Part shown: positions 1 through 64,000 of the stretch, piece after piece
Layout of the letters: each line of letters begins with the position of its first letter
Numbering within the stretch: the first letter of the stretch is position 1
Origin: Aminobacter niigataensis
GTDB taxonomy: Bacteria; Pseudomonadota; Alphaproteobacteria; Rhizobiales; Rhizobiaceae
DNA length: 64,000 nucleotides
Direction of reading: 5' to 3'
NCBI RefSeq assembly: GCF_014200015.1
Contig: NZ_JACHOT010000001.1
Span: 1,612,001 to 1,676,000 of the forward strand
Program-made: the position numbers and the translations under genes
The notes under the pieces: model-generated
Databases searched by the model: none
The model's input: only the letters and a program-made list of their open reading frames with translations
Told to the model about the DNA's origin: nothing

Positions 1-1081
1 GATCGTAATTGCCCCAGTTAACCCGGTTCAGCGGAATTCCGAACGATTCACCCGACGTGCGCGACAAATCGGTATGGCAGAGCACGTCATAATTGAAGCG
101 ATCCTTGGCGAAGATGTTGGTGGTGAGATTGGTGTTGTAGTTCCGCCAGTTGTCGGCCAGCTTCTTCGGGCAAAGCACCAGCACCGACTTGTTGCGTAGT
201 TCGTAATATTTGACGACGGCAAGGGCTGTGAACGTCTTTCCAAGACCTACCGAGTCCGCCAGGATGCAACCGTTATAGGTCTCCAACTTGTTGATGATCC
301 CCGTCGCCGCGTCCCGCTGGTAGTTGAACAGCTTGTTCCAGACGATGCTCTCCTGATAGCCGGTCAGGTCGTTCGGCAGGACGTCCTCGCTGATGTCCTC
401 GAGGAACTCGCGGAAGATATTGTAGAGCATCAGAAAATAGACGCGTTCCGGAGCATTTTCCTGGTAGACAGCCTCGATGTGGTCGCGGATGTCGTCCGTG
501 ACGTCCTTCAGCTTGTCGGCGTCATTCCAGATTTGATTGAAAAGCTGAAGATAGACCCCGGCATGGACCGGCTCATCCATCCGGGTCACAAAGTTTGAGA
601 CAGCGTTGCCTTTCTGATAGCCAAGGTCGACGGCCGTGAATCCGCTGATCGGCATATAGGCAACGGCCGCAGCGCCGTTGTCCACATGGGCAAACGGCTG
701 CATAGCTGCCTGCGTCGCGTTAGACTTAAACCGCGCCTTCTTCCGGATCCATTCCGCGCACTCCCGCGCCACAGCACGCTGGGTCAGTTTGTTGCGGAGT
801 TTGATCTCGAACTCGGTGCCATATAGGCTGCTCTCCAGGCTGGCCTTCGGGATGAAGAACTCACGTTTCTCCTTCCGCAGTCGATCCGTTGCATCCGTCG
901 CGACAAAAGTGGGCGACGTAAAAATGAACTGCAGACTATCTATCTTCGAAAGTTCAGACTTCAGCGCCTCGAAAGCGTAAATCGAGAAGCAGGACGCGGC
1001 AATTTTGACGCGCGAGCCGCGAGTAAGCGTTTCCTTCAGGTCATCACCAAGCAGTCGCGAAGTGTTGTCGAGAATCTTCAT
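1..1081 (-). CDS. SNF2/DEAD-like helicase with PLD-like N-terminal domain (3' end outside window)
   Basis: The reverse frame is open from an ATG at 1081 to the window edge, giving 360 visible residues. The first ~130 residues resemble the phospholipase-D-like domain that precedes helicase cores in restriction or defence-type proteins. I see no HxK motif in them, so that domain may bind rather than cleave. A Walker A, LADSVGLGKT, lies near residues 275-283 and is followed by the hydrophobic strand SVLVLCPKKL, as in SNF2/SF2 helicases. Motifs II-VI would lie beyond the edge. It sits next to a tyrosine recombinase transcribed in the same direction, so it is probably cargo of an integrated element. 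The helicase family is well supported; a defence role is inference. Confidence 0.8.
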   Translation of the reverse strand, partial: MKILDNTSRLLGDDLKETLTRGSRVKIAASCFSIYAFEALKSELSKIDSLQFIFTSPTFVATDATDRLRKEKREFFIPKASLESSLYGTEFEIKLRNKLTQRAVARECAEWIRKKARFKSNATQAAMQPFAHVDNGAAAVAYMPISGFTAVDLGYQKGNAVSNFVTRMDEPVHAGVYLQLFNQIWNDADKLKDVTDDIRDHIEAVYQENAPERVYFLMLYNIFREFLEDISEDVLPNDLTGYQESIVWNKLFNYQRDAATGIINKLETYNGCILADSVGLGKTFTALAVVKYYELRNKSVLVLCPKKLADNWRNYNTNLTTNIFAKDRFNYDVLCHTDLSRTSGESFGIPLNRVNWGNYD

Positions 1082-1259
1082 AAGGACCCGTATGGACGCT
1101 GTTAAAGCTCAAAAGTAATCAGGTATCATTGCCTAACTGCATCGACGATTTGTGTCTACATTGCCAGCTGATTAAGGTCTCCCTAAAAGCACTCCCGACC
1201 AACTCCAGGCCCTAAAGAAGATCGTTAACGGTGATAAGCGATAAAGAAAAAGGCACACG

Positions 1260-3086
1260 TCAACCTGCTCCGATTTCGGTCCTTAAATGATCCAGCGTTA
1301 ATCCGGGATAGGCAATCGAGTTGATGAGTTCGACCCTTTGATCAAGCATGCCCTGCGGCAACGTACCGTAACGCTGGGTCATCGTGCCTGCGGTATGTCC
1401 TAGAATGAAGCCAAACTGCTCGTCCAAGTAGCCCGCGCGTCGCAGGGCGTCTGCTGCCCCGTGCCGAAAACTGTATAGGGAAAGACCGCGGCCTTCCTTT
1501 AACCCGATCTTCGTCAGATAACGGGGAAAATCGCGACTGAAATCAGCGATCATCTGCCCGCGCTCGTTGCGCCCGGCACTTGGGAAAAGCCGCATTTCTC
1601 CACCTTGCTTCATTTCAGCCTGGTAACGCAGGAAACCAAGCTGCACGAGCTCGGGGTGGATAGGAACCACTCGCATAGATCCATCAGTCTTGACGCTTTT
1701 GTCCCCATCCCCTTCGGTAGTGATGTGCATGATCCAGTGCCCATGTTCCTGACGTACATCATCAATGGCGAGCTGAGCGACCTCCCCCGGCCGAGCCCCG
1801 GAGAAGAGCATAACAAGCGGCACCCAGTAACGATGGTCGCGGATTTGCATGTTTCCGGACTTGCTCCAAAAGCGAGGGGCCTCATGCGATTGACACCCAG
1901 TAAAGAACGGGGATCTAAAAAGCGCGTTCATCTCTTCGACGGTGAACGGCTTCGTTGTCTTATCCTTCGATTTCTTCAAAAACATGTCTGACGCTGGATT
2001 CTGATTCAGATAGCCGTGATTCGTCATCCACGTGCAAAACGCGCTGAAACCGGAGAGGTAGCGATTGACGGTCGTGGAGCTGATCACAGGCTTTTTGATC
2101 GTCTTGTTATGCTCGACGATCTGCATAATCGTCATCCCCTGAAACGCTTTCGTTTCCGTCGCCTTAACAGGATACTGCAGCAGAAGAGCTTTCCACTCCC
2201 GAGCTGCCTTCTTGTCGATCCGGTGAGCGGGGAATGTGGAGCCGACGTACTCGACAAACAATCCAACGTCGCGGCGAGCCTGCGCCAGTGTGTCCTGCTT
2301 GATCTGGTTCGGGTTCTCACGAGCGTAAGATTCGAAGAGTTCCATGATCGTTTCTCCAGGAGGAGCGGCTTCATGGACCGGGCGGCTGACAGGCTTGACG
2401 ATAGGATCCTTTGGCGCCCCGGAAAAATCTCCCTTATCGTGCTCAAGAGTTCGCTGCAAACCTTCGATCTCAGCGCGAGCCATCGATGCACACAGATCGC
2501 GGTATTGATCGGAGTCCGGTTCAACGAGAAGGTTGTTTTGCTTAAGGAAGCTCCCAACCGCCGGCTCGACGAGCCGAATGTCTCCCGAACCGACAGCTGC
2601 CTTAAGGGCAGTCAGGCGACGCGACCGTAGGTTCGCGTCGTCGTCACGCGCCCGGAGCATCAGCTCGTAGTCGACATAAGCATTGATCATGGCATAAGGA
2701 TTGTCGCCAGTGATCTTTCCCCGGTCGATCAAGTCGTAGAGCCTCCGCAACTCCGCCTCTGTCTGGGCGCGTGTTGGCATGCTCTGTTGCTTTCGATCAT
2801 ACCGTTCGATCGTCTTCTCGTAATGCTGCCAAACAGCAAGCCCGCTATCGTCGGCGGTGATCTCGCGGCGGGCGCGAACCTCGTCAAACTCAGCACGCCA
2901 GCTCTCGATGACGGGCCAGAGCCGCTTCTTCGCCTCGTTCTCGTCCTTGGTGCGCAGAGACTTCTTGCGCGTCGTCGTGCCGTAATGGCTTACCAGGTCA
3001 AGCGGGACATCCAGTCTCGCGTAGTAGGTAGCGCCACGTCGTTCGAGATATGTAACCCTTGCCAATTTCGCCCATCCGTAACACAA
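1260..3086 (-). CDS. Site-specific tyrosine recombinase (phage-type integrase with DUF6538-like N-terminus)
   Basis: A 608-residue tyrosine recombinase that should catalyse integration and excision of a mobile element. The N-terminus (YLERRGATYYARLDVP) matches the DUF6538-type head of large alphaproteobacterial integrases. A SAM-like core-binding domain fills roughly residues 260-380. The catalytic part shows the box I arginine in SGARPGEVAQL (~432), YSFRHGAADALRRAG (~538; tyrosine stands where HxxR usually has its first His), LGHTAGTMTQRYG and the nucleophilic Tyr (~572). The longest frame starts at TTG 3086. A second in-frame TTG at 3065, with GGATGGG upstream, would give the typical start of the family, (M)ARVTYLERR, and may be correct. 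No tRNA is visible beside it. Confidence 0.9.
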   Translation of the reverse strand: MCYGWAKLARVTYLERRGATYYARLDVPLDLVSHYGTTTRKKSLRTKDENEAKKRLWPVIESWRAEFDEVRARREITADDSGLAVWQHYEKTIERYDRKQQSMPTRAQTEAELRRLYDLIDRGKITGDNPYAMINAYVDYELMLRARDDDANLRSRRLTALKAAVGSGDIRLVEPAVGSFLKQNNLLVEPDSDQYRDLCASMARAEIEGLQRTLEHDKGDFSGAPKDPIVKPVSRPVHEAAPPGETIMELFESYARENPNQIKQDTLAQARRDVGLFVEYVGSTFPAHRIDKKAAREWKALLLQYPVKATETKAFQGMTIMQIVEHNKTIKKPVISSTTVNRYLSGFSAFCTWMTNHGYLNQNPASDMFLKKSKDKTTKPFTVEEMNALFRSPFFTGCQSHEAPRFWSKSGNMQIRDHRYWVPLVMLFSGARPGEVAQLAIDDVRQEHGHWIMHITTEGDGDKSVKTDGSMRVVPIHPELVQLGFLRYQAEMKQGGEMRLFPSAGRNERGQMIADFSRDFPRYLTKIGLKEGRGLSLYSFRHGAADALRRAGYLDEQFGFILGHTAGTMTQRYGTLPQGMLDQRVELINSIAYPGLTLDHLRTEIGAG

Positions 3087-3311
3087 TTCCGGAACATAAA
3101 ACCGGAACAGCTCTAGAAAATAAGCCTTTTATTTGCAATAGGTTGTTACGCATCAATGGCTTGAACAAAGTTGGATTACTGTCCAGGTTCCCCAGCCAAC
3201 TCGCCTCCCAGAAGCTTTGAAATCCGCGGGATCCATGGCCGTTGATCAGGTCATCGTTTCACGTCGAATCGGCCTTCCACAAGTGGTGCCCACAACTGAT
3301 GTCCAGAGCTG

Positions 3312-3787
3312 GTGTCCATCCGGCCTGGACGAGCGGAGCACGGGTGGATGGGGATTGCGCAGGCATCAGATCGAAAACTTCGTTCTCAGGGTCCCGTCTT
3401 CTATTGGCGGGCCCGCATTCCCGTCGGATTCGCGTCGGCGACAGGCAACGGCAGGCTTTCAGTGAGCCTTAGGCTCTCGGACCGTAAGAAGGCGTCTGTG
3501 GTGGCGCGGCGGCTCAATGCCCTGCTGTTGCATCTCGAACTGATGCCGATTGCGAGGATGGCGACGAAAGAACAGCTGACCAAGATCTTTGCGCTCGAGA
3601 TCGACGCCATGCGCGACGAGATCGATGCGCTGGACCGCTCTGCCAAACGTAGGGGCACACTCCGCGATCCAGTGCTTCGGGCAGCAGTCCGGGGGAATAA
3701 GCGTCGAGCAAGTGCTGCTGTTACGCGCTGGCGCGGAGATTGGCGGCTTGCTTGTCCAGCGCGTCGATGCCGCGCTTTGGTAACACG
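3312..3787 (+). pseudogene. Decayed second integrase (N-terminal fragment)
   Basis: A forward frame contains VFYWRARIPVGFASATG near 3395-3450, followed by RLSVSLRLSDRKKASVVARR. This is the pattern of the N-terminal beta-sheet head of DUF6538-type integrases, in which the tyrosine-recombinase partners read the substrate DNA arms. An acidic helix (EIDAMRDEIDALD) follows, then the similarity stops near 3660 and the frame runs into the antisense of the next gene. No core-binding or catalytic domain remains. It lies just upstream of the intact integrase on the opposite strand, which suggests that this site was used more than once for insertion. The rest of 3087-3787 holds nothing else I recognise. 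Confidence 0.5.
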
Positions 3788-5071
3788 TCAGGCGTCAGCT
3801 AACGCCTGCGCGAGGTCGGCGACAAGGTCGTCGGGATGCTCGACGCCGATCGACAGCCTTATTGTCGAGTCAAGAACGCCTATCCGTTCCCGGACGTCTC
3901 TGGGCACACCGGAATGGGTCATAGCGGCTGGGTGGCTCGCCAGCGATTCTGTGCCGCCGAGGCTGACCGCAAGCTTGAAAATCTGCAAGGCGTTGAGAAA
4001 GGCGAATGCTGCGGCCTGACCACCGACAATGTCGAACGAGAACGTCGACCCGGCGCCTGTGCATTGCGTTCTGAAGGCATGTGCAGCCGGGGTGTCTTCG
4101 CCGAGGAACGGCAGATAGGCCACCCTTGCGACCTTGGGATGCTCGGCCAGGAATTCGGCGGCGATGCGGGCGTTGGCGTTGGCCTTCTCCATGCGAATGC
4201 TCAGAGTTTCCAGCGAGCGGCCGAGCATCCAGCAAGAATGGGGATCAAGTTGTGTACCAATCGCTCCTCTGAGTGCCTTGATCGGTTTGGTGATGGCCTT
4301 GCTGCCGAGGGCCGCGCCGGCGATCAGATCGGAATGGCCGCCGACATATTTGGTCAGGGAATAGACCGAAATGTCGACACCGTGGTCGAGTGGACGCTGG
4401 AACACCGGTCCGAGCAACGTGTTGTCGCACACGATGACCGGGCGATGGCCCTGTTTGGCGGCGATCTCATCGGCGATGCGGCCGACAGCCAGAAAATCGA
4501 CCAACGTGTTGGTCGGATTCGAGGGCGTTTCGATAAAGATCACTGAGACGCGGCCTCGCTCGCAGCCTTCATCGGCAGCAGCGCGAATGGCGGTTTCATC
4601 AACACCGTCGGAGAAACCCACAGAGCCAATGCCGAAATTGGCCAGCGTCTTGGCAAACAACGTTTCGGTGCCGCCATAAAGCGGCTGTGAATGCACGACG
4701 GCATCACCCGGGCGCGCGAAGGCAAGCAAAGTGGTCGCAATAGCCGACATGCCGGACGAGAACAGGATACAGGCCTCCGCACCTTCATAGATTGCCAGGC
4801 GATCCTCGACGATTTCGCTGTTGGGATGATTGAAGCGCGAGTAGACGAGTCCGGCTCCGGTTCCGCTTGGCGGCTCCTTGCGGCCGGAGACGAAATCGAA
4901 GAAATCGCGCCCCTCTTCGGCTGATTTGAACACGAAGGTCGAGGTGAGAAACACCGGCGGCTTCACCGCTCCTTCCGACAGTTGCGGATCAAAGCCGTAG
5001 CTCAGCATTAACGTTTCCGGATGCAGCCGATGGTTTCCGATGTGTGTCTTGGACGGTCTGGGCGCAGTCAT
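3788..5071 (-). CDS. Cystathionine gamma-synthase / methionine gamma-lyase family PLP enzyme
   Basis: This 427-residue protein is a full-length member of the Cys/Met-metabolism PLP-dependent family, which makes or breaks C-S bonds by beta/gamma elimination or replacement. The PLP-binding lysine is in [12 protein letters not shown]. Other family landmarks are YSRFNHPN near the N-terminus, LFSSGMSAI, the IETPSNPTN block and [13 protein letters not shown] at the C-terminus. The N-terminus is somewhat longer than in MetB, as in the rhizobial subgroup. It is the last gene of a three-gene reverse operon with a CoA ligase and a citrate-synthase-like lyase, 72 bp downstream of the ligase. Whether it acts as a gamma-lyase or a gamma-synthase cannot be told from sequence. 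Confidence 0.88.
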
Positions 5072-5143
5072 GATGATCCCCCGGTTTGAGAGGCAATGTG
5101 GGTTTGCCGTATCCTTCGCGTCGATTCTCTTCCGCAGTTGCGT

Positions 5144-6445
5144 CTAGCGCTGAACTAGCTTTGACTTGTATTCGCTGCGCTGGAGCGTGCCCCACGGCAC
5201 CAGATCGACCTGCGCGGTGAAGACGAGCATATCGCGGAACCGCTTCTGAATTCTCGCTGCAAGTTCCGGATCGGCAGCGGAATCCTTCGCCAGTTCGACC
5301 ACCACCGGCACAGGTGGTTCTTGCCGTACGCCCGGGTCCTGCGGCTTGACCAGGATCATGCCACTCACCTCCGGCATGAACTGATTGACCACCTCGCGAA
5401 TGGCCGATGGGAAAACATTGACGCCGCGCACGAGAAGCATGTCGTCAGTGCGGCCGATGCAGCGGACCCGAGGCGCGGTGCGGCCGCACCGGCAGGGCGA
5501 ACTCCAGACCTGGACATGATCGCGCGTCCGGAACCGCAGCAGCGGCGCAGCCTGATGGCGCAGATGGGTCAATACAAGTTCGCCGCGCGCACCGTCCTCC
5601 ATTGCAATCGGTGCGCCGCTTTCCGGATCGACCAGCTCGGGATGGACGAAGCCGCGGCCGCCGAGATGCATGCCGCATTGCTCTTCGCATTCGCCCCACA
5701 GCGAAACCCCGATGTCGCCGATCCCCATGGCCTCCGTCACCTTGGCGCGCCATGCCTCTTCGAGGCGCGCGCGCAGGGCCGGTTCGCCGCCGCCGGGCTC
5801 GCCAGCGACCAGAACGCGCTTCACGCTGGACCCCTTGAGGTCGAAGCGCCGCTCTTCCGCCCATTCTGCGAGGTAGGCCGCGTAGGAGGGCGTCATCACC
5901 ACCGCCGCCGGCTTCAGGAGGCGGATGGCGGTTATCAAGCGCTCGGTATTGCCCGTACCCACGGGAACGTGGGTCATGCCGAGCCGATCGAAGGCGCCGA
6001 GCGCCGCGCCCGCCACGAAAGGTCCGGCATTGTAGGTCGAGACGATCGCTTCGCCCGGACTGATGCCCGAAGCCGAATAGCTCCGGGCTGAGGTCACGAC
6101 CCAGTTTTCGAGATCCTGCGCCGTGAGAGGAATGTAACTGGGAGTACCGGTTGTGCCGCTTGTAGAGAAGATGCGCACGATCTCTTCCCTGCGGACCGCC
6201 AGATGCGTGCCGATCGGATGATTCTCGCTGCATGACGCCCTGATCTCGTCCTTCTCGGTGAACGGCAGCTTCTCGATCGAATCCAGACCGCCGATCTCTT
6301 CCGCGGTGGCAAAGCCGGCCTGCTTCAGCTTGCTGTGGTAGAAGGCCGAGTGGGCGAGGAGATATCCGACCTGCCGGCGGTACTGAGCGTCGTCCTGCCT
6401 GACCTGATCGCGCCAGGGGTTGGTTTCCACCTCCGGGTCGAACAT
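5144..6445 (-). CDS. PaaK-like AMP-forming CoA ligase
   Basis: This 433-residue protein belongs to the phenylacetate-CoA ligase branch of adenylate-forming enzymes, which activate a carboxylic acid with ATP and form its CoA thioester. The P-loop-like motif is FSTSGTTGTPSYIPL (~105-119). The C-terminal region has RFRTRDH, CRCGRTAPR (a paired-Cys motif typical of PaaK), GRTDDMLLVRGVNVFPS and a final SEYKSKLVQR with the catalytic lysine region. The length matches the family (~430). It begins 3 bp after the citryl-CoA-lyase-like gene, so the two are almost certainly co-translated. The acid could be aromatic or aliphatic. The pairing with a CoA-ester lyase suggests activation followed by cleavage, which is inference. 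Confidence 0.88.
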   Translation of the reverse strand: MFDPEVETNPWRDQVRQDDAQYRRQVGYLLAHSAFYHSKLKQAGFATAEEIGGLDSIEKLPFTEKDEIRASCSENHPIGTHLAVRREEIVRIFSTSGTTGTPSYIPLTAQDLENWVVTSARSYSASGISPGEAIVSTYNAGPFVAGAALGAFDRLGMTHVPVGTGNTERLITAIRLLKPAAVVMTPSYAAYLAEWAEERRFDLKGSSVKRVLVAGEPGGGEPALRARLEEAWRAKVTEAMGIGDIGVSLWGECEEQCGMHLGGRGFVHPELVDPESGAPIAMEDGARGELVLTHLRHQAAPLLRFRTRDHVQVWSSPCRCGRTAPRVRCIGRTDDMLLVRGVNVFPSAIREVVNQFMPEVSGMILVKPQDPGVRQEPPVPVVVELAKDSAADPELAARIQKRFRDMLVFTAQVDLVPWGTLQRSEYKSKLVQR

Positions 6446-6448
6446 GGC

Positions 6449-7237
6449 TCAGGTCCTGTTATTGGCACCGTAGGAAACGGCCGCTTCCGCATGGCCGGCG
6501 AGGACAAAGCCGATGGGGTTTTGCTGTTCTTCCGCAAGATGAGCAAGGAGGCCGCCGGTGCGGGCAAGCAGCGGGATCGCCTTGAGAAATGCGGGAGGGA
6601 AGTCGAGATCGAGCAGGACTGCGGCAATCGGCATCGAGACGTTCAAGACGAGCTGCTTCCCCCATACCTGCGCCACCGCTTCGCGCATGCGCCGCGCCAG
6701 ATCGACATGCGGGCCGCTGACGCCGCGCTGGTCGGCAAGTTCCAGGATGCGCTCGGCGCGCGGGTCGAGCGGCCGATGCACGGGATGCCCGAAGCCCGGC
6801 GCCTTTCCGCCCGCTTCACGGATTTCGCGAGCCAACTCCAGGACGACCTCGTCGGCATCCCCGCCCTCGGTCACCCGGGCACGCGCCTTTAGGAGAAGCG
6901 CGCCGCAGAGTTCGGAGGTACCAAGGATTACGGGGCCGCAGCCGAGAACACCCGCGGCCAACGCGCCCTGTAGTGCATTGGGATCGGAGGCGAGAGTCAT
7001 CCGCGCCGCCTGGACAGTGGGCATCATCCCGTGTTCGGCGATCGCAACGAGCAAGAGGTCCAGGAAGTAGCGCTGATCTTCAGTCGGCTCGCGCCCGGTC
7101 AAGAGCAGATAGAAATACGCAGTGAAGCTCAGCCGACCCATAAGATCGCCGCAGAGATCCCTGCCTCGCACTTCGACTGCGTCTGCTACCGCAATACAGA
7201 TTTCAGTAGTGGCTGTGCGCGCTTTACCGATCTGCAT
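6449..7237 (-). CDS. Citryl-CoA lyase / short citrate-synthase-like protein
   Basis: A 262-residue member of the citrate synthase superfamily, shorter than true citrate synthase (~430 residues). Proteins of this size are usually annotated as citryl-CoA lyase. Family marks include the N-terminal SFTAYFYLLLTGREPT, a Gly-rich central segment and GFGHPVHRPLDPRAERI, which contains a catalytic histidine. It would cleave or form a carbon-carbon bond next to a CoA thioester. It is the first gene of the reverse operon with the PaaK-like ligase (3 bp gap) and the PLP enzyme. The ATG at 7237 is preceded by GGAAACGCAGCCC. Substrate unknown. Confidence 0.8.
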   Translation of the reverse strand: MQIGKARTATTEICIAVADAVEVRGRDLCGDLMGRLSFTAYFYLLLTGREPTEDQRYFLDLLLVAIAEHGMMPTVQAARMTLASDPNALQGALAAGVLGCGPVILGTSELCGALLLKARARVTEGGDADEVVLELAREIREAGGKAPGFGHPVHRPLDPRAERILELADQRGVSGPHVDLARRMREAVAQVWGKQLVLNVSMPIAAVLLDLDFPPAFLKAIPLLARTGGLLAHLAEEQQNPIGFVLAGHAEAAVSYGANNRT

Positions 7238-7302
7238 GGGCTGCGTTTCCGTCGGAACGGTTCAGTATCTGTGGCACTCGGATGCTAGACTGACGATGGA
7301 GA

Positions 7303-7458
7303 TCACACAACAGCGGACGGCGCACAGGCAGTGACGGCGGCGATCTTCGGAAAAGCAAAGCCTTCCGAGCATGAGGCGAATGGACGCCAGTTGAGGAAGG
7401 CGAGCGCGTTATGTGAGAGGTTCTCGAAGTCCTTGGCCAGCCTGCGGCATCGAGAGGA
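7303..7458 (-). mobile_element. IS5-family transposase C-terminal remnant
   Basis: The reverse frame reads RRLAKDFENLSHNALAF, the conserved stretch after the last catalytic residue of IS5-family DDE transposases (usual form RRLAKDFENL...LAF). It ends at a TGA (7303-7305), and a TAG lies directly upstream (7459-7461), so only about 50 codons survive. No terminal inverted repeats were found around it. Confidence 0.6.
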
Positions 7459-7540
7459 CTACTGAGCGCGCCGCTGGCATCATCCACCGGCCCCGGCGTG
7501 GTTGGTGGCGTGCTGGGTGCCGCATTGTTTTGCGATGGTG

Positions 7541-7605
7541 AAGCGTTTTGAATGCGGTCGGCATGGGCGATAGTGGCAAGCCGGTGGGCGATGACAAGCG
7601 TGGTC
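7541..7605 (-). pseudogene. ABC exporter ATPase fragment
   Basis: The reverse frame reads TTLVIAHRLATIAHADRI, the H-loop region of ABC-type exporters (usual form VIAHRLST...AD). A TGA precedes it and the similarity ends after about 20 residues. Nothing else of the transporter is nearby. It is evidently a scrap carried in or left behind by rearrangement. Confidence 0.5.
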
Positions 7606-7608
7606 AGG

Positions 7609-7670
7609 CGTCTTCACAGGCACGAAGCGCATGGTCGGCCGGGTCACCGCCTCGCAGATGGCCATCCGCA
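7609..7670 (-). mobile_element. IS110-family transposase remnant
   Basis: The reverse frame reads AICEAVTRPTMRFVPVKT, a hallmark block of IS110-family transposases that normally follows NDAADAE. Here the upstream residues do not match and the downstream part is lost within about 20 codons. It directly abuts the ABC fragment. Confidence 0.55.
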
Positions 7671-7760
7671 GCACATAGGCTGCCCCCGGATGGCCTCAAG
7701 GTGTACATGTTCGCGCGGCTCATGATATCGGCATGTTGATTGATCCTGGATTCTGACAGA

Positions 7761-10463
7761 ATGGTGGCGCCCAAGCGCATCTCTGAAGGTGAGGCCGATG
7801 CGCGCATGGCGCAGGTCAGGCGCGTCCGGACGCTGAGGCTGCTCGACGATGCCGGCGACCGGCGCCTGACGTTGGTCATAGCACCTGCCGGCTTCGGCAA
7901 GTCCTCGTTGATGAACCAGCGTTACGAGGATCTGCGCAAGCAAGGCCACCAGGCAGCCTGGGCCGCGCTGGATGGCGACGATCGCGACGGCACCCACTTC
8001 CTCCTCGGACTGCTCGGAGTTCTCACCGCAGCACACGTCTTTCCCGCTGCGGCGCAGGATTATTCCAGTCTGTCGCAGCAGCATGTTCTGGGCGTCATCC
8101 TGACCCAGTTGCAACGGCTGCGCCGCCCCCTGTACCTGTTCCTCGACGACTATCATTTCGCCCAGAGCGATGAAAACGACGCGACGCTGGCGCGGCTCCT
8201 GTTTTCGCCGCAGGCACGAAACCTCAGGCTGCTGATCATCTCCAGGTCGGAGCCGAGGTTGGCGATCTCGGCGATGCAGCTGAATGGCCAACTCACCTAT
8301 CTGAAGGCCAGCGATCTGCGTTTCTCGCCCGGAGAGGCTCAGAACCTGCTCGCCATGGCCGGGGTAAAGCTCGATAAATCGCAGATCGAAGCCCTGGTCC
8401 AGAAGACCCAGGGCTGGGCCGTGGCGCTGCAGCTTGCTCGGGTGCTGTTGCGTGACGGGGCCGTGACCGACAGGGACCTGCTTGAATTCAGCGGCACCCA
8501 GTTGGATATGGCACGCTACCTGTCCGAACAGGTCTTTTCGTCGCTCTCGGTCCATATGCAGTCGGCGCTGGTCGGCGTTGCGGCCCTGCCCTATTTCAGC
8601 GCCGAGCTGGCGAGCGCGGTCGTCAGCCCTGCCGCCGCCGCCGAACTGACCTCCGACATCGCAATCGGAGGCTTGCCGATCGAGGCGTTCGATGATGGGC
8701 ACAAGCAGTTCAAACTGCATGCGGTGTTCCAGGAATACCTGATGCAGGAAGCCCTCGCGCGCGGGCTGGACATCAACCAGATCAGGCGCAGTGCCGCACA
8801 CTGGTATGCAGCCCGGCGCGACTGGGCGAGTGCCATCCGCCACGCCTTGCATGCGGAAGACTTCCGCCTTGCCGGGGAATTCTCCGAAAACGCGGGGGGA
8901 TGGCGACAGGTCTATGCCGGCGCCCGCGGGCTGCTGCAGCAGTTTCATGCGCTGGCGGCGGTGCTGCCCGAACCGGAAGCCGCAAAGTTTCCACGCAGCT
9001 TTCTCGGACTGGCCGTCGCCGCGGCCAAGGGCGGGAACCTGGCACTGGCGACTCATTATTTCGAGTTGGTCGATCGGACCATCGACCGTTCCGACAATAT
9101 CCTGGTCAACGAGGTCCGCCTGATCGGCGCGCTCATGGCGCTGTACCGGGACGATCGCATCGAAGCCCTCGACCTGTCGCTTCTCGAGCGCGATCTGACG
9201 CTGCTTGAGCTGGTGGAACCCGTGCAGCGCGCACTGACCTACAATCTGCTGTGCTTCCAGTATCTGGAGCGCAGCGAGTTCGAGCGCGCCGAGCGCCACG
9301 GCAACCTGGCGATCCAGTCCTTTACCCAGGCAGGAGCGCTTTTCGGGGCGATGCATCTCCATGTCCATGTCGGGCAGGCACAGTTCTTTCGCGGCGACAT
9401 GGAAGGCGCGAGTGCGGCCTACGAGCGCCTGGCCAGCGACGCGCAGAATGCCATTGGCAAGGGTTGCGACCTCGACGCGATCGCCCAGGTCCTGCTGGCC
9501 GAGACGCTGTCGGAGCGTGGTCTTCATGATGGCGCCGAGCGCATCCTTGAATGGTCGCTGCCGCATCTGGAGAAGAACGACTGTTGGTTCGACCTGTTGG
9601 CCGCAGCCTATCTGTCCCGCATTCGCGCAAGAATGGTCAGGAACGATTTTGACGGCGTGGACGCCGTGCTCGAACAGGCAAGGCGCACCGCACAGCGCCG
9701 TGGCTTTCCTCGCCTGCAAAGGCTGGTAGCACGAGAGCAGATGCGCTCTCTCATCCACTTCGGCGACATCCAGGGCGCAAAGCGTTTCGCCGACCGTTTC
9801 GATCTCGGCGCGGAAACGGCGTTCGACATCGAGCGCAACCGGCTTTCGTTCCGGCTACGCGGCGAGGTACCCGCAACGCTGTGGGTACGGATCTGGATAC
9901 AGGAAGGCCAGACGGAGCGCGCACTCGACATGCTGCAGCGCCTGGAGGTGGCCCAGGAACGTCCCTTCAGTGTGCCGAGAATGCTCCGGATGCGCCTGCT
10001 GGCGGTGCTGGCCGGCATGAAGACCGGCAAGGTAGAACGCACCGCTTCCGTGCTAGACGAAATCCTACTGACCCTGCCCAGCGCAACCTATCGCGCGGCC
10101 TTTTTCGAGGAGGGTCCCGACATGCTCGCCTTGCTGCGCCGGCGCGCGCAGGAAGCCGGCCCTGACAGCCTTATCGCCCGGCGCGTCGGCCAGATCTTTG
10201 CGCCGGCAGATGCGTCAGTTCCAGGAGAAGGTTCGGCAGAAACGGCGGCGGATTCCTCGAGCGCACCGCATACGCTGACCCAGCAGGAACTGAAGGTCAT
10301 TTCATTGATCTGCGGCGGCTTCTCCAACAAGGAGATAGCGAGGCATATGGACGTCAGCGAAAACACCGTGAAGTTTCACGTCCGAAATGTCTTCTCAAAG
10401 CTCAATGTCCACTCGCGCACTGCGGCCATCTCGGTCGCGCGAGAGCTAGGACTATTAGCCTAA
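7761..10463 (+). CDS. MalT-like LuxR-family transcriptional regulator (signal-transducing ATPase)
   Basis: A 900-residue regulator of the LAL/MalT architecture. The N-terminal STAND ATPase has Walker A APAGFGKSS (~41-49) and Walker B LYLFLDDYH (~125-134). A long helical, TPR-like middle region probably binds the inducer. The C-terminus is a LuxR-type helix-turn-helix (LTQQELKVISLICGGFSNKE ... VSENTVKFHVRNVFSKL, ~837-895). The frame is open from TTG 7740, but I prefer ATG 7761. It reads toward the hydantoinase/ABC operon that starts 125 bp downstream and is its likely ATP- and ligand-dependent activator, by analogy with MalT; that assignment is inference. Confidence 0.88.
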   Translation: MVAPKRISEGEADARMAQVRRVRTLRLLDDAGDRRLTLVIAPAGFGKSSLMNQRYEDLRKQGHQAAWAALDGDDRDGTHFLLGLLGVLTAAHVFPAAAQDYSSLSQQHVLGVILTQLQRLRRPLYLFLDDYHFAQSDENDATLARLLFSPQARNLRLLIISRSEPRLAISAMQLNGQLTYLKASDLRFSPGEAQNLLAMAGVKLDKSQIEALVQKTQGWAVALQLARVLLRDGAVTDRDLLEFSGTQLDMARYLSEQVFSSLSVHMQSALVGVAALPYFSAELASAVVSPAAAAELTSDIAIGGLPIEAFDDGHKQFKLHAVFQEYLMQEALARGLDINQIRRSAAHWYAARRDWASAIRHALHAEDFRLAGEFSENAGGWRQVYAGARGLLQQFHALAAVLPEPEAAKFPRSFLGLAVAAAKGGNLALATHYFELVDRTIDRSDNILVNEVRLIGALMALYRDDRIEALDLSLLERDLTLLELVEPVQRALTYNLLCFQYLERSEFERAERHGNLAIQSFTQAGALFGAMHLHVHVGQAQFFRGDMEGASAAYERLASDAQNAIGKGCDLDAIAQVLLAETLSERGLHDGAERILEWSLPHLEKNDCWFDLLAAAYLSRIRARMVRNDFDGVDAVLEQARRTAQRRGFPRLQRLVAREQMRSLIHFGDIQGAKRFADRFDLGAETAFDIERNRLSFRLRGEVPATLWVRIWIQEGQTERALDMLQRLEVAQERPFSVPRMLRMRLLAVLAGMKTGKVERTASVLDEILLTLPSATYRAAFFEEGPDMLALLRRRAQEAGPDSLIARRVGQIFAPADASVPGEGSAETAADSSSAPHTLTQQELKVISLICGGFSNKEIARHMDVSENTVKFHVRNVFSKLNVHSRTAAISVARELGLLA

Positions 10464-10498
10464 CCGTCATTTTGGGTAGGTACGCAATCAGCCTGCCC

Positions 10499-10514
10499 AC
10501 CCGATCGGTCGGGT
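10499..10514. promoter_or_regulatory. Perfect inverted repeat ahead of hyuB
   Basis: ACCCGATCGGTCGGGT is a 16-base perfect inverted repeat (ACCCGA arms) in the 125 bp between the LuxR gene and hyuB. It could be an operator for the operon or a small hairpin. There is no T-tract, so it is not a convincing terminator. Confidence 0.3.
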
Positions 10515-10588
10515 ATGCAAGTCCCCTCCTCGATGCAACCTTTCCGCATGGGCAGCAGATACACGCGCTGCAGTCATAAAGGTGCGGA

Positions 10589-12283
10589 ATGGAGCAGCAG
10601 GTGCGAACCGTCGATCCCGTGACCCAGGAGATCATCCAGGGCAAGCTACTGTCGATGGTCGACGAGATGGGCATCGTGATGGCGCGGACCAGCATGAGCC
10701 CCGTCATCTACGAGGTTCTGGATTTCGCCTGCGGCATCTGCACCCGCGACTGCGACCTGATCGCCCAGACCAACGGCATCACGCTGTTCACCGGCACCTT
10801 CGCCACCCAGGTTCGCAGCCTCGTCGAGCGGTTCGCCGACGACATGGCGCCGGGCGACGTGCTGGTGACCAACGACCCCTATGCCGGCGGTACGCATTCC
10901 TGCGACCTGGCGATCATGCGTCCGATCTTTGCCGAAGGCCGCATCATCGCATTTGCCATCAATGTCGCCCACTGGCTGGACGTCGGCGGTGCGGTGCCCG
11001 GCAGCCTGCCGCCGGACGCCAATTCGGTTTTCCAGGAGGGCCTTCGCCTGCCCTGCGTCCGCATTGCCCGCGACGACAAGCTGCTGCCTGACATGGTCCG
11101 TATCATCAGCGAGAATGTCCGCCTTCCGGAAGTGGCGTTGGGCGACCTCAATGCGCAGCTTGCCACTGTGCGCATCGCCGAGCGCCGCATCCTGGAGATG
11201 GTCGAAAAGTACGGTGCGGCCACGATCCAGGACGCCTTCGACCACCTCCTCGACGTCAGCGAGCGGCGTAGCCAGGACGTCATAGCGGCACTGCCGGACG
11301 GCATCTACGAGGCAACCGACATCATCGATGGCGATGGCATTACCACCGACCCCATCGAAGTGAAGGTCGCCATCCGGATCGAGGGCGGCCGCATGGAGGT
11401 GGATTTCACCGGCTGCCCACCAGCCGCGGCAGGCCCGATCAACTGCGCGCGCGGGGCACTCAGCTCGGCAGTGAAGACCATCTTCAAGGCGCTGGTGGCG
11501 CCACAGGAGCCGTCCAACGAAGGGTGGTTCCGGCCGCTTTCGGTGATCGCTCCCGATGGAACGGTCTTCACGGCGCAGAAACCCTCGCCGACAGGCTGGT
11601 ACTACGAAGGCTCCGTCCATGCCTCCGAACTGGTATGGAAGGCGCTTGCACCGCTGATGCCGGAACGTTTCTCCGCCGGCTCCTATTCCAGCCTGTGCGT
11701 GACATACATCAATGGCCGGACCGCCGACGGCGAAGAGTTCATCCACATCGAGCCGCAGCATGGCGGCTGGGGTGGAACGCCCGGTCGCGACGGCGCCAGT
11801 GCGGTGATCGCCCTGACCGACGGCGATACCTACAATTACTCGGTGGAGCTGATCGAAGCCAAATTTCCGCTCCACGTTCGGCGCTACGCGCTCAATGTCG
11901 AGGGCGGAGCCGGCGCAGGCCAGTGGCGCGGCGGCTTCGGGGTCGTGCGCGAATACGAGATCCTGTCCGGAGAGGCCGACATCCACAGCGGCTTCGGCCG
12001 CTCGAGGACGCCGCCCTGGGGCATGGACGGCGGCGGCGCGGGCAGTCTCAACCGGCTCGATGTCGTGGACAAGGAGGCGGCGAACACCACCTCCTATGGG
12101 CGCCTGTCTCACCGCCGCGTCGTCAAAGGCGACTTGCTGCGTATCGCCACTGGCGGCGGCGGCGGCTGGGGCGATCCAACCAAGAGAAACAAGGATGCGA
12201 TCGCCGAGGACATCAGCGCCGGCTACATCAGCGCGGAACGCGCGGCATCGGAATACAACCACCGGGGCACGACGACGAAATGA
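10589..12283 (+). CDS. hyuB: N-methylhydantoinase B / acetophenone carboxylase-type subunit (HyuB)
   Basis: A 564-residue protein of the hydantoinase B/oxoprolinase family, which works with HyuA in ATP-dependent opening of hydantoins, 5-oxoproline or related cyclic amides; some relatives are carboxylase subunits. It begins with the typical DPVTQEIIQGKL, has the NDPYAGGTHS block and ends in a Gly-rich GGGGGWGDP motif characteristic of the family. The length is normal. The start is ATG 10589 behind AAAGGTGCGGA. Its TGA overlaps the hyuA ATG (ATGA at 12280-12283), so translation is coupled. The substrate is not readable from sequence; the co-transcribed importer suggests an external small polar compound. 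Confidence 0.9.
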   Translation: MEQQVRTVDPVTQEIIQGKLLSMVDEMGIVMARTSMSPVIYEVLDFACGICTRDCDLIAQTNGITLFTGTFATQVRSLVERFADDMAPGDVLVTNDPYAGGTHSCDLAIMRPIFAEGRIIAFAINVAHWLDVGGAVPGSLPPDANSVFQEGLRLPCVRIARDDKLLPDMVRIISENVRLPEVALGDLNAQLATVRIAERRILEMVEKYGAATIQDAFDHLLDVSERRSQDVIAALPDGIYEATDIIDGDGITTDPIEVKVAIRIEGGRMEVDFTGCPPAAAGPINCARGALSSAVKTIFKALVAPQEPSNEGWFRPLSVIAPDGTVFTAQKPSPTGWYYEGSVHASELVWKALAPLMPERFSAGSYSSLCVTYINGRTADGEEFIHIEPQHGGWGGTPGRDGASAVIALTDGDTYNYSVELIEAKFPLHVRRYALNVEGGAGAGQWRGGFGVVREYEILSGEADIHSGFGRSRTPPWGMDGGGAGSLNRLDVVDKEAANTTSYGRLSHRRVVKGDLLRIATGGGGGWGDPTKRNKDAIAEDISAGYISAERAASEYNHRGTTTK

Positions 12284-14334
12284 TCAGACTTGCAACCGAT
12301 GTCGGCGGCACCTTCACCGATCTCGTCGGATATGACGAGAAGACGGGCAAGGTATTCACCTCGAAGAGCCTGACCACACCCCAGGACCAGTCCATCGGCG
12401 TGCTCGACGTGATCGACCGCGCAGAGAGTGCCGGCGGCCTGGACCCCGACAAGGTCCGGTTCTTTGCCCATGGCGGAACGACGGTGATCAACGCGATCAC
12501 CGAACGCAAGGGCGTCAGGACCGCCCTGGTGACCACTGCCGGGTTTCGCGACGTCCTCGAGATCGGCCGCGGCAACCGCCCCGACCTCTACAATCTCCAG
12601 TTCCACAGCCCCGAACCGTTCATCCCCAGGAAGCTGCGTACAGAGGTCCGCGAACGGGTCGGCGCGGACGGAAGGATCATCGAACCGCTCAACGAGGACG
12701 ATGTTCGCCAGGCCGCGCGCCTGTTTCAGGACGAGGGAGTTGAGGCCGTAGCGGTCATCTTCCTGCACAGCTACGCCCATCCGGATCACGAGAAGCGCTG
12801 CGCAGCGCTGCTGCGCGACCTGCTGCCGGGCGTCACCGTCTGCGCCAGCTACGAGATCTCGCGCCAATGGCGCGAATATGAGCGCACCAACACCGTTGCC
12901 CTCAACGCCTATGTACAGCCGATCATCCAACGTTATTTCGCCAATCTCGAAAAGGCGCTTGCCGCCAAGGGCGTGTACTCAGCCTATTATGCGATGCTTT
13001 CGAATGGCGGAGTCGCGACGTTCTCGCAAGCCGTCGCCAGTCCGCTGACCCTTGTGGAATCCGGCCCTTCGGGCGGTGCGGCTGGTGCCGCCAGGATCGG
13101 CGCGATCCTCGGCGAAAAGGATGTCCTTTATCTCGACGTTGGCGGCACGACGGCAAAATGCACGCTCATTCGCGACGGCAAGCCAAATCTCGACGCCGAA
13201 TACAAGTTGGAATGGGCCCGCACCTTCCCCGGCTATCCGGTCCAGGTGCCGGTGGTCGACATCGTCGAGATCGGCTCGGGCGGAGGTTCGATCGCATGGA
13301 TCGACGCCGCCGGCGGCCTGCGGGTGGGACCGAAAAGTGCCGGGTCTTCGCCCGGACCGGCCTGCTACGGGCTTGGCGGAACCGAACCGACGGTCACTGA
13401 CGCCAAGGTGGCCATCGGACTGCTTGATCCTGCCGCATTTGCCGAAGGCGCGATGACCCTCGACGTCGAACTCGCGCGCCAGGCCATCACCAGGCTGGCC
13501 GGACCGCTCGGTCTGTCCGTCGACGACGCTGCCCAGGCCATCATCGACGTCGCCGAATCCAACATGATCAACGCCCTGAAACTGGTCACCGTCCAGCGCG
13601 GCCACGATCCGCGCGACCTTGCGCTGATCGTAAGCGGCGGCGCCGGGCCGATGCTGGGCGCCCGCCTCGGCCGCGAACTCAACGCCAAGTCGATCATCAT
13701 CCCACCGCATTCGGGCATCTTCTCGGCCTGGGGCATGCTGGCAGCCCATCCGCGCGCGGACATTCGCAAAACCTGGTTCTCGCCGCTGGCCGCCTCGTCG
13801 CTTGGCGAACTGGCCGACCTGTTCAGCGGCATGGAAGATGAGGCACTGTCCTATTTCGATCTCGACGGCAAGGGCGACATCGCCTTCAGCTACACCGTCG
13901 AAATGCGCTATCGCGGACAGGAGCATAGCGTGTCGACGCGGTTCTCGCCGTCGATGCAACTCGTCGATTTCGCCGAGGCCTTCCATCTTGCTCACGAGAC
14001 CGCCTACTCGTTCCGCCTGCCCGATGCACGCATCGAGGTGACGAACCTGCATCTTCAGGCCGAGATTGCCGGCAATGTCATCGACTGCCCTCTGATCGAC
14101 GATAATGGTCGTACTGTCGCCAAGGCGCGCAAGGGCGAACGCAAAGTCTATTTCGGCAACGATGGCGGCTGGAAATTCTGCGCCGTCTATGATCGTAACG
14201 GTCTGCCCTGCGGCGAGCGGCTAAGTGGCCCGCTGCTTGTCGAGGAGCCAACCACGACAACGCTTGTTCATGCAGGGCAAGTCCTGGAAATCACTGACCG
14301 GGGCATCATGGTAATCACGGAAGAGGTCCGCTAG
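12280..14334 (+). CDS. hyuA: N-methylhydantoinase A / 5-oxoprolinase-type ATPase subunit (HyuA)
   Basis: A 684-residue HyuA-family protein with the sugar-kinase/Hsp70-like ATP fold. The N-terminal phosphate loop is TDVGGTFTD (~5-13) and the second one is LDVGGTTAKCTL (~285-296). A C-terminal beta-rich domain with EMRYRGQEH follows. Length and order are those of the family. It overlaps hyuB by four bases, and the importer ATPase starts 3 bp after its stop, so all are one transcript. It should hydrolyse ATP to phosphorylate the amide carbonyl while HyuB completes ring opening; this comes from family knowledge, not from the window. Confidence 0.92.
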   Translation: MIRLATDVGGTFTDLVGYDEKTGKVFTSKSLTTPQDQSIGVLDVIDRAESAGGLDPDKVRFFAHGGTTVINAITERKGVRTALVTTAGFRDVLEIGRGNRPDLYNLQFHSPEPFIPRKLRTEVRERVGADGRIIEPLNEDDVRQAARLFQDEGVEAVAVIFLHSYAHPDHEKRCAALLRDLLPGVTVCASYEISRQWREYERTNTVALNAYVQPIIQRYFANLEKALAAKGVYSAYYAMLSNGGVATFSQAVASPLTLVESGPSGGAAGAARIGAILGEKDVLYLDVGGTTAKCTLIRDGKPNLDAEYKLEWARTFPGYPVQVPVVDIVEIGSGGGSIAWIDAAGGLRVGPKSAGSSPGPACYGLGGTEPTVTDAKVAIGLLDPAAFAEGAMTLDVELARQAITRLAGPLGLSVDDAAQAIIDVAESNMINALKLVTVQRGHDPRDLALIVSGGAGPMLGARLGRELNAKSIIIPPHSGIFSAWGMLAAHPRADIRKTWFSPLAASSLGELADLFSGMEDEALSYFDLDGKGDIAFSYTVEMRYRGQEHSVSTRFSPSMQLVDFAEAFHLAHETAYSFRLPDARIEVTNLHLQAEIAGNVIDCPLIDDNGRTVAKARKGERKVYFGNDGGWKFCAVYDRNGLPCGERLSGPLLVEEPTTTTLVHAGQVLEITDRGIMVITEEVR

Positions 14335-14337
14335 CCC

Positions 14338-15432
14338 ATGGCCATCGCGATTGGAATTGACAACGTAACCAGGACCTTTGGCACCGTCAAAGCCCTGGAG
14401 CGCGTGGGTATAAAGATCGGGGCCGGCGAATTCTTCACATTGCTCGGTTCGTCGGGCTCCGGAAAAAGTACGCTACTAAAGCTGATCGGCGGCTTTGACC
14501 GTCCCACCACCGGGCGGGTCCTGTTCGATGGCCAGGACGTCACCGACATGCCGGCAAACCGCCGCCCGTCAAACACCGTCTTCCAGGATCTCGCCCTGTT
14601 TCCTCACATGACAGTGGGAGAGAACGTCGCCTACGGACTGAAGGTGAAGGGCGTAGCCGCCTCTGAACGCAAGAAGCGCGTAGACAGCACGCTCGCTCTG
14701 GTCGATCTGGCAGGATTTGCCGAGCGCAACGTCAATGTTCTCTCTGGTGGACAGCGGCAACGGGTCGCCCTGGCGCGCGCACTTGTCATGGAGCCGGGCA
14801 TCCTGCTTCTCGACGAGCCGTTGACCGGACTCGACGAAAGGCTGCGCCAGCAGATGCGCGACGAGTTCGGCAGGCTGCATCAGCGGACCGGGTCGACCTT
14901 CGTGCTGGTCACCCACAATCAGGACGAGGCGCTGAGCCTCAGCGACCGCATGGCCATCATGCACAAGGGCAGGATCGAGCAGGTGGGACGGCCGGCCGAC
15001 TTCTTTGCCAATCCCGCCAATGATTTCGTCGCACGTTTCGTTGGCATGGAACGCGTCCTCAAGCCCGAAAGGCTGGAACGCAGCGGCGGCGACACGGTCG
15101 CCATCATAGCCGGTGAGCGGCTGGTTCTGCCAGGCGCTCGCGACGTTGGGGAAATGGGACTCCTGGCGGTTCGTCCCGACCGAATTTCGCTCGCGAACGG
15201 GCATGCAGCGCCCGGCAGTTCACTCAGAGCTACCGTGGCCGGGCGCCAGTTTCGAGGCCGGTTCTTCGACTTCTATCTCGAACTTGGCGACGGCCAGAAG
15301 CTCGACGCCGAGATCCCGGTCGAGTTCGCCGACGCCTGGCCCGAACCGGGCAATCCAGTGCGGCTCGAATTCGCCGGCGGCGCCTTGGTACCCGTGCCCG
15401 CATCGGGAACTGCGCCGAACCGTGACACCTGA
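14338..15432 (+). CDS. ABC importer ATPase, PotA/spermidine-putrescine type
   Basis: A 364-residue nucleotide-binding subunit with Walker A GSSGSGKST (~38-46), signature LSGGQRQRVALARA (~136-149), Walker B ILLLDEP (~156-162), the H-loop in LVTHNQDEA and a C-terminal TOBE-like regulatory domain (~270-355). This layout fits the polyamine/opine/thiamine group of class I importers. It is co-transcribed with hyuBA upstream and with its binding protein and two permeases downstream. It powers uptake at the inner membrane of a compound that the hydantoinase probably opens. Confidence 0.93.
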   Translation: MAIAIGIDNVTRTFGTVKALERVGIKIGAGEFFTLLGSSGSGKSTLLKLIGGFDRPTTGRVLFDGQDVTDMPANRRPSNTVFQDLALFPHMTVGENVAYGLKVKGVAASERKKRVDSTLALVDLAGFAERNVNVLSGGQRQRVALARALVMEPGILLLDEPLTGLDERLRQQMRDEFGRLHQRTGSTFVLVTHNQDEALSLSDRMAIMHKGRIEQVGRPADFFANPANDFVARFVGMERVLKPERLERSGGDTVAIIAGERLVLPGARDVGEMGLLAVRPDRISLANGHAAPGSSLRATVAGRQFRGRFFDFYLELGDGQKLDAEIPVEFADAWPEPGNPVRLEFAGGALVPVPASGTAPNRDT

Positions 15433-15471
15433 TCATCCTGAAGAAATCTCATAAAAAGAAGGGGTAACACG

Positions 15472-16644
15472 ATGACAAATCACATTAATCCTTTGAACAA
15501 TCCGATGGCGAGCAACTTCAACCGACGCCAGTTGCTCAAGACCCTCGGGGCCGGCGGTGCGGCACTGGCGGGCGGAACCCTGTTTCGGCCAATGGCGGCA
15601 CTGGCTGCGAGCGATCTGGCATTCTGGGCGACCGGTACGCTCGACGTCGGCGATGCCTGGTCTCGGGCAGCCGACGACGCGGGCCTGAACGTTGCCTTCA
15701 CCGACAATGGCAACGACCCGGGTCCGGCTGTCGCCCGCTTGGTCGCCGGCAACGCCAACGACCTCTTCGATATCGGTGGCCTGCAGGGCGGGGCCGAGAA
15801 GGAACTGGCGGTCCAGGGCGCAATCGTTCCCTGGGATATGTCGAAGATCCCCAACTACGAAAACGTCTGGCAATGGGCGAAGGATATTCCCTACCTGCAC
15901 CATGACGGAAAGCAGTATGGCCTGCCGGCTGTCATCAACGCAGACTCGATCATCTATCGCCCCGACAAGCTGGGCAAGGTCGACAGCTATGGCGTCATCT
16001 TCGATCCGAAGCTGAAGGGCCAGGTGGCGATGGAAGACGCCTGGATCAACAGCGCGGTCTTTGCCGCCATGTATCTGAAGGAGTCGGAAAACCAGAAGAT
16101 CGGCAATCCAGGCAACCTGACCGCGGACGAGCTTGGCCTGGTGATGGAGTTCCTCATCAAGCACAAGCGGGACGGCCAGTTCCGCACCTTCTGGAGCGGC
16201 TGGGAACAGGGCGTGCAGCTCGTCGGCGACGGCGAAGTGCTCGCGATGACTGGGTGGGAGCCCATCGTCTATGAAGGTCGCAAGCGCGGCCTGCAGGTCG
16301 AGTATGCTGCGCCTGTCGAAGGCTACGAAGGCTGGGGCAACAACCTGGTGCTGCTCAAGGGTGCGGTCGACCGTGGCCTAGGCGATGACGCCCACAAGTT
16401 CGCGAACTGGCTGTTCGACGGGTTCTATGGCTGTACGCTTGGCGAACAGCGCGGTTACGTCGTGCCTAGCGATCGCAATGTCGCCTACGCCGAGGCGCAC
16501 GCAAGCGAATTCGACCCGGCGAAGGTCAAGGCGCTGGCAGAGCACGTCAAGGCCAAGTTCAGCGGCAAGGTCGCCTGGCAGAATACCCGGCCGGACAATT
16601 TCCAGCTCTACGAAGAATGGTGGCAGAAGCTGCGTAACGCCTGA
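15472..16644 (+). CDS. Periplasmic substrate-binding protein, PotD/spermidine-putrescine type
   Basis: A 390-residue extracellular binding protein. The N-terminus carries a twin-arginine export signal, NRRQLLKTLGAGGAALAG, ending near AALAA, so it is probably exported folded by Tat. The mature part has the type II periplasmic fold typical of PotD-like proteins (LVAGNANDLFDIGGLQ, YGLPAVINADSIIYRPDKLG). Start ATG 15472 is supported by AAGGGG eight bases upstream. It captures the ligand for the importer of this operon. The ligand may be a hydantoin or lactam derivative rather than a polyamine, judging from hyuAB; this is inference. Confidence 0.92.
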   Translation: MTNHINPLNNPMASNFNRRQLLKTLGAGGAALAGGTLFRPMAALAASDLAFWATGTLDVGDAWSRAADDAGLNVAFTDNGNDPGPAVARLVAGNANDLFDIGGLQGGAEKELAVQGAIVPWDMSKIPNYENVWQWAKDIPYLHHDGKQYGLPAVINADSIIYRPDKLGKVDSYGVIFDPKLKGQVAMEDAWINSAVFAAMYLKESENQKIGNPGNLTADELGLVMEFLIKHKRDGQFRTFWSGWEQGVQLVGDGEVLAMTGWEPIVYEGRKRGLQVEYAAPVEGYEGWGNNLVLLKGAVDRGLGDDAHKFANWLFDGFYGCTLGEQRGYVVPSDRNVAYAEAHASEFDPAKVKALAEHVKAKFSGKVAWQNTRPDNFQLYEEWWQKLRNA

Positions 16645-16703
16645 TTGCGACCAACAGCGGCGGGAGCGGTTCGCGCTCCCACCGCACTTTTTCTGGAAAC
16701 CAG

Positions 16704-17561
16704 ATGAAATCGCCCGGTCTTTTGCTTGCACTCCCGACCGCACTCATCGTGCTGTTGCTCGGGTTCGTTCCCCTGATCGTCATTCTGGTCTGGAGTTTCT
16801 GGACCTGGGACCCCGCGACCTATTGGATCAGGCCGGAGTTCAGCCTGGCCGGTTATGCAGCGATCCTCGAGGCCGGGCGATGGAGCGTCATCGTCGGATC
16901 GCTGGGCAAGGCATTCCTGACCGCCGCAATTTGCGTGGTCATCGGCTATCCCGCGGCAATGGCGGTGCATTTTCTGGCAAGCAGGCGAACGGCACTCCTG
17001 CTCATGGCGCTGTTCACCATCCCGTTCTTTACCTCGTACATGATCCGCGCCTTTTCCTGGCGGCTGGTGCTGGGCCGCAACGGCCTGATCAATGGCTGGC
17101 TGATGGATCTCGGGATCGTCGACCAGCCGCTCGACTGGCTCCTGTTTTCCAATTTTGCCGTCAATGTCGGCCTGGTCGCCTCCTACCTGCCATTCGTCAT
17201 CTTTCCGCTGATCCTGTCGATGCAACGCGTCGAGCCGTCGCTGCTCGCCGCCAGCCAGGACCTTGGCGCGAGCTTCTGGCGCACCTTCCGCTCGGTTCTG
17301 CTGCCGCTCACGCAAGCCGGCATATTCGCCGGATTTCTCTTCGTCTTCGTCATGGCGGCAGGGTCGGCGACCGAAGTGCAGATGCTTGGCGGCGCAGCCG
17401 CATCGATGATCTCGGTGATGATCAACGACGTCATGCGGGTCGTGAACTTCCCGCTGGCCTTCGCAATCTCGACCGTGGTGCTGATCATCCTGTTCGGGCT
17501 GATATTCATCGGCAACCGTCTGTTCAAGCTGACCAGACTGTTCGAGGGTTTCACATGGTAG
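16704..17561 (+). CDS. ABC importer permease, PotB type
   Basis: A 285-residue integral membrane subunit with six predicted hydrophobic helices. The cytoplasmic EAA loop AASQDLGASFWRTFRSVLLP (~181-200) docks the ATPase. Its stop overlaps the start of the next permease by seven bases (17555-17561), so the pair is co-translated, as expected for heterodimeric PotB/PotC-type channels. Confidence 0.93.
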   Translation: MKSPGLLLALPTALIVLLLGFVPLIVILVWSFWTWDPATYWIRPEFSLAGYAAILEAGRWSVIVGSLGKAFLTAAICVVIGYPAAMAVHFLASRRTALLLMALFTIPFFTSYMIRAFSWRLVLGRNGLINGWLMDLGIVDQPLDWLLFSNFAVNVGLVASYLPFVIFPLILSMQRVEPSLLAASQDLGASFWRTFRSVLLPLTQAGIFAGFLFVFVMAAGSATEVQMLGGAAASMISVMINDVMRVVNFPLAFAISTVVLIILFGLIFIGNRLFKLTRLFEGFTW

Positions 17562-18361
17562 CCAGTTTCGAAAGCCGCCCGCTGAAGGCCGCCATCTGGT
17601 TGATGACAGCCATAGGTTTGGCAATCATCTACCTGCCGCCGCTTTATCTGGTTGCAGTGTCATTCAACCCGGCATTGCAGCCGGCCCTGCCGGCGCTCTC
17701 CGATGTCAGCCTGACCTGGTATTTCGCGCTCGCCAAGGAACGCACCCTCATCAGTGCATTGCAGGAATCCCTGCTGGTCGCGACCATTACCGCGCTGGTG
17801 GCAACCGGCCTCGCGCTATTGTCGGCGCTCGCTTACATGGACCTCGGCAAATGGCGCTCGCGCTGGTTCATGTTTGTGTTGCTGCCAATGTTCGTTCCCG
17901 GCATCATCCAGGGGCTGTCGCTTTCGGTGATCTTCGGACGCATCGGTCTCAAGCCATTTTGGGGCACAGTGGCGGCGAGCCACCTTTTGTGGGCGCTACC
18001 ATTCGCCTTCACCGTCATCCTGACCAGCATGGCAGCCGTCAGGCGTTCCTACCTGCTTGCGGCGTCCGATCTCGGCGCCTCCTGGTGGCGCCAGCTGGTG
18101 GATGTGACATTGCCACTGATCAAGCCAGGCCTGGTGGCCGCTTTCATCTTCTCATTCCTGCTGTCGCTGAATGAATTCGGCCGAGCCTTCTATCTGGTCG
18201 GACGGCAAAACACGCTGCCACTGGCGATGTTCGGCAAGATGAACTCGGGCGCGTCGCCAACGATCTATGCCCTGTCAGGCTCGATTTTTCTGGCTTCAAT
18301 ACTGGCGGTATCGTTCGTGCTTCTGGCAGCACGGGCCAACAACCGAAAACTTCGTCGATAG
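17555..18361 (+). CDS. ABC importer permease, PotC type
   Basis: A 268-residue membrane subunit and partner of the preceding permease. It starts at ATG 17555 inside the end of that gene (MVASFESRPLK). It has six hydrophobic helices and the EAA loop AASDLGASWWRQLVDVTLPL (~168-187). It is the last gene of the hyuBA-importer operon. No convincing intrinsic terminator follows it. Confidence 0.92.
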   Translation: MVASFESRPLKAAIWLMTAIGLAIIYLPPLYLVAVSFNPALQPALPALSDVSLTWYFALAKERTLISALQESLLVATITALVATGLALLSALAYMDLGKWRSRWFMFVLLPMFVPGIIQGLSLSVIFGRIGLKPFWGTVAASHLLWALPFAFTVILTSMAAVRRSYLLAASDLGASWWRQLVDVTLPLIKPGLVAAFIFSFLLSLNEFGRAFYLVGRQNTLPLAMFGKMNSGASPTIYALSGSIFLASILAVSFVLLAARANNRKLRR

Positions 18362-18856
18362 GGAGCCTCTCACCTCATTTTTGTCCGGTTGGGACAGCAC
18401 TCTTCGACGCTCCAGAAAATCACTGCCGCATCGAAGGTGGCCTCGGCGTCAGATACGATCAGTCGATACCACTCGCCTGCCCCGATCGGTTGATGTCGAC
18501 GCAGCGGCAACCGCCTCCGCCATGATCGCCGACGCGACGACTGCTCGTTCCTGGCTGTCGATCGACTCGGCGTCCGCGCCGTCGGTCGTCGATGACGGCA
18601 ATCTGGTGACTGGTTGATCTTGCGGGGGACAGTTCTCGCGGCCGCCGCTATCTTGAGCGAGTGTGTCAAGCACTTGGCAATGGATTCGACGAGTTGCGGC
18701 ACAAAGGATCCCGCCTGATTGAGCGAAAAGCTAAGCGCCAGTAGATTCCGTCAAGCTATCGTCGACATCCTTCGGTGATGGAGTGACGCCGCCCGACAAA
18801 CTTATGCCACCATGCCTTCCGGCAGGTTCCATAGGCCAACGTAGGACCCAAAACAC
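18362..18856. other. 495-bp intergenic stretch, nothing recognised
   Basis: This lies between the converging importer operon and the XRE-cupin regulator. Short frames exist on both strands, but none has a recognisable domain, a ribosome-binding site or protein-like composition. It may be decayed DNA. No inverted repeat strong enough to call a terminator was found. Confidence 0.5.
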
Positions 18857-19555
18857 TCAATCCTCCCCACCGCCAACGCCATATGAGATGACCGACAGGA
18901 AGCGGATGGGGAGTTTGATCAGTTCGTCTGGTCCGTGTGGCGCGTCGGCGTCGAAGAACAGGCTGTCGCCCGGCAGCAGCCGGTAGACTGATGTGCCATG
19001 GCGGTAGTTGACCTCGCCTTCGAGCAGGTAAAGCAATTCCATCCCGGAATGCTGAAACAACGGGAAGGTATCAGTGTCCTTGGTCAGCGTGATGAGATAG
19101 GGCTCGACGAAGATGCCACCCGTGTTGGAGCCGATGTAACCCAGAAGGTTGTATTGATGACCGGCCCGCGTGCCGCGCCGCCCGACCTCGACACCTGTTC
19201 CTGCCTTCACGAAGACGGCGGTGCGCTCCTGTTCGAAGCGCCTGAGCAAGGACGAGAGCGGCACGGCCAAAGCCTGGGCGAGCGCCTGCAACGTGGCCAG
19301 TGACGGCGAGATGTGCCCGTTTTCGATCTTGGACATCATGCCGAGCGACACGCTTGCGGCGTCGGCAAGCTCGGCGAGGGTCATGCCATGACGCTTTCGG
19401 CAGAAGCGTACTTCGCGCCCGATCGCGGTCTGCAGGCGGTTCTCGCCGCTGTCGCGCGTCGAATGCGGATTCTGGCAAAGGCTGGCGGGTTGCTCCACCA
19501 GATCGTTCTGCTGCTCGCGAGCGTCCGCCACGAGGGCGAAATGTGCTTCTTCCAC
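18857..19555 (-). CDS. XRE-family regulator with C-terminal cupin domain
   Basis: A 232-residue regulator with an N-terminal XRE helix-turn-helix (REVRFCRKRHGMTLAELADA ... GMMSKIENGHISPSLATL, ~45-97) and a C-terminal cupin sensor (~150-225: HSGMELLYLLEGEV ... LPGDSLFFDADAPH). I chose GTG 19555 over the farther upstream ATG 19627 because GGGAGG lies nine bases ahead of it and the longer start would overlap the preceding permease. It is the last gene of the reverse nucleoside-importer operon (68 bp after the permease). Proteins of this PuuR-like design usually repress catabolic operons and sense a small metabolite through the cupin. Confidence 0.9.
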   Translation of the reverse strand: MEEAHFALVADAREQQNDLVEQPASLCQNPHSTRDSGENRLQTAIGREVRFCRKRHGMTLAELADAASVSLGMMSKIENGHISPSLATLQALAQALAVPLSSLLRRFEQERTAVFVKAGTGVEVGRRGTRAGHQYNLLGYIGSNTGGIFVEPYLITLTKDTDTFPLFQHSGMELLYLLEGEVNYRHGTSVYRLLPGDSLFFDADAPHGPDELIKLPIRFLSVISYGVGGGED

Positions 19556-19623
19556 TGTCTTTGACCTCCCGCTCAGAGTTGCTGGAAAAGGCTTCGCTCG
19601 AACTACACCCGCTGTCGCCCGCG

Positions 19624-20556
19624 TCACTCGCGCGAATACGGGAAACCGAGCATTGCCGGCTGGCCGGTCCGGAAGCGAACCCCCATCAACAGGATGATCG
19701 AAGCGAGATAAGGCAGCGCGAGCAACAGCTGGCGCGGCACGCCGACGCCGACAACCTGGGCATGAGTGGCGATAGCTTCCAGCAAGGCAAAGGCCACCAC
19801 CGCCATCAGCACACCCTTGGGCTTCCAGTTTCCAGCGATGAGCGCGACAACCACGATCCAGCCGCGGCCGGCCGAGAAATCAGCGATGAAGCGATCAGAG
19901 AAAGCGAGCATCAGGAAACCACCGCCGAGCCCGGTCATGGCGCTGCCGAACATCACCGCGCCATATTGGCGGACAGGTACGCTCAGCCCCTTGACGTCGA
20001 GCGCCTTCGGATTCTCGCCAAGGCACCGCAGCTCCAGGCCATAACGCGTACGATAAAGCAGGAACCAGATCGCCGGAACGATGAAGAGCGCTGCGTAGGT
20101 CAACAGCCGCTGCGAGAACAGCACGGGGCCGATGAAGGGGATGTCCGACAGGAAGGGCAACGGCACGTCCTCGAAGCCGGCGAAGGAGGGTTGCGGGCCA
20201 CCGCGAACGTAGCTTTGAAACCAGTACAGTGTGATACCGCCGGCAAACAGGTTGAGGCCGAGGCCGGTGACGAAGTGGTCGACGCGCATCGTCGCCGTCA
20301 TGAAGGCGATGATCAGGCCCATGACGGCGCCAGCCAGGATCGCTGCGAGCACCGCCAGCCACAAGGAGCCGGTCGACGTCGCCACGAAATAGGCGATGAA
20401 CGAGCCCATCAGCATCGTGCCCTCGACACCCATGTTCCAGATCCCGGCGCGCTGGGTCACGAGTTCGCCCATGGCCGAAAACAGCAGCGGCGTCATCGTC
20501 CGCAAAGTCGCTGCGAAAATGCTGATGAGGATGGCTTCCTGAAACAATCCGCTCAT
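19624..20556 (-). CDS. Nucleoside-type ABC permease (second subunit, NupQ/BmpG-like), importer 1
   Basis: A 310-residue membrane protein of the BPD_transp_2 (LivH/RbsC) type, with about eight to ten hydrophobic helices. It carries the family stretch MGELVTQRAGIWNMGVEGTM near residues 28-47 and ends in PYSRE, exactly as its paralogue at 33122-34054 does. The ATG at 20556 overlaps the preceding permease stop (ATGA), which fixes the start. With the next gene upstream it forms the channel of a BMP-type purine-nucleoside importer. Confidence 0.93.
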   Translation of the reverse strand: MSGLFQEAILISIFAATLRTMTPLLFSAMGELVTQRAGIWNMGVEGTMLMGSFIAYFVATSTGSLWLAVLAAILAGAVMGLIIAFMTATMRVDHFVTGLGLNLFAGGITLYWFQSYVRGGPQPSFAGFEDVPLPFLSDIPFIGPVLFSQRLLTYAALFIVPAIWFLLYRTRYGLELRCLGENPKALDVKGLSVPVRQYGAVMFGSAMTGLGGGFLMLAFSDRFIADFSAGRGWIVVVALIAGNWKPKGVLMAVVAFALLEAIATHAQVVGVGVPRQLLLALPYLASIILLMGVRFRTGQPAMLGFPYSRE

Positions 20557-21617
20557 GACGCGGTACCCCTGACGATCTTGTAACGCGCCATCACGCTGGC
20601 ACAGAGGACGAAAAGCAGGATGATGCCTTGCATGGCTGGCACGAGAGACGCCGGGATGTCGCTGACCACCCGCATCGACACGGCACCACTTGCCAGCCCG
20701 CCAAACAGCAGTCCCGCAAGCACAGTGCCCAGCGGCCGCAAGCCGCCGATCATGCCGACGATGATACCGGCGTAGCCAAGTCCGACCAGGTTGTCGGCCT
20801 TCAGCCGGTGCCCGACGCCGTAGAGTTCGATGACCCCGGCAAGGGCTGCGAGTCCACCGCTGATGCACATCACCGCAATGATGGTCCTGGCGATATTGGT
20901 GCCCTTGTGGCCAAGCGCGACAGGATTGGTTCCCAGTGCCTTTATCTCGTAGCCGAGTGCGGTCCGGTCGAGCATGACGGCACAGCAAATCGCAGCGACG
21001 AAGGGCAACAGCACGCCGATATGGAGCTTGGTTCCAAACAGCAGCGGCAATTGCTCCGCGGCCGGAAGCGGCACCGACTGCTGATAAGAAGCGCCATCGC
21101 CGATTTCGGCCCAGGGTCCTCCCGCCAGAAGGTAAGACAACAGGTAGATTGCAAGGTAGTTGGTCATCACAGTCGAAACGATCTCGTTGACGCCAAAGCG
21201 TGTCTTGAGGATCGCGCAGGCTCCGCCCAGCAGCAGCCCGCCGGCGACGCCGAACAGGATCACCCCGGGAAAGAACAGCAGCGGCGGCAGGCCAGCCAGG
21301 ATCTGGCTGCCGAGATAGCCGGCCATCGCGCCGGCGAAGACCTGGCCTTCCTGGCCGATGCTCCATATCTGCGCGCGAAAGGCGATGACGGTTGCCAATC
21401 CCGTCAGGATCAGCGGCGTCGACTTGATGAGGGTGGTCATCACCGCTTTCTGCGAGCCAAAGGCACCGAAGAACAAAGTCCTGAACGCCTCGAAGGGATC
21501 AGCGCCGGCCGTCGCCACGATGAGTGCGGAGGCAAGCATGCCAGCGGCCAGTGCGGCCACCAGCGTGCCGGCTGTCCACCATGGATTGGCGTCGATGCGC
21601 CGTTCGATCCGGATCAT
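20553..21617 (-). CDS. Nucleoside-type ABC permease (first subunit, NupP/BmpF-like), importer 1
   Basis: A 354-residue BPD_transp_2 permease. It includes FRAQIWSIGQEGQVFAGAMA, the conserved stretch of the first permease of BMP importers. Its ATG overlaps the ATPase stop by four bases (21614-21617), and its own stop overlaps the next permease start, so ATPase and both permeases are translationally coupled. It is paralogous to 34047-35129. Confidence 0.93.
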   Translation of the reverse strand: MIRIERRIDANPWWTAGTLVAALAAGMLASALIVATAGADPFEAFRTLFFGAFGSQKAVMTTLIKSTPLILTGLATVIAFRAQIWSIGQEGQVFAGAMAGYLGSQILAGLPPLLFFPGVILFGVAGGLLLGGACAILKTRFGVNEIVSTVMTNYLAIYLLSYLLAGGPWAEIGDGASYQQSVPLPAAEQLPLLFGTKLHIGVLLPFVAAICCAVMLDRTALGYEIKALGTNPVALGHKGTNIARTIIAVMCISGGLAALAGVIELYGVGHRLKADNLVGLGYAGIIVGMIGGLRPLGTVLAGLLFGGLASGAVSMRVVSDIPASLVPAMQGIILLFVLCASVMARYKIVRGTAS

Positions 21618-23194
21618 CGTCCAGCCTCCATCCTGCGTCCGGCCATCAGCATGCCGACCTCTTCCACTGTCGCTGTCTTGGGATCTACGACACCGACGAT
21701 CTCGCCCTTGAACATCACCGCTATGCGGTCGGCGAGATTGAACAGGTCGCTGAGCTCTTCGGAGGCGAGCAGGATCGCGAAACCCTCTTCGCGCTTCTGG
21801 AGCAATTGGGCGTAGACATATTCGATGACGCCGATGTCGAGGCCGCGCGTCGGCTGGTTGGCGAGCAGCAGCCCCGACGAATGCAGGAACTCGCGCGCCA
21901 GGATGACCTTCTGGGCGTTGCCACCGGAGAGGTTTTCGACCGGCACCTCGTCGTCGCGCGCGGCGATCTGGTAGCGGGCCATCATCGTCTTCGACAGCGC
22001 TGCGATCTTGCCGCGGTCCAGAAACAGGCCGCTGCGATACTTGGCGTTGCGCTGCCAGCCGAGGATGAGGTTTTCGGCGATGCTGAACGGCCCGACCAGA
22101 CCCTCACGAAAACGGTCGTCGGGAATGTGTCCCACGCCCCTGTCCATCATCGCGCGCGGCGTGAGCCGGCTGACGTCCTCGCCGTTCAGCCTGATCGTGC
22201 CTTCGCGTGACCAGCGCACACCCGAAAGAACCTCGAAAAGCTCCTTCTGGCCATTGCCCGCGACACCGGCGATGCCGAGGATTTCGTGCCGCGCGATCGA
22301 CAGCGACACCTGGTTCAGCACCGCCTCGTTCCAGTAGCCCCTGGCGCCGAGGCCGCTGACCTCGAGCACCGTATCACCGGGCGCAACTGTCGACTTGTTG
22401 ACCGAAAACGACACCTCGCGGCCAACCATGAGCCGCGCCAGTTCCTCAGGCGAGGTGTCCTTGGTCTGAACGGTGGCGACTGCCTTGCCCTTGCGCAGAA
22501 CGGTGACGCGGTTCGACTGCATCACTTCGGCGACCTTGTGGGTGATCAGGATGATCGACATGCCGTTGGCGCACATCTTGCGCATGATGGCGAACAGGCG
22601 CGCGGACTCATCAGGTGTCAGCACCGCCGTCGGTTCGTCGAGAATGAGGATCTGGACGTCGAGGTAGAGCGCCTTGAGAATCTCGACCCATTGCTGGCGC
22701 CCGACCGCCAGTTCCCAGACATAGGCGTCGAGATCGATCTCGATGCCGTAGGCGTCGCACAGGCTCTTCAGCTTTTGCCTGGCTGCTCTGTCGTCCAGCC
22801 GCCACCCGGATTTCTGGGTTCCGACAATGATATTTTCCAGCACGGTAAATTCGGGCACCAGCACGAAATGCTGATGCACCATGCCGATGCCGAGCTTGAT
22901 CGCGTCCCTTGGCGAGTGCATCTCGACTGGTTGGCCGCGTACGACGATCTGCCCGGCGTCCGGCGTGCAGAAACCGAAGATGCAGGCCGACAAGGTCGAC
23001 TTGCCCGCGCCATTTTCACCGAACAGGCAGTGGATCTCGCCGACCTCCAGCTCGAAGTCGACGCCGTCATTGGCCGTCACGCCGGCGAAGCGCTTGGTCA
23101 GACCTTCAACGCGCAGAGCCAGAGGTGTTTCCTCAGTACCCGCCTTTCTGGCATTCGCCGGCGTCGGTTCTTTGATGCTCGGTAAGAGCGACAT
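21614..23194 (-). CDS. Nucleoside-type ABC ATPase with two nucleotide-binding domains (NupO/YufO-like), importer 1
   Basis: A tandem ATPase of about 526 residues, as in RbsA/YufO-type sugar and nucleoside importers. The N-terminal domain has Walker A FGENGAGKST (~57-66), a degenerate signature LAVGRQQWVEIL and ILILDEPTAVL. The C-terminal domain has a degenerate P-loop GVAGNGQKELFEVLSG and an intact signature LSGGNAQKVILAREF (~421). The frame is open from 23233, but ATG 23194 (MSLLPSIKEP) has AAGGAAC six bases upstream and is preferred. It energises the two downstream permeases. Confidence 0.93.
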   Translation of the reverse strand: MSLLPSIKEPTPANARKAGTEETPLALRVEGLTKRFAGVTANDGVDFELEVGEIHCLFGENGAGKSTLSACIFGFCTPDAGQIVVRGQPVEMHSPRDAIKLGIGMVHQHFVLVPEFTVLENIIVGTQKSGWRLDDRAARQKLKSLCDAYGIEIDLDAYVWELAVGRQQWVEILKALYLDVQILILDEPTAVLTPDESARLFAIMRKMCANGMSIILITHKVAEVMQSNRVTVLRKGKAVATVQTKDTSPEELARLMVGREVSFSVNKSTVAPGDTVLEVSGLGARGYWNEAVLNQVSLSIARHEILGIAGVAGNGQKELFEVLSGVRWSREGTIRLNGEDVSRLTPRAMMDRGVGHIPDDRFREGLVGPFSIAENLILGWQRNAKYRSGLFLDRGKIAALSKTMMARYQIAARDDEVPVENLSGGNAQKVILAREFLHSSGLLLANQPTRGLDIGVIEYVYAQLLQKREEGFAILLASEELSDLFNLADRIAVMFKGEIVGVVDPKTATVEEVGMLMAGRRMEAGR

Positions 23195-23257
23195 GGTGGT
23201 TCCTTGATCAAGTTCACTCAAAAAACTGCGCAAGCAGCAGTGGAGGTGGCGCAGCGG

Positions 23258-24289
23258 CTAATCTGACTTCGGTTCCGATAGGTCGACTGGAATTTCGAGT
23301 TCACCTGAGGCGATCTTTGCCTTTAGCGTCTCAACTTCCGTCCGCACGTCCACTGGCAGGCTCGCTTCCAGATCATGGTAGGGAGCAAACGCGGCTCCGC
23401 CATCCTTCATGCCGAACCAATGCTCCTTGAGGTTGCCGCCGTAAGGCTTGCCTTCTGCCTTGTGGCTCCACCAGTTTTCGATGATCCACATCAAATCAGG
23501 GTCCCACACGGCTACGGTGCTGCTGAGGATCGTGGCCGGCGAAAAGTTGCTTTCATCCTGGAAACTGCCGAAGCACAGGATTTTCGCGGCCTCGCACGGC
23601 TTGAAATTGCCGGACAGCTGGAAAATCACATCGGCTCCGGCCGCAATCTGAGCGCCGGCATATTCAGCCGCCTTGGCAGGGTCATACCAGGATCCGACAA
23701 ACGCTACTTTCCGGGCGATCGCCGGATTGACTGCCCGCGCACCGGCGAAAAATGCGTTGATCGAGTCATTGATGTCTTCGATGAAAAAGGGCGCGACTAC
23801 GCCAAGCACATCGGATTTGGTCATCCGTCCTGCCAAAACGCCAAGCAGATAGGCAGGTTCGTGGAGACGCTTATAGACCCAATACTGATTGTCACCGAGA
23901 CCTTCATTGCCGGCACCGACGACAACGAAGAGAATTTCCGGAAACTCGTCCTTCAGCTTCTTGACCTGGTCGGAATAGGTGCTATGGGCCCAGATGATGT
24001 CGTAGTCACCGCTTTCGGCGAACAGGCGCATCGCATCGCCGGCGTCGTCGCCCCAAAGCGGCTCGGTCGACTTCCACTCGATGTCGAGACCATGTGGCTT
24101 TGCTTGCTTGACGCGTTCGAGCGACTTGATCAGCGTTGCATCGAAGCCATGGTCCAGACCAGCCGACAAGATGACCGCGATGCGGAGCTTTTCGGGTGAG
24201 CCCGCGTACGTGCCGTTCGTGTGTCCGAAAACGACGAATAAAGTCAGCACCCAGATGGCTAGTAATCGTCTTGATAATTGACCTAACAT
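23258..24289 (-). CDS. BMP-family periplasmic nucleoside-binding protein 1
   Basis: A 343-residue protein with a signal peptide (hydrophobic core AIWVLTLFVVFG, cleavage near TYAGS) and a BMP (Med/PnrA) domain, the family that binds purine nucleosides for ABC uptake. No lipobox cysteine is present, so it should be soluble in the periplasm. The block STYSDQVKKLKDEFPE and the motif LRIAVILSAGLD are shared almost unchanged with the second BMP protein of this window. It lies between the deaminase and the importer ATPase and is clearly the binding protein of importer 1. Confidence 0.92.
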   Translation of the reverse strand: MLGQLSRRLLAIWVLTLFVVFGHTNGTYAGSPEKLRIAVILSAGLDHGFDATLIKSLERVKQAKPHGLDIEWKSTEPLWGDDAGDAMRLFAESGDYDIIWAHSTYSDQVKKLKDEFPEILFVVVGAGNEGLGDNQYWVYKRLHEPAYLLGVLAGRMTKSDVLGVVAPFFIEDINDSINAFFAGARAVNPAIARKVAFVGSWYDPAKAAEYAGAQIAAGADVIFQLSGNFKPCEAAKILCFGSFQDESNFSPATILSSTVAVWDPDLMWIIENWWSHKAEGKPYGGNLKEHWFGMKDGGAAFAPYHDLEASLPVDVRTEVETLKAKIASGELEIPVDLSEPKSD

Positions 24290-24348
24290 TCCATTGCTCC
24301 CATTCGTTTTCCGACGGCGCTTCTGTTTTTTATTGCGCCGTCGCTGCC

Positions 24349-25407
24349 TTATGCAGACGTGAGTGCATCACTGTTTTCCGCATCCAGAAGAGCAATCTGC
24401 TCATCGATTTCGCGTGACCATGATGCGCGCCAGTCCCGCTTGACGGACTCGTCGAGCCACGACGCCTCGAGGGAATTGAGCGCAAGCGTCTTCAATGCTG
24501 CGGCATCGAGATTCATATTCGTGGCAAGCATCTGATACTCGTTTGCCAGATCGGTCTCGAACATTGGCGGATCATCCGCTGCCACAACGATCGTCAGTCC
24601 GGCTTCGATCATTTGCCGAATAGGATGATCCTTCGCGGCAAGATCGCGCCAGATCGTCACCCCAACGGTTGAACTCGGGCAGATGGTGAAGACGGTCCGG
24701 TCAGCGCGACAGCGGGCGACCAGATCGAGATCCTCCATCACACGATAACCGTGGTCGATGCGCTCGACCTTCAGCAAATCCAGCGAGTCCCGCACGTTGG
24801 ACGCCGGGCCGCCCTCTCCGGCATGAGCAGTGCGATGAAGTCCCGCCTGGCGTGCCCGATCGAAAAGCGGCTTGAATTGTGCCGGCGGGAAAGGTGTTTC
24901 GTCAAAATCGAGACCGATGCCGATCACCTTGTCGGTTCGGTGGGCAAGCACCATGTCCAGAAACTCGAAACCCCGCTCGAGCCCAAGTTCGCGATTGTGC
25001 GCGGGTATCAGCCTCGAAATCAGCCCGAAGTCCGTCTCGATGTCATCCATCGCGCGGAACATGCCGGCAAGCATGGTCTGATAGGCCACGCCGCATTCCA
25101 GATGAACATGTGGACTGAAGAAGAACTCGACGTAACGGGCGCCGCTGTTGGCACAAGCTTGCAGCATCTCGTAGGTGATGAGATGGAAATCGTCGGCATC
25201 TATCACCGATCTGGATGCCATATTGTAAACCTTTAGGAAATCCAGAAGATTATCGTATTGATAAATTTCAGACACATTCTTATGATCTGGAACTTCTAGT
25301 TTATTTTTCCTAGATAATTTAAGAAATGTCTCTGGATTTATTGCGCCTTCCAAGTGAAGATGGATTTCTGTTTTCGGGATATTTCTTATGAACGCTTCCA
25401 GAGCCAC
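24349..25407 (-). CDS. Adenosine/adenine deaminase-family enzyme 1
   Basis: A 352-residue zinc hydrolase of the adenosine deaminase family (TIM barrel). Metal and catalytic motifs are TEIHLHLEGA (~13-22), TAHAGEGG, RIDHGYRV and ADDPPMFETDLANEY. It should hydrolytically deaminate a 6-aminopurine (adenosine, adenine or an N6-substituted form) to the 6-oxo product plus ammonia or amine. The start is GTG 25407 behind GGAGAAGATCG. It is the first gene of the operon that encodes importer 1 and lies divergently from an AraC regulator. Sequence alone does not separate adenosine from adenine or N6-alkyl substrates. Confidence 0.88.
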   Translation of the reverse strand: MALEAFIRNIPKTEIHLHLEGAINPETFLKLSRKNKLEVPDHKNVSEIYQYDNLLDFLKVYNMASRSVIDADDFHLITYEMLQACANSGARYVEFFFSPHVHLECGVAYQTMLAGMFRAMDDIETDFGLISRLIPAHNRELGLERGFEFLDMVLAHRTDKVIGIGLDFDETPFPPAQFKPLFDRARQAGLHRTAHAGEGGPASNVRDSLDLLKVERIDHGYRVMEDLDLVARCRADRTVFTICPSSTVGVTIWRDLAAKDHPIRQMIEAGLTIVVAADDPPMFETDLANEYQMLATNMNLDAAALKTLALNSLEASWLDESVKRDWRASWSREIDEQIALLDAENSDALTSA

Positions 25408-25595
25408 CGATCTTCTCCATCTTTATCGCCGCTCAAGACCCCTGTCGCGCGAACGTCGCACGAGCGAGTACCGACCCCGTGCGATAGTCATTTTTGCCGA
25501 CAATCACGGATGGATTTCCATCATCGATCAAGCCGAGCTGTCTATTCGCTGTGACCGGATTGTCGTGCATCGCGGCGCCAAGCGGAATATCGCCG

Positions 25596-25624
25596 CCGAT
25601 CCGAAGCATGTCTTGAATTAAGAT
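25596..25624. promoter_or_regulatory. Conserved motif, copy 1 (between deaminase 1 and AraC 1)
   Basis: The right half is GTCTT-GAATT-AAGAT (25610-25624), one change from a perfect ATCTT-N5-AAGAT inverted repeat. Similarity to copy 3 reaches about 40 bp further left (TGCATC, AATATCG, TCCGAAGCAT). It lies 46 bp before the AraC start and 189 bp from the divergent deaminase start. It is probably the binding site or core promoter shared by three paralogous regulator/target pairs. Confidence 0.6.
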
Positions 25625-25669
25625 TACGCCGAGCTAATGTTTGGAATGCCCGAAGGGTGGAGGGAGCCA

Positions 25670-26503
25670 GTGGACAGTGTTGTAGATCCCGAACACGGCT
25701 TCTCGTTTGGGGAAGCCGACTACTCAACCGGAGGGGTCTACGGACCACTGACCAGACGCTACGTTACGTTGCTGATGATGCACGAAGGCAGCGCAAAGGT
25801 GACATGCGATGGGGAAGTCACCATCGTCGAAAACGGGCAATGCGGCTTCATCCTGTGCGAAGGCGTTTCGCTGTTCGAATATGAGAAAGGCCAGCGCGAC
25901 AGGGTAAGCTGGTGTGAGGGATTTCCGGCCAGCCTGCCGGAGTCCGTTGTCTTGCGCCTGCGCGATGTGCCGTCTCAAATTCCCATTACCGACCGGCTGG
26001 CAACACTTGTGCGCCTGGGTCTGGAACTGGGCTCAGGGACCGGGGCCTACGTCAACATGCTCCGGAACAATTTGGGGCAGTCGCTGTTCACCGCCTATTT
26101 CCATGAAGCACAGGTCTCGGAGCTGGAGCGCCACATCCCCCGTTCGATTCATCAAGCCCGGCGCTATCTGGAGGACAATTTCGAAAAGGAGATGACTGTC
26201 GGCCATGTGGCGGATGTGGTGGCCGTCACGCCCCAACATCTGATCTCATCGTTCCGAAAACACATAGGAGTAACGCCTGTCCGCTATCTCTGGCAGATAC
26301 GGGCGAACCGTGGCAAGCAACGCCTCTTGCATACCGGTTTGACGATCTCAGAAATCGCGTATCAATGCGGCTACAAGAATCCCTTTCATTTCTCGCGGCA
26401 GATCAAGCTGCATTTCGGCATGTCGCCTACGGAACTGCGTGCCAATATGGATTACCGCAAACCAAGTCGTGTCGCCGAAAACGCAGTGAACATGGTCTTT
26501 TGA
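25670..26503 (+). CDS. AraC-family transcriptional regulator 1
   Basis: A 277-residue regulator with an N-terminal sensor domain (VDPEHGFSFGEADYSTGGVY onward) and a C-terminal AraC double helix-turn-helix (~170-265: VADVVAVTPQHLISSFRKHI ... CGYKNPFHFSRQIKLHFGMS). GTG 25670 is preferred to ATG 25637: it has GGAGG six bases upstream and gives MDSVVDPEHGF, matching MQTIVDPEHGF and MKIVVDQEDGF of its two paralogues in this window. It is transcribed away from deaminase 1 and importer 1 and probably controls them. Confidence 0.9.
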   Translation: MDSVVDPEHGFSFGEADYSTGGVYGPLTRRYVTLLMMHEGSAKVTCDGEVTIVENGQCGFILCEGVSLFEYEKGQRDRVSWCEGFPASLPESVVLRLRDVPSQIPITDRLATLVRLGLELGSGTGAYVNMLRNNLGQSLFTAYFHEAQVSELERHIPRSIHQARRYLEDNFEKEMTVGHVADVVAVTPQHLISSFRKHIGVTPVRYLWQIRANRGKQRLLHTGLTISEIAYQCGYKNPFHFSRQIKLHFGMSPTELRANMDYRKPSRVAENAVNMVF

Positions 26504-26524
26504 CTGACGACCGAGTCCCGCCTA

Positions 26525-26552
26525 CTGCCGGACCGACTTCTCGGCCCGGCAG
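26525..26552. terminator. Bidirectional stem-loop between convergent genes
   Basis: CTGCCGG-A-CCGA-CTTC-TCGG-C-CCGGCAG: a 12-position GC-rich stem with one mismatch and a four-base loop. It lies in the 59 bp between the converging AraC 1 and BMP 2 genes. There is no clear T-tract. Confidence 0.6.
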
Positions 26553-26562
26553 GAGCGTTGTC

Positions 26563-27594
26563 TCAATTGGGCTTGGGGGCTGATACATCGAGCGGTACCT
26601 GGAACTCGCCTGAGATGATCTTGGCCTTCAGCGCCTCGACCTCTGATATCACCGGTTGCGGCAGCGTTGCTTCGAAGCCGTGATAGGGAGCCATGCCGGC
26701 ACCGCCATCCTTCATGCCGCGCCAAATCCGCTCCGTGCTGCCGGCAAAAGGCTTTCCCTCGACCTTATGCTGCCACCAGGCATCGACGACATGGGTGATG
26801 TCCGGATCCCAACGGATCACGGTGCTGCTGACGATGGTGGTCGGGGAGAAGCTGGACTGATCCTGATTGCTGCCGAAGCAGATGATCTTAGCAGCCTCGC
26901 ATTCCTTGAAGTTGTCGGTCTGCTGGAAGATGACGTCGGCGCCGGTGGCGATCTGCGCATGGGTGTATTCGGCCGACTTGGCTGGGTCATACCAGGACTC
27001 GATGAAAACGACCCTTTCCTTGATCGACGGATTTACCGACCTCGCCCCGGCAAAGAAGGCGTTGATCGAGTCGTTCACGTCGTCGGCGGGAAATGTGCCC
27101 ACCGTGCCAAGCACGTTGGTCTTGGTCATGCGGCCTGCGATGACACCAAGCAGGTAGGCAGGTTCGTGGACACGCTTGTAGAGCATGTACTGGTTGCCGC
27201 CCAAGCCTTCGTTCCCCGAACCCGTGACGACGAAGAGTACCTCGGGGAATTCGTCCTTCAGCTTCTTGACCTGGTCGGAATAGGTGCTGTGCGCCCAGAT
27301 GACGTCATACTGGCCACTTTCGGCGAACAGCCGCATGGCGTCGCCCGCATCGTCGCCCCATAGCGGGTCGGTGTATTTCCAGCTCAGCTCAAGCCCATGC
27401 GGCTTCGCCGCCTTCACCCGCTCGAGCGATTCAATCAGTGTTCCGTCCCAGCCGCTTTCCACGCCGGAAGCCAGAATGACCGCGATGCGGAGCTTGTCCG
27501 GATTTTCGGCGCGCGACACCGACGAAAGCGCAACCAGCGCAAGCACAGCCATTGCCAAGGAGGCAACCAGCCTGCCGGTCAATCGTCCAATCAT
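26563..27594 (-). CDS. BMP-family periplasmic nucleoside-binding protein 2
   Basis: A 343-residue BMP-domain protein with an N-terminal signal peptide (LVASLAMAVLALVALSS, cleavage near SRAEN). It is very similar along its length to BMP protein 1 (shared DPLWGDDAGDAMRLFAESG and STYSDQVKKLKDEFPE). It is the last gene of the Rieske oxygenase-reductase operon, 84 bp after the reductase, and has no permease or ATPase of its own. It probably feeds one of the two nearby importers with the oxygenase substrate. No lipobox is visible. Confidence 0.9.
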   Translation of the reverse strand: MIGRLTGRLVASLAMAVLALVALSSVSRAENPDKLRIAVILASGVESGWDGTLIESLERVKAAKPHGLELSWKYTDPLWGDDAGDAMRLFAESGQYDVIWAHSTYSDQVKKLKDEFPEVLFVVTGSGNEGLGGNQYMLYKRVHEPAYLLGVIAGRMTKTNVLGTVGTFPADDVNDSINAFFAGARSVNPSIKERVVFIESWYDPAKSAEYTHAQIATGADVIFQQTDNFKECEAAKIICFGSNQDQSSFSPTTIVSSTVIRWDPDITHVVDAWWQHKVEGKPFAGSTERIWRGMKDGGAGMAPYHGFEATLPQPVISEVEALKAKIISGEFQVPLDVSAPKPN

Positions 27595-27678
27595 GATTTC
27601 TAACTCCCATTGGTTGTCTGGCCCAGTTTGGTCCGGCCCTGCTTTGCCCGGTGTTTGTCCACCGGTGCTTTCCCTCGT

Positions 27679-28692
27679 TCACAAATCCAGCACGACGATT
27701 TCCGACAGCGCCCGCGAACAGCACGGCGTCATTAGGTCATTGGCTGCATGTTCGGCATCGGTCAGATAGAGGTCGCGGTGGTCGGGCAGCCCGGCAAGCA
27801 CGCGGGTTACGCAGGTTCCGCAGATGCCTTGCTCGCAAGATACCGGGATCTCGATACCGTTGGTGCCGAGCACCGAGACGACGCTTTCGCCTGCTGGAAC
27901 GGCAAAGACCTGGCCCGTGCTGGCAATCTGGACGGCAAACGGCCTGTCATCGCTTGATCCGACATCAGCGATCTTGCCGAAATACTCGCGGTGAATGGTT
28001 TCCTTCGGCCACGACCGTTCGGCTTCGCCGATGACGGCGTCCATGAAACCGCGTGGTCCGCAAACATAGAGATGCGTGCCCTTTGGGCTCGACTGCAACA
28101 ATTCCGCGATGCTCAATTTCTGCTCGGGTGGTCCGTCATCGAGGTGAAAATGAACCTGCGTCTTGAACGGACCCGTCTCTAGCTCGGCCCGGAAAGCCAT
28201 CCGGTCGAGGTTTCTGGCGCAGTAATGCAGCGCGAAGTCCTGTCCCAGGGCCGATAGCCTGTGGGCCATCGACAGGATCGGCGTCACGCCAATCCCTCCG
28301 GCCAGCAGCAGTGACGATGACGCCTGTTCATTCAGCGGAAAGGCGTTGCGTGGGTGGCTGATCTCGATCACATCGCCTGACTTCAGCATATCGTGCATGA
28401 AGATCGAGCCGCCAGCGCCCTGCTGATCACGCAGCACACCCAGGCGGTAGCGGTGGCGCTCACTGGGATTGTTGCGAAGCGAATATTGGCGAACAAGCCC
28501 GTTGGCCATGAAGACATCGACATGCGACCCCGCCGTGAAAGCCGGCAGGTCCTCGCCACTCCAATCGACCAGTTCGAAGCCGGCAATATCCTGGGCTTCG
28601 GTGGTTTTGGCAGCGACCCGGACTTGCAGGCGCGCAGAACGGTTGACCTGGTGGATCATAGCATTTCCATGGGCAGACAGCGCGATGTTCAT
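27679..28692 (-). CDS. Flavin/ferredoxin oxidoreductase, reductase component of a Rieske oxygenase (VanB-like)
   Basis: A 337-residue class IA-type reductase. An N-terminal flavin-binding barrel contains VRQYSLRNNP, a NAD(P)H domain contains LLAGGIGVTPILSM, and a C-terminal plant-type [2Fe-2S] domain has Cys286-x4-Cys291-x2-Cys294 (CEQGICGTC) and a late Cys at 324/325. It passes electrons from NAD(P)H to a Rieske cluster. It lies 77 bp downstream of the Rieske oxygenase gene, its obvious partner. Unlike NdmD of caffeine-degrading Pseudomonas it has no extra N-terminal Rieske domain, which matters for the Rieske-less oxygenase at 37943-38821. Confidence 0.92.
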   Translation of the reverse strand: MNIALSAHGNAMIHQVNRSARLQVRVAAKTTEAQDIAGFELVDWSGEDLPAFTAGSHVDVFMANGLVRQYSLRNNPSERHRYRLGVLRDQQGAGGSIFMHDMLKSGDVIEISHPRNAFPLNEQASSSLLLAGGIGVTPILSMAHRLSALGQDFALHYCARNLDRMAFRAELETGPFKTQVHFHLDDGPPEQKLSIAELLQSSPKGTHLYVCGPRGFMDAVIGEAERSWPKETIHREYFGKIADVGSSDDRPFAVQIASTGQVFAVPAGESVVSVLGTNGIEIPVSCEQGICGTCVTRVLAGLPDHRDLYLTDAEHAANDLMTPCCSRALSEIVVLDL

Positions 28693-28769
28693 GCTCGGCT
28701 CCTTCCTGGCCTGTCAGGCAAAACGTGGAACTTTGCGGCTACGGTTCCGATTTCGCTGAATTGGCCGGC

Positions 28770-29825
28770 TCAACTCGCGATCGGCGCGCCGAGCCCGAAT
28801 TTCTTGGCGAGCGCACGCCGGTATTCAAGCGACAGGCGATCGCAGGGAACGTGGATTTCTTCAGTCAGATCGAGTGGCAGGTCTTCCGGGCGCTGTTCTT
28901 CGACCATCGACTTGTCTTCGTCGTTGATCAGCATCTGGAACTTCTTCCAGTACTCGCCGTCCGGATTGCCGGTGGTGTCAGTGAGCAGCTGGAAAATGCG
29001 GGTTTCGCGGGCTGAAACCGGACACACCGTATCCGCCAGATATTGCACGTAATCCGAGCCTTCCGGATCGATGATGATGATCGTCGAAAACGGATAGGTC
29101 AGCTCATAGCTGTAGACGACGTTGCGCTCGGTGCCCTCGACGCCGTCAGGGTAATAGTTGGCGCCGTTCGGGTATGGATAAGAAAAACGCAGTCCGAACT
29201 CCGCATGATCGACCGTATATTGCGGAATAGGAACCGCTGTCGCCGAGCCAAAGCTTTCGGCATGAACCCATGGAAAATGGGCGACATCATTGAAGTTTTC
29301 GACATGGCGGCTCGCCGCCGCGTTCCACGTATCCTTGGGCAGATAGACCGTCTTCCAGTCCGCGTTGGAAAGTCCAGGCCATTGCGGGATCGGCCAGATC
29401 GGCTCGCCCTTGAGGCATACCCAGATTATGCCGTAGCGCTCCTCTGAAAGCACGGTCAGCAGCCTGAGCCTGGGCGGTATCTTTGCCGTCGGATCGGTCA
29501 TCGACGGAATCTTGGTGCACTGTCCGCCATGGTCGAAATGCAAGCCATGCATCGGGCAGACGATCTGGCCGTCGGCCATCCAGCCGGAGCTGATCCTGGT
29601 GCCGCGGTGGGGACAGATGTCGCGGGCGACGGCCACGCCCTGCGACGTCCTGTAGAGCACAAGGTCGACATCCAGGAGGCGGGCCCGCACGGGCTTTTCG
29701 CCAACTTCGTGAGCATATTCCACGGGATGCCAGAACGAGGAGAGGATATGCCAGTCGCTTTCCGCGAATGTGCATCCGGGCGGCAGCTCGCTCTTCGTCT
29801 TCGAGTTGTCGACGGGCAAAAACAT
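28770..29825 (-). CDS. Rieske-type mononuclear iron oxygenase, alpha subunit (candidate N/O-dealkylase)
   Basis: A 351-residue oxygenase with an N-terminal Rieske [2Fe-2S] domain, CPHRG (~70-74) and CPMHG (~89-93), then a catalytic domain with the iron-ligand motif ENFNDVAHFPWVH (Asp179, His182, His187). No beta subunit is encoded nearby. Single-subunit oxygenases paired with a VanB-like reductase are often demethylases (vanillate, caffeine, stachydrine types). ATG 29825 is preferred: AGGGAG lies eight bases upstream, and farther upstream codons show no family similarity. It is first in an operon with the reductase and BMP 2 and is divergent from AraC 2. Confidence 0.92.
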   Translation of the reverse strand: MFLPVDNSKTKSELPPGCTFAESDWHILSSFWHPVEYAHEVGEKPVRARLLDVDLVLYRTSQGVAVARDICPHRGTRISSGWMADGQIVCPMHGLHFDHGGQCTKIPSMTDPTAKIPPRLRLLTVLSEERYGIIWVCLKGEPIWPIPQWPGLSNADWKTVYLPKDTWNAAASRHVENFNDVAHFPWVHAESFGSATAVPIPQYTVDHAEFGLRFSYPYPNGANYYPDGVEGTERNVVYSYELTYPFSTIIIIDPEGSDYVQYLADTVCPVSARETRIFQLLTDTTGNPDGEYWKKFQMLINDEDKSMVEEQRPEDLPLDLTEEIHVPCDRLSLEYRRALAKKFGLGAPIAS

Positions 29826-29936
29826 AAGTTCAGCTCCCTGGAGCCCGGCCCGATTTGCCATATCTGGTTCGTCGGATCGGCTTTGATTTTCGTAGCTGGA
29901 TAGTCGGCGAACAGAGGTTTTTGAGGAATGTCCTTG

Positions 29937-29965
29937 CCGATCCAATGGATATCTTGAATGAAGAT
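29937..29965. promoter_or_regulatory. Conserved motif, copy 2 (between Rieske oxygenase and AraC 2)
   Basis: This copy contains the perfect inverted repeat ATCTT-GAATG-AAGAT (29951-29965), preceded by CCGATCCAATGGAT. It lies 78 bp before AraC 2 and 112 bp from the oxygenase start. It matches copies 1 and 3 over about 28 bases. Confidence 0.6.
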
Positions 29966-30042
29966 CGCGATGGACCGCCGCTTGAAATGCCGGGACAGCG
30001 AGGTACGTTACGTGCTCATCCACTGCCGGTTGGAGCCAGCCA

Positions 30043-30867
30043 ATGCAGACAATCGTCGACCCGGAGCACGGCTTCACTTTCGGTGAGGCGCTGTACAATG
30101 TGGGAGGGGTTTATGGCCCACTTCGTAATCGTTACGTGACGCTGCTGCTGGTCCACGAAGGAACAGCCAAGGTGACCTGCGACGACGAAGTGACGATCGT
30201 GGAGAGTGGCGAATGCGGCGTCTTTCGCAACGAACAATACGTTTTGTTCGAATATGATCGCGGCCGGGTGAGCTGGTGCGAAGGCTCACCGGGAACCTTG
30301 ACGGAGTCGATTGCGCAGCGTCTGCGCGAAGTGCCCGCCAAGATTCCGATATCCGAGCCGCTTGAAGCACTTCAGCGCCTTGGCGTCGAACTGGGCTCCG
30401 GATCCACGGCCAATCTCAACATGCTGCGCAACGCCCTGGGGCAGACACTCTACGCAGTCTATTTTCACGAAGCCCACGTTTCAGAGCGGGATCGGCATAT
30501 TCCCCGACCCGTCCATCGCGCCAGAAACTACATCGAGGAAAATTCCGAGAAGGACGTCACGATCAACAGTCTGGCAGATCTGGTGGCGCGAACGCCGCAG
30601 CACCTCATTCTGTCGTTCCGCAAACATATCGGCGTCACACCGGCCCGCTATCTCTGGCAGGTACGCGGAAAACGGGCGCGTCATCTGCTCTTGCACAGCG
30701 GCCTGACGATAGCGGAAATCGCATATCAATGCGGCTACAAGAACCCCTACCATTTCTCGCGTCAGATCAAGCAGCTTTTCGGTATGTCGCCAACTGAAGT
30801 GCGCGCGAATATGGGCTACCACAAGCCAAGCGAAGTTGCCGAAGATACGGTCGATATCGCGTACTGA
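30043..30867 (+). CDS. AraC-family transcriptional regulator 2
   Basis: A 274-residue paralogue of AraC 1 and AraC 3. The N-terminal sensor domain begins MQTIVDPEHGFTFGEA, and the C-terminal AraC helix-turn-helix pair includes TPQHLILSFRKHIGVTPARY and AYQCGYKNPYHFSRQIKQLF. It is divergent from the Rieske oxygenase operon, which it probably activates when the oxygenase substrate or a product binds its N-terminal domain. The ATG at 30043 agrees with the paralogues. Confidence 0.92.
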   Translation: MQTIVDPEHGFTFGEALYNVGGVYGPLRNRYVTLLLVHEGTAKVTCDDEVTIVESGECGVFRNEQYVLFEYDRGRVSWCEGSPGTLTESIAQRLREVPAKIPISEPLEALQRLGVELGSGSTANLNMLRNALGQTLYAVYFHEAHVSERDRHIPRPVHRARNYIEENSEKDVTINSLADLVARTPQHLILSFRKHIGVTPARYLWQVRGKRARHLLLHSGLTIAEIAYQCGYKNPYHFSRQIKQLFGMSPTEVRANMGYHKPSEVAEDTVDIAY

Positions 30868-30892
30868 GCGGTGTGGAATTTTCGTGGTCTGT

Positions 30893-30923
30893 CAGCCGGG
30901 CCGCGACAAGGCAAGCCCGGCTG
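30893..30923. terminator. Bidirectional stem-loop between AraC 2 and deaminase 2
   Basis: CAGCCGGGC (30893-30901) and GCCCGGCTG (30915-30923) form a perfect nine-base-pair GC-rich stem with a 13-base loop. It sits between the converging ends of AraC 2 and deaminase 2. There is no strong T-tract on either side. Confidence 0.6.
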
Positions 30924-30982
30924 ATCTTAAGTGATATGGCCGCAACCGGATCGCGCCGTTGTCGACCGCCCGAACGCCGTAC

Positions 30983-32017
30983 CTAGTTGGGCGACAACGC
31001 CGTCATCAGCCCGTCGATCTCTTCCGACCATTCCTGCAGCCACCGACGCTTTGTCGTTGCATCAAGCCAGGAGCCGTCGATGCCGGCCAGGATGGCGTCC
31101 CGGATGTCGCGCGGCGTGAATTTCAGCTGGTCGACCGCCTTGACGTATTCGTTCTCGAGGTCGGTGAAAAACATCGGTGGATCGTCGCTGTGGATCGAAA
31201 GTGTCAGTCCGAAATCGAGCATCTGGCGAATGGCGTGATCTGGCGCCGACAGATCGTGCCACGCCGAAGTGACCGCTGCGGTTGAGGGGCATACGGTGAA
31301 GAGCACACCCTCATCCTTGCAGCGCTGCATTAGTTGTGGGTCATTGACGACATTATAGCCATGATCGATGCGCTCGACCTTCAAGGCGTCAAGCGAGCCT
31401 CTGATGTAGGCGGCCGGCCCCGTTTCGCCGGCATGTGCGGTCACATGCAGCCCGGACTTGCGCGCATGGGCAAAGACGTCGCCGAAGGGCTCGGGCGGAA
31501 ATGGCGCCTCGTTGAAGTCCAGGCCGATACCGATCACTTCGTCGGTTCGATGCGCGAGGATCAGTTCGACCATCTCTTGTCCTGCCGCCGGCCCGCGTTC
31601 GCGGTTGATGCCGGGCACGATGCGGCTGACAACGCGAAAATCCGTCTCGGCGTCCTTCATGCCGCTCAGGATGCCCTTGAGCTGCGTTTCATACGCTACC
31701 CCGCAATCAAGATGTGCGTGCGGGCTGAAGAAGAACTCGACGTAGCGCGCGCCGCTGCGGGCACAGCGCTCGAGCATCTCGTAGGTGATGCGCCTGAAAT
31801 CGTCGACGTCGACGACGCTTGCCGACACTGCGGAGTAGATGACGAGGAAATCCTCGAGGCTCTTGAAACGATAGAGGTCCTTCGCGTCGTCGACTGGTGG
31901 CAGATGCACGCCATTCTTCCTGGCCAGATCCAGTGCGGTTTGCGGGTAAATGGCTCCCTCCAGATGAAGGTGAAGCTCGGTTTTTGGGACTTTCCGGATG
32001 AATTCTTGGATATTCAC
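30983..32017 (-). CDS. Adenosine/adenine deaminase-family enzyme 2
   Basis: A 344-residue zinc-dependent deaminase and paralogue of 24349-25407. Motifs are TELHLHLEGA, VTAHAGETG, RIDHGYNV and HSDDPPMFFTDLENEY. It starts at GTG 32017 behind GGAGAAGACCA. It stands alone as a transcription unit, divergent from AraC 3 and convergent with AraC 2. Retention of a second copy under its own regulator suggests a distinct substrate, such as base versus nucleoside or an N6-alkylated form; this cannot be read from the sequence. Confidence 0.88.
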   Translation of the reverse strand: MNIQEFIRKVPKTELHLHLEGAIYPQTALDLARKNGVHLPPVDDAKDLYRFKSLEDFLVIYSAVSASVVDVDDFRRITYEMLERCARSGARYVEFFFSPHAHLDCGVAYETQLKGILSGMKDAETDFRVVSRIVPGINRERGPAAGQEMVELILAHRTDEVIGIGLDFNEAPFPPEPFGDVFAHARKSGLHVTAHAGETGPAAYIRGSLDALKVERIDHGYNVVNDPQLMQRCKDEGVLFTVCPSTAAVTSAWHDLSAPDHAIRQMLDFGLTLSIHSDDPPMFFTDLENEYVKAVDQLKFTPRDIRDAILAGIDGSWLDATTKRRWLQEWSEEIDGLMTALSPN

Positions 32018-32193
32018 TGGTCTTCTCCACTGCCAACGTAGCTCGCAACTTGTATTGCGCGGACGCCAGGTGGGCGATTTCTGGCCACATCGAGCTTCAC
32101 AACGGCATTTGGCGGTTGTCGCCGGCTGCGCCTCATCGTCTCATCGCAATGGCCAAAGTGTCATGCATCAACGCAGCAAACGAAATATCGGCG

Positions 32194-32222
32194 ACGCTCC
32201 GAAGCATATCGTGAATGAAGAT
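32194..32222. promoter_or_regulatory. Conserved motif, copy 3 (between deaminase 2 and AraC 3)
   Basis: ATCGT-GAATG-AAGAT (32208-32222) is one change from the perfect repeat in copy 2. The upstream part (TCCGAAGCAT, AATATCG, TGCATCA) matches copy 1 closely. It lies 68 bp before AraC 3 and 177 bp from the deaminase start. Confidence 0.6.
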
Positions 32223-32289
32223 AGCGATGAGCCAACGTTGCGGGCCTGAGGGCTATCACGCAGAATGCAGCGGCTATCGGGGCGAGTAG

Positions 32290-33105
32290 ATGAAGATCGT
32301 CGTTGACCAGGAGGACGGTTTTTCCTTTGGCGAGGCCGTGTATCCCGTGGGGGGAGTGTACGGGCCGCTAACCGGCAACTATGTCGCGCTGCTGCTGGTG
32401 CATGAAGGCACCGCCAAGGCGACATGCGACGGCAAGATCACCATCGTCGAAGCCGGCGAGTGCGGCTTGTTTCTGGGTGAGCAGCTGTCCGTGTTTGAGT
32501 ACGAGAAAGGCACACGCAACAAGGTAGGCTGGTGCGAGGCGTTTCCTGCGAACCTCCCGGACTCTGCCGCGCTAAGCTTGCGCAACGCGACCAGCAAGAT
32601 CCCGATCTCCGCACGGATCGAGACTCTCCAGCGACTGGGTTTGGGGCTGACGCAGGGTTCTGACGCGGATACCAACATCCTTTGCGAAACATTGGGGCAG
32701 TCGCTGCTCGCCGCTTACTTCCATGAGGCGCAGATATCGGAGCGAGAACGGCACACGCCCCGCTCCATCCACCGCGCCCGTCGTTATCTCGAAGAAAACT
32801 TTGCAAAGGAACTGACGCTTGGCCAACTGGCCGACATGCTTGCGCTCACCCCCCAGCATCTGGTCTCGTCGTTCCGCAAGCATATTGGTGTCACGCCAGT
32901 TCGCTATCTCTGGCAGATACGGGCGAACCATGGCCGGCAACTGCTGCTTCACAGCGAACTACCGGTGATGGAAATAGCCGAACGGTGCGGCTACAAGAAT
33001 CCCTATCACTTCTCGCGTCAGATCAGACTGCATTTTGGCATGTCGCCGACGGAGCTTCGCGCCCAGGCGGCTCATGGGATCTCCAGGGAGCCTACGGCAT
33101 CATAG
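32290..33105 (+). CDS. AraC-family transcriptional regulator 3
   Basis: A 271-residue paralogue of AraC 1 and 2. The N-terminal sensor begins MKIVVDQEDGFSFGEA, and the C-terminal helix-turn-helix pair includes TPQHLVSSFRKHIGVTPVRY and CGYKNPYHFSRQIRLHFGMS. It is divergent from deaminase 2 and ends 16 bp before the converging importer 2 operon. It is the likely activator of deaminase 2. Confidence 0.92.
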   Translation: MKIVVDQEDGFSFGEAVYPVGGVYGPLTGNYVALLLVHEGTAKATCDGKITIVEAGECGLFLGEQLSVFEYEKGTRNKVGWCEAFPANLPDSAALSLRNATSKIPISARIETLQRLGLGLTQGSDADTNILCETLGQSLLAAYFHEAQISERERHTPRSIHRARRYLEENFAKELTLGQLADMLALTPQHLVSSFRKHIGVTPVRYLWQIRANHGRQLLLHSELPVMEIAERCGYKNPYHFSRQIRLHFGMSPTELRAQAAHGISREPTAS

Positions 33106-33121
33106 CCGCAAGCGGGATCGC

Positions 33122-34054
33122 TCACTCTCTGCTGTAGGGCACGCCGAGCGCTTCAGGCTGGTGCGTGCGCGACCTGAGCCCTGCCAGCAATACCAGCGAG
33201 GCGACATAGGGCAGGATCAGGAAGAAGTGGTGGGGGATGGAAACTCCGACCACCTGGGCATGGATCGCAACCGCCTCGAGCAGGGCGAAGATGAAGATCG
33301 CACCGACCACACGGAACGGCATCCAGTTGCCGGCAATGATGGCGACGACGACCAGCCAGCCACGACCGGCGATGAGATCGGGTACGAAGCGGTCGGAATA
33401 GCCAAGCATGAGGAAGGCGCCGCCGAAGCCCGACATCAGGCTGCCGAACATGATTGCCAGGCACTGGCGCCAGCCGACGCTCAAACCCTTGACGTCAAGC
33501 GCCTTGGGGTTCTCGCCGACGCAGCGGATCTCGAGGCCGTATTTGGTGCGGTAGAGAAAGAACCACACTGCGACCGGCAGCAAAAACGCGACATAGGTCA
33601 ACAGGCGCTGCGAGAACAGGATCGAGCCGAGGAACGGAATATCCGACAGCAACGGAATGTCGACCTGATCGAAACCGGCGAACTTCGGCGGCTCGCGGCC
33701 GATGACATAGGTCTGGAACCAGAACAGGGTGAGGCCCGAAGCCAGGAGGTTCAGCGCCAGGCCGGCAACGAACTGTTCCGCCTTCAGGACGATCGTGACA
33801 AAGGACATGATCAGGCTGATCAGGGCACAAGCGAGCACGGCTGCAAGCAGCGCCAGCCACGGCGAGCCGGTGGTCGAAGCGACGACATAGGCGACCACCG
33901 CTCCCAGCAGCATCGTGCCTTCGACCGAGATGTTCCAGATGCCGGCGCGCTGGGTAACCAGCTCGCCCATGGCCGAGAACAAGAGCGGTGTCGCGATCCG
34001 GACCATGCCGGCCAGGATGCTGATCAGCAGCGGACCTTGCAGCAACTCAAGCAT
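33122..34054 (-). CDS. Nucleoside-type ABC permease (second subunit), importer 2
   Basis: A 310-residue BPD_transp_2 permease and paralogue of 19624-20556, with the same MGELVTQRAGIWN block and the same PYSRE C-terminus. ATG 34054 (MLELLQGPLL) overlaps the previous permease stop by eight bases; a farther upstream start would lengthen that overlap without family similarity. It is the last gene of importer 2. Confidence 0.93.
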   Translation of the reverse strand: MLELLQGPLLISILAGMVRIATPLLFSAMGELVTQRAGIWNISVEGTMLLGAVVAYVVASTTGSPWLALLAAVLACALISLIMSFVTIVLKAEQFVAGLALNLLASGLTLFWFQTYVIGREPPKFAGFDQVDIPLLSDIPFLGSILFSQRLLTYVAFLLPVAVWFFLYRTKYGLEIRCVGENPKALDVKGLSVGWRQCLAIMFGSLMSGFGGAFLMLGYSDRFVPDLIAGRGWLVVVAIIAGNWMPFRVVGAIFIFALLEAVAIHAQVVGVSIPHHFFLILPYVASLVLLAGLRSRTHQPEALGVPYSRE

Positions 34055-35129
34055 GGACTTTCTCCTCGACGCGCACCAACTGAAGCTTTGTCGCGACTGC
34101 GGCACAGAGGAAGAAAAGCAGCACCAGCCCTTCCATCGCCGAAACCAGGCCCGCCGGCGTTCCGCTTTTCAATCGCATGTAGATGGCACCGCTCTTCAGC
34201 GCGCCGAAGAAAAGTGCGGCCAGCATCACACCGCTCGGCCGCAGGCCGCCGACCATGGCAACAACAATGCCGGAGCTGCCGATGCCAAGCAGCGTCTCGG
34301 CGCGCAGGCGGTGCGAGGTGCCGAACAATTCGCCAGCACCGGCAAGACCGGCGAGCGCACCCGACAGCAGCATCACGACCAGCAACAGCCGCCGGATGTT
34401 GGTGCCGCGGAAACGCAGCGCGGTCGGGTTGGAGCCGAAGGCGCGAATCTCGTAGCCGAGCGACGTTTTCTCGAGGAGCACGGCGCAGAAGGCAGCAGCG
34501 GCAAGCGCCAGGATGAAGCCGATATGCATCTTGCCCGAGCCCTGGCCAAGCAGGATCGGCCATTCGAGCAGCGGGTTGACCGGCGACGACTGGTGATAGG
34601 CAACAGTCAGCCCACTCTCCATCCACGGGCCGCCATCGAGAAGATAGGCGAGGATGTAGATGACGATGTAGTTCAGCATCACGGTCGAGATGACCTCGCT
34701 GGTGCCGAAGCGGACCTTGAGATAGCCGGCAAGCAGGCCGAGCACGCCGCCGCCGACAAGCCCGGCAATGGCAATCAGCAGCCATGCCAGCCAGTACGGC
34801 AACGGCGCCACCCAAAGGCTCATCCAGTAGGCGGCCATCGCACCGGCGAAGACCTGGCCCTCCTGGCCGATGTTCCAGATCTTGGCGCGGAAGGCGATGA
34901 CCGTGCCGAGCCCGACAAGCAAAAGCGGGGTCGCTTTTGCCAGCGAGCCATAGAGAGCGTTCTGGCTGCCGAAGGCGCCTGTCAGCAGCGCCGAGAACGC
35001 CTTCGCAGGGTCACCGCCCGAAAAGGCCAGCAAAGCTGCCGACGTCAGGAATGCACATATCATCGCTGCGGAGTAACAGGCGACATTCCAGCTCAGGCTG
35101 CTGCCCGAGCGTCGTTGAACTGAAATCAT
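34047..35129 (-). CDS. Nucleoside-type ABC permease (first subunit), importer 2
   Basis: A 360-residue BPD_transp_2 permease and paralogue of 20553-21617, with FRAKIWNIGQEGQVFAGAMA. It overlaps the ATPase stop by four bases (ATGA, 35126-35129) and the next permease by eight. It forms the channel of the second BMP-type importer. Confidence 0.93.
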   Translation of the reverse strand: MISVQRRSGSSLSWNVACYSAAMICAFLTSAALLAFSGGDPAKAFSALLTGAFGSQNALYGSLAKATPLLLVGLGTVIAFRAKIWNIGQEGQVFAGAMAAYWMSLWVAPLPYWLAWLLIAIAGLVGGGVLGLLAGYLKVRFGTSEVISTVMLNYIVIYILAYLLDGGPWMESGLTVAYHQSSPVNPLLEWPILLGQGSGKMHIGFILALAAAAFCAVLLEKTSLGYEIRAFGSNPTALRFRGTNIRRLLLVVMLLSGALAGLAGAGELFGTSHRLRAETLLGIGSSGIVVAMVGGLRPSGVMLAALFFGALKSGAIYMRLKSGTPAGLVSAMEGLVLLFFLCAAVATKLQLVRVEEKVHA

Positions 35130-36685
35130 TGGACTGTCCGTTCAGGCTCTTTGGCGTCTCCCGCCATCATCATTCCGAGGTCGAGCAATGAGGTTTCTTC
35201 AGGACGTACGATGCCCATGATCCGCCCTTTGAAGATCACCGCGATGCGGTCGCAGAGGCGCAGCAAATCATCGAGTTCCTCCGAGGCCAGCAGCACGGCG
35301 AAACCGGCAGCGCGCTTCTCCAGGATCTTTTCGTAGACGAATTCGGAAGCCGCGACGTCGAGCCCGCGCGTCGGCTGGTTGGCGAGCAGCAGCCCGCGCG
35401 CATGTAGGAATTCACGCGCCAGGATGACGCGTTGCGCGTTGCCGCCGGACAGCCTTTCGACCGGCAGTTCGGCTGATGCCGTCACCACCTTGAATTCCTC
35501 GATCTTCTTGCGGGCGAGCACGCCGAGCTTGCGCCGGTCGAGGAACGGCCCACGGCGATATTCGGGCGCGCGCTGCCAGCCAAGCACGAGATTCTCGGCG
35601 GTGCCGAATTCCGGGATCAACCCTTCGCGAAAGCGGTCGTCGGGCACGAAGCCGACACCACGGTCCAGCATTTCGCGTGATGTCGGTGCGACGATTGCTT
35701 CGCCATCGAGCGAAAAGCCACCGGAGCTCGCCGCGCGCACGCCCATCAGGACTTCGAATAGCTCCTTCTGGCCGTTGCCGGCCACGCCTGCCAGGCCAAG
35801 GACTTCGTGTTTGGCGATGTCGAAGCTGACATCCTTGAGTACATCCTCGGCCCAGTCGCCCTTGGCGCAGACATTGCGCACGGAAAGGAAATCGCCAGCC
35901 GGCGTAACGGTCCGGTCGCGGACGTGCTTTGTCACCTTGTGGCCGACCATCAGCGCGGTGATCGCCTCCGCCGTGCTACCGGCCGTTTCGACGGTGGCCA
36001 CGACCTTGCCCTTGCGCAGAATGGTGACGCGGTCAGATTGCATCACCTCGCGCAGCTTGTGGCTGATCAGGATGATCGACAGGCCGCGGCTACGCATGCC
36101 CGAGATGATCCTGAACAGCTGGTCCGACTGCTGCGGGGTCAAAACCGCGGTGGGCTCGTCGAGGATCAGCAATTCGGCGCCGAAATAGAGCGCCTTGAGG
36201 ATTTCCACCCATTGCTGCTCGCCGACCGAAAGCTGCCAGATCTCGCGATCCAGGTCGATGTCGATGCCGCACTCCTGGCAAAGGGCAACCACCTTGCGGC
36301 GGGCTTCCGACTTGTTGAGGAAGACGCCGACGTCGGAGCTGCCGACGATGATGTTTTCAAGAACCGTGAAGTTGGAGACCAGCACGAAATGCTGGTGCAC
36401 CATGCCGATGCCGAGGCGGAGCGCGTCGGCGGGCGAATTCAGTTCGGCGGTCTTGCCCTTGAACACGATCTCTCCGCTGTCGGCGCGGTAATAGCCGTAC
36501 AGACAGGCCGAGAGCGTCGACTTGCCGGCACCGTTCTCGCCGAAGAGGCAGTGAATCTCGCCCTTGCGCACGTCGAGGCTAACGCCGTCATTGGCGGCGA
36601 CCGCGCCAAAGCGCTTGGTGAGATTCTGGACCTTGAGCAGCTCTTCCACCACGACAGGCCGCACCATTTGCGCCGTGCAGTTCAC
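35126..36685 (-). CDS. Nucleoside-type ABC ATPase with two nucleotide-binding domains, importer 2
   Basis: A 519-residue tandem ATPase and paralogue of the importer 1 ATPase. The first domain has FGENGAGKST, LSVGEQQWVEIL and LLILDEPTAVL. The second has GVAGNGQKELFEVLMG and LSGGNAQRVILAREF. GTG 36685 overlaps the stop of BMP 3 (GTGA), which supports it as the start; ATG seven codons further in is an alternative. It powers uptake through the two downstream permeases. Confidence 0.92.
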   Translation of the reverse strand: MNCTAQMVRPVVVEELLKVQNLTKRFGAVAANDGVSLDVRKGEIHCLFGENGAGKSTLSACLYGYYRADSGEIVFKGKTAELNSPADALRLGIGMVHQHFVLVSNFTVLENIIVGSSDVGVFLNKSEARRKVVALCQECGIDIDLDREIWQLSVGEQQWVEILKALYFGAELLILDEPTAVLTPQQSDQLFRIISGMRSRGLSIILISHKLREVMQSDRVTILRKGKVVATVETAGSTAEAITALMVGHKVTKHVRDRTVTPAGDFLSVRNVCAKGDWAEDVLKDVSFDIAKHEVLGLAGVAGNGQKELFEVLMGVRAASSGGFSLDGEAIVAPTSREMLDRGVGFVPDDRFREGLIPEFGTAENLVLGWQRAPEYRRGPFLDRRKLGVLARKKIEEFKVVTASAELPVERLSGGNAQRVILAREFLHARGLLLANQPTRGLDVAASEFVYEKILEKRAAGFAVLLASEELDDLLRLCDRIAVIFKGRIMGIVRPEETSLLDLGMMMAGDAKEPERTVQ

Positions 36686-37701
36686 TTCACTTCCGCCGTG
36701 TTCACTGCAACGACGAGTTCACGCGAAAGGATCTTCTGCCGGGTCGCGGCAATTTCCTGCTTCACAGCATCAGGCAACTTGGCTTCGAACTCATGGAAGG
36801 GCGCGATGTCGGTGCCGCCATCGGCCATGGAGAACCATTTCGGTTCCGCGTTGCCGCTAAACTGGCCACCGGCCTTGTGCTTCTGCCACTCGCCGACAAG
36901 CCATTTGAGGTCGGGCTCCCAGTTGATGACCGCGCTGGAAGCAAGCGCTGTCGGTGCATTCTTGCTCTGATCGCTGATGTTGGCGAAGCACATTATGTTG
37001 TGCTCTTCGCAAGGCTTGAAGTTGTCGGTCAGCATGAACACGACGTCTGCACCGGAAGCGATCTGTACATTGGCATGCTCGGCGGCCAGCGCATTGTCCG
37101 ACCACGAGCCGATGAACGACACGCGATGCTGGATGTCGGAGCGGACCGAGCGCGCTCCCTCGAGATAAGCGTTGATCTGGTCGTTGACGTCGTCGGCGGC
37201 AAAGGTGCCGACCAGTCCGATGACACCGGACTTCGTCGTCCGTCCGGCGAGCATGCCAAGCAGATAGGACGGCTCATGCAGGCGCTTGTAGAGCCAGTAC
37301 TGGTTGGCGCCGATCGGCGCATTGCCGGAGCCGGCCACCACGAACATGATGTCGGGGAATTCGGTGTTCAGCTTCTTGATCTGGTCGGAATAGCGGCCAT
37401 GGCCCCAGATGATGTCGTATTCGCCGCTCTCGGCGTAGAGACGCATCGCATTCTCGGCGTCCTCGTTCCACAGCGGATCGGTGTATTCCCAGGAAAGGTC
37501 GACGGTCGGTGCGATCTCGCCCTTAATCTTGTTGAGCGAGTCGAGAAGCGTGCTGCACCAGCCGACATCGACGCGGCTCTCCATGATGATGGCAATCTTC
37601 AGTTTGGTCGGCTCGGCCGCGAATGTGCGGGCAAAGCCCGCCAGCAGGATTGCTCCCGCAGAGCCGAGAAGTGCCGCGCGACGGGTGATGTTCGGTGCCA
37701 T
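36682..37701 (-). CDS. BMP-family periplasmic nucleoside-binding protein 3
   Basis: A 339-residue BMP-domain protein, the binding protein of importer 2. It starts at ATG 37701 with GGAGG eight bases upstream. The signal contains a twin arginine (ITRRAALLGSAGAILLAGFA), so Tat export is possible, unlike the Sec-type signals of BMP 1 and 2. It is more diverged from those two than they are from each other (YSDQIKKLNTEFPD instead of YSDQVKKLKDEFPE), pointing to a different ligand range. It overlaps the ATPase by four bases. Confidence 0.92.
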   Translation of the reverse strand: MAPNITRRAALLGSAGAILLAGFARTFAAEPTKLKIAIIMESRVDVGWCSTLLDSLNKIKGEIAPTVDLSWEYTDPLWNEDAENAMRLYAESGEYDIIWGHGRYSDQIKKLNTEFPDIMFVVAGSGNAPIGANQYWLYKRLHEPSYLLGMLAGRTTKSGVIGLVGTFAADDVNDQINAYLEGARSVRSDIQHRVSFIGSWSDNALAAEHANVQIASGADVVFMLTDNFKPCEEHNIMCFANISDQSKNAPTALASSAVINWEPDLKWLVGEWQKHKAGGQFSGNAEPKWFSMADGGTDIAPFHEFEAKLPDAVKQEIAATRQKILSRELVVAVNTAEVK

Positions 37702-37942
37702 GTAAGGTTCCTCCATTCCAGCTCGAAAACTGTCCCATTCCGCCTGACTGCTCGCGCTCAGCCTGCACAGGGCAGGCCGCGCAAAGCGGCGGAATTCCTG
37801 CACCAACGACGTTCCCCTTGGTCTTATCTGTCGTCGGTTTTCGGTCTTGCAACCATTAGCTCAAGCTTTCATGCCGGCTTGGGCGCAACAATGGCTGCTA
37901 TTTCAGTCAGGCATATCCCTGGTTAAACACAACGGCTGCACT

Positions 37943-38821
37943 TCATGCGGCGCGGCTGGTGTTGCCCAAGATGACGCCGTAACGAAGCCCGCGGTCGCGA
38001 AGCCAGCGGCGATAGGCAGCAGAGGCCGCGTCCGCGCGGATCGGCACTTCTGCGCGCGTGTCGAGCGGCAACCGCTTCGGCACCTGGTTTTCAAGGATCG
38101 GCTTGTCCTGGCCGAGAATGGTCTGGTGGAAGCTGCGCATCGCAGCGAGGTTGGTTACATCGTCGACAAGGCAGATGACGATATGGACCAGCACGCATTC
38201 TTCGCTGACCGGCTGGCCAAACAAGGCAATGACGTCGCGGCGCTTGGCGTCCGTCGAGCCTGTCTTGTAGAGTACCGCGCAAAACGGATGCGGGATGCGG
38301 TAGACATATTCCGTATCCACGCCGCTATCAGAACCGGCATTGGCCTGCGGCTGGTAGAACTCGCATTCGGTGACCAGAATTTCCGGCGGCTCCGGATAGA
38401 CGGTGACCTTATAGGGCTTGACCTCGGTGTGCGGCTCTTCGCCGAGGATGCCGGTGTGAACGAAGGGAAAATGCCCCATGTCGAGAAAGTTCTCGACGGC
38501 GCGCGGTGCCGACACGGCGACGCGCGTGACGCCCTGGACGATCACATTGCGGTCGGGTTCGTTGAACTCGACGATCTCGAACAGGTCGCGCGGAGGATTG
38601 CCCAGCGTCGTCCACAGATAGCCGAAGCGTTCGATCAAAGGCAGCATTTGATCGCCCCGCCATACGCCGAGCACGTCATCACGCCGCCCGACCTGGATCG
38701 CCTGGCCAAGCAGGATCGTCGAGATCGTCGCGTGAGCGGGCAACTCGTCGAGAGATGCCACGACATGCCACTCGTCGAGAGCGACCGGATCTATCGAAGC
38801 GAGGTTTCCCATACTGGCCAT
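37943..38821 (-). CDS. Rieske-less mononuclear iron oxygenase (NdmC-like catalytic subunit)
   Basis: A 292-residue protein that aligns with Rieske oxygenase alpha subunits but has no CxH...CxxH cluster domain. The N-terminal strand ends at GVWRG (~56) and continues directly into LPLIERFGYLW (~60-70), so about 60 residues are cleanly missing compared with 28770-29825. The catalytic domain is intact: VENFLDMGHFPFVH places Asp114, His117 and His122 as iron ligands. The same architecture and a similar size (~32 kDa) are known for NdmC, the 7-methylxanthine N-demethylase of Pseudomonas putida CBB5, which borrows a Rieske centre from its reductase NdmD. No such reductase is in this window. It starts at ATG 38821 (or 38812). 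A degenerate gene is possible, but the frame is unbroken. Confidence 0.82.
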   Translation of the reverse strand: MASMGNLASIDPVALDEWHVVASLDELPAHATISTILLGQAIQVGRRDDVLGVWRGDQMLPLIERFGYLWTTLGNPPRDLFEIVEFNEPDRNVIVQGVTRVAVSAPRAVENFLDMGHFPFVHTGILGEEPHTEVKPYKVTVYPEPPEILVTECEFYQPQANAGSDSGVDTEYVYRIPHPFCAVLYKTGSTDAKRRDVIALFGQPVSEECVLVHIVICLVDDVTNLAAMRSFHQTILGQDKPILENQVPKRLPLDTRAEVPIRADAASAAYRRWLRDRGLRYGVILGNTSRAA

Positions 38822-39107
38822 CCGCAATACTCGTTCAGCACATTGCAGCCTCGAAACAGGCCGCAGGCGATAGTCGTTCGGTTCAGCGATTTCGGAGCGA
38901 TTGCGGGCGGCATTTGCCCGGCGCCATATCTGGCGAGCACCTGAGTGCCTTATGCAGTCGTTCCTCCGCTGCCGGTCTGGCTGGTGTCTTGGCCCAGTTC
39001 GGATCGGCAGGTGAAGAATTCCACGGATGACGCCCAATCCGCCATGCATGCGGTTGGCAATCGCATATCGCCAGTTCACCCCGCGGCAAGCATGCGTCGG
39101 CTTGCGA

Positions 39108-39914
39108 CTAGGCGCTGCGCGCCTGCTCGCGCAGCTCCGTCGGGGAACAGTCGAACGCCAGCTTCACCTGGCGCGAGAAATGATAGGGATTCTTGTAGCC
39201 GACCTTGTAGGCAATCTCGCTGATCGACAGCCCGGTCCGCTGCAAAAGGTGGGCGCCATAGTCGACACGGCAGCGCCAGAGATAACGCGCCGGCGTCATG
39301 CCCATATGCTTCTTGAAAGCCGAGACCAGATACTGCGGGCTGACCCGCACCTGTTCTGCAACATGTTCGATGGTGAGGTCGCCGGCGAAGTGCTCGTCGA
39401 GGTAGCGCCTGGCGCGCAGGATCGTCTGCGGCACCGGCTTTTCCGCTGCCAGGACCCCTGCCTCGTAGATGTAAGCGTTGAGCAGCGCGTTTGTCAGCGC
39501 CTCGCGCAGTCCGCTGCGGCTGTCGCGGTCACCGATGCCAAGGTCGACGCCAAGTTGCATGAGCGCCTGGACTTGAGGCGTTGCGTCGATGAAAGGCGCG
39601 ATCTTGCCGGCCTCCTGGTAGAGCCAGCCGGCGTTCTGCGGGCGGCCGTCGCACCAACTGACATGCGAGAAGACCCCCTCCTGCGCGATGTAGTTGTAAC
39701 GGTCGTGCGTCAGCGAGAAAGCGCACTGCCCGGCCTCGAGCCGGGTGACCCTGTCATCAGCCTCGATCGTGGCGCTGCCGATATGGACGACGATGAAGGC
39801 GAGGTAATCGCCCATGATCGGCCCATACTGGCCGCCGGTCTCATAGGTCAGTTCCCCGAAGGTGTTTTCGCGGCTGAGATCGATCGGGGGCAGACGCATA
39901 CTGATCTTTCGCAA
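39108..39914 (-). CDS. AraC-family transcriptional regulator 4
   Basis: A 268-residue AraC-type regulator with an N-terminal sensor domain and a C-terminal helix-turn-helix pair (SPQYLVSAFKKHMGMTPARY ... VGYKNPYHFSRQVKLAFDCS). It is related to AraC 1-3 but clearly more distant, and I do not find their shared motif in its upstream region. It is transcribed toward the Rieske-less oxygenase and BMP 3, with a 286-bp gap, and probably controls that side of the cluster. Confidence 0.9.
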   Translation of the reverse strand: MRKISMRLPPIDLSRENTFGELTYETGGQYGPIMGDYLAFIVVHIGSATIEADDRVTRLEAGQCAFSLTHDRYNYIAQEGVFSHVSWCDGRPQNAGWLYQEAGKIAPFIDATPQVQALMQLGVDLGIGDRDSRSGLREALTNALLNAYIYEAGVLAAEKPVPQTILRARRYLDEHFAGDLTIEHVAEQVRVSPQYLVSAFKKHMGMTPARYLWRCRVDYGAHLLQRTGLSISEIAYKVGYKNPYHFSRQVKLAFDCSPTELREQARSA

Positions 39915-39981
39915 TGTTCACGGACGCGAGCCAGAGCTCACCCCTGCCCTGATGTACTGTGCGCATGATCATCGGGGCATT

Positions 39982-40007
39982 GCTCCGCCGGCGCAAGCCG
40001 ACGGAGC
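39982..40007 (-). terminator. Stem-loop after the porin gene
   Basis: GCTCCG-C-CGGC-GCAA-GCCG-A-CGGAGC: ten paired positions with one mismatch and a GCAA-type loop, about 20 bp beyond the porin stop on the reverse strand. No long T-tract follows. Confidence 0.5.
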
Positions 40008-40028
40008 CGCGTCTACTCGCAAGACGCG

Positions 40029-41069
40029 CTAGAACGATGCCTCCATGCGCACGAAGCCGCCGATCATATCGGCGCCGTCGACGGCAAAATTGTCGTAGAA
40101 GCCGATCTCCGGCGTGACCATCAGATCCGGCACGACCTGATATGCGACATTGGCAACCGCGGCAAAGTTCTCGTCTTCGTCATAGGACAGCTGGAAGTTC
40201 ACCGAGGCTTTGTCGGAAGCCTTGATCGTGGCGCCGCCCCACACGGCCCACCGGCCGCCCCAGATACCGTAGAACTGGGAATAGGGTGCGCTGTCGTCGC
40301 TCTTGAGTCCTGCCATTGCGAATGCGGAAACTGTATCGCTGAAGGTGGCATCGAGGCGCAGCTTGCCTGACCACTCCTCCGAAACCGAGTCATAGGCAGC
40401 AACCAAGGCCACGGCACCCCAGGATTGCGCGTAGGACAGGCCTGCCACGACATGCGGCATGTAGCTGTCGACGACGAACGGGTCGTAGCCGGTTTCGAGC
40501 GAAACGGCCGCGGTGAAGCCGTTTTCGTTCTTGTAGGTGTAGGCGATCTGCGGCGTGGCGAATGGGCCGTAGCCGATCACGTCGTCCTTGGAGACATAAC
40601 CTGCATAGTTGACGAAGGTGATGAACAGCGAGTCGTTCACGCCGATGCGCAAGCCACCCAGCTCGATGATGGCACTCTCGATTTCCATCGCTTCGTGACC
40701 GCCGTCAGAGTCGATGTCATGCTGGAAGTTGATGTGCATGTAGCGGCGCAACGTGCCGAGTTCAGTCTCCGAGCGGGCATCGATCTTCAACGCCGCGCGG
40801 GCACGCTTGAAATAGGTGTCGCCCCGGCCGTCGTCGTCACGGTCCGCGCCAAAAAGGTCGCCCACACCGATCTCGTAGCGAATGTAGCCGCCGACGCGCA
40901 GGCAGGTTTCAGTCCCCGGCAGATAGTAGAAGCCGGCACCGTAGGTATCGCAGACGCGGACATAGCCGATCGGCTCCGGTTCGGCGACGACCACGGCATC
41001 AGCGGCCTGGGCGCCATAGGGCGCACCGATTGCCAGCGCGCAGCCAAGCGCAGTTTTCCTGTAATTCAT
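40029..41069 (-). CDS. Porin_2-family outer-membrane porin
   Basis: A 346-residue porin of the alphaproteobacterial Porin_2 (Omp2b/RopA) family. A signal peptide (ALGCALAIGAPYGAQA) is followed by the family hallmark VRVCDTYGAGFYYLPGTETC, with two cysteines, and LRVGGYIRYE. Alternating beta-strand pattern runs to a terminal aromatic residue (MEASF), the usual outer-membrane assembly signal. ATG 41069 has GGGAGGG upstream. It sits between the AraC 4 regulator and glyA and may serve as an entry pore for the island's substrate. Confidence 0.93.
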   Translation of the reverse strand: MNYRKTALGCALAIGAPYGAQAADAVVVAEPEPIGYVRVCDTYGAGFYYLPGTETCLRVGGYIRYEIGVGDLFGADRDDDGRGDTYFKRARAALKIDARSETELGTLRRYMHINFQHDIDSDGGHEAMEIESAIIELGGLRIGVNDSLFITFVNYAGYVSKDDVIGYGPFATPQIAYTYKNENGFTAAVSLETGYDPFVVDSYMPHVVAGLSYAQSWGAVALVAAYDSVSEEWSGKLRLDATFSDTVSAFAMAGLKSDDSAPYSQFYGIWGGRWAVWGGATIKASDKASVNFQLSYDEDENFAAVANVAYQVVPDLMVTPEIGFYDNFAVDGADMIGGFVRMEASF

Positions 41070-41400
41070 TGTCCCGGTTCCCTCCCGATTTGTAGCTGTT
41101 CTGGTTTTCATGCCGGGGTGGACATCCCGCATGCAGGCGGCAATCGTCGCGATCCAGGCGTTCCTCCCCGTCAGCGTCAGGCAGCATGCGTCGCCCCCCA
41201 TCGCGTGACGGAGGTGCATGCTGCCTGCCGATCAACGACCGGCCTGGATGTTGGTGTGTGCGGCGATTGCGTTGCGACGTTAGGACAGGCGTGGCACCGT
41301 CCGAATGGCCGAGATACGCAAAACCATATCTGCAGGTAATGCGAAAAAGAGCCAATGCAGCAGCGGCCAAGCTGCTGCATTGGCGGTCAGCCGCCCAAGG
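41070..41400. other. 331-bp intergenic stretch between porin and glyA
   Basis: It contains the glyA terminator (41351-41384) at its right end and, by position, the porin promoter and leader. I see no gene in it; the short frames on both strands have no recognisable domain. Confidence 0.5.
41351..41384 (-). terminator. Intrinsic terminator of the glyA transcript
   Basis: GCCAATGCAGCAGC and GCTGCTGCATTGGC form a perfect 14-base-pair stem with a six-base loop (GGCCAA). On the reverse strand it is followed by TCTTTTTC. It lies 17 bp after the glyA stop and is the clearest Rho-independent terminator in the window, marking the end of the one-carbon module. Confidence 0.88.
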
Positions 41401-42675
41401 TCAGATTGAACGGCCTTCGTAGATCGGGAATGCTGCGCACAGCCACTCCACCGTCGAATGAACTGCACGTTCCTGCTCAGTGGCACGATCGGTGCCGACG
41501 GCGTCGAGCACGTCGGCGATCAGCGTGCCGACCTGGGCGAACTCCGCCTCGCGAAAGCCACGCGTGGTGGCAGCCGGCGTGCCCAGCCGAATCCCTGAGG
41601 TAACCGCGGGTGGCGCTGGATCGAACGGGATGCCGTTCTTGTTGCAGGTCAGCCCGGCCCGGCCGAGTGCCTCTTCGGCGTCCTTGCCGGAGATACCCTT
41701 GCTGCGCAGGTCGACCAGCATCAGATGCGTGTCGGTGCCACCTGAAACGATATCGAAACCGCGCGCCGAAAGTGTCGTGGCAAGCGTGCGCGCATTGGCC
41801 ACCATCTGCCTGGCATATTCCTTGAAGCCATCCTCAAGCGCCTCACCCAAGGCAACCGCCTTGGCGGCGATGACATGCATCAGCGGACCGCCTTGCAGGC
41901 CAGGAAAGACCGCCGAGTTCAGCTTCTTGGCGATGTCGGCATTGTTGGTGAGGATCATGCCGCCGCGCGGACCACGCAGCGTCTTGTGCGTGGTCGTAGT
42001 CACGATGTCGGCGACTTCCAGTGGGTTGGGATGCACGCCGCCGGCAACCAGTCCGGCGAAATGCGCCATGTCGACCATCATCAGCGCGCCGACGCTGTCG
42101 GCGATCGCCCGGATGCGCTTGAAATCGATGATGCGCGGATAGGCCGAGCCCCCGGCGATGATCAGCTTCGGCCGCGTTTCGAGCGCCTTGGCCTCCAGTT
42201 CGTCGTAGTCGATCAGGCTGTCACTCTGGCGCACACCATACTGCACCGCGTTGAACCACTTGCCCGACAGCGTCGGCCTAGCACCATGAGTCAGGTGCCC
42301 ACCGGCGGCAAGCGACAAGCCCATGAAGGTGTCGCCGGGCTTCAGCATGGCAAGCATGACCGCGCCATTGGCTTGGGCGCCCGAGTGCGGCTGCACGTTG
42401 ACATGGGCCGCGCCGAACAGCCGGCTCGCCCGCTCGATTGCTGCGGCTTCTGCCAGATCGACATACTGACAGCCACCATAATAGCGGTGGCCGGGGTAGC
42501 CCTCGGCATATTTGTTGGTCAGCACCGAGCCTTGCGCTTCAAGCACGGCGGGCGAGACGATGTTCTCGGAGGCGATCAGTTCGATCTCCGACCGCTGGCG
42601 GGCGGTTTCACGTGCGATCGCATCCGCGATCACCGGATCCTGGCGCTTCAAGTCGCGTTGAAAAAAGCCGGACAT
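41401..42675 (-). CDS. glyA: Serine hydroxymethyltransferase
   Basis: A 424-residue SHMT that interconverts glycine plus 5,10-methylene-THF with serine, using PLP. The PLP lysine is in [15 protein letters not shown], and other marks are [14 protein letters not shown] and [14 protein letters not shown]. Length is normal. It is the last gene of the reverse one-carbon operon (81 bp after hydroxypyruvate reductase). In this context it would probably run in the serine-forming direction to take up C1 units. A housekeeping glyA may exist elsewhere in the genome; that is not visible here. Confidence 0.97.
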
Positions 42676-42756
42676 GCTTTGTTGTCTCCTGGCGGCAAGG
42701 GGCAGACGCCGTTTGGCGCCCGCCCTTGGCTTGGTGTTGGAAAATTGAAACGGGGA

Positions 42757-43716
42757 CTAGCTGACGGCGTCGGGCGGTGATCGGCCTTCGAAAAAGGCGG
42801 TGAGGTTGTCGATCACCCGCATGCCCATGGCGATACGCGTCTCGTTGGTGGCGCTGCCGAGATGCGGCAACAGCACGACATCGTCGCGCTCCGTCAGCGA
42901 GCGCGGCACCACCGGCTCGGTTTCGAACACGTCGAGCCCGGCACCGGCAATGCGCCCTTCGTCGAGTGCATTGACCAGGGCGCGTTCGTCGACGACATCG
43001 CCACGCGCCGTGTTGATCAGGAAGGCAGATTTTTTCATGTTGCCGAGACGACGGCTGTTGATCAGATAGTGGTTCTCGCCACCGCCTGGACAATGCAGCG
43101 ACACGAAATCGGCCACCGCCAGCACGTCGTCGACGGTCGTCAGCTGGCGCGCCGGCATGCCGGGGTCGGCAACCGGCTGGCTGTCGTAGAAGACGACGTC
43201 CATGCCGAAACCGTAATGGCAGCGCCGTGCCATGGCCTGGCCGATGCGACCCATGCCGACGATGCCGATGGTCTTGCCGGTGACGTGGGTGCCGCAGAGA
43301 TGGGTCGGCCGCCAGCCGGTCCATTTTCCGGAGCGCAGTTCACGCTCGCCTTCCCGGGCGCGGCGGGCGCACATCAACAGCAGCGTCATGGCAAGATCGG
43401 CGGTAGCGTCGGTAAGCACCGCAGGCGTATTGGTGACCACGACGCCAGCTGTCTTCGCCGCCGCAACATCGATGTGGTTGTAGCCGACGCCAAAATTGCC
43501 GAGGATTTTTGCCTGGACACCATCCGTAAACAGCTCGGCGCCAAGCCTGTCCGACACAGTGGGCAGCACCGCATCGGCTTCCCGCAGCGCCAGGCGCAAT
43601 TCACTTCGATTGTACGGGCGGTCGGTTTCGTTGAGCCTGACGTCGAACTGGCTGGCCAGCCGCTCCTCGACTTCGAGCGGCCAGCGACGGGTGACGATTA
43701 CCTTCGGTCTGGTCAT
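42757..43716 (-). CDS. D-2-hydroxyacid dehydrogenase, probable hydroxypyruvate/glyoxylate reductase
   Basis: A 319-residue NAD(P)H-dependent dehydrogenase. The Rossmann motif is GIVGMGRIGQAMAR, and the catalytic set includes Arg in INTARGDVVDE, a Glu in LDVFETEP and His in LLPHLGSAT. It should reduce hydroxypyruvate to D-glycerate (and glyoxylate to glycolate). It begins 9 bp after serine-glyoxylate aminotransferase, which makes hydroxypyruvate, so the pathway assignment is strong. Confidence 0.9.
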   Translation of the reverse strand: MTRPKVIVTRRWPLEVEERLASQFDVRLNETDRPYNRSELRLALREADAVLPTVSDRLGAELFTDGVQAKILGNFGVGYNHIDVAAAKTAGVVVTNTPAVLTDATADLAMTLLLMCARRAREGERELRSGKWTGWRPTHLCGTHVTGKTIGIVGMGRIGQAMARRCHYGFGMDVVFYDSQPVADPGMPARQLTTVDDVLAVADFVSLHCPGGGENHYLINSRRLGNMKKSAFLINTARGDVVDERALVNALDEGRIAGAGLDVFETEPVVPRSLTERDDVVLLPHLGSATNETRIAMGMRVIDNLTAFFEGRSPPDAVS

Positions 43717-43725
43717 CCCATCCCC

Positions 43726-44931
43726 TCAAGCTGCGCGGTCTTGCTGCGGCTGCAGATTGCCGGTGACCTCGGCGCGGTACCATTCCTGGGCCGCGGCGAC
43801 GCCGGAACCGGCTTCAACCTTGGCGCCGGCATCGCGCAACGACATTTCCGCCGAGGCCAAAGCGGCAAGGCACATCACCTCGTTGAGATCGCCGAGGTGG
43901 CCGATGCGGAAGACACGGCCCGCGACCCTGCTCAGCCCGGCGCCGAACGAGGTGCGATATCTCGAATAGCCGTTGGCGATGACATGCCGGGCATCGATGT
44001 CGTCAGGCACGACGATCGCCGAAACGGTGTTTGACCACCACTTCTCTTCCTTGGCGCAGAGCCTGAGACCCCAGGCATGCACGCCGCGGCGCACGCCCTC
44101 GGCGAGGCGATGGTGCCGCGCGATGATGTTGTCGAGCCCCTCGGCGAAGATCAGGTCGAGAGATGCACGCAGCCCATGCAGCAACTGGGTCGGCGGCGTG
44201 TAGGGGAAGAAGCCGGTCGACGATGACGCCTTCATGTCTTCGAAGCTGAAATAGCAGCGTTCCATGCGGGACTGCTTGTGCGCTTCGAGCGCCTTCTCGC
44301 TGACGGCAAGGATGCCGAGGCCGGCAGGCAGCATCAGCCCTTTCTGCGAGCCGGTGACGGCGAGGTCGACGCCCCATTCGTCCATGCGAAAATCGATCGA
44401 GCCGATCGAGCTGACGCCGTCGACGAACAGCAGCGCGCCATGGCCGGCTGCGTCGAGGGCCGTGCGTACACCGGCGACATCTGACGTGACGCCCGTGGCC
44501 GTTTCATTATGCGTGGCAAACACCGCCTTGATACGGCCGTGCTTGTCATCGCTCAGCCGCCGCTGGTATTCCTCGACCGGAATCCCCTCGCCCCACTCGA
44601 CGTCGATGCAGTCAACCTTGAGGCCCAGCCTCTGGGCCATGTCGACCCACAGATGCGAGAACTGACCGAAGCGCGACATCAGCACGCGGTCGCCGCGGTT
44701 CAGCGTATTGGAGATGGCCGCTTCCCAGGCACCCGTGCCTGAGCCGGGATAGATGAAAACGGTACCCGCCTCGGTCTTGAACACCTTCTTGAGATCGGCA
44801 AACAGCGGCAGCGTCAATTCCGGATAGTCCGGTGCGCGCATGTCCTGCATCGAGACATTCATCGCCCGCCGAACGGCATCGGGGATGTTCGTCGGTCCAG
44901 GCACGAAAAGATGCGTGGTTCCATTCTTCAT
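43726..44931 (-). CDS. sgaA: Serine-glyoxylate aminotransferase
   Basis: A 401-residue class V PLP aminotransferase that converts serine and glyoxylate to hydroxypyruvate and glycine, a key step of the serine cycle. The PLP lysine is in VTGSQKGLMLPAG, and the N-terminus HLFVPGPTNIPDAVRRAM is typical. ATG 44931 is preferred because GGAGGAAC lies seven bases upstream; the longer open frame upstream lacks family similarity. Gap to metF is 285 bp, in which I see nothing. It feeds the hydroxypyruvate reductase directly downstream. Confidence 0.93.
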   Translation of the reverse strand: MKNGTTHLFVPGPTNIPDAVRRAMNVSMQDMRAPDYPELTLPLFADLKKVFKTEAGTVFIYPGSGTGAWEAAISNTLNRGDRVLMSRFGQFSHLWVDMAQRLGLKVDCIDVEWGEGIPVEEYQRRLSDDKHGRIKAVFATHNETATGVTSDVAGVRTALDAAGHGALLFVDGVSSIGSIDFRMDEWGVDLAVTGSQKGLMLPAGLGILAVSEKALEAHKQSRMERCYFSFEDMKASSSTGFFPYTPPTQLLHGLRASLDLIFAEGLDNIIARHHRLAEGVRRGVHAWGLRLCAKEEKWWSNTVSAIVVPDDIDARHVIANGYSRYRTSFGAGLSRVAGRVFRIGHLGDLNEVMCLAALASAEMSLRDAGAKVEAGSGVAAAQEWYRAEVTGNLQPQQDRAA

Positions 44932-45216
44932 CGGATGTTCCTCCTGTTTGATGTCGGCGCGCGACGACCTGCGATCATCCCTCGCATCGGCGCCCGATTG
45001 GCGGGCTTGCCTGCACTGGTTCTGGTGGCTCCTCGCGCATAGGCGAACACGACCATCTGGCGTCCGTTCAACATGGCGAGGCACGCGCAAGCATGCGGCT
45101 TTGCTGTCGCGGCCAGAGGCCGCGAAGTCCTGCACGCTCATCACATGCGTCACACGCTCGGTTTCCTGTTCGATGGCCGGGTCAGGTGACATGGCGGGCC
45201 GTTACGGCCCGGCTCA

Positions 45217-46101
45217 TCAGTCGCCGGGGCGCAGCCGACGGGCTCCCCGATGTTCGCTGTACCAGGCCAGCGTCTTTTCCCAGCCGCCGAAGGGGAAGAA
45301 GTGCAAATGCAGCGGTCCCACCGGTTGCGGATAGCTCGTTGACATTGCTTCAATCACATCGGCCGGATTGCGGTCGGCAATGACGTTGAACAGCCCGCTC
45401 GCCGAACGCTTCAGCGCCGCGATCGAAGGCCCTACCCCGCACATCATGGCGAACTTGACCAACTTGGCCAGGCTGGTCACGCCCGCAAGCCCGACATGCA
45501 CGGGAAGTCCTGGATACTGTTCGTGCAAGCCTCGCGCCCAGGCACCCATGGCAGCACCGTCGAAAGCGAATTGCGAGACGACCCTGGCATCGATGGAGCG
45601 GTCATCGCAGATCTCGAGCTTGCGCCGAAGCGCGTCGGCAAGATCGGCATCGCCAATGTTCGGATGTCCCTCGGGGTAGCCCGCGACAAAGGCCGTACGA
45701 ATGGTCGAGTCGCGAAGCACGGGATGTGCCAGCAGTTGCGCAGATTCACTCATCGGCCCCGGAAAAAGTGCCGGATTGCCGCCCAGAAACAGCGCTTCAG
45801 TAATGCCGTTGCGGCTGTGCGCAGCGACGAGATCGACAAAGTCCTTCTCGGTCTTGAAGTTGCGCGCGCCGAGATGCGGCACGGCGATGTAGCCCTTTTC
45901 CCTGATACGCAGAGCCGCTTCAACCTGCATCGCCTCGGGCTTGCCGGTGAGATGGGTCAGGAACACGCGCGAACCCAGCGGGAAGTGCGAGACCTCGGGC
46001 GCAAAGCTGCGCGCCTGCTCCGGCGCGAGCTCGATCGACATGGCAGGCCCGACAGCACGGGCAGATGGCCTATCGGCAACGGCTTCACTTGTTTCGGTCA
46101 T
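45217..46101 (-). CDS. Methylenetetrahydrofolate reductase-family protein (MetF-like)
   Basis: A 294-residue protein of the MTHFR family (FAD-dependent TIM barrel that interconverts 5-methyl-THF and 5,10-methylene-THF). Family landmarks are PHLGARNFKT, LFLGGNPALFPGPM and AGYPEGHPNI. ATG 46101 (MTETSEAVADRP) is preferred to the longer frame. Beside a GcvT-like THF methyltransferase and glyA it would most simply oxidise methyl-THF to methylene-THF, as in methylotrophs that use THF-dependent demethylases. It is a short, diverged MetF, so the reaction is inferred from family and context. Confidence 0.85.
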   Translation of the reverse strand: MTETSEAVADRPSARAVGPAMSIELAPEQARSFAPEVSHFPLGSRVFLTHLTGKPEAMQVEAALRIREKGYIAVPHLGARNFKTEKDFVDLVAAHSRNGITEALFLGGNPALFPGPMSESAQLLAHPVLRDSTIRTAFVAGYPEGHPNIGDADLADALRRKLEICDDRSIDARVVSQFAFDGAAMGAWARGLHEQYPGLPVHVGLAGVTSLAKLVKFAMMCGVGPSIAALKRSASGLFNVIADRNPADVIEAMSTSYPQPVGPLHLHFFPFGGWEKTLAWYSEHRGARRLRPGD

Positions 46102-46174
46102 GTCTGCCCTTGGTCGATTGCGACCAGCCTGCGGCGTTCGCCGCCATGGCTGGCGCCGCCGATTGTCCAGGGTT

Positions 46175-46198
46175 GCCGGGCGGAACATGCCGCCCGGC
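46175..46198. other. Stem-loop between the GcvT-like and MetF-like genes
   Basis: GCCGGGCGG and CCGCCCGGC form a perfect nine-base-pair stem around AACATG. It lies in the 129-bp gap inside the one-carbon operon. It could attenuate transcription or stabilise the upstream message. There is no T-tract, so it is not a strong terminator. Confidence 0.45.
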
Positions 46199-46230
46199 GG
46201 TTCTTCGGGGAGGATGCGACGCTTGCTGCG

Positions 46231-47487
46231 TCAGCCTTTGGCGCGCTTGAGCGACAGGAACGGCAGCTCGATGACGCGCGCATTGACGTCGATCGTCTCG
46301 CCGTCCTTGTTCCAGCGCAGTGTCAGCTGCGAGCCAATTTCGGCTGCCTTGCCGCGCAGATGACCGAAGCCGATCATCTTGCCGATCGACGGTGCCCAGG
46401 CGACGCTCGAGGCATGCCCCACTTCAGCCCCGTCATGGAAGGCCGGCACCGGGTACCAGCGCACGCGCCGGAGATTGCCCGGCGTGCCGCCGTCGAGGCC
46501 CTTGCCGCCGGCAGCCTGCGACCAGTCGATGTCGAGTCCGACGAGTTGGCGGTGGTCGCCCGCTTCCGACATGCGCTGCAGCGCGGCCTTGCCGACGAAG
46601 TCGCTCTTGCGCAGGTCGATCAGCCGGCCAAGACCCAGATCGTAAGGCGAAGCCCGGAACTTGCCGGCTGCCTGGATACCGGCGCCACCGTGATCGGGGC
46701 CGGCGCTGGTGTAGTCGTAACCGACGATCAGCAGGCCGGCTTCGAGCCGGGCCAAATCGAGCGCCCAGGCACCCGCGGGCAGGATGCCGAAAGGCTGGCC
46801 CGCTTCCTGTACCGCATCCCAGACGGCTGCGCCGTCGGCGGCCCTGACCCAGAGCTCATAACCATGCTCGCCGGTGAAGCCCTGGCGCAATATCTCGACC
46901 TGCCGGCCGGCGATGGTGACGAAACCTAGCCGCGAAAACGGCAGTTCATCGAAGGCATTGCCGGTCACAGCGCGTAGCACTTCCCGTGAGCGCGGCCCCT
47001 GCAGGGTGAGGATGCCATAGTCATCGGTGATGTCGGTCACCACGACGTCGAGGCCCTCGGCATGGCTCTTCCACCAGGTGAAGCCGGGATCGGCCGAGAC
47101 ACGAAAGGTGGTTTCGTCCATGCGGAAGACGAGGCCGTCGCCGACGACGTGGCCGTTCTCGTCACACCATGGCGCATAATATATCTGGCCGACCTTCAGC
47201 TTGGTAATGTCGCGCGGGATCAGGCTGTCCATCAGCCTTTCCGCATCAGGCCCAGTGATGACGTATTTCGACAGCGGCGACATGTCGCCCATGGCGACCC
47301 GATTGCGGATCGCAGCCAGTTCCTCGACCATGTCGGAATAGGCGTCGACGACCATGTTCCTGTCCCAGCGCATCCACAAGGCGTTCTGGTTCAGCGGCGC
47401 CGTACGCTCGACGAACGGTGTGCCGCGGAATGCAACCCGGGCATCGGCCGCGGCGCTCAGGCCGGTGATGAATTTGACGTCGTCCAT
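46231..47487 (-). CDS. GcvT-family THF-dependent methyltransferase (aminomethyltransferase/demethylase type)
   Basis: A 418-residue GcvT-like protein. It has the THF-binding fold with AMGDMSPLSKYVITGPDAER, TLQGPRSREVL and the GFTGEHGYELWV motif, then a C-terminal barrel with DFVGKAALQR. Family members move a methyl or methylene group from a substrate to THF: the glycine cleavage T-protein, DmdA, and syringate/vanillate O-demethylases. No GcvH or GcvP is near, so this is more likely a stand-alone demethylase than glycine cleavage. It is first in the C1 operon, with GGAGG just ahead of ATG 47487. Confidence 0.88.
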   Translation of the reverse strand: MDDVKFITGLSAAADARVAFRGTPFVERTAPLNQNALWMRWDRNMVVDAYSDMVEELAAIRNRVAMGDMSPLSKYVITGPDAERLMDSLIPRDITKLKVGQIYYAPWCDENGHVVGDGLVFRMDETTFRVSADPGFTWWKSHAEGLDVVVTDITDDYGILTLQGPRSREVLRAVTGNAFDELPFSRLGFVTIAGRQVEILRQGFTGEHGYELWVRAADGAAVWDAVQEAGQPFGILPAGAWALDLARLEAGLLIVGYDYTSAGPDHGGAGIQAAGKFRASPYDLGLGRLIDLRKSDFVGKAALQRMSEAGDHRQLVGLDIDWSQAAGGKGLDGGTPGNLRRVRWYPVPAFHDGAEVGHASSVAWAPSIGKMIGFGHLRGKAAEIGSQLTLRWNKDGETIDVNARVIELPFLSLKRAKG

Positions 47488-47506
47488 AGAAGTCTTTCCT
47501 CCACGC

Positions 47507-47522
47507 GCCCCACGAGCGGGGC
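47507..47522 (-). promoter_or_regulatory. Hairpin directly upstream of the GcvT-like gene ribosome-binding site
   Basis: GCCCC-GCTCGT-GGGGC (reverse strand) is a perfect five-base-pair GC stem with a six-base loop ending a few bases before the GGAGG of the GcvT-like gene. It could influence translation initiation. I do not recognise a known riboswitch in the leader. Confidence 0.3.
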
Positions 47523-48000
47523 AGCAATTGCCGATGTCGATGCACCGGTTTCCCCGACACGATCAAATTCACCTCAGCCATGGAAGAATCGGAGCTGGCA
47601 CATGCCCGGCACTATTCCATCGCTGCTTTGTTGAGGCCCTTCAACAGGCCTTTTCAATCGCATCTATTGCTGTCGAGATTTTCACGGAGGAACGAAATTC
47701 GGAATGCCCGGAGTTGCCGGACGCATACCTGAGGTTCAAGTGGCCGCACGAGTGGCCCAGCGTCCACGAAGATGGTTCGAGGCAGGACGCGGCGACCAAA
47801 GGCCAACCCTGCCCGGCCGGCGTCTGCCCGCGGGAGAAGTCAGAAAAGATGCCAGATGAGTAAGCGCCAAGGCAAATATTGCTTGCTGATGGGCGGCGCA
47901 TACGTCAGCTCGCGTCAGAAGCATCCATTCTTCGCACCCGTCCCTAAAGTCGCATTTGGTGAAAGGTTTCGGGTGCCATAAGGCCTACGAAAGCCTCAGC

Positions 48001-48150
48001 GATTCCACAGCACGGGATGCAATGAATGCCTGGCGGGCGATCTGCATCAGTCCAGAAGCAATTGCCGCTTCGATTGCCTACGCCATCGGACAGCCGGAGG
48101 ATGTGGACGTCGGCGAGATCATCGTGCGCCCGACTGCCAGCCCTCATTAA
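48001..48150 (+). pseudogene. Short-chain dehydrogenase C-terminal remnant
   Basis: The frame reads ISPEAIAASIAYAIGQPEDV followed by DVGEIIVRPTA and a TAA stop. This is the standard C-terminus of short-chain dehydrogenases/reductases of the YdfG-like group. No cofactor-binding GxxxGxG segment or YxxxK active site precedes it, so only the last ~50 codons survive. Confidence 0.6.
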
Positions 48151-48456
48151 GGGGGCGCTTCTCCGGCGCTCCAAACATTGCATTTGCACCTGACCCGATG
48201 GTCGTTCTTTGCAGTCAATAAATTTCTGGGCGATTCTGTCGCGTTTGTGGAACATCACGACAACGAGGATCATTCGCTTCGGATGACCCGCGGTCGGCTT
48301 CCCCTCGTCATTCATCGTGCTCGACCGTGCACAACCGGGCGATAACCGTAAGGCACACAGATCATCGCGGCTGCCATGGCTTTGGCAATTGTCACGACAG
48401 CCATCGATGGTTAGTGAGGTAGGGAGCCGAGCGACAAAGGGAGCACCGAGATACTG

Positions 48457-51354
48457 ATGCCGGACAACAGCTTGCTGACGTTACTTATTGTGCTGCCGTT
48501 CCTGGGAAGCCTGGTAACCGTCATGCTGGCATCGACGTCGCGAAACCTCGCCGGTGGCATTGCAGGTGCTGTGGCGCTTGCCTGCCATCTACTGGCCTGG
48601 CTCCTCTATGTCCCCGTCCGGGACAACCAAGTGGTCCACGCGGTGTACGAATGGGTGCCCAGCCTCGGCCTGACCGTGTCGCTGCGGCTGGACGGCTTCG
48701 CCTGGCTCTTTGCGCTGCTGGTCAGCGGAATCGGGGTGCTCGTCGTCCTCTACGCCCGCTACTACATGTCGGCGGAAGATCCGGTGCCGCGTTTCTTCTC
48801 TTTCTTCCAGGCCTTCATGGGAGCAATGCTCGGCATCGTCGTCTCCGGCAACCTGATCCTGCTGGTCGTGTTCTGGGAGCTGACCAGCATCACCTCCTTC
48901 CTGCTCATCGGCTACTGGCACCACAACCAGGCAGCGCGCGACGGCGCCCGCATGTCGCTGACCGTCACCGCGATCGGCGGGCTCGGCCTCCTGGCCGGCG
49001 TGATGGTGATCGGGCACATCGTCGGAAGCTACGACCTCGACCGGGTGCTGGCATCCGGCGACCTGATCCGCGCCCACCCGCTCTACGTTCCGGCCTTGCT
49101 GCTGGTTTTGCTCGGGGCGCTGACCAAGAGCGCCCAGTTTCCGTTCCACTTCTGGCTGCCGAACGCGATGGCCGCGCCAACGCCGGTCTCCGCCTACCTG
49201 CATTCGGCCACCATGGTGAAGGCCGGGGTGTTCCTGATGGCACGCCTCTGGCCGGTGCTTTCGGGCACGCCGGAATGGTTCATGATCGTCGGCCTGGCCG
49301 GCATGGCCTCGCTCGTCTTCGGCGCTTACGTCGCCATGTTCCAGCAGGACCTGAAGGGCCTGCTCGCCTATTCGACCATCAGCCACCTCGGCCTGATCAC
49401 CCTGCTCCTCAGCCTCGGCAGCCCGCTCGCGCTGGTCGCAGCCATCTTCCACATGATGAACCATGCGACCTTCAAGGCGTCGCTGTTCATGGCGGCCGGC
49501 ATCATCGACCACGAGACCGGCACGCGCGACCTCAGGAAACTGAGCGGGCTTTTCCGCTTCATGCCCATCACCGGAACGCTAGTGATGGTGGCAAGTGCCG
49601 CCATGGCCGGCGTCCCGCTGCTCAACGGCTTCCTGTCGAAGGAGATGTTCTTCGCCGAAGCCGTGGAGACGCATGCCGATTCCTGGCTCGACACAGTAGC
49701 GCCCTATGCCGCCGTGCTGGCCAGCGCGCTGGCGGTGACCTATTCGATGCGCCTGATCCACTCGATCTTCCTCGGCAAGCCGCCCGAGAGCTTTCCGCGC
49801 GAACCGCACGAGCCACCCTTCTTCATGCGCCTTCCGGTCACGCTGCTGGTATTCGCATGCCTGGTGGTCGGCATCGTTCCAGGGCTGACGATCGGACCGT
49901 ATCTGCACATCGCGGTCACATCGGTGCTGGGGGCTGCGACGCCGGAATACAGCCTCGCTGTCTGGCACGGCTTCACGGTGCCCCTGATCATGAGCCTGGT
50001 CGCACTGGTCGGCGGCGCCCTGCTCTATCTCGTCATCGGCGACTATCTCGAGCGCGCCGAAGGGGTGTTCCTGCTGCGCCGCTTCCAGGCCCAGCGCATC
50101 TTCGAGCAGGTCATGGTCACCGTCTCATGGCGGTGGGCACGCTTCATCGAGACCAATCTCGGCACGCGACGCCTGCAACCGCAGTTGCGCCTGCTTGTGT
50201 TCGTTGCATTCGCCGCGGCCCTGCTTTCGCTGTTCGGCAGCGACATCGGGCTGGCGCCGGTGCAGTTGGCAGGCACGGACTGGGTTTTCACCGGCATGTG
50301 GGCCGTGGGCGTGACCTGTGCGATTGCGGCCGCCCACCAGGCCAAATTCCATCGCCTGGCAGCGCTTGCCCTGCTCGGCGGCACAGGCCTCGTCACCTGC
50401 ATGACCTTCGTCTGGCTGTCGGCCCCCGACCTCGCGGTGACGCAGCTGGTCGTCGAGATCGTGACAACCATTCTCATCCTGCTCGGCCTGCGCTGGCTGC
50501 CGAAGCGCTCGCAGGCGCTCAGCGAACCGCTGGGGCCGATGGCGCGCCTGCGCCGCCTGCGCGACCTGACGATGGCCGTCGCCGCAGGCTTGGGCATGAC
50601 CGTCATCGCCTATGCTGTGATGACACGCCCGGCTCCCGACACCATCGCCGATTTCTTCCTCGAGAAGGCCTACAGCGAGGGCGGCGGACGCAACGTGGTC
50701 AATGTGATCCTCGTCGATTTCCGCGGCTTCGACACGCTCGGCGAGATCACCGTGCTCGGCATCGTGGCGCTCACGGTGTTTGCGCTGCTGCGCCGGTTCC
50801 GGCCCGCACCCGACAGCGTCGAGCGGCCGGAACAGCAGCGCATCCAAGGCGCTTATGACGAGGCACAACCGGATCGCCAGGCGGGCGCAACCGCCGCCGA
50901 CTACCTGTTCGTGCCGTCGGTGATCATGCAGTGGATGTTCCCTGTCATCATCATGTTCTCGGCCTATCTGTTCCTGCGCGGACACGATTCGCCGGGCGGC
51001 GGCTTCGCCGCCGGCGTGGCAATGGCTGCCGGCTTCATCCTGCAGTACATGGCGGCGGGAACCATCTGGGTGGAGGACAGGCTTCGCATCCTGCCGGTGA
51101 CCTGGATCGGCGGCGGCCTGCTCCTGGCCCTTTCCACAGGAATCGGCGCCTGGGTGTTCGGCAAGCCCTTCCTGACCTCACACGCGCAGTATGTCGACCT
51201 GCCTCTCATCGGCAAGGTACCACTGGCGACGGCGGCACTGTTCGACCTCGGGGTGCTGACGCTGGTCGTTGGTGCGACCGTGCTGATGCTCATTGCGCTT
51301 GCCCACCAATCCGTCCGCAGGCTGCGGGCTTCGCGCATCGAGGAGCAACAGTGA
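48457..51354 (+). CDS. mrpA: Mrp/Pha-type Na+(K+)/H+ antiporter subunit A, fused A-B
   Basis: A 965-residue, highly hydrophobic protein. The N-terminal two thirds are the NuoL-like proton-translocating part of MrpA (HYYM-like region, WELTSITSFLLIGYW, LTKSAQFPFHFWLPNAM). The last ~150 residues are an MrpB domain (IIMFSAYLFLRGHDSPGGGF), so A and B are fused, as in rhizobial phaAB. It is the first gene of a complete operon. The complex exchanges cytoplasmic Na+ or K+ for protons and supports salt/pH tolerance; in Sinorhizobium the homologous pha genes are needed for alkaline K+ adaptation and symbiosis. Confidence 0.96.
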   Translation: MPDNSLLTLLIVLPFLGSLVTVMLASTSRNLAGGIAGAVALACHLLAWLLYVPVRDNQVVHAVYEWVPSLGLTVSLRLDGFAWLFALLVSGIGVLVVLYARYYMSAEDPVPRFFSFFQAFMGAMLGIVVSGNLILLVVFWELTSITSFLLIGYWHHNQAARDGARMSLTVTAIGGLGLLAGVMVIGHIVGSYDLDRVLASGDLIRAHPLYVPALLLVLLGALTKSAQFPFHFWLPNAMAAPTPVSAYLHSATMVKAGVFLMARLWPVLSGTPEWFMIVGLAGMASLVFGAYVAMFQQDLKGLLAYSTISHLGLITLLLSLGSPLALVAAIFHMMNHATFKASLFMAAGIIDHETGTRDLRKLSGLFRFMPITGTLVMVASAAMAGVPLLNGFLSKEMFFAEAVETHADSWLDTVAPYAAVLASALAVTYSMRLIHSIFLGKPPESFPREPHEPPFFMRLPVTLLVFACLVVGIVPGLTIGPYLHIAVTSVLGAATPEYSLAVWHGFTVPLIMSLVALVGGALLYLVIGDYLERAEGVFLLRRFQAQRIFEQVMVTVSWRWARFIETNLGTRRLQPQLRLLVFVAFAAALLSLFGSDIGLAPVQLAGTDWVFTGMWAVGVTCAIAAAHQAKFHRLAALALLGGTGLVTCMTFVWLSAPDLAVTQLVVEIVTTILILLGLRWLPKRSQALSEPLGPMARLRRLRDLTMAVAAGLGMTVIAYAVMTRPAPDTIADFFLEKAYSEGGGRNVVNVILVDFRGFDTLGEITVLGIVALTVFALLRRFRPAPDSVERPEQQRIQGAYDEAQPDRQAGATAADYLFVPSVIMQWMFPVIIMFSAYLFLRGHDSPGGGFAAGVAMAAGFILQYMAAGTIWVEDRLRILPVTWIGGGLLLALSTGIGAWVFGKPFLTSHAQYVDLPLIGKVPLATAALFDLGVLTLVVGATVLMLIALAHQSVRRLRASRIEEQQ

Positions 51355-51692
51355 TGGAACTGACGCTCGCAATCGCCATCGGCTGCTTGACGGGATCGGG
51401 TGTGTGGCTGCTGCTGCGTCCGCGCACCTACCAGGTTGTCATCGGGCTTTCGCTGCTGTCCTATGCCGTGAACCTCTTCATCTTCAGCATGGGCAGGCTT
51501 CGCGTCGGGGCCGCGCCAGTGCTGGAAGGCAGCGGCGCCGTCAATCCGGCAGACTATGCCGATCCGATCCCGCAAGCCCTGGTGCTGACGGCCATCGTGA
51601 TCGGCTTTGCCACCACGGCACTATTCCTCGTCGTGCTGCTCGCCGCGCGCGGCTTGACCGGCAGCGACCATGTCGACGGGCGGGAGCCATGA
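51354..51692 (+). CDS. mrpC: Mrp antiporter subunit C
   Basis: A 112-residue NuoK-like subunit with three hydrophobic helices (LTLAIAIGCLTGSGVWLLLR; YQVVIGLSLLSYAVNLFIF; ALVLTAIVIGFATTALFLVV). Its ATG overlaps the last base of the mrpA stop, and its own stop overlaps the mrpD start, as in other mrp operons. Confidence 0.95.
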   Translation: MELTLAIAIGCLTGSGVWLLLRPRTYQVVIGLSLLSYAVNLFIFSMGRLRVGAAPVLEGSGAVNPADYADPIPQALVLTAIVIGFATTALFLVVLLAARGLTGSDHVDGREP

Positions 51693-53332
51693 TGGGTTTC
51701 TCGCAGCACCTGCTGATCCTGCCGATCCTACTGCCGATGGCCGCGGGAGCAATCCTGCTGTTGTTCGAAGAGCGGCGCCACAGTCTTAAGGCCGGCATCA
51801 ACATCGCCGCCACGGCCCTACTCCTGGGCCTGGCTTTCGCACTACTCCGCCTCGCCGACACCGGAGATGCGGCAGGTGGTGCTGTGACACACACGTATCG
51901 GCTGGGCGACTGGACCCCGCCGTTCGGCATCGTGCTGGTCCTCGATCGGCTGTCGGCCCTGATGCTGGTGCTGGCTTCGGTGCTTGCCGCCGCAACGCTG
52001 GTCTTTTCCTTGGCGCGCTGGCACAAGGCGGGCCCGCATTTCCACACCCTGTTCCAGTTCCTGCTGATGGGCGTGAACGGTGCCTTCCTCACAGGCGACC
52101 TTTTTAATCTCTTCGTCTTCTTCGAGGTCCTGCTGGCTGCCTCCTACGGCCTGATGCTGCATGGTTCGGGCGCCTTCCGTGTACGCGCCGGCCTGCACTA
52201 CATCGCCATCAACCTGGCTGCTTCGCTGCTGTTCCTGATCGGCGTCAGCCTGATCTACGGCGTGACCGGCACCCTCAACATGGCCGACCTTGCCATGCGC
52301 ATCCCTGAGGTCGCGCCGGAAAACCAGGCCTTGCTCGCAGCAGGCGCCGCCGTTCTCGGGATCGCGTTCCTGGTCAAGGCCGGCATGTGGCCCCTGTGTT
52401 TCTGGCTGCCGTCGGCCTATATGGCGGCCTCGGCGCCGGCATCGGCGCTCTTTGCCATCCTGAGCAAGGTTGGCTTCTATGTGCTGCTGCGGCTCACCTT
52501 GCTGTTGTTCGGCGCAGATGCTGGCCCGCTCGCCGGCTTCGGCAGCCAGGTGCTGTTGATCGGTGGCATGGCGACGATCGCCTTCGGCGCGTTCGGCGTG
52601 CTTGCATCACAATCGCTTGGCCGGCTCGCCGGATACAGCATTCTGGTGTCGTCCGGCACTCTGCTCGCCGCCGTTGGACTTGGCGACCAGGCCGTGGTCT
52701 CCGGCGCGATGTTCTATGTCGTTAGTTCGACGATCACCGTCAGTGCGCTGTTCCTGATGATCGAGCTCGTAGAGCGGGCGCAGGAGCCTGCCGCAAACCT
52801 TCTGACTGTCACCATGGAAGCCTATGGAGACGATATCGAACCCGAAGAGGAGGACGAGGAAGAAGTCGGCGTGGTGATGCCGGGAGCGCTTGCGATCCTT
52901 GGCGTCTGCTTCGGCTGCCTTGGCCTGCTGCTCGCTGGCCTGCCGCCTCTGTCCGGCTTCATCGGCAAATTCGCGCTGATCAATGCCATCTTCAATCCCC
53001 AAGGTCTCGGCACTGCGGCCGGCGGTCCGGATAGCGTCGGATGGATCCTTACGGCGCTTCTGATCCTGTCGGGTCTTGCCGCCCTGCTCGCCATGATGCG
53101 AACCGGCATCCGCACCTTCTGGGCACCATTGGAGGTCATCGTGCCCAGGGTGCTGGTGGTCGAGATCGTGCCGATCATCCTGCTCATCGGGCTTTGCTTC
53201 CTGCTGACGGTCCAGGCCGGGGCTGTCATGCGCTACACCGATGCCGCAGCGCAGGCGCTGCACGAACCGCGTTCCTACATCGAAGGCGTTCTGCCCGGAT
53301 CCGAGTCGGCAAGCGGGGTGTCGACACAATGA
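51689..53332 (+). CDS. mrpD: Mrp antiporter subunit D
   Basis: A 547-residue NuoM/N-like proton-channel subunit with about 14 helices, including LFNLFVFFEVLLAASYGLML and AFLVKAGMWPLCFWLPSAYM with the conserved lysine. An unusual acidic insertion (GDDIEPEEEDEEEVG, near residues 380-395) sits in a loop between helices. It starts at ATG 51689 overlapping mrpC; a second ATG follows immediately. It overlaps mrpE by four bases. Confidence 0.95.
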   Translation: MMGFSQHLLILPILLPMAAGAILLLFEERRHSLKAGINIAATALLLGLAFALLRLADTGDAAGGAVTHTYRLGDWTPPFGIVLVLDRLSALMLVLASVLAAATLVFSLARWHKAGPHFHTLFQFLLMGVNGAFLTGDLFNLFVFFEVLLAASYGLMLHGSGAFRVRAGLHYIAINLAASLLFLIGVSLIYGVTGTLNMADLAMRIPEVAPENQALLAAGAAVLGIAFLVKAGMWPLCFWLPSAYMAASAPASALFAILSKVGFYVLLRLTLLLFGADAGPLAGFGSQVLLIGGMATIAFGAFGVLASQSLGRLAGYSILVSSGTLLAAVGLGDQAVVSGAMFYVVSSTITVSALFLMIELVERAQEPAANLLTVTMEAYGDDIEPEEEDEEEVGVVMPGALAILGVCFGCLGLLLAGLPPLSGFIGKFALINAIFNPQGLGTAAGGPDSVGWILTALLILSGLAALLAMMRTGIRTFWAPLEVIVPRVLVVEIVPIILLIGLCFLLTVQAGAVMRYTDAAAQALHEPRSYIEGVLPGSESASGVSTQ

Positions 53333-53814
53333 GACGCATCCTGCCGTATCCCGTTCTCACCGCATCGCTCGTCATCGTATGGATGCTGCTCAACGCATTT
53401 TCCCTGGGCCATTTCCTGCTCGGACTGGTCGTGGCGATCGGTGCCTCGCGTGCCATGATGCAGCTTGAGCCGTCCAAGCCGCGTCTGCGGCGCTGGCAGC
53501 TCATCCCGTATTTGTGCGGCATCGTCCTGCTGGACATCGCGCGCTCCAACATTGCCGTCGCCACCATCATCCTCCAGGGTGGCCGGCGCGGTCGCACTGC
53601 GGGTTTTGTTTCGATCCCGCTCGACCTTCGCGACCGTACCGGGCTTGCAGTACTTGCCTGCATCGTGACCAGCACGCCCGGCACCGCCTGGGTGGAATAC
53701 AATTCCGCTTCGGGCGTCCTGCTCATCCATGTCCTCGACCTCGTCGACGAGCAGGAATGGATCGACCTGATCAAGACACGCTACGAAGCGACCCTGCGGG
53801 AGATTTTCGAATGA
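53329..53814 (+). CDS. mrpE: Mrp antiporter subunit E
   Basis: A 161-residue MrpE. Two N-terminal hydrophobic helices precede a soluble domain with DIARSNIAVATIIL and VTSTPGTAWVEY, the family signature. It overlaps mrpD and mrpF by four bases each. Confidence 0.95.
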   Translation: MRRILPYPVLTASLVIVWMLLNAFSLGHFLLGLVVAIGASRAMMQLEPSKPRLRRWQLIPYLCGIVLLDIARSNIAVATIILQGGRRGRTAGFVSIPLDLRDRTGLAVLACIVTSTPGTAWVEYNSASGVLLIHVLDLVDEQEWIDLIKTRYEATLREIFE

Positions 53815-54092
53815 CCTCCGCCATCCTCGCCTGGTCGGTGACCGCAGCCCAGCTCATGCTGGTCGCCGCCATGGCCTGCAACACCTACCGGCTCATTGTT
53901 GGGCCGCGCGCCCAGGATCGCGTGCTCTGCCTGGACGCGCTCTATGTCAACGCAATGCTGCTGGTTCTGACCTTCGGCATCCGCACCGGCAATGCGCTCT
54001 ATTTCGAGGCGGCACTGGTGATCTCGCTGCTCGGCTTCATCTCGACGGTGGCTCTTGCCAAGTTCCTGATGCGTGGCGAGGTGATCGAATGA
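53811..54092 (+). CDS. mrpF: Mrp antiporter subunit F
   Basis: A 93-residue subunit with three hydrophobic helices and the family stretch YRLIVGPRAQDRVLCLDAL. ATG 53811 overlaps the mrpE stop, and the stop overlaps the mrpG start. Confidence 0.95.
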   Translation: MTSAILAWSVTAAQLMLVAAMACNTYRLIVGPRAQDRVLCLDALYVNAMLLVLTFGIRTGNALYFEAALVISLLGFISTVALAKFLMRGEVIE

Positions 54093-54457
54093 CCCATGCC
54101 GAAAACCTGCCCGCATGGGCGGCACTTCTGGTGGCGTTGCTGGTGCTGGCCGGTGCCGGCCTGACCCTGATCGGGGCGATCGGCACGTTGCGTTTCCGCA
54201 GCTTCTTCGAACGGGTCCACGCGCCGACCCTGGGCACGAGCTGGGGCACGGGCGCGATCGTGCTCGCATCGATGATCCTGTTCTCGGTGCTCGGTTCGCG
54301 ACCGGTGCTGTACGAAATCCTCATCGGCGTCTTCATCAGCATCACCACGCCGGTGACGCTGATGCTGCTTGCACGCGCGGCACTCTATCGCGACCGTTCG
54401 GAAGGCGGTTCCGAGGAGCCGCCGGATCATCTCGCCGACACGCCGGATGGGCGATAA
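54089..54457 (+). CDS. mrpG: Mrp antiporter subunit G
   Basis: A 122-residue MrpG with three hydrophobic helices and the conserved GAIGTLRFRSFFERVHAPTL. It is the last mrp gene and overlaps mrpF by four bases. The C-terminus is hydrophilic (SEGGSEEPPDHLADTPDGR). Confidence 0.95.
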   Translation: MTHAENLPAWAALLVALLVLAGAGLTLIGAIGTLRFRSFFERVHAPTLGTSWGTGAIVLASMILFSVLGSRPVLYEILIGVFISITTPVTLMLLARAALYRDRSEGGSEEPPDHLADTPDGR

Positions 54458-54570
54458 CCATCGTTCACCGCGGGGCACTCGATCGAGGATTGGGTGTATC
54501 TGTAGCGTAAACGGAACTCCCGGGACTGTTGCCCGTTAAAGCTTACCGGAATTCGAAGCGGCGGGCGTTG

Positions 54571-55902
54571 ATGACTACCAGTGAACATCTACTCGGCCCG
54601 CTGCCTGCCGCAGCCTACACGACCGATGCCAACGGTCGGATCACCTACTTCAATGATGCGGCAGCCGAGCTCTGGGGGCACACACCGGAAATCGGCAAAG
54701 ATGAATGGTGCGGTTCCTGGCGACTAAGGACGGCCGACGGCGAGCCCCTTGCGCATAGCGACTGCCCGATGGCGCTGGCGCTCAGGGAAGGCCGCGCGAT
54801 CCGCGGTGCCGAAGCGATCGCCGAGCGGCCCGACGGAACGCTCGTGCCGTTCCTGGCATTCCCCGCACCGCTGCGCGACGCATCGGGCAACGTCACGGGC
54901 GCCATCAACCTGCTGATCGACATCTCGGTGCAAAAGCAGGCGGAAGTGCAGACGATGCGCTTGGCGTCGATCGTCGAATCTTCGGACGACGCCATCATCA
55001 GCAAGAACCTGTGTGGCATCATCGAGAGCTGGAACGCCAGCGCGACCCGGCTTTTCGGCTACTCTGCGGACGAGGCCATCGGAAAGCACATCATGATGCT
55101 GATCCCTGCCGACCGGCGGGACGAAGAAGACCTCATCATCGGCAAAGTTCGGAAGGGCGAGCGCGTCGACCATTTCGACACGATCAGAAGGCGCAAGGAC
55201 GGCCGGGAGGTGGCGATTTCGCTGACCGTCTCGCCCGTGCGCAGCCCTTCCGGCAAGGTCATCGGCGCCTCCAAGATCGCCAGGGACGTCACCGAGCGCA
55301 AGGAAAGCGAAAACCGCATCCGCATGCTGATGCGTGAGGTCAACCATCGCGTGAAGAACCAGTTCGCCGTGATCCTTTCGATGATCCGCGAGACGGGCAA
55401 ACACACGACGACGATTGCCGAGTTCGAGAAGCAGATCCGCAACCGCATCATGGCACTGTCGCGGTCCCAAGACCTGCTCGTCGACGGCGACTGGCGCGGC
55501 GCGAACCTCGCCGACCTGGTCGATAACCAGATCCGGCCATTCGCGGCGGAGCATCGTGTCAAGATCTCGGGCGAGCCGATCATCCTGTCGACCGTCGCAG
55601 TCCAGAACCTCGGCATGGCGTTTCACGAACTCGCAACCAATTCGGCCAAGCATGGCGCGCTTTCGTCGCCCGGTGGAACCGTCGAGGTCGGCTGGACAAC
55701 GTCCGGTCGCTTCCGCCTGACCTGGAAGGAAAGCAATGGGCCGACGGTCGAAAAGGCGTCACGAGCCGGTTTTGGCAAGATCGTGCTCGAGCGGATCGCG
55801 CCGCTGGCACTGAACGGCGTCGGTCATCTCAACTTTGAACCGAATGGCATCACCTGGACGCTGGACGCACCTGTCGACCTGATCCGGAACGCCGCCCCGT
55901 AG
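54571..55902 (+). CDS. PAS-PAS-HWE sensor histidine kinase
   Basis: A 443-residue cytosolic sensor kinase without membrane segments. Two PAS domains (~10-125 and ~135-255; the second has FGYSADEAIGKHI and KDGREVAISLTVSPV) are followed by an HWE kinase core: phosphoacceptor REVNHRVKNQFAVIL, N-box HELATNSAKHGALS and the defining W-x-E in LTWKESNGP. ATG 54571 is preferred to TTG 54529. It lies 113 bp after mrpG on the same strand and could sense redox, light or a ligand, but no haem- or flavin-binding cysteine motif is evident. HWE kinases are typical of alphaproteobacteria and often feed general-stress regulators. Confidence 0.9.
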   Translation: MTTSEHLLGPLPAAAYTTDANGRITYFNDAAAELWGHTPEIGKDEWCGSWRLRTADGEPLAHSDCPMALALREGRAIRGAEAIAERPDGTLVPFLAFPAPLRDASGNVTGAINLLIDISVQKQAEVQTMRLASIVESSDDAIISKNLCGIIESWNASATRLFGYSADEAIGKHIMMLIPADRRDEEDLIIGKVRKGERVDHFDTIRRRKDGREVAISLTVSPVRSPSGKVIGASKIARDVTERKESENRIRMLMREVNHRVKNQFAVILSMIRETGKHTTTIAEFEKQIRNRIMALSRSQDLLVDGDWRGANLADLVDNQIRPFAAEHRVKISGEPIILSTVAVQNLGMAFHELATNSAKHGALSSPGGTVEVGWTTSGRFRLTWKESNGPTVEKASRAGFGKIVLERIAPLALNGVGHLNFEPNGITWTLDAPVDLIRNAAP

Positions 55903-55913
55903 CCGCCCTACCC

Positions 55914-55946
55914 AACCAGACAAGCAGCCCCAACTGCTGCCTGGTT
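55914..55946. terminator. Possible bidirectional stem-loop between kinase and nadE
   Basis: AACCAG...GCAG-CCCCAA-CTGC...CTGGTT forms an interrupted stem in the 43 bp between the converging kinase and nadE genes, touching the nadE stop. Confidence 0.35.
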
Positions 55947-56947
55947 CAAATCTCGGGAACCGGATCGACGAGCAGCGGCCCGCTGTGCAGATAACGTGTC
56001 GTCTTGCGCTTCGATGCAATATCCGTCCACACCCGCCCGACCTGCTCCACAGTCAGGCCCGTAGCACGACCGACTTCTTCTGCCGGCACGCCATGATTGA
56101 GCCCGTAGAGGCACAGGTCCATGCGGTCATAGGGCAAGGAGAAATAGAACTCCTCCTGCGTCTGCTGCAGCGAATAGGTGTCGGTCGTCGGCGGCCGCCG
56201 ACGGATTTCCTCCGGCACGCCGAGGTACTCCGCAAGCTGGTAGACCTGCGACTTGTAAAGATGCGCGATCGGCTTGACGTCGGCGGCGCCGTCGCCGTTC
56301 TTGACGAAGAAGCCCTGGTCGTATTCCAGCCGGTTCGGCGTGCCGATCACCGCGTAGTTGAGACGGTCGGCGTGGAAATACTCGACCTGCTTGCGCGTGC
56401 GCTGCTTCATGTTGGTGGACGCGACGATGCCGAGATAAACCTGTGGCGGCATGCGCAGCTTGGTCTGCTTGCCGTCGGGATCCTGCACCACCAGCGAGGA
56501 GATGTTGTAGCCCTCATTGGTCAGCGCATTGGCAATCACGATCTTGCAGGCCCAGCCGGGCCCGTATTCGGGTACAAGCTGGCGGATGAAGGCGTCGCGG
56601 CGCTCGTAGCAGCCCATCGCCTTCAGGGTAGGGCCAATATTCTCGACAACCGCCGCGATGCCGAAAGTTTCGGCGACGAGGCGTCCGAGTCGCAGGCTCT
56701 CCGGGTCGGAATCGTCTTCCGGCATGAACAGGGCGAACACGTTCTTGGCCCCGACCGCACGTACCGCCAGGGCAGCGCTGACACTGGAATCGACGCCACC
56801 GGACAGGCCCAGGACAAGCCCTCGCCGGCGCAGCGTGCCGGTCAACTGGTTGCGCAGGGCCGCCGCAATCCTTGCGGCTTCGGCCTCGGGATCGATCGCC
56901 AGCGTCGCTGCGCTGAAGCTTCCGGCTTGGGCCACAGTCATGTTCAT
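55946..56947 (-). CDS. nadE: NAD+ synthetase-family amide ligase (NH3-dependent type)
   Basis: A 333-residue PP-loop ATPase of the NadE family, with LGLSGGVDSSVSAALA (~47-62), GTPNRLEYDQGFFVKNGDGA and a C-terminal LYGLNHGV. It is longer than housekeeping ammonia-dependent NadE (~275 residues). It overlaps the acyl-CoA ligase gene by four bases and is the last gene of asnB-acp-ligase-nadE. In such a setting it may form an amide on an adenylated pathway intermediate instead of making NAD+, which is an inference from context. The nadE symbol names the family only. Confidence 0.85.
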   Translation of the reverse strand: MNMTVAQAGSFSAATLAIDPEAEAARIAAALRNQLTGTLRRRGLVLGLSGGVDSSVSAALAVRAVGAKNVFALFMPEDDSDPESLRLGRLVAETFGIAAVVENIGPTLKAMGCYERRDAFIRQLVPEYGPGWACKIVIANALTNEGYNISSLVVQDPDGKQTKLRMPPQVYLGIVASTNMKQRTRKQVEYFHADRLNYAVIGTPNRLEYDQGFFVKNGDGAADVKPIAHLYKSQVYQLAEYLGVPEEIRRRPPTTDTYSLQQTQEEFYFSLPYDRMDLCLYGLNHGVPAEEVGRATGLTVEQVGRVWTDIASKRKTTRYLHSGPLLVDPVPEI

Positions 56948-58485
56948 CCCGTCGGTTCCATGGATTCGGCGGCCAGACGCCGGCTCACCTTGCCAGTATC
57001 GGTCCTCGGCAACTCGGATCGAAACTCGATGATTTTCGGTACCATGAAATCCTCGAGATGCGCCTGGCAGTGGCGCAGGATTTCACGCTGGGTCACGCCG
57101 GGATCGGACAGCACGACGAGCGCTCCGATGGCATGGCCGAGAATGGGGTCCGGCACGCCGATCACCACGGCCTCGGCAATGCCGGGACAGGCGTGCAGCA
57201 CGGCCTCGACCTCCTTGGGCGCGACCTTTTCGCCGCGCGTCTTGATGATGTCGTCCTTGCGCCCGACGAAATAGAGGAAGCCCTCAGCATCACGGCTGAA
57301 CAGGTCGCCGGTGTAGAGCAGCTTTTCCCACGGATTTTTCCCCGGGCGCAGCATGCGGTTCGTCGCCTCTGCGTTCTCCCAATAGCCCTGCATGACATGT
57401 GGCCCGCGGATGACCAGCTCGCCGGGCGTATCCGGCGACACCGGATTACCGTCGTCGTCGAGCACGAAGGCTTCCGTGTTGGGGATGGCGATGCCGACCG
57501 AGCCGGGGCGCCGGTCGAGTTCCGCCGGCGGCAGGTAGGTGCAGCGCTTGCACTCGGTCAGGCCATACATCGAGTAGAGCCTGACCCCGGTGAAGAGCTC
57601 GCGCAGCCTGGCTATATGCGCGGGCGGCAGCGCCGCCGCCGTGTTGGTGACATAGCGCAGGCTCGGCAAGAACCCCGGCTTGATGTCGCGCATCTGCAGG
57701 ATCAGCGCGGCCATCGTCGGAACGAGCGGGAAGCCGGTGACGCTTTCGGCGCGAATGACATCGAAGATCGCCTGCGGGAACGAAAATGACTTCTCCAGCA
57801 CCAGCGTCGCGCCCATCTTGACCGACATTATCAGTTGGTAGAGGCCATAGTCGAAGGCCAGCGGCAGGACGTTGAGAATGATGTCGTCGGGCGTGTTCTC
57901 AAGATAGGTGGTGATCGAGCCGGCCGCGGCCTCGATGTTGCGGTGGGTCATCATCACGCCCTTGGGCCGGCCCGTCGAACCCGAGGTGTAGATCAGCATG
58001 GCAAGGTCGACATCTATGCCGCCATGGTTGGCCGGCGGCGCGTCACTTGCGAGGCATTGCTCGAACGAGACAGCCCCCTTCGGTGCAACGCCCCCGGCTG
58101 CGGTCGAGACCACCAGCAAGTCGTTGTCGCCGGCGGCCAGCGCCTCGCTGACGACGGGCAAAAGCCTGGCCTGGGTCAGCACGGCACCCGCCCGGCAGTT
58201 GCCGATGATGAAGTCGAGCTTGTCAGCCTTGGTCGACGGGTTGATCGGGCTGAAGACCGCTCCCGCCTTGGCAATGGCGAAGACCGACACCGCGGCTTCC
58301 CAGCAATTGTCCATGAAGACCAGCACGCGGTCGCCGCGTCCGATGCCGCGATCGCCAAGCGCTGCGGCAAGCCGATCAGACAGGCTGTCGAGTTCAGCAT
58401 AGGACAGGCGCGCGTCGCGCGCAATCAGAGCAATCTTGTCGCCCCGCAAGCGCGCGCTGTCGCGCAAGAATTGCTCCAGTCGCAT
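56944..58485 (-). CDS. AMP-forming acyl-CoA/acyl-ACP ligase
   Basis: A 513-residue class I adenylate-forming ligase. The P-loop is YTSGSTGRPKGVMMTHRN (~166-183), the A5-type motif is YSMYGLTECKRC, YTGDLFSRDAEGFLYFVGRK is near the C-terminus, and the catalytic lysine is in RTDTGKVSRR (~505). It is similar to the ligases that sit next to acyl carrier proteins in exopolysaccharide and peptide loci. It starts 18 bp after the ACP stop and likely loads its acyl or aminoacyl substrate onto that ACP. It overlaps nadE by four bases. Confidence 0.9.
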   Translation of the reverse strand: MRLEQFLRDSARLRGDKIALIARDARLSYAELDSLSDRLAAALGDRGIGRGDRVLVFMDNCWEAAVSVFAIAKAGAVFSPINPSTKADKLDFIIGNCRAGAVLTQARLLPVVSEALAAGDNDLLVVSTAAGGVAPKGAVSFEQCLASDAPPANHGGIDVDLAMLIYTSGSTGRPKGVMMTHRNIEAAAGSITTYLENTPDDIILNVLPLAFDYGLYQLIMSVKMGATLVLEKSFSFPQAIFDVIRAESVTGFPLVPTMAALILQMRDIKPGFLPSLRYVTNTAAALPPAHIARLRELFTGVRLYSMYGLTECKRCTYLPPAELDRRPGSVGIAIPNTEAFVLDDDGNPVSPDTPGELVIRGPHVMQGYWENAEATNRMLRPGKNPWEKLLYTGDLFSRDAEGFLYFVGRKDDIIKTRGEKVAPKEVEAVLHACPGIAEAVVIGVPDPILGHAIGALVVLSDPGVTQREILRHCQAHLEDFMVPKIIEFRSELPRTDTGKVSRRLAAESMEPTG

Positions 58486-58503
58486 TGCCCTCTCCCGACG
58501 CCC

Positions 58504-58791
58504 TCAGGCGGCGCCTGCTGCCTGCTCCGCGGGCTGCACCTTTGCCGTCTTGGTCTCGATAAAGGCCGCGATGCACGCCAGCGAGTCGAGATTGGCTGGA
58601 ACGATATCGGAATCCGCCATCTCGAGCCCGAACTGGTCCTCGATGAAGGTGACAAGTTCAAGCACGCCGGTGGAATCGACCACGCCGCTTTCGATCAGCG
58701 AAACGTCATCGTCCAATGCATAGGAAGTATCCCCGAACAGGAAATTTTCGATGATGAAGGCTTTGACGGTGTCCTTGATCTGCTGCGTCAT
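58504..58791 (-). CDS. Acyl carrier protein
   Basis: A 95-residue carrier protein. The phosphopantetheine-attachment serine is in SGVVDSTGVLELV (Ser40), with the helix after it intact. It is acidic overall with an Ala/Gln-rich tail. It starts at ATG 58791, 22 bp after asnB. It is distinct from the fatty-acid-synthesis AcpP (which carries the DSL motif; here DST) and so is a dedicated carrier of this locus. Confidence 0.92.
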   Translation of the reverse strand: MTQQIKDTVKAFIIENFLFGDTSYALDDDVSLIESGVVDSTGVLELVTFIEDQFGLEMADSDIVPANLDSLACIAAFIETKTAKVQPAEQAAGAA

Positions 58792-58813
58792 GCTCTCTTC
58801 CTCTGGTCCATCC

Positions 58814-60757
58814 TCAGGCAGCCTCGGTGGCGCCCGCCCTCTTCCCGGCAAATGACCGGTTCCACAACTGCGTCGACAGGATGCCGACGAAGGCGGCATT
58901 GTCCCGGAAACCGGTCACCGCCTGATGCCGGCACTTTTCCGTCAGCTTCCGTACCGTCGAAACGTCAAAGAATCCCGAATCCGCGATCGCTTCCGGGCTC
59001 ATCGCCTCGCGCATCCACTCCTGTTCGCCTGCGCCGACGAAAGACTGCGAATCCGGGGCGCGGTAAGGCTGCTTGACCCGCCGGCCGATTGATGCCGGCA
59101 GGAGGTCCTTGGTCGCTTCCCGCAGGATGTGCTTTTCCACCAGCCCCTTGAGCTTCATCGAAGGCGGCAGCCGGCTGGCAAACTCCACCAGGCGATGATC
59201 GAGGAACGGGAAGCGCCCCTCGATGCCATGCGCCATCGCCATGCGGTCGCCCTGGCTCGACAGGATGTAGCCCGGCAGCAGGTAGCGGCTTTCGAGATAT
59301 TGCGCCTGGTGCAACGGGTGCCAGCGGGAGAACCGCTCCGGCAGGGACGCAGCAAGTTCGGCGGCAGCATCGTATGGAGCAAGCCTGGCCCGCAGGTCGG
59401 CCGAGAAGAACAGCTTTGCCGCCGCGGTGTTGCGCATCCGGGGACGATGCGAATAGAGCGGGTCGTCGAGGCTGTCCTTGCCGGCGCCGAAGAACGCCGC
59501 GAGATAGGCCGCCGACTGTTTCTGCAGCCCGGGCAGATAGGGATAGAGCTTGCGGAAAAGATGCGGCCTGCCTGTCGAACCAGGCTGGCGGTCGCAGAAC
59601 CGCCGCACCAGCGTCTCCTTGAAGATGTCGTAGCCGGCGAAGACCTCGTCGGCCCCTTCGCCCGTCAGCACGACCTTGATGCCCCTGGCGCGGACAAGGC
59701 CGGACAGCTGGTAGAGCGGCGCCGGCGCCGTGCGGATGACCGGCCTTTCAGTGGCATCGATCACCTTAGGGAACACCGACGCGATGTCGCCCGGTCCGAC
59801 ATTCACCGCGCTGTGATGCGAACCGATGGCAAGGGCCATTTCCTCCTGGAATTCGCTTTCGTCATGCTCGGCACTGTCGAACGTCACCGAAAAGGTGCGC
59901 AGCCCTCCTGCCGCCATCGGTGCGGCCAGCGCCGAGACGATCGAGGAATCCAGGCCGCCCGAGAGGTAGGAGCCGACCGTCACGTCGGCGCGCATGCGTA
60001 TGCGCGTCGCATCGGTCAGCAGCGCCCTGAGTTCCTCCGCCGCGCGGACTTCGTCACGCGGTTCGCGGCTCGCTTCGGCGTCGGGGAAATCGAGCCGCCA
60101 GTACGGACGCGTGGCAAGCCCGCCCTTGTCGGCGATCATGATGTGCGCGGGCTCGAGCTCGTAGACGTTCTTGAACGCCGTACGCGGGGCGATCGGCGCC
60201 CAGAGCGTGAATATCTGGTCGAGCGCAATCTCGTCGAGCTCGGCCGCAAAGCCGGGAACCTGCAGCAACGCCTTTACTTCGGAGGCGAAATACAAGGTGC
60301 CGCGCACTTCGGTGTAGAAGAGCGGCCGCACGCCCATCCTGTCACGGGCAAAAAACATGCGCTGGCGCGGCCCGTCCCAGATGGCGAAGGCGAAGTCGCC
60401 GTTCATCACATCGACGCAATCGGGGCCCATCTCCTCATAGAGATGCAAGATCACCTCGGTGTCGCTTCCGGTTCGGAACCGGCGCCCTCGCGCCTTCAGT
60501 TCGTCGCGCAACTCGACATAGTTGAATATCTCGCCGTTGAAGGCGATGTGGAGATCGCCCGAGGCACTGGCCATCGGCTGCTGCCCGTCGCCAAGTCCGA
60601 CGACCGACAGGCGCGCGTGGCCAAGCCCGGCCCCGGGTGAAACATACACGCCCTGCTCGTCAGGTCCCCGATGCGCGATGCTGTCGGTCATCCGGCGCAG
60701 CAACTTTTCAGCTGCAGCTGGCTCGACATCGCCAAGGTACCCAACAAACCCACACAT
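58814..60757 (-). CDS. asnB: Asparagine synthetase (glutamine-hydrolysing) family protein
   Basis: A 647-residue class II amidotransferase. The N-terminal glutaminase has the nucleophile Cys2 (MCGFVGYLG) and IAHRGPDEQGVY. The C-terminal synthetase has the PP-loop SYLSGGLDSSIVSALAAPMA. It starts at ATG 60757. Members next to carrier proteins and acyl ligases usually amidate a biosynthetic intermediate rather than aspartate. It is the first gene of the reverse operon and is divergent from the PrmC-like methyltransferase gene across 245 bp that must contain both promoters. Confidence 0.93.
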   Translation of the reverse strand: MCGFVGYLGDVEPAAAEKLLRRMTDSIAHRGPDEQGVYVSPGAGLGHARLSVVGLGDGQQPMASASGDLHIAFNGEIFNYVELRDELKARGRRFRTGSDTEVILHLYEEMGPDCVDVMNGDFAFAIWDGPRQRMFFARDRMGVRPLFYTEVRGTLYFASEVKALLQVPGFAAELDEIALDQIFTLWAPIAPRTAFKNVYELEPAHIMIADKGGLATRPYWRLDFPDAEASREPRDEVRAAEELRALLTDATRIRMRADVTVGSYLSGGLDSSIVSALAAPMAAGGLRTFSVTFDSAEHDESEFQEEMALAIGSHHSAVNVGPGDIASVFPKVIDATERPVIRTAPAPLYQLSGLVRARGIKVVLTGEGADEVFAGYDIFKETLVRRFCDRQPGSTGRPHLFRKLYPYLPGLQKQSAAYLAAFFGAGKDSLDDPLYSHRPRMRNTAAAKLFFSADLRARLAPYDAAAELAASLPERFSRWHPLHQAQYLESRYLLPGYILSSQGDRMAMAHGIEGRFPFLDHRLVEFASRLPPSMKLKGLVEKHILREATKDLLPASIGRRVKQPYRAPDSQSFVGAGEQEWMREAMSPEAIADSGFFDVSTVRKLTEKCRHQAVTGFRDNAAFVGILSTQLWNRSFAGKRAGATEAA

Positions 60758-61002
60758 ACGCCAAACCCTGATCCGCTAGCGCGACGAACGCACTTGTTAT
60801 AGCGCAGGTTAATCAATGATAGGAAAGCACACTTCGGTTCCCAAGACACATCACAATGGCGACAGTCTTGGCCTTCCGGGCGCTCGACATCCCAGGAACG
60901 AAGCCTCACCATGTAAGCAATTGTATGAACAAGTCATGTTGATGGTCATCCTTGCCGGCGAATGCATTGATCAGTTGACGATCTTGGCCGCAGCAGGTTG
61001 TG

Positions 61003-61719
61003 ATGGACGTCGCGAAAGACTTGGCGAGGGCAACAATGCATATCGTTAAGGGCGACGGCGACAATATTCGCCTCCACCGCTTCATGGGGATCGAGCTGGA
61101 GCTTGGACCCGGCGTACTCGTGCCGCGCGAGGAGACCGAGATATTGGGCAATGCCGCGATCGCTATCCTGGGCGGACGCGCGGCAGGCGCGCGCGTGATC
61201 GACATGTGTTGCGGCTCAGGCAATTTGGGCCTGGCGGTCGCCACCAAGGTACCAAGCGCCGAGGTCTGGAGCGCCGATCTGACGGACGCAACCGTGGCAG
61301 TAGCCCGCCGTAATGTCGAGCGTCTCGGGCTGGCCGATCGGGTGACAATTGCACAAGGCGACCTGTTCGGTGCGTTTGACGGGCTGGACCTCGCCGGAAC
61401 CGTGGATCTCGTCGTCTGCAATCCGCCCTACATTTCGTCTGCCCGACTGGAGGGCGAACGCAGAGAATTGCTCGCGTCCGAGCCGCGCGAAGCCTTCGAT
61501 GGCGGCCCCTACGGCCTGTCGATCCACCAGCGGCTGATCCGCGATGCGGCAGCATTCCTCAAGCCGGGGGGATGGCTGGCGTTCGAATTCGGCGAAGGCC
61601 AGGACCGCCAGGTCGCGGCCCTAGTTGCCAGGGGGCGCGCCTACGCGCCGGTGGAGTTTGCCACCGACGCAGCACGGTTGCCGCGCGTCGCAATCGCCCG
61701 GAAGCTCGCCCCAGCGTGA
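61003..61719 (+). CDS. PrmC/HemK-like SAM-dependent methyltransferase
   Basis: A 238-residue class I methyltransferase. SAM-binding motif I is VIDMCCGSGNLGLAVA (~66-81), and the catalytic NPPY is in VVCNPPYISSA (~145), the signature of N5-glutamine and amino-group methyltransferases. PrmC proper has an extra ~80-residue helical N-terminal domain that is absent here (the region before GPGVLVPREETE is only ~35 residues). It is therefore unlikely to be the release-factor enzyme. It starts at ATG 61003, directly after an in-frame GTG (61000). It probably modifies the locus product. Confidence 0.86.
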   Translation: MDVAKDLARATMHIVKGDGDNIRLHRFMGIELELGPGVLVPREETEILGNAAIAILGGRAAGARVIDMCCGSGNLGLAVATKVPSAEVWSADLTDATVAVARRNVERLGLADRVTIAQGDLFGAFDGLDLAGTVDLVVCNPPYISSARLEGERRELLASEPREAFDGGPYGLSIHQRLIRDAAAFLKPGGWLAFEFGEGQDRQVAALVARGRAYAPVEFATDAARLPRVAIARKLAPA

Positions 61720-61800
61720 ACCGAATTCGAATTTCGAAACGCTTCCTAGATATTTCCACCCTAAGCCATTGCTGTCGCGAAATGACCGAGGCTTCGCCCG

Positions 61801-62916
61801 ATGCCTGAAATTCGTCCATTGCAGGCTGACGACCTCCCAGTCGTCGCCGACATGTTCCAGCGCGTGCTGCGCAAACGACGCACGCCGACGCCTGCGTCGC
61901 TGGCCGGCTACCTGCAGCGCCTCTATCTCGATGCCACCGACGGCAACGCCGGATCGCCGTCGCTTGTCCACGTCGCCGACAACGGTCGCGTTTCAGGCTT
62001 CGTCGGCGTTACGTCGCTGCCCATGCGCTTTGCGGAAACCAAGCTGAACGCCTCGATCTGCGGGTCGCTGATGGTCGACGAGGACCAGCGCAACGACCTT
62101 TCCGGGGCCAGGCTTCTCAAGGCATTCCTTGCCGGGCCGCAGGACATTTCCTTCAGCGAGACGGCAAGCGATGTCACCGCCAACATGTGGACGACGCTGC
62201 GCGGCACGATCCTGCCGCAATACAGCCTCGACTGGATCAAGGTCATCAAACCCGCGAGCTTCACCGTCGCGGGGGCCAAAGCCCGCGTACCGATCGCCCG
62301 TTTTGCCGCACCAATTGCCCGTGCCGCGGACGCCGGCCTGCGGCTCCGTCGCAGCGGCGAGTTCTCGCGCTGGTTCGGTGCCCGCGACGCCGCGGCGACA
62401 CTCGGTCGCTACACGGTCTCCGACATCGACCAGGACGGATTTTCAAGGCTGCTCGGCAAATTCACGTCAAGGTTCGCGGTCCATCCGGAATGGAACGATG
62501 CCTTGCTCTCGCGCATCATGGCGGACGCCTCGGCCAAGAAGGACTTCGGTGCGGCTATCCGATGCACCGTGTCGACCCGAACCGGTGCCGTCATCGGCGC
62601 CTTCATGTATTTTGGGCAGGCTGGCGAAATAGGCCACGTCCTCCAGGTCTTGGCCCTGCCCGGCCAGGCCGGAGCAGTGATCGATTGCCTGATTGCTCAT
62701 GCGGCAACAGCGGGCCTCGCAGCCGTCAGGGGACGAACCCAGCCTGCATTGCTGGAAGCGATGCTCGGTCGACAAATAATCTTCATCAACGTCAATTCGA
62801 CCGTGGTGCACGCCCGCGATCCGGAACTCGTCCGGCAGTTCCAGGCCGGCAACGGCTTCTTCAACGGGTTGGTGGGCGAACACTGGAGCCGGATATTCGG
62901 CGACAGGTTCGACTGA
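61801..62916 (+). CDS. GNAT-fold acyltransferase-like protein
   Basis: A 371-residue protein whose first ~100 residues follow the GNAT pattern (PEIRPLQADDLPVVADMFQR ... VHVADNGRVSGFVGV). A second half resembles another degenerate GNAT repeat (VIGAFMYFGQAGEIGHVLQV). The tandem layout suits a peptidoglycan-type FemAB or N-acyl-amino-acid transferase, but I cannot assign one. It follows the methyltransferase by 81 bp on the same strand and could transfer the ACP-bound acyl group. Function beyond the fold is unknown. Confidence 0.7.
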   Translation: MPEIRPLQADDLPVVADMFQRVLRKRRTPTPASLAGYLQRLYLDATDGNAGSPSLVHVADNGRVSGFVGVTSLPMRFAETKLNASICGSLMVDEDQRNDLSGARLLKAFLAGPQDISFSETASDVTANMWTTLRGTILPQYSLDWIKVIKPASFTVAGAKARVPIARFAAPIARAADAGLRLRRSGEFSRWFGARDAAATLGRYTVSDIDQDGFSRLLGKFTSRFAVHPEWNDALLSRIMADASAKKDFGAAIRCTVSTRTGAVIGAFMYFGQAGEIGHVLQVLALPGQAGAVIDCLIAHAATAGLAAVRGRTQPALLEAMLGRQIIFINVNSTVVHARDPELVRQFQAGNGFFNGLVGEHWSRIFGDRFD

Positions 62917-62925
62917 ACCACCGGC

Positions 62926-64000
62926 CTAGAAAGCGTAGGACAGAATATCTCCGGCCTGGCTGCTCATCGGTCCGTAGCGGCAGGCGCCCCGCATCGATTT
63001 CGACACGCAAAACCGGTTGACCGCGCGCGTCGTGGTTCCACTGAGCACGCCGTTTACCGGACCATTGTAGAAACCGGCCTGCTTGAGCTGGTGCTGGGCC
63101 AGGTAGATGTAGGCATTGGGATGGGTGGTGCGCATCATGCGGATGAGCGATTGGCGCGACTCCGCCGAGAGCTCATGCATGCGCGCTGCGATCTGCTGGT
63201 AGTCCCCCCGCCCTGAAGCGTCAGCGGAGAACAACATTTCCTCGACAAGCCGGTCACCGCGCGACAGCCAAGGCGACAGCCCGGCGAACAACTGCCGGGC
63301 GCGCTTCGGATCGGCCTTGATGAAGGTCGTGCGTCCGTAACGACGGCCGTCACGATAATAGCTGATCAGGTGGCGCGCAGCCGCGATGTTGCCGCTGGCG
63401 GCTGCTCGCTCAAGAATAGCCACCGCAGCCTTGGCGTCGCGTTTCGTGCCCATGCCGTAGAGCATGGCGTCGGCTAGCGGGACGACCGCATCGTTCAGGC
63501 CCATCGTCTCGGCCTGGCGCAGCGCCGCAACGCCGTCGGCCGGTTTGCCGGCGTTGCGCAGCAGGCTTTCCGACACTGCGGAGCCGAGAATGAGCAGACC
63601 GTAGGCGTCGCCAGCCTCGGCCGCCTGGCGGTAATATCCCGCGGCACGCCGACCATTGCTCTGCAGCAGTTTGCCTTCGCGGTAGAGATCGCCGAGCCTT
63701 ATCAGGCCCTGCGTCCAGCCGAGCGACGCGGCTTCAGCATATTCCCGCATCGCCGCCGATATATCGGGCGGGCCTCCATCGCCTCGGGTCAGCAAATCGC
63801 CCATGACGACATGCGCCTCGCCTTCGCCGCTTTCTGTGGCCTTCCTAACCATGGCGCGACCTGCCGCGACGTCCTGCGTGGTGCCCTGTCCTCGCGCCGT
63901 CATCGCGCCAGCCCGAACCGCGCCGACAACGTTGCTGCGCGCCGCAGCCTGGCGGTAATAATCGAGCGCCTTCGGCAGATCGACCGCCTCAGTCATGCCA
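62926..64000 (-). CDS. Sel1-repeat protein with C-terminal peptidoglycan-binding-like domain (N-terminus outside window)
   Basis: The reverse frame is open to the window edge; the first ATG is at 63996, but the sequence there is already inside a repeat, so the true start lies outside. Tandem Sel1/TPR-like helical repeats fill most of the visible part (for example YYRQAAEAGDAYGLLILGSA and AVAILERAAASGNIAAARHL). The C-terminus resembles a PG_binding_1 domain (QLKQAGFYNGPVNGVLSGTT). Such proteins usually act in the periplasm as scaffolds for polysaccharide export or regulation (ExoR-like). It converges on the GNAT-like gene with nine bases between stops. Confidence 0.85.
   Translation of the reverse strand, partial: GMTEAVDLPKALDYYRQAAARSNVVGAVRAGAMTARGQGTTQDVAAGRAMVRKATESGEGEAHVVMGDLLTRGDGGPPDISAAMREYAEAASLGWTQGLIRLGDLYREGKLLQSNGRRAAGYYRQAAEAGDAYGLLILGSAVSESLLRNAGKPADGVAALRQAETMGLNDAVVPLADAMLYGMGTKRDAKAAVAILERAAASGNIAAARHLISYYRDGRRYGRTTFIKADPKRARQLFAGLSPWLSRGDRLVEEMLFSADASGRGDYQQIAARMHELSAESRQSLIRMMRTTHPNAYIYLAQHQLKQAGFYNGPVNGVLSGTTTRAVNRFCVSKSMRGACRYGPMSSQAGDILSYAF

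Follow-up and report, generated by a model that had tools for sequence, protein, structure and literature searches.

Positions 18857 to 47487 of the analysed window, a 64,000-nucleotide stretch of Aminobacter niigataensis DNA, hold two separable gene modules that abut here. We rate the chances as roughly even that these modules act together to break down an N-methylated purine base, with a methylated 6-aminopurine as the likeliest case. This reading builds on the gene content and its conservation, the paralogy of the two importers, the lack of a Rieske motif in the oxygenase RO2, and a remote cassette of candidate partner genes.

Gene content and modular organisation

Genes were assigned from open reading frames of at least 150 amino acids by Pfam scanning, with NCBIfam models applied to ten genes; features lie on the minus strand unless marked (+). 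Module 1 (18857–33105) contains a BMP-type importer, two ADA-family deaminases, the Rieske oxygenase RO1 with its reductase, and AraC genes. Module 2 (33122–47487) contains a related importer, RO2, an AraC gene, a porin (40029..41219; PF02530), and serine hydroxymethyltransferase (SHMT), aminotransferase, MetF-like and GcvT-like genes. The first importer consists of permeases 1b (19624..20556) and 1a (20553..21617; both PF02653), a double ATPase (21614..23233; two PF00005 stretches) and the binding protein BMP1 (23258..24289; PF02608), which is 66% identical to a second binding protein, BMP2 (26563..27594; PF02608). The second consists of permeases 2b (33122..34054, the start of module 2) and 2a (34047..35129; both PF02653), a double ATPase (35126..36685; two PF00005 stretches, 59% to ATPase 1) and BMP3 (36682..37701; PF02608, 51–52% to BMP1 and BMP2). 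The two importers are 51–63% alike, whereas the best matches at the other six BMP loci of the genome reach 24–34%.

The regulators are an HTH-cupin protein at the edge of module 1 (18857..19627; Pfam HTH_3 and Cupin_2; 93% in A. anthyllidis, L050), AraC1 (25637..26503, +; HTH_18), AraC2 (30043..30867, +), AraC3 at the end of module 1 (32290..33105, +; HTH_18) and AraC4 in module 2 (39108..39914; HTH_AraC). An operator-like element is repeated in three AraC-facing gaps of module 1: ADA1/AraC1 (25606..25624), RO1/AraC2 (29947..29965) and ADA2/AraC3 (32204..32222). Locus L068 has a full match to the pattern between AraC and RO1, and the element occurs with at most three mismatches in only three of 12 relatives scanned. 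Module 2 showed no copy of it, and a search for shared 9-mers in nine intergenic stretches gave only short words at the RO2 or porin upstream regions and no convincing element.

A sequence-only reading had described these genes as one island. Pfam confirms its two BMP-type importers (each an ABC ATPase with two permeases) and three BMP binding proteins, and its two PF00962 deaminases, Rieske oxygenase with reductase, Rieske-less VanA_C oxygenase and porin are present. So is its THF/serine C1 module, with SHMT, a 2-hydroxyacid dehydrogenase, a class-V aminotransferase and the GcvT-like gene. Its four AraC genes are recovered as three by Pfam and AraC2 by 65% identity to AraC1, and no unrelated gene was seen between them among the frames of at least 150 amino acids. 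The HTH-cupin gene, a fifth regulator, and the MetF-like gene, recognised by profile match, are additions to that list. The genes are real and adjoining, but they form two modules, which stand on different contigs in A. anthyllidis; the idea of a single indivisible island was rejected. In Sinorhizobium meliloti pSymA, module 2 is present (GcvT 78%, SHMT 85%, RO2 77%, BMP3 75%), with the porin unmatched. When the flanking proteins were sought in five relatives as an insertion-site test, A. anthyllidis gave only a 39% match for one flank and none for the other.

We then examined 23 loci from other genomes, gathered by their match to RO1; several of these contigs end early. A BMP binding protein is present at 17 and two permeases at 18. 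ADA lies near RO1 at 12 of the 23 and a GcvT-like gene at six; neither was found at nine (L058–L061, L063–L065, L067 and L072, of which L067 and L072 are short). A Rieske-less RO2 accompanies RO1 at 11 of the 23, together with an NdmD-type Rieske protein and a GST. The A. niigataensis genome has five VanA_C matches (E up to 0.001), each with a BMP gene no more than 3 kb away, whereas 3.0% of the genome falls within 10 kb of such a gene. The association of VanA_C with BMP genes, and that of RO1 with its neighbours, is more than chance. The hosts of RO1 include rhizobia, Roseovarius, a Porticoccaceae assembly and other gammaproteobacteria.

The two oxygenases and their candidate partners

RO2 (37943..38821) is, judged by its motifs, an NdmC-like non-heme iron oxygenase. 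It matches Pfam VanA_C alone, has no CxH..CxxH Rieske motif, and keeps the iron motif DMGHFPFVH as well as QDKPILENQ; it is 47% identical to the NdmC-position protein of Paraburkholderia caffeinilytica. Among 25 RO2-type sequences (16 chosen loci and the window), the Rieske motif is missing in 23 and D..H....H is kept in all 25. The two sequences with an intact Rieske motif (L066 and L069) are both gammaproteobacterial.

RO2 homologues stand ahead of NdmD-type reductases with an extra Rieske domain, NdmE-like GSTs and formaldehyde-oxidation genes; at L054, for example, GST, AdhC, Gfa and FrmB follow the reductase. Of the nine reductase frames read, eight (open frames of 574–661 amino acids) have the N-terminal motif CLHRG..C.YH; the ninth, at L053, is the reductase behind RO1 and lacks it. 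Scanning the window revealed neither a second Rieske gene nor a match to GST, so RO2 would have to be served in trans. A candidate source lies in the same genome, where contig C2 (L046) carries a FrmB-AdhC-GST-NdmD-like-RO2-RO2 cassette adjoining a BMP importer, and A. anthyllidis has the same kind of cassette. On pSymA the ndmD- and ndmE-like genes adjoin module 2 itself, which is followed by RO2-RO2-NdmD-like-GST-AdhC. These neighbours, the NdmC anatomy of RO2 and the BMP importer at the caffeine cluster described next support the earlier proposal of an N-methylated, purine-like substrate, and the formaldehyde-oxidation genes beside RO2 homologues likewise support its idea of C1 salvage.

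Plasmid p1 of P. caffeinilytica CF1 has two RO genes, NdmC-, NdmD- and NdmE-like genes, FrmA and FrmB in a run bordered by genes for a BMP-type importer and a BMP binding protein. This arrangement, with the NdmC/D/E/Frm anatomy, would also fit a pathway for methylxanthines (caffeine, theobromine or 7-methylxanthine) as in Pseudomonas putida CBB5. We regard that as improbable: the modules include two 6-deaminases, for which a xanthine would have no use, and RO1 shares only 28–30% identity with the RO pair of P. caffeinilytica and falls outside their clade. Against our own preferred explanation, a methylated 6-aminopurine, 24.8 kb of the caffeine cluster (L132) contain no match to ADA, GcvT or MetF.

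RO1 (28770..29825, with a chosen start; Rieske and VanA_C domains) contains both the Rieske motif CPHRG..CPMH and the mononuclear iron motif DVAHFPWVH. With the adjoining Red (27679..28692), a 337-residue FAD/NAD/Fer2 reductase without a Rieske domain, it forms by Pfam an oxygenase–reductase pair that also occurs in Pantoea. Its top PDB sequence match is NdmA (2.1e-36). In a quick tree of 55 rows, where NdmA/B are represented only by the P. caffeinilytica pair, named by position and not by the PDB sequences, RO1 and HpxD are on one side (SH-aLRT 88) and that pair on the other. RO1 forms a separate branch on the HpxD side, outside the HpxD clade of eight rows, which includes two HpxD-named records as well as three sequences taken from a pair of hpxO clusters; it is 38–40% identical to annotated HpxD. 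Assignment of RO1 as a plain NdmA/NdmB was rejected on this grouping. The earlier reading of RO1 as an N-demethylase is unproven; the tree places RO1 nearer HpxD than that pair, so RO1 may oxidise the ring instead of demethylating it.

This kinship raises the question of ordinary catabolism of an unmethylated purine, in which ADA would turn adenine or adenosine, taken up by the BMP importers, into hypoxanthine, RO1-Red would act as HpxDE to give xanthine and urate, and module 2 would be unrelated. The HpxD-side oxygenases of Acinetobacter L137, which lie beside hpxO, allantoicase, ureidoglycolate lyase and a BMP importer, are consistent with it. No hpxO or allantoin gene was found beside RO1 among the island genes scanned with Pfam. 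We consider this explanation unlikely, given that the genome already has XdhB (over its cut-off), that RO1 recurs with RO2, NdmD-type Rieske and GST genes as described above, and that the two modules have closely paralogous importers.

Structure models of RO1 (pLDDT 73.0; 45–61 for the other four models) and RO2 (mean pLDDT 76.4) are of moderate confidence. Foldseek ranks GxtA/SxtT first and NdmA/B lower for both, an order that does not single out a substrate.

Deaminases, C1 genes and a proposed pathway

ADA1 (24349..25407) and ADA2 (30983..32017; 54% to ADA1) exceed the cut-offs of PF00962 and TIGR01430 (299 and 292 bits; cut-off 216.55), and keep the zinc and catalytic motifs, whose roles we assume to be those in mouse ADA. 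The best PDB matches of ADA1, 3rys and 3ou8, are both listed as adenosine deaminases; we take them to be adenine deaminases, and the substrate is therefore no less likely to be a free base than a nucleoside. BMP2 has as its best PDB match 6pi5 (4.5e-33), an atrazine periplasmic binding protein (AtzT-like). Some ADA-family enzymes deaminate N6-substituted adenines, and rhizobia are among the hosts, as might be expected if the substrate were a cytokinin or other N6-alkyladenine whose side chain ADA removes as an amine. This is very unlikely: both the THF set and the glutathione–formaldehyde genes in the C2 cassette suggest a methyl group, and RO1 extends beyond rhizobia to the other hosts named above.

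The C1 genes of module 2 include SHMT (41401..42675; PF00464; NF000586 629 bits, cut-off 335) and a 2-hydroxyacid dehydrogenase resembling glyoxylate/hydroxypyruvate reductase (42757..43716; PF02826; NF009714 305 bits, below the cut-off of 455). The class-V aminotransferase (43726..44931) matches PDB 6pk1, a serine-glyoxylate aminotransferase (8.2e-132), and is below the cut-off for BhcA aspartate-glyoxylate aminotransferase (NF045640, 599 against 650). The MetF-like protein (45217..46101) was identified by profile match to PDB 7xg9 (3.1e-52); it has no Pfam match and scores 24.1 bits against the family model fadh2 (cut-off 293.7). As a common family, with matches in 91 of 397 genomes of the order, it was rejected as a marker of the system. 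The GcvT-like THF-binding protein (46231..47487) exceeds the cut-off of PF01571 and falls below those of the glycine-cleavage GcvT models (NF001567, 182 bits against 300; TIGR00528, 120 against 235.85).

Its best PDB match is the TMAO demethylase 9q5a (4.9e-46), and the GcvT loci L051 and L053 carry GlxA-type (DJ-1/PfpI and AraC) regulators, which are typical of betaine catabolism. In addition, relatives of RO1 at 42% in Cupriavidus and Leisingera stand in gene sets read as Rut-like, one with a formaldehyde dehydrogenase, a setting that points to pyrimidines. Such features would suit an N-methylated compound other than a purine (a pyrimidine, pterin-like ring or betaine). We think this improbable, since the ADA family members, the AtzT-like BMP2 and the kinship of RO1 to HpxD/NdmA argue for purines.

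For an N-methylated purine base, we infer the substrate, all activities and the cooperation of the modules as follows. The related BMP-type importers would take up the methylated base. RO2 would strip a ring N-methyl group as formaldehyde, with electrons from the NdmD-like reductase and NdmE-like GST encoded elsewhere; ADA1 and ADA2 would convert the 6-aminopurine to a 6-oxopurine; and RO1 with Red could hydroxylate the ring as HpxD does, or remove another methyl group. XdhB and ureidoglycolate lyase, both encoded on contig C10, would carry the ring to glyoxylate, the steps between being assumed to be present. The GcvT-like and MetF-like proteins may load the methyl carbon onto THF, from which SHMT would combine it with glycine to give serine, and the aminotransferase and hydroxypyruvate reductase-like enzyme would lead on to glycerate. 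The remaining methyl carbon would be oxidised through FrmA/FrmB, encoded in the remote cassette. Besides the caffeine cluster, several observations count against this scheme: the grouping of RO1 nearer HpxD, the need for RO2 to be served in trans, the loci with neither ADA nor GcvT, the Rut-like settings of RO1 relatives, the separation of the modules in A. anthyllidis, and the patchy occurrence of the operator-like element.

More tentatively, and with the odds against it, this could be an undescribed but widespread route that allows growth of rhizobia, roseobacters and certain gammaproteobacteria on N-methylated nucleobases, used as sources of carbon, nitrogen and C1 units. Glyoxylate from the ring and the methyl carbon would be joined via glycine and serine to give glycerate, in a small serine pathway. 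Rieske-less demethylases would have spread as extra catalytic subunits, all drawing electrons in trans from one remote NdmD/NdmE-like pair, while capture of methyl or formaldehyde on THF would fall to the GcvT-like protein. Methylated purines arise in plants and through turnover of RNA and DNA, and need recycling. If correct, the proposal would offer a route open to testing in S. meliloti, a model organism, a role for rhizobial ndmCDE homologues, and a split Rieske oxygenase whose orphan catalytic subunits depend on remote partners.

Comparison with known systems

Deaminases of N6-methyladenine are known; the bacterial methylated-purine pathways found in the searched portions of the literature concern methylxanthines only. 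The earlier statement that no such system is described needs qualification. In the sections consulted, ndmCDE homologues of unknown function are reported from Sinorhizobium and Mesorhizobium, with ABC-family transporter genes around ndm genes (PMC4408171, PMC10380055, PMC8055839), and a review places the caffeine genes of P. caffeinilytica on a 174-kb plasmid (PMC10380055); the full combination was not met within those portions.

One of the nearest parallels is the methylxanthine N7-demethylase NdmCDE with frmA/frmB of P. putida CBB5 and P. caffeinilytica CF1, which share the Rieske-less oxygenase, the Rieske-bearing reductase, the GST and the glutathione–formaldehyde genes, with BMP importer genes flanking the set in P. 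caffeinilytica. Here, by contrast, the reductase and GST are remote, the regulators are AraC proteins, and deaminases, GcvT-like, MetF-like and serine-pathway genes are extra. The N1- and N3-demethylases NdmA and NdmB resemble RO1 in being Rieske and VanA_C oxygenases, but RO1 does not fall in the same clade as the P. caffeinilytica pair and adjoins a Rieske-free reductase. HpxDE, the Mo-independent xanthine hydroxylase, is similar in its Rieske oxygenase with its own ferredoxin-type reductase and in the BMP and purine genes beside some relatives; it differs in that RO1 is in a separate clade with no adjoining hpxO or allantoin gene, in a genome with XdhB. Finally, serine-pathway C1 assimilation and THF-linked demethylation (LigM/DesA, DmdA, Tdm) have in common with module 2 the GcvT-family and MetF-like proteins, SHMT, a serine-glyoxylate-type aminotransferase and a hydroxypyruvate reductase-like enzyme, whereas here these genes belong to the same run as those for an NdmC-like oxygenase and a BMP-type importer.

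Gene content and division into two modules

All of the genes named in the sequence-only reading were recovered (ORF list; hmmscan against Pfam; NCBIfam for ten proteins), and Pfam added a fifth regulator, an HTH-cupin gene at 18857–19627. AraC2 was assigned by its 65% identity to AraC1 and not by Pfam scan. The protein encoded at 45217–46101 has no Pfam match by hmmscan; a profile built from five relatives matches 5,10-methylenetetrahydrofolate reductase (7xg9, 3.1e-52). The genes are flanked by a solute-binding protein and a permease on one side and by an Mrp-type antiporter on the other.

The genes fall into module 1 (18857–33105), which carries the Rieske oxygenase RO1, its neighbouring reductase gene (Red), the deaminases ADA1 and ADA2, and AraC1–3, and module 2 (33122–47487), which carries the Rieske-less oxygenase RO2, AraC4 and the C1 genes; each has its own importer, with BMP1 and BMP2 in module 1 and BMP3 in module 2. 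Between AraC3 and permease 2b the window has a gap of only 16 bases. A search of genome contigs with RO1 gave 23 loci in other genomes. One, in A. anthyllidis, holds module 1 complete, from the HTH-cupin gene through AraC3, at 88–98% identity, with no module 2 gene within 6.8 kb past AraC3; module 2 (GcvT to permease 2b, 91–99% identity) lies on a separate contig (670,596 bases, against 999,464). The reading of the gene content therefore holds, but that of a single island does not.

The two importers are close paralogues. BMP3 shares 51–52% identity with BMP1 and with BMP2; between the two ATPases the figure is 59%, and between the permeases it is 51 and 63%, whereas best matches at six further BMP loci in this genome are 24–34% identical to the island importers. 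The modules, though separable, thus probably serve related ligands. AraC1–3 are 61–67% identical to one another, and AraC4 is 41–43% identical to them.

The same gene set, sought in the neighbourhoods of the 23 loci (at most 10 kb of flank, less where a contig ended sooner, as several did), was found in part: BMP genes occur in 17 and ADA in 12, but nine have neither ADA nor GcvT. Permease pairs were counted in 18, AraC in 17, Rieske-less RO2 in 11, NdmD-type Rieske matches in 11, GST in 11, GcvT in 6 and Frm genes in 5. Roseovarius loci have the order RO1, importer, RO2, NdmD-like, GST, with no ADA or GcvT in the stretch examined. Among 397 genomes of the order, 18 (the window's own included) have an RO1-like match at 1e-30, and only one other of these exceeds 50% identity, so the system is patchy. 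Two gammaproteobacterial loci (L066, L069) contain three to four oxygenases, ADA and GcvT, with no BMP importer match; in our reading of the translations they also encode an MFS-like and a TonB-like protein, so that the same enzymes stand with a different uptake system. The assembly names of several loci (L065, L070, L071 and others) suggest a sponge or marine origin; methylated purines are known from sponges.

An operator-like element in module 1

In module 1, each of the three intergenic regions upstream of a divergent AraC gene contains a shared 29-base block, which has no match in any of 100 shuffles; its zero mismatches arise by construction, the pattern being derived from those same regions. 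The element, ATCTTnATTCAnGATATSC, lies on the minus strand at 25606, 29947 and 32204, in the three divergent AraC promoters, and one more copy, differing at a single position, is found within the Red gene (28386). With up to three mismatches, this 19-base form was found in three of 12 relatives scanned (L050, the A. anthyllidis locus; L055, with three mismatches; and L068) and was absent from nine. L068, whose RO1 is 70% identical, matches in full between AraC and RO1 and is the only clean outside support, because the L050 DNA is nearly identical. Mesorhizobium and Aminobacter promoters show a degenerate form, judged by eye. Module 2 has no copy in the window, L120 or the S. meliloti locus, and L121 has a single seven-mismatch match far outside genes.

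Predicted functions of the enzymes

The best PDB sequence matches of RO1 are NdmA (2.1e-36), NdmB and SxtT; in the plasmid collection they are two unnamed oxygenases (42%), then annotated HpxD proteins (38–40%). A quick, midpoint-rooted tree was built from 55 rows by a short search, with no bootstrap and with PDB NdmA/B left out. In it RO1 fell on the same side as HpxD (SH-aLRT 88), as a branch of its own beside the HpxD clade, and not on that of the P. caffeinilytica oxygenase pair, which is NdmA/B by position only and is 28–30% identical to RO1. In Acinetobacter and P. putida KF715, relatives adjoin hpxO and BMP genes, while those of Cupriavidus and Leisingera sit, in our reading, in Rut-like sets. 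The hpxDE genes are reported to act in the oxidation of hypoxanthine and xanthine (PMC7373994). RO1 could thus carry out either ring hydroxylation or demethylation. Contig C5 of the same genome has a further BMP importer adjoining a Rieske oxygenase (L041, 8618–15800), and an XdhB-like molybdenum hydroxylase at C5:331316.

The best PDB matches of ADA1 are 3rys and 3ou8, which we take to be adenine deaminases. Its HLHLEG motif recurs in one of five relatives (L055) and reads HLHLAG in the other four (64–66% identity for the five); all five keep HAGE, DHG and DDP. Besides ADA1 and ADA2 there is a third PF00962 gene in the genome, on contig C3 and 12 kb away from a BMP gene; contig C10 carries XdhB (1372 bits) and ureidoglycolate lyase.

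TMAO demethylase is the closest match of the GcvT-like protein, which scores below the GcvT cut-offs, and a serine–glyoxylate aminotransferase is the closest match of the aminotransferase. By analogy with the known pathway, these two with SHMT and the 2-hydroxyacid dehydrogenase would convert a THF-bound C1 unit and glyoxylate to glycerate. The genome has 21 GCV_T matches, so a lone GcvT-like gene is not telling. Serine-cycle genes have been described in Aminobacter (PMC8235418); the main text of that paper makes no mention of caffeine, purine or Rieske.

Comparison with known systems

RO2 was aligned with 24 sequences of at least 250 matched residues from 16 chosen loci. The Rieske motif CxH..CxxH is absent from 23 of the 25 sequences and the iron motif is kept in all; those of L066 and L069 have both. 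Adjoining reductases have an N-terminal Rieske domain in eight of nine frames read (574–661 aa open frames), the ninth (L053) being an RO1-type reductase without it. At L054 the reductase is followed by GST, AdhC (592 bits; cut-off 543.95), Gfa and FrmB. No match to GST, AdhC, Gfa or FrmB lies in the window, where RO1 is the sole Rieske gene; in this genome the cassette lies on contig C2, adjoining another BMP importer, and its NdmD-like protein has Rieske, NAD and Fer2 domains (Pfam). In A. anthyllidis, too, the cassette stands next to a BMP importer. RO2-type genes occur in all nine genomes searched, which were chosen as RO1 holders. PMC4408171 describes an NdmC that lacks a Rieske domain, an NdmD that has an extra one, a GST-like NdmE and frmA/frmB in the flanks; it also notes functionally uncharacterised ndmCDE homologues, mostly in Sinorhizobium and Mesorhizobium. 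Judged by sequence, RO2 is thus NdmC-like and belongs to an already known type.

Rhizobium plasmids account for 127 of 234 records with RO2-type matches. A R. leguminosarum plasmid (L133, 11336–19520) has a split version, with a separate Rieske protein, RO2, GST, an amidohydrolase and a BMP importer. A Komagataeibacter plasmid from kombucha, a tea culture (L134, 6923–13474), has two RO2-like/Rieske/GST sets and NdmA/B-like oxygenases.

In the model rhizobium S. meliloti 2011, the symbiotic plasmid pSymA carries all of module 2 save the porin, which has no match, followed by RO2-RO2-NdmD-like-GST-AdhC; module and cassette together span 12157–31563 of the locus (L131). Going by locus number, the hydroxypyruvate reductase-like gene of module 2 may be SMa2137, a 'dehydrogenase' gap-filled as 4-phosphoerythronate dehydrogenase (PMC3272708).

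The caffeine genes of P. caffeinilytica lie on a 174-kb plasmid according to a review (PMC10380055, at second hand), and the CF1 p1 record has 174,591 bases. This plasmid has genes for a BMP binding protein, a 2OG oxygenase, a nucleobase symporter and two Rieske oxygenases, then for NdmC-, NdmD- and NdmE-like proteins, FrmA and FrmB, and for a BMP-type importer. According to PMC10380055 and PMC8055839, which do not name BMP, transporters of the ABC family are common around ndm genes. Across its 24.8 kb the cluster has no ADA, GcvT or MetF match, which counts against a simple transfer of the caffeine function. The gene set of the window is real and coherent, and the sequence-only reading holds in part, the proposed chemistry and substrate being putative. 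The parts of the set are known; their combination appears to be new.
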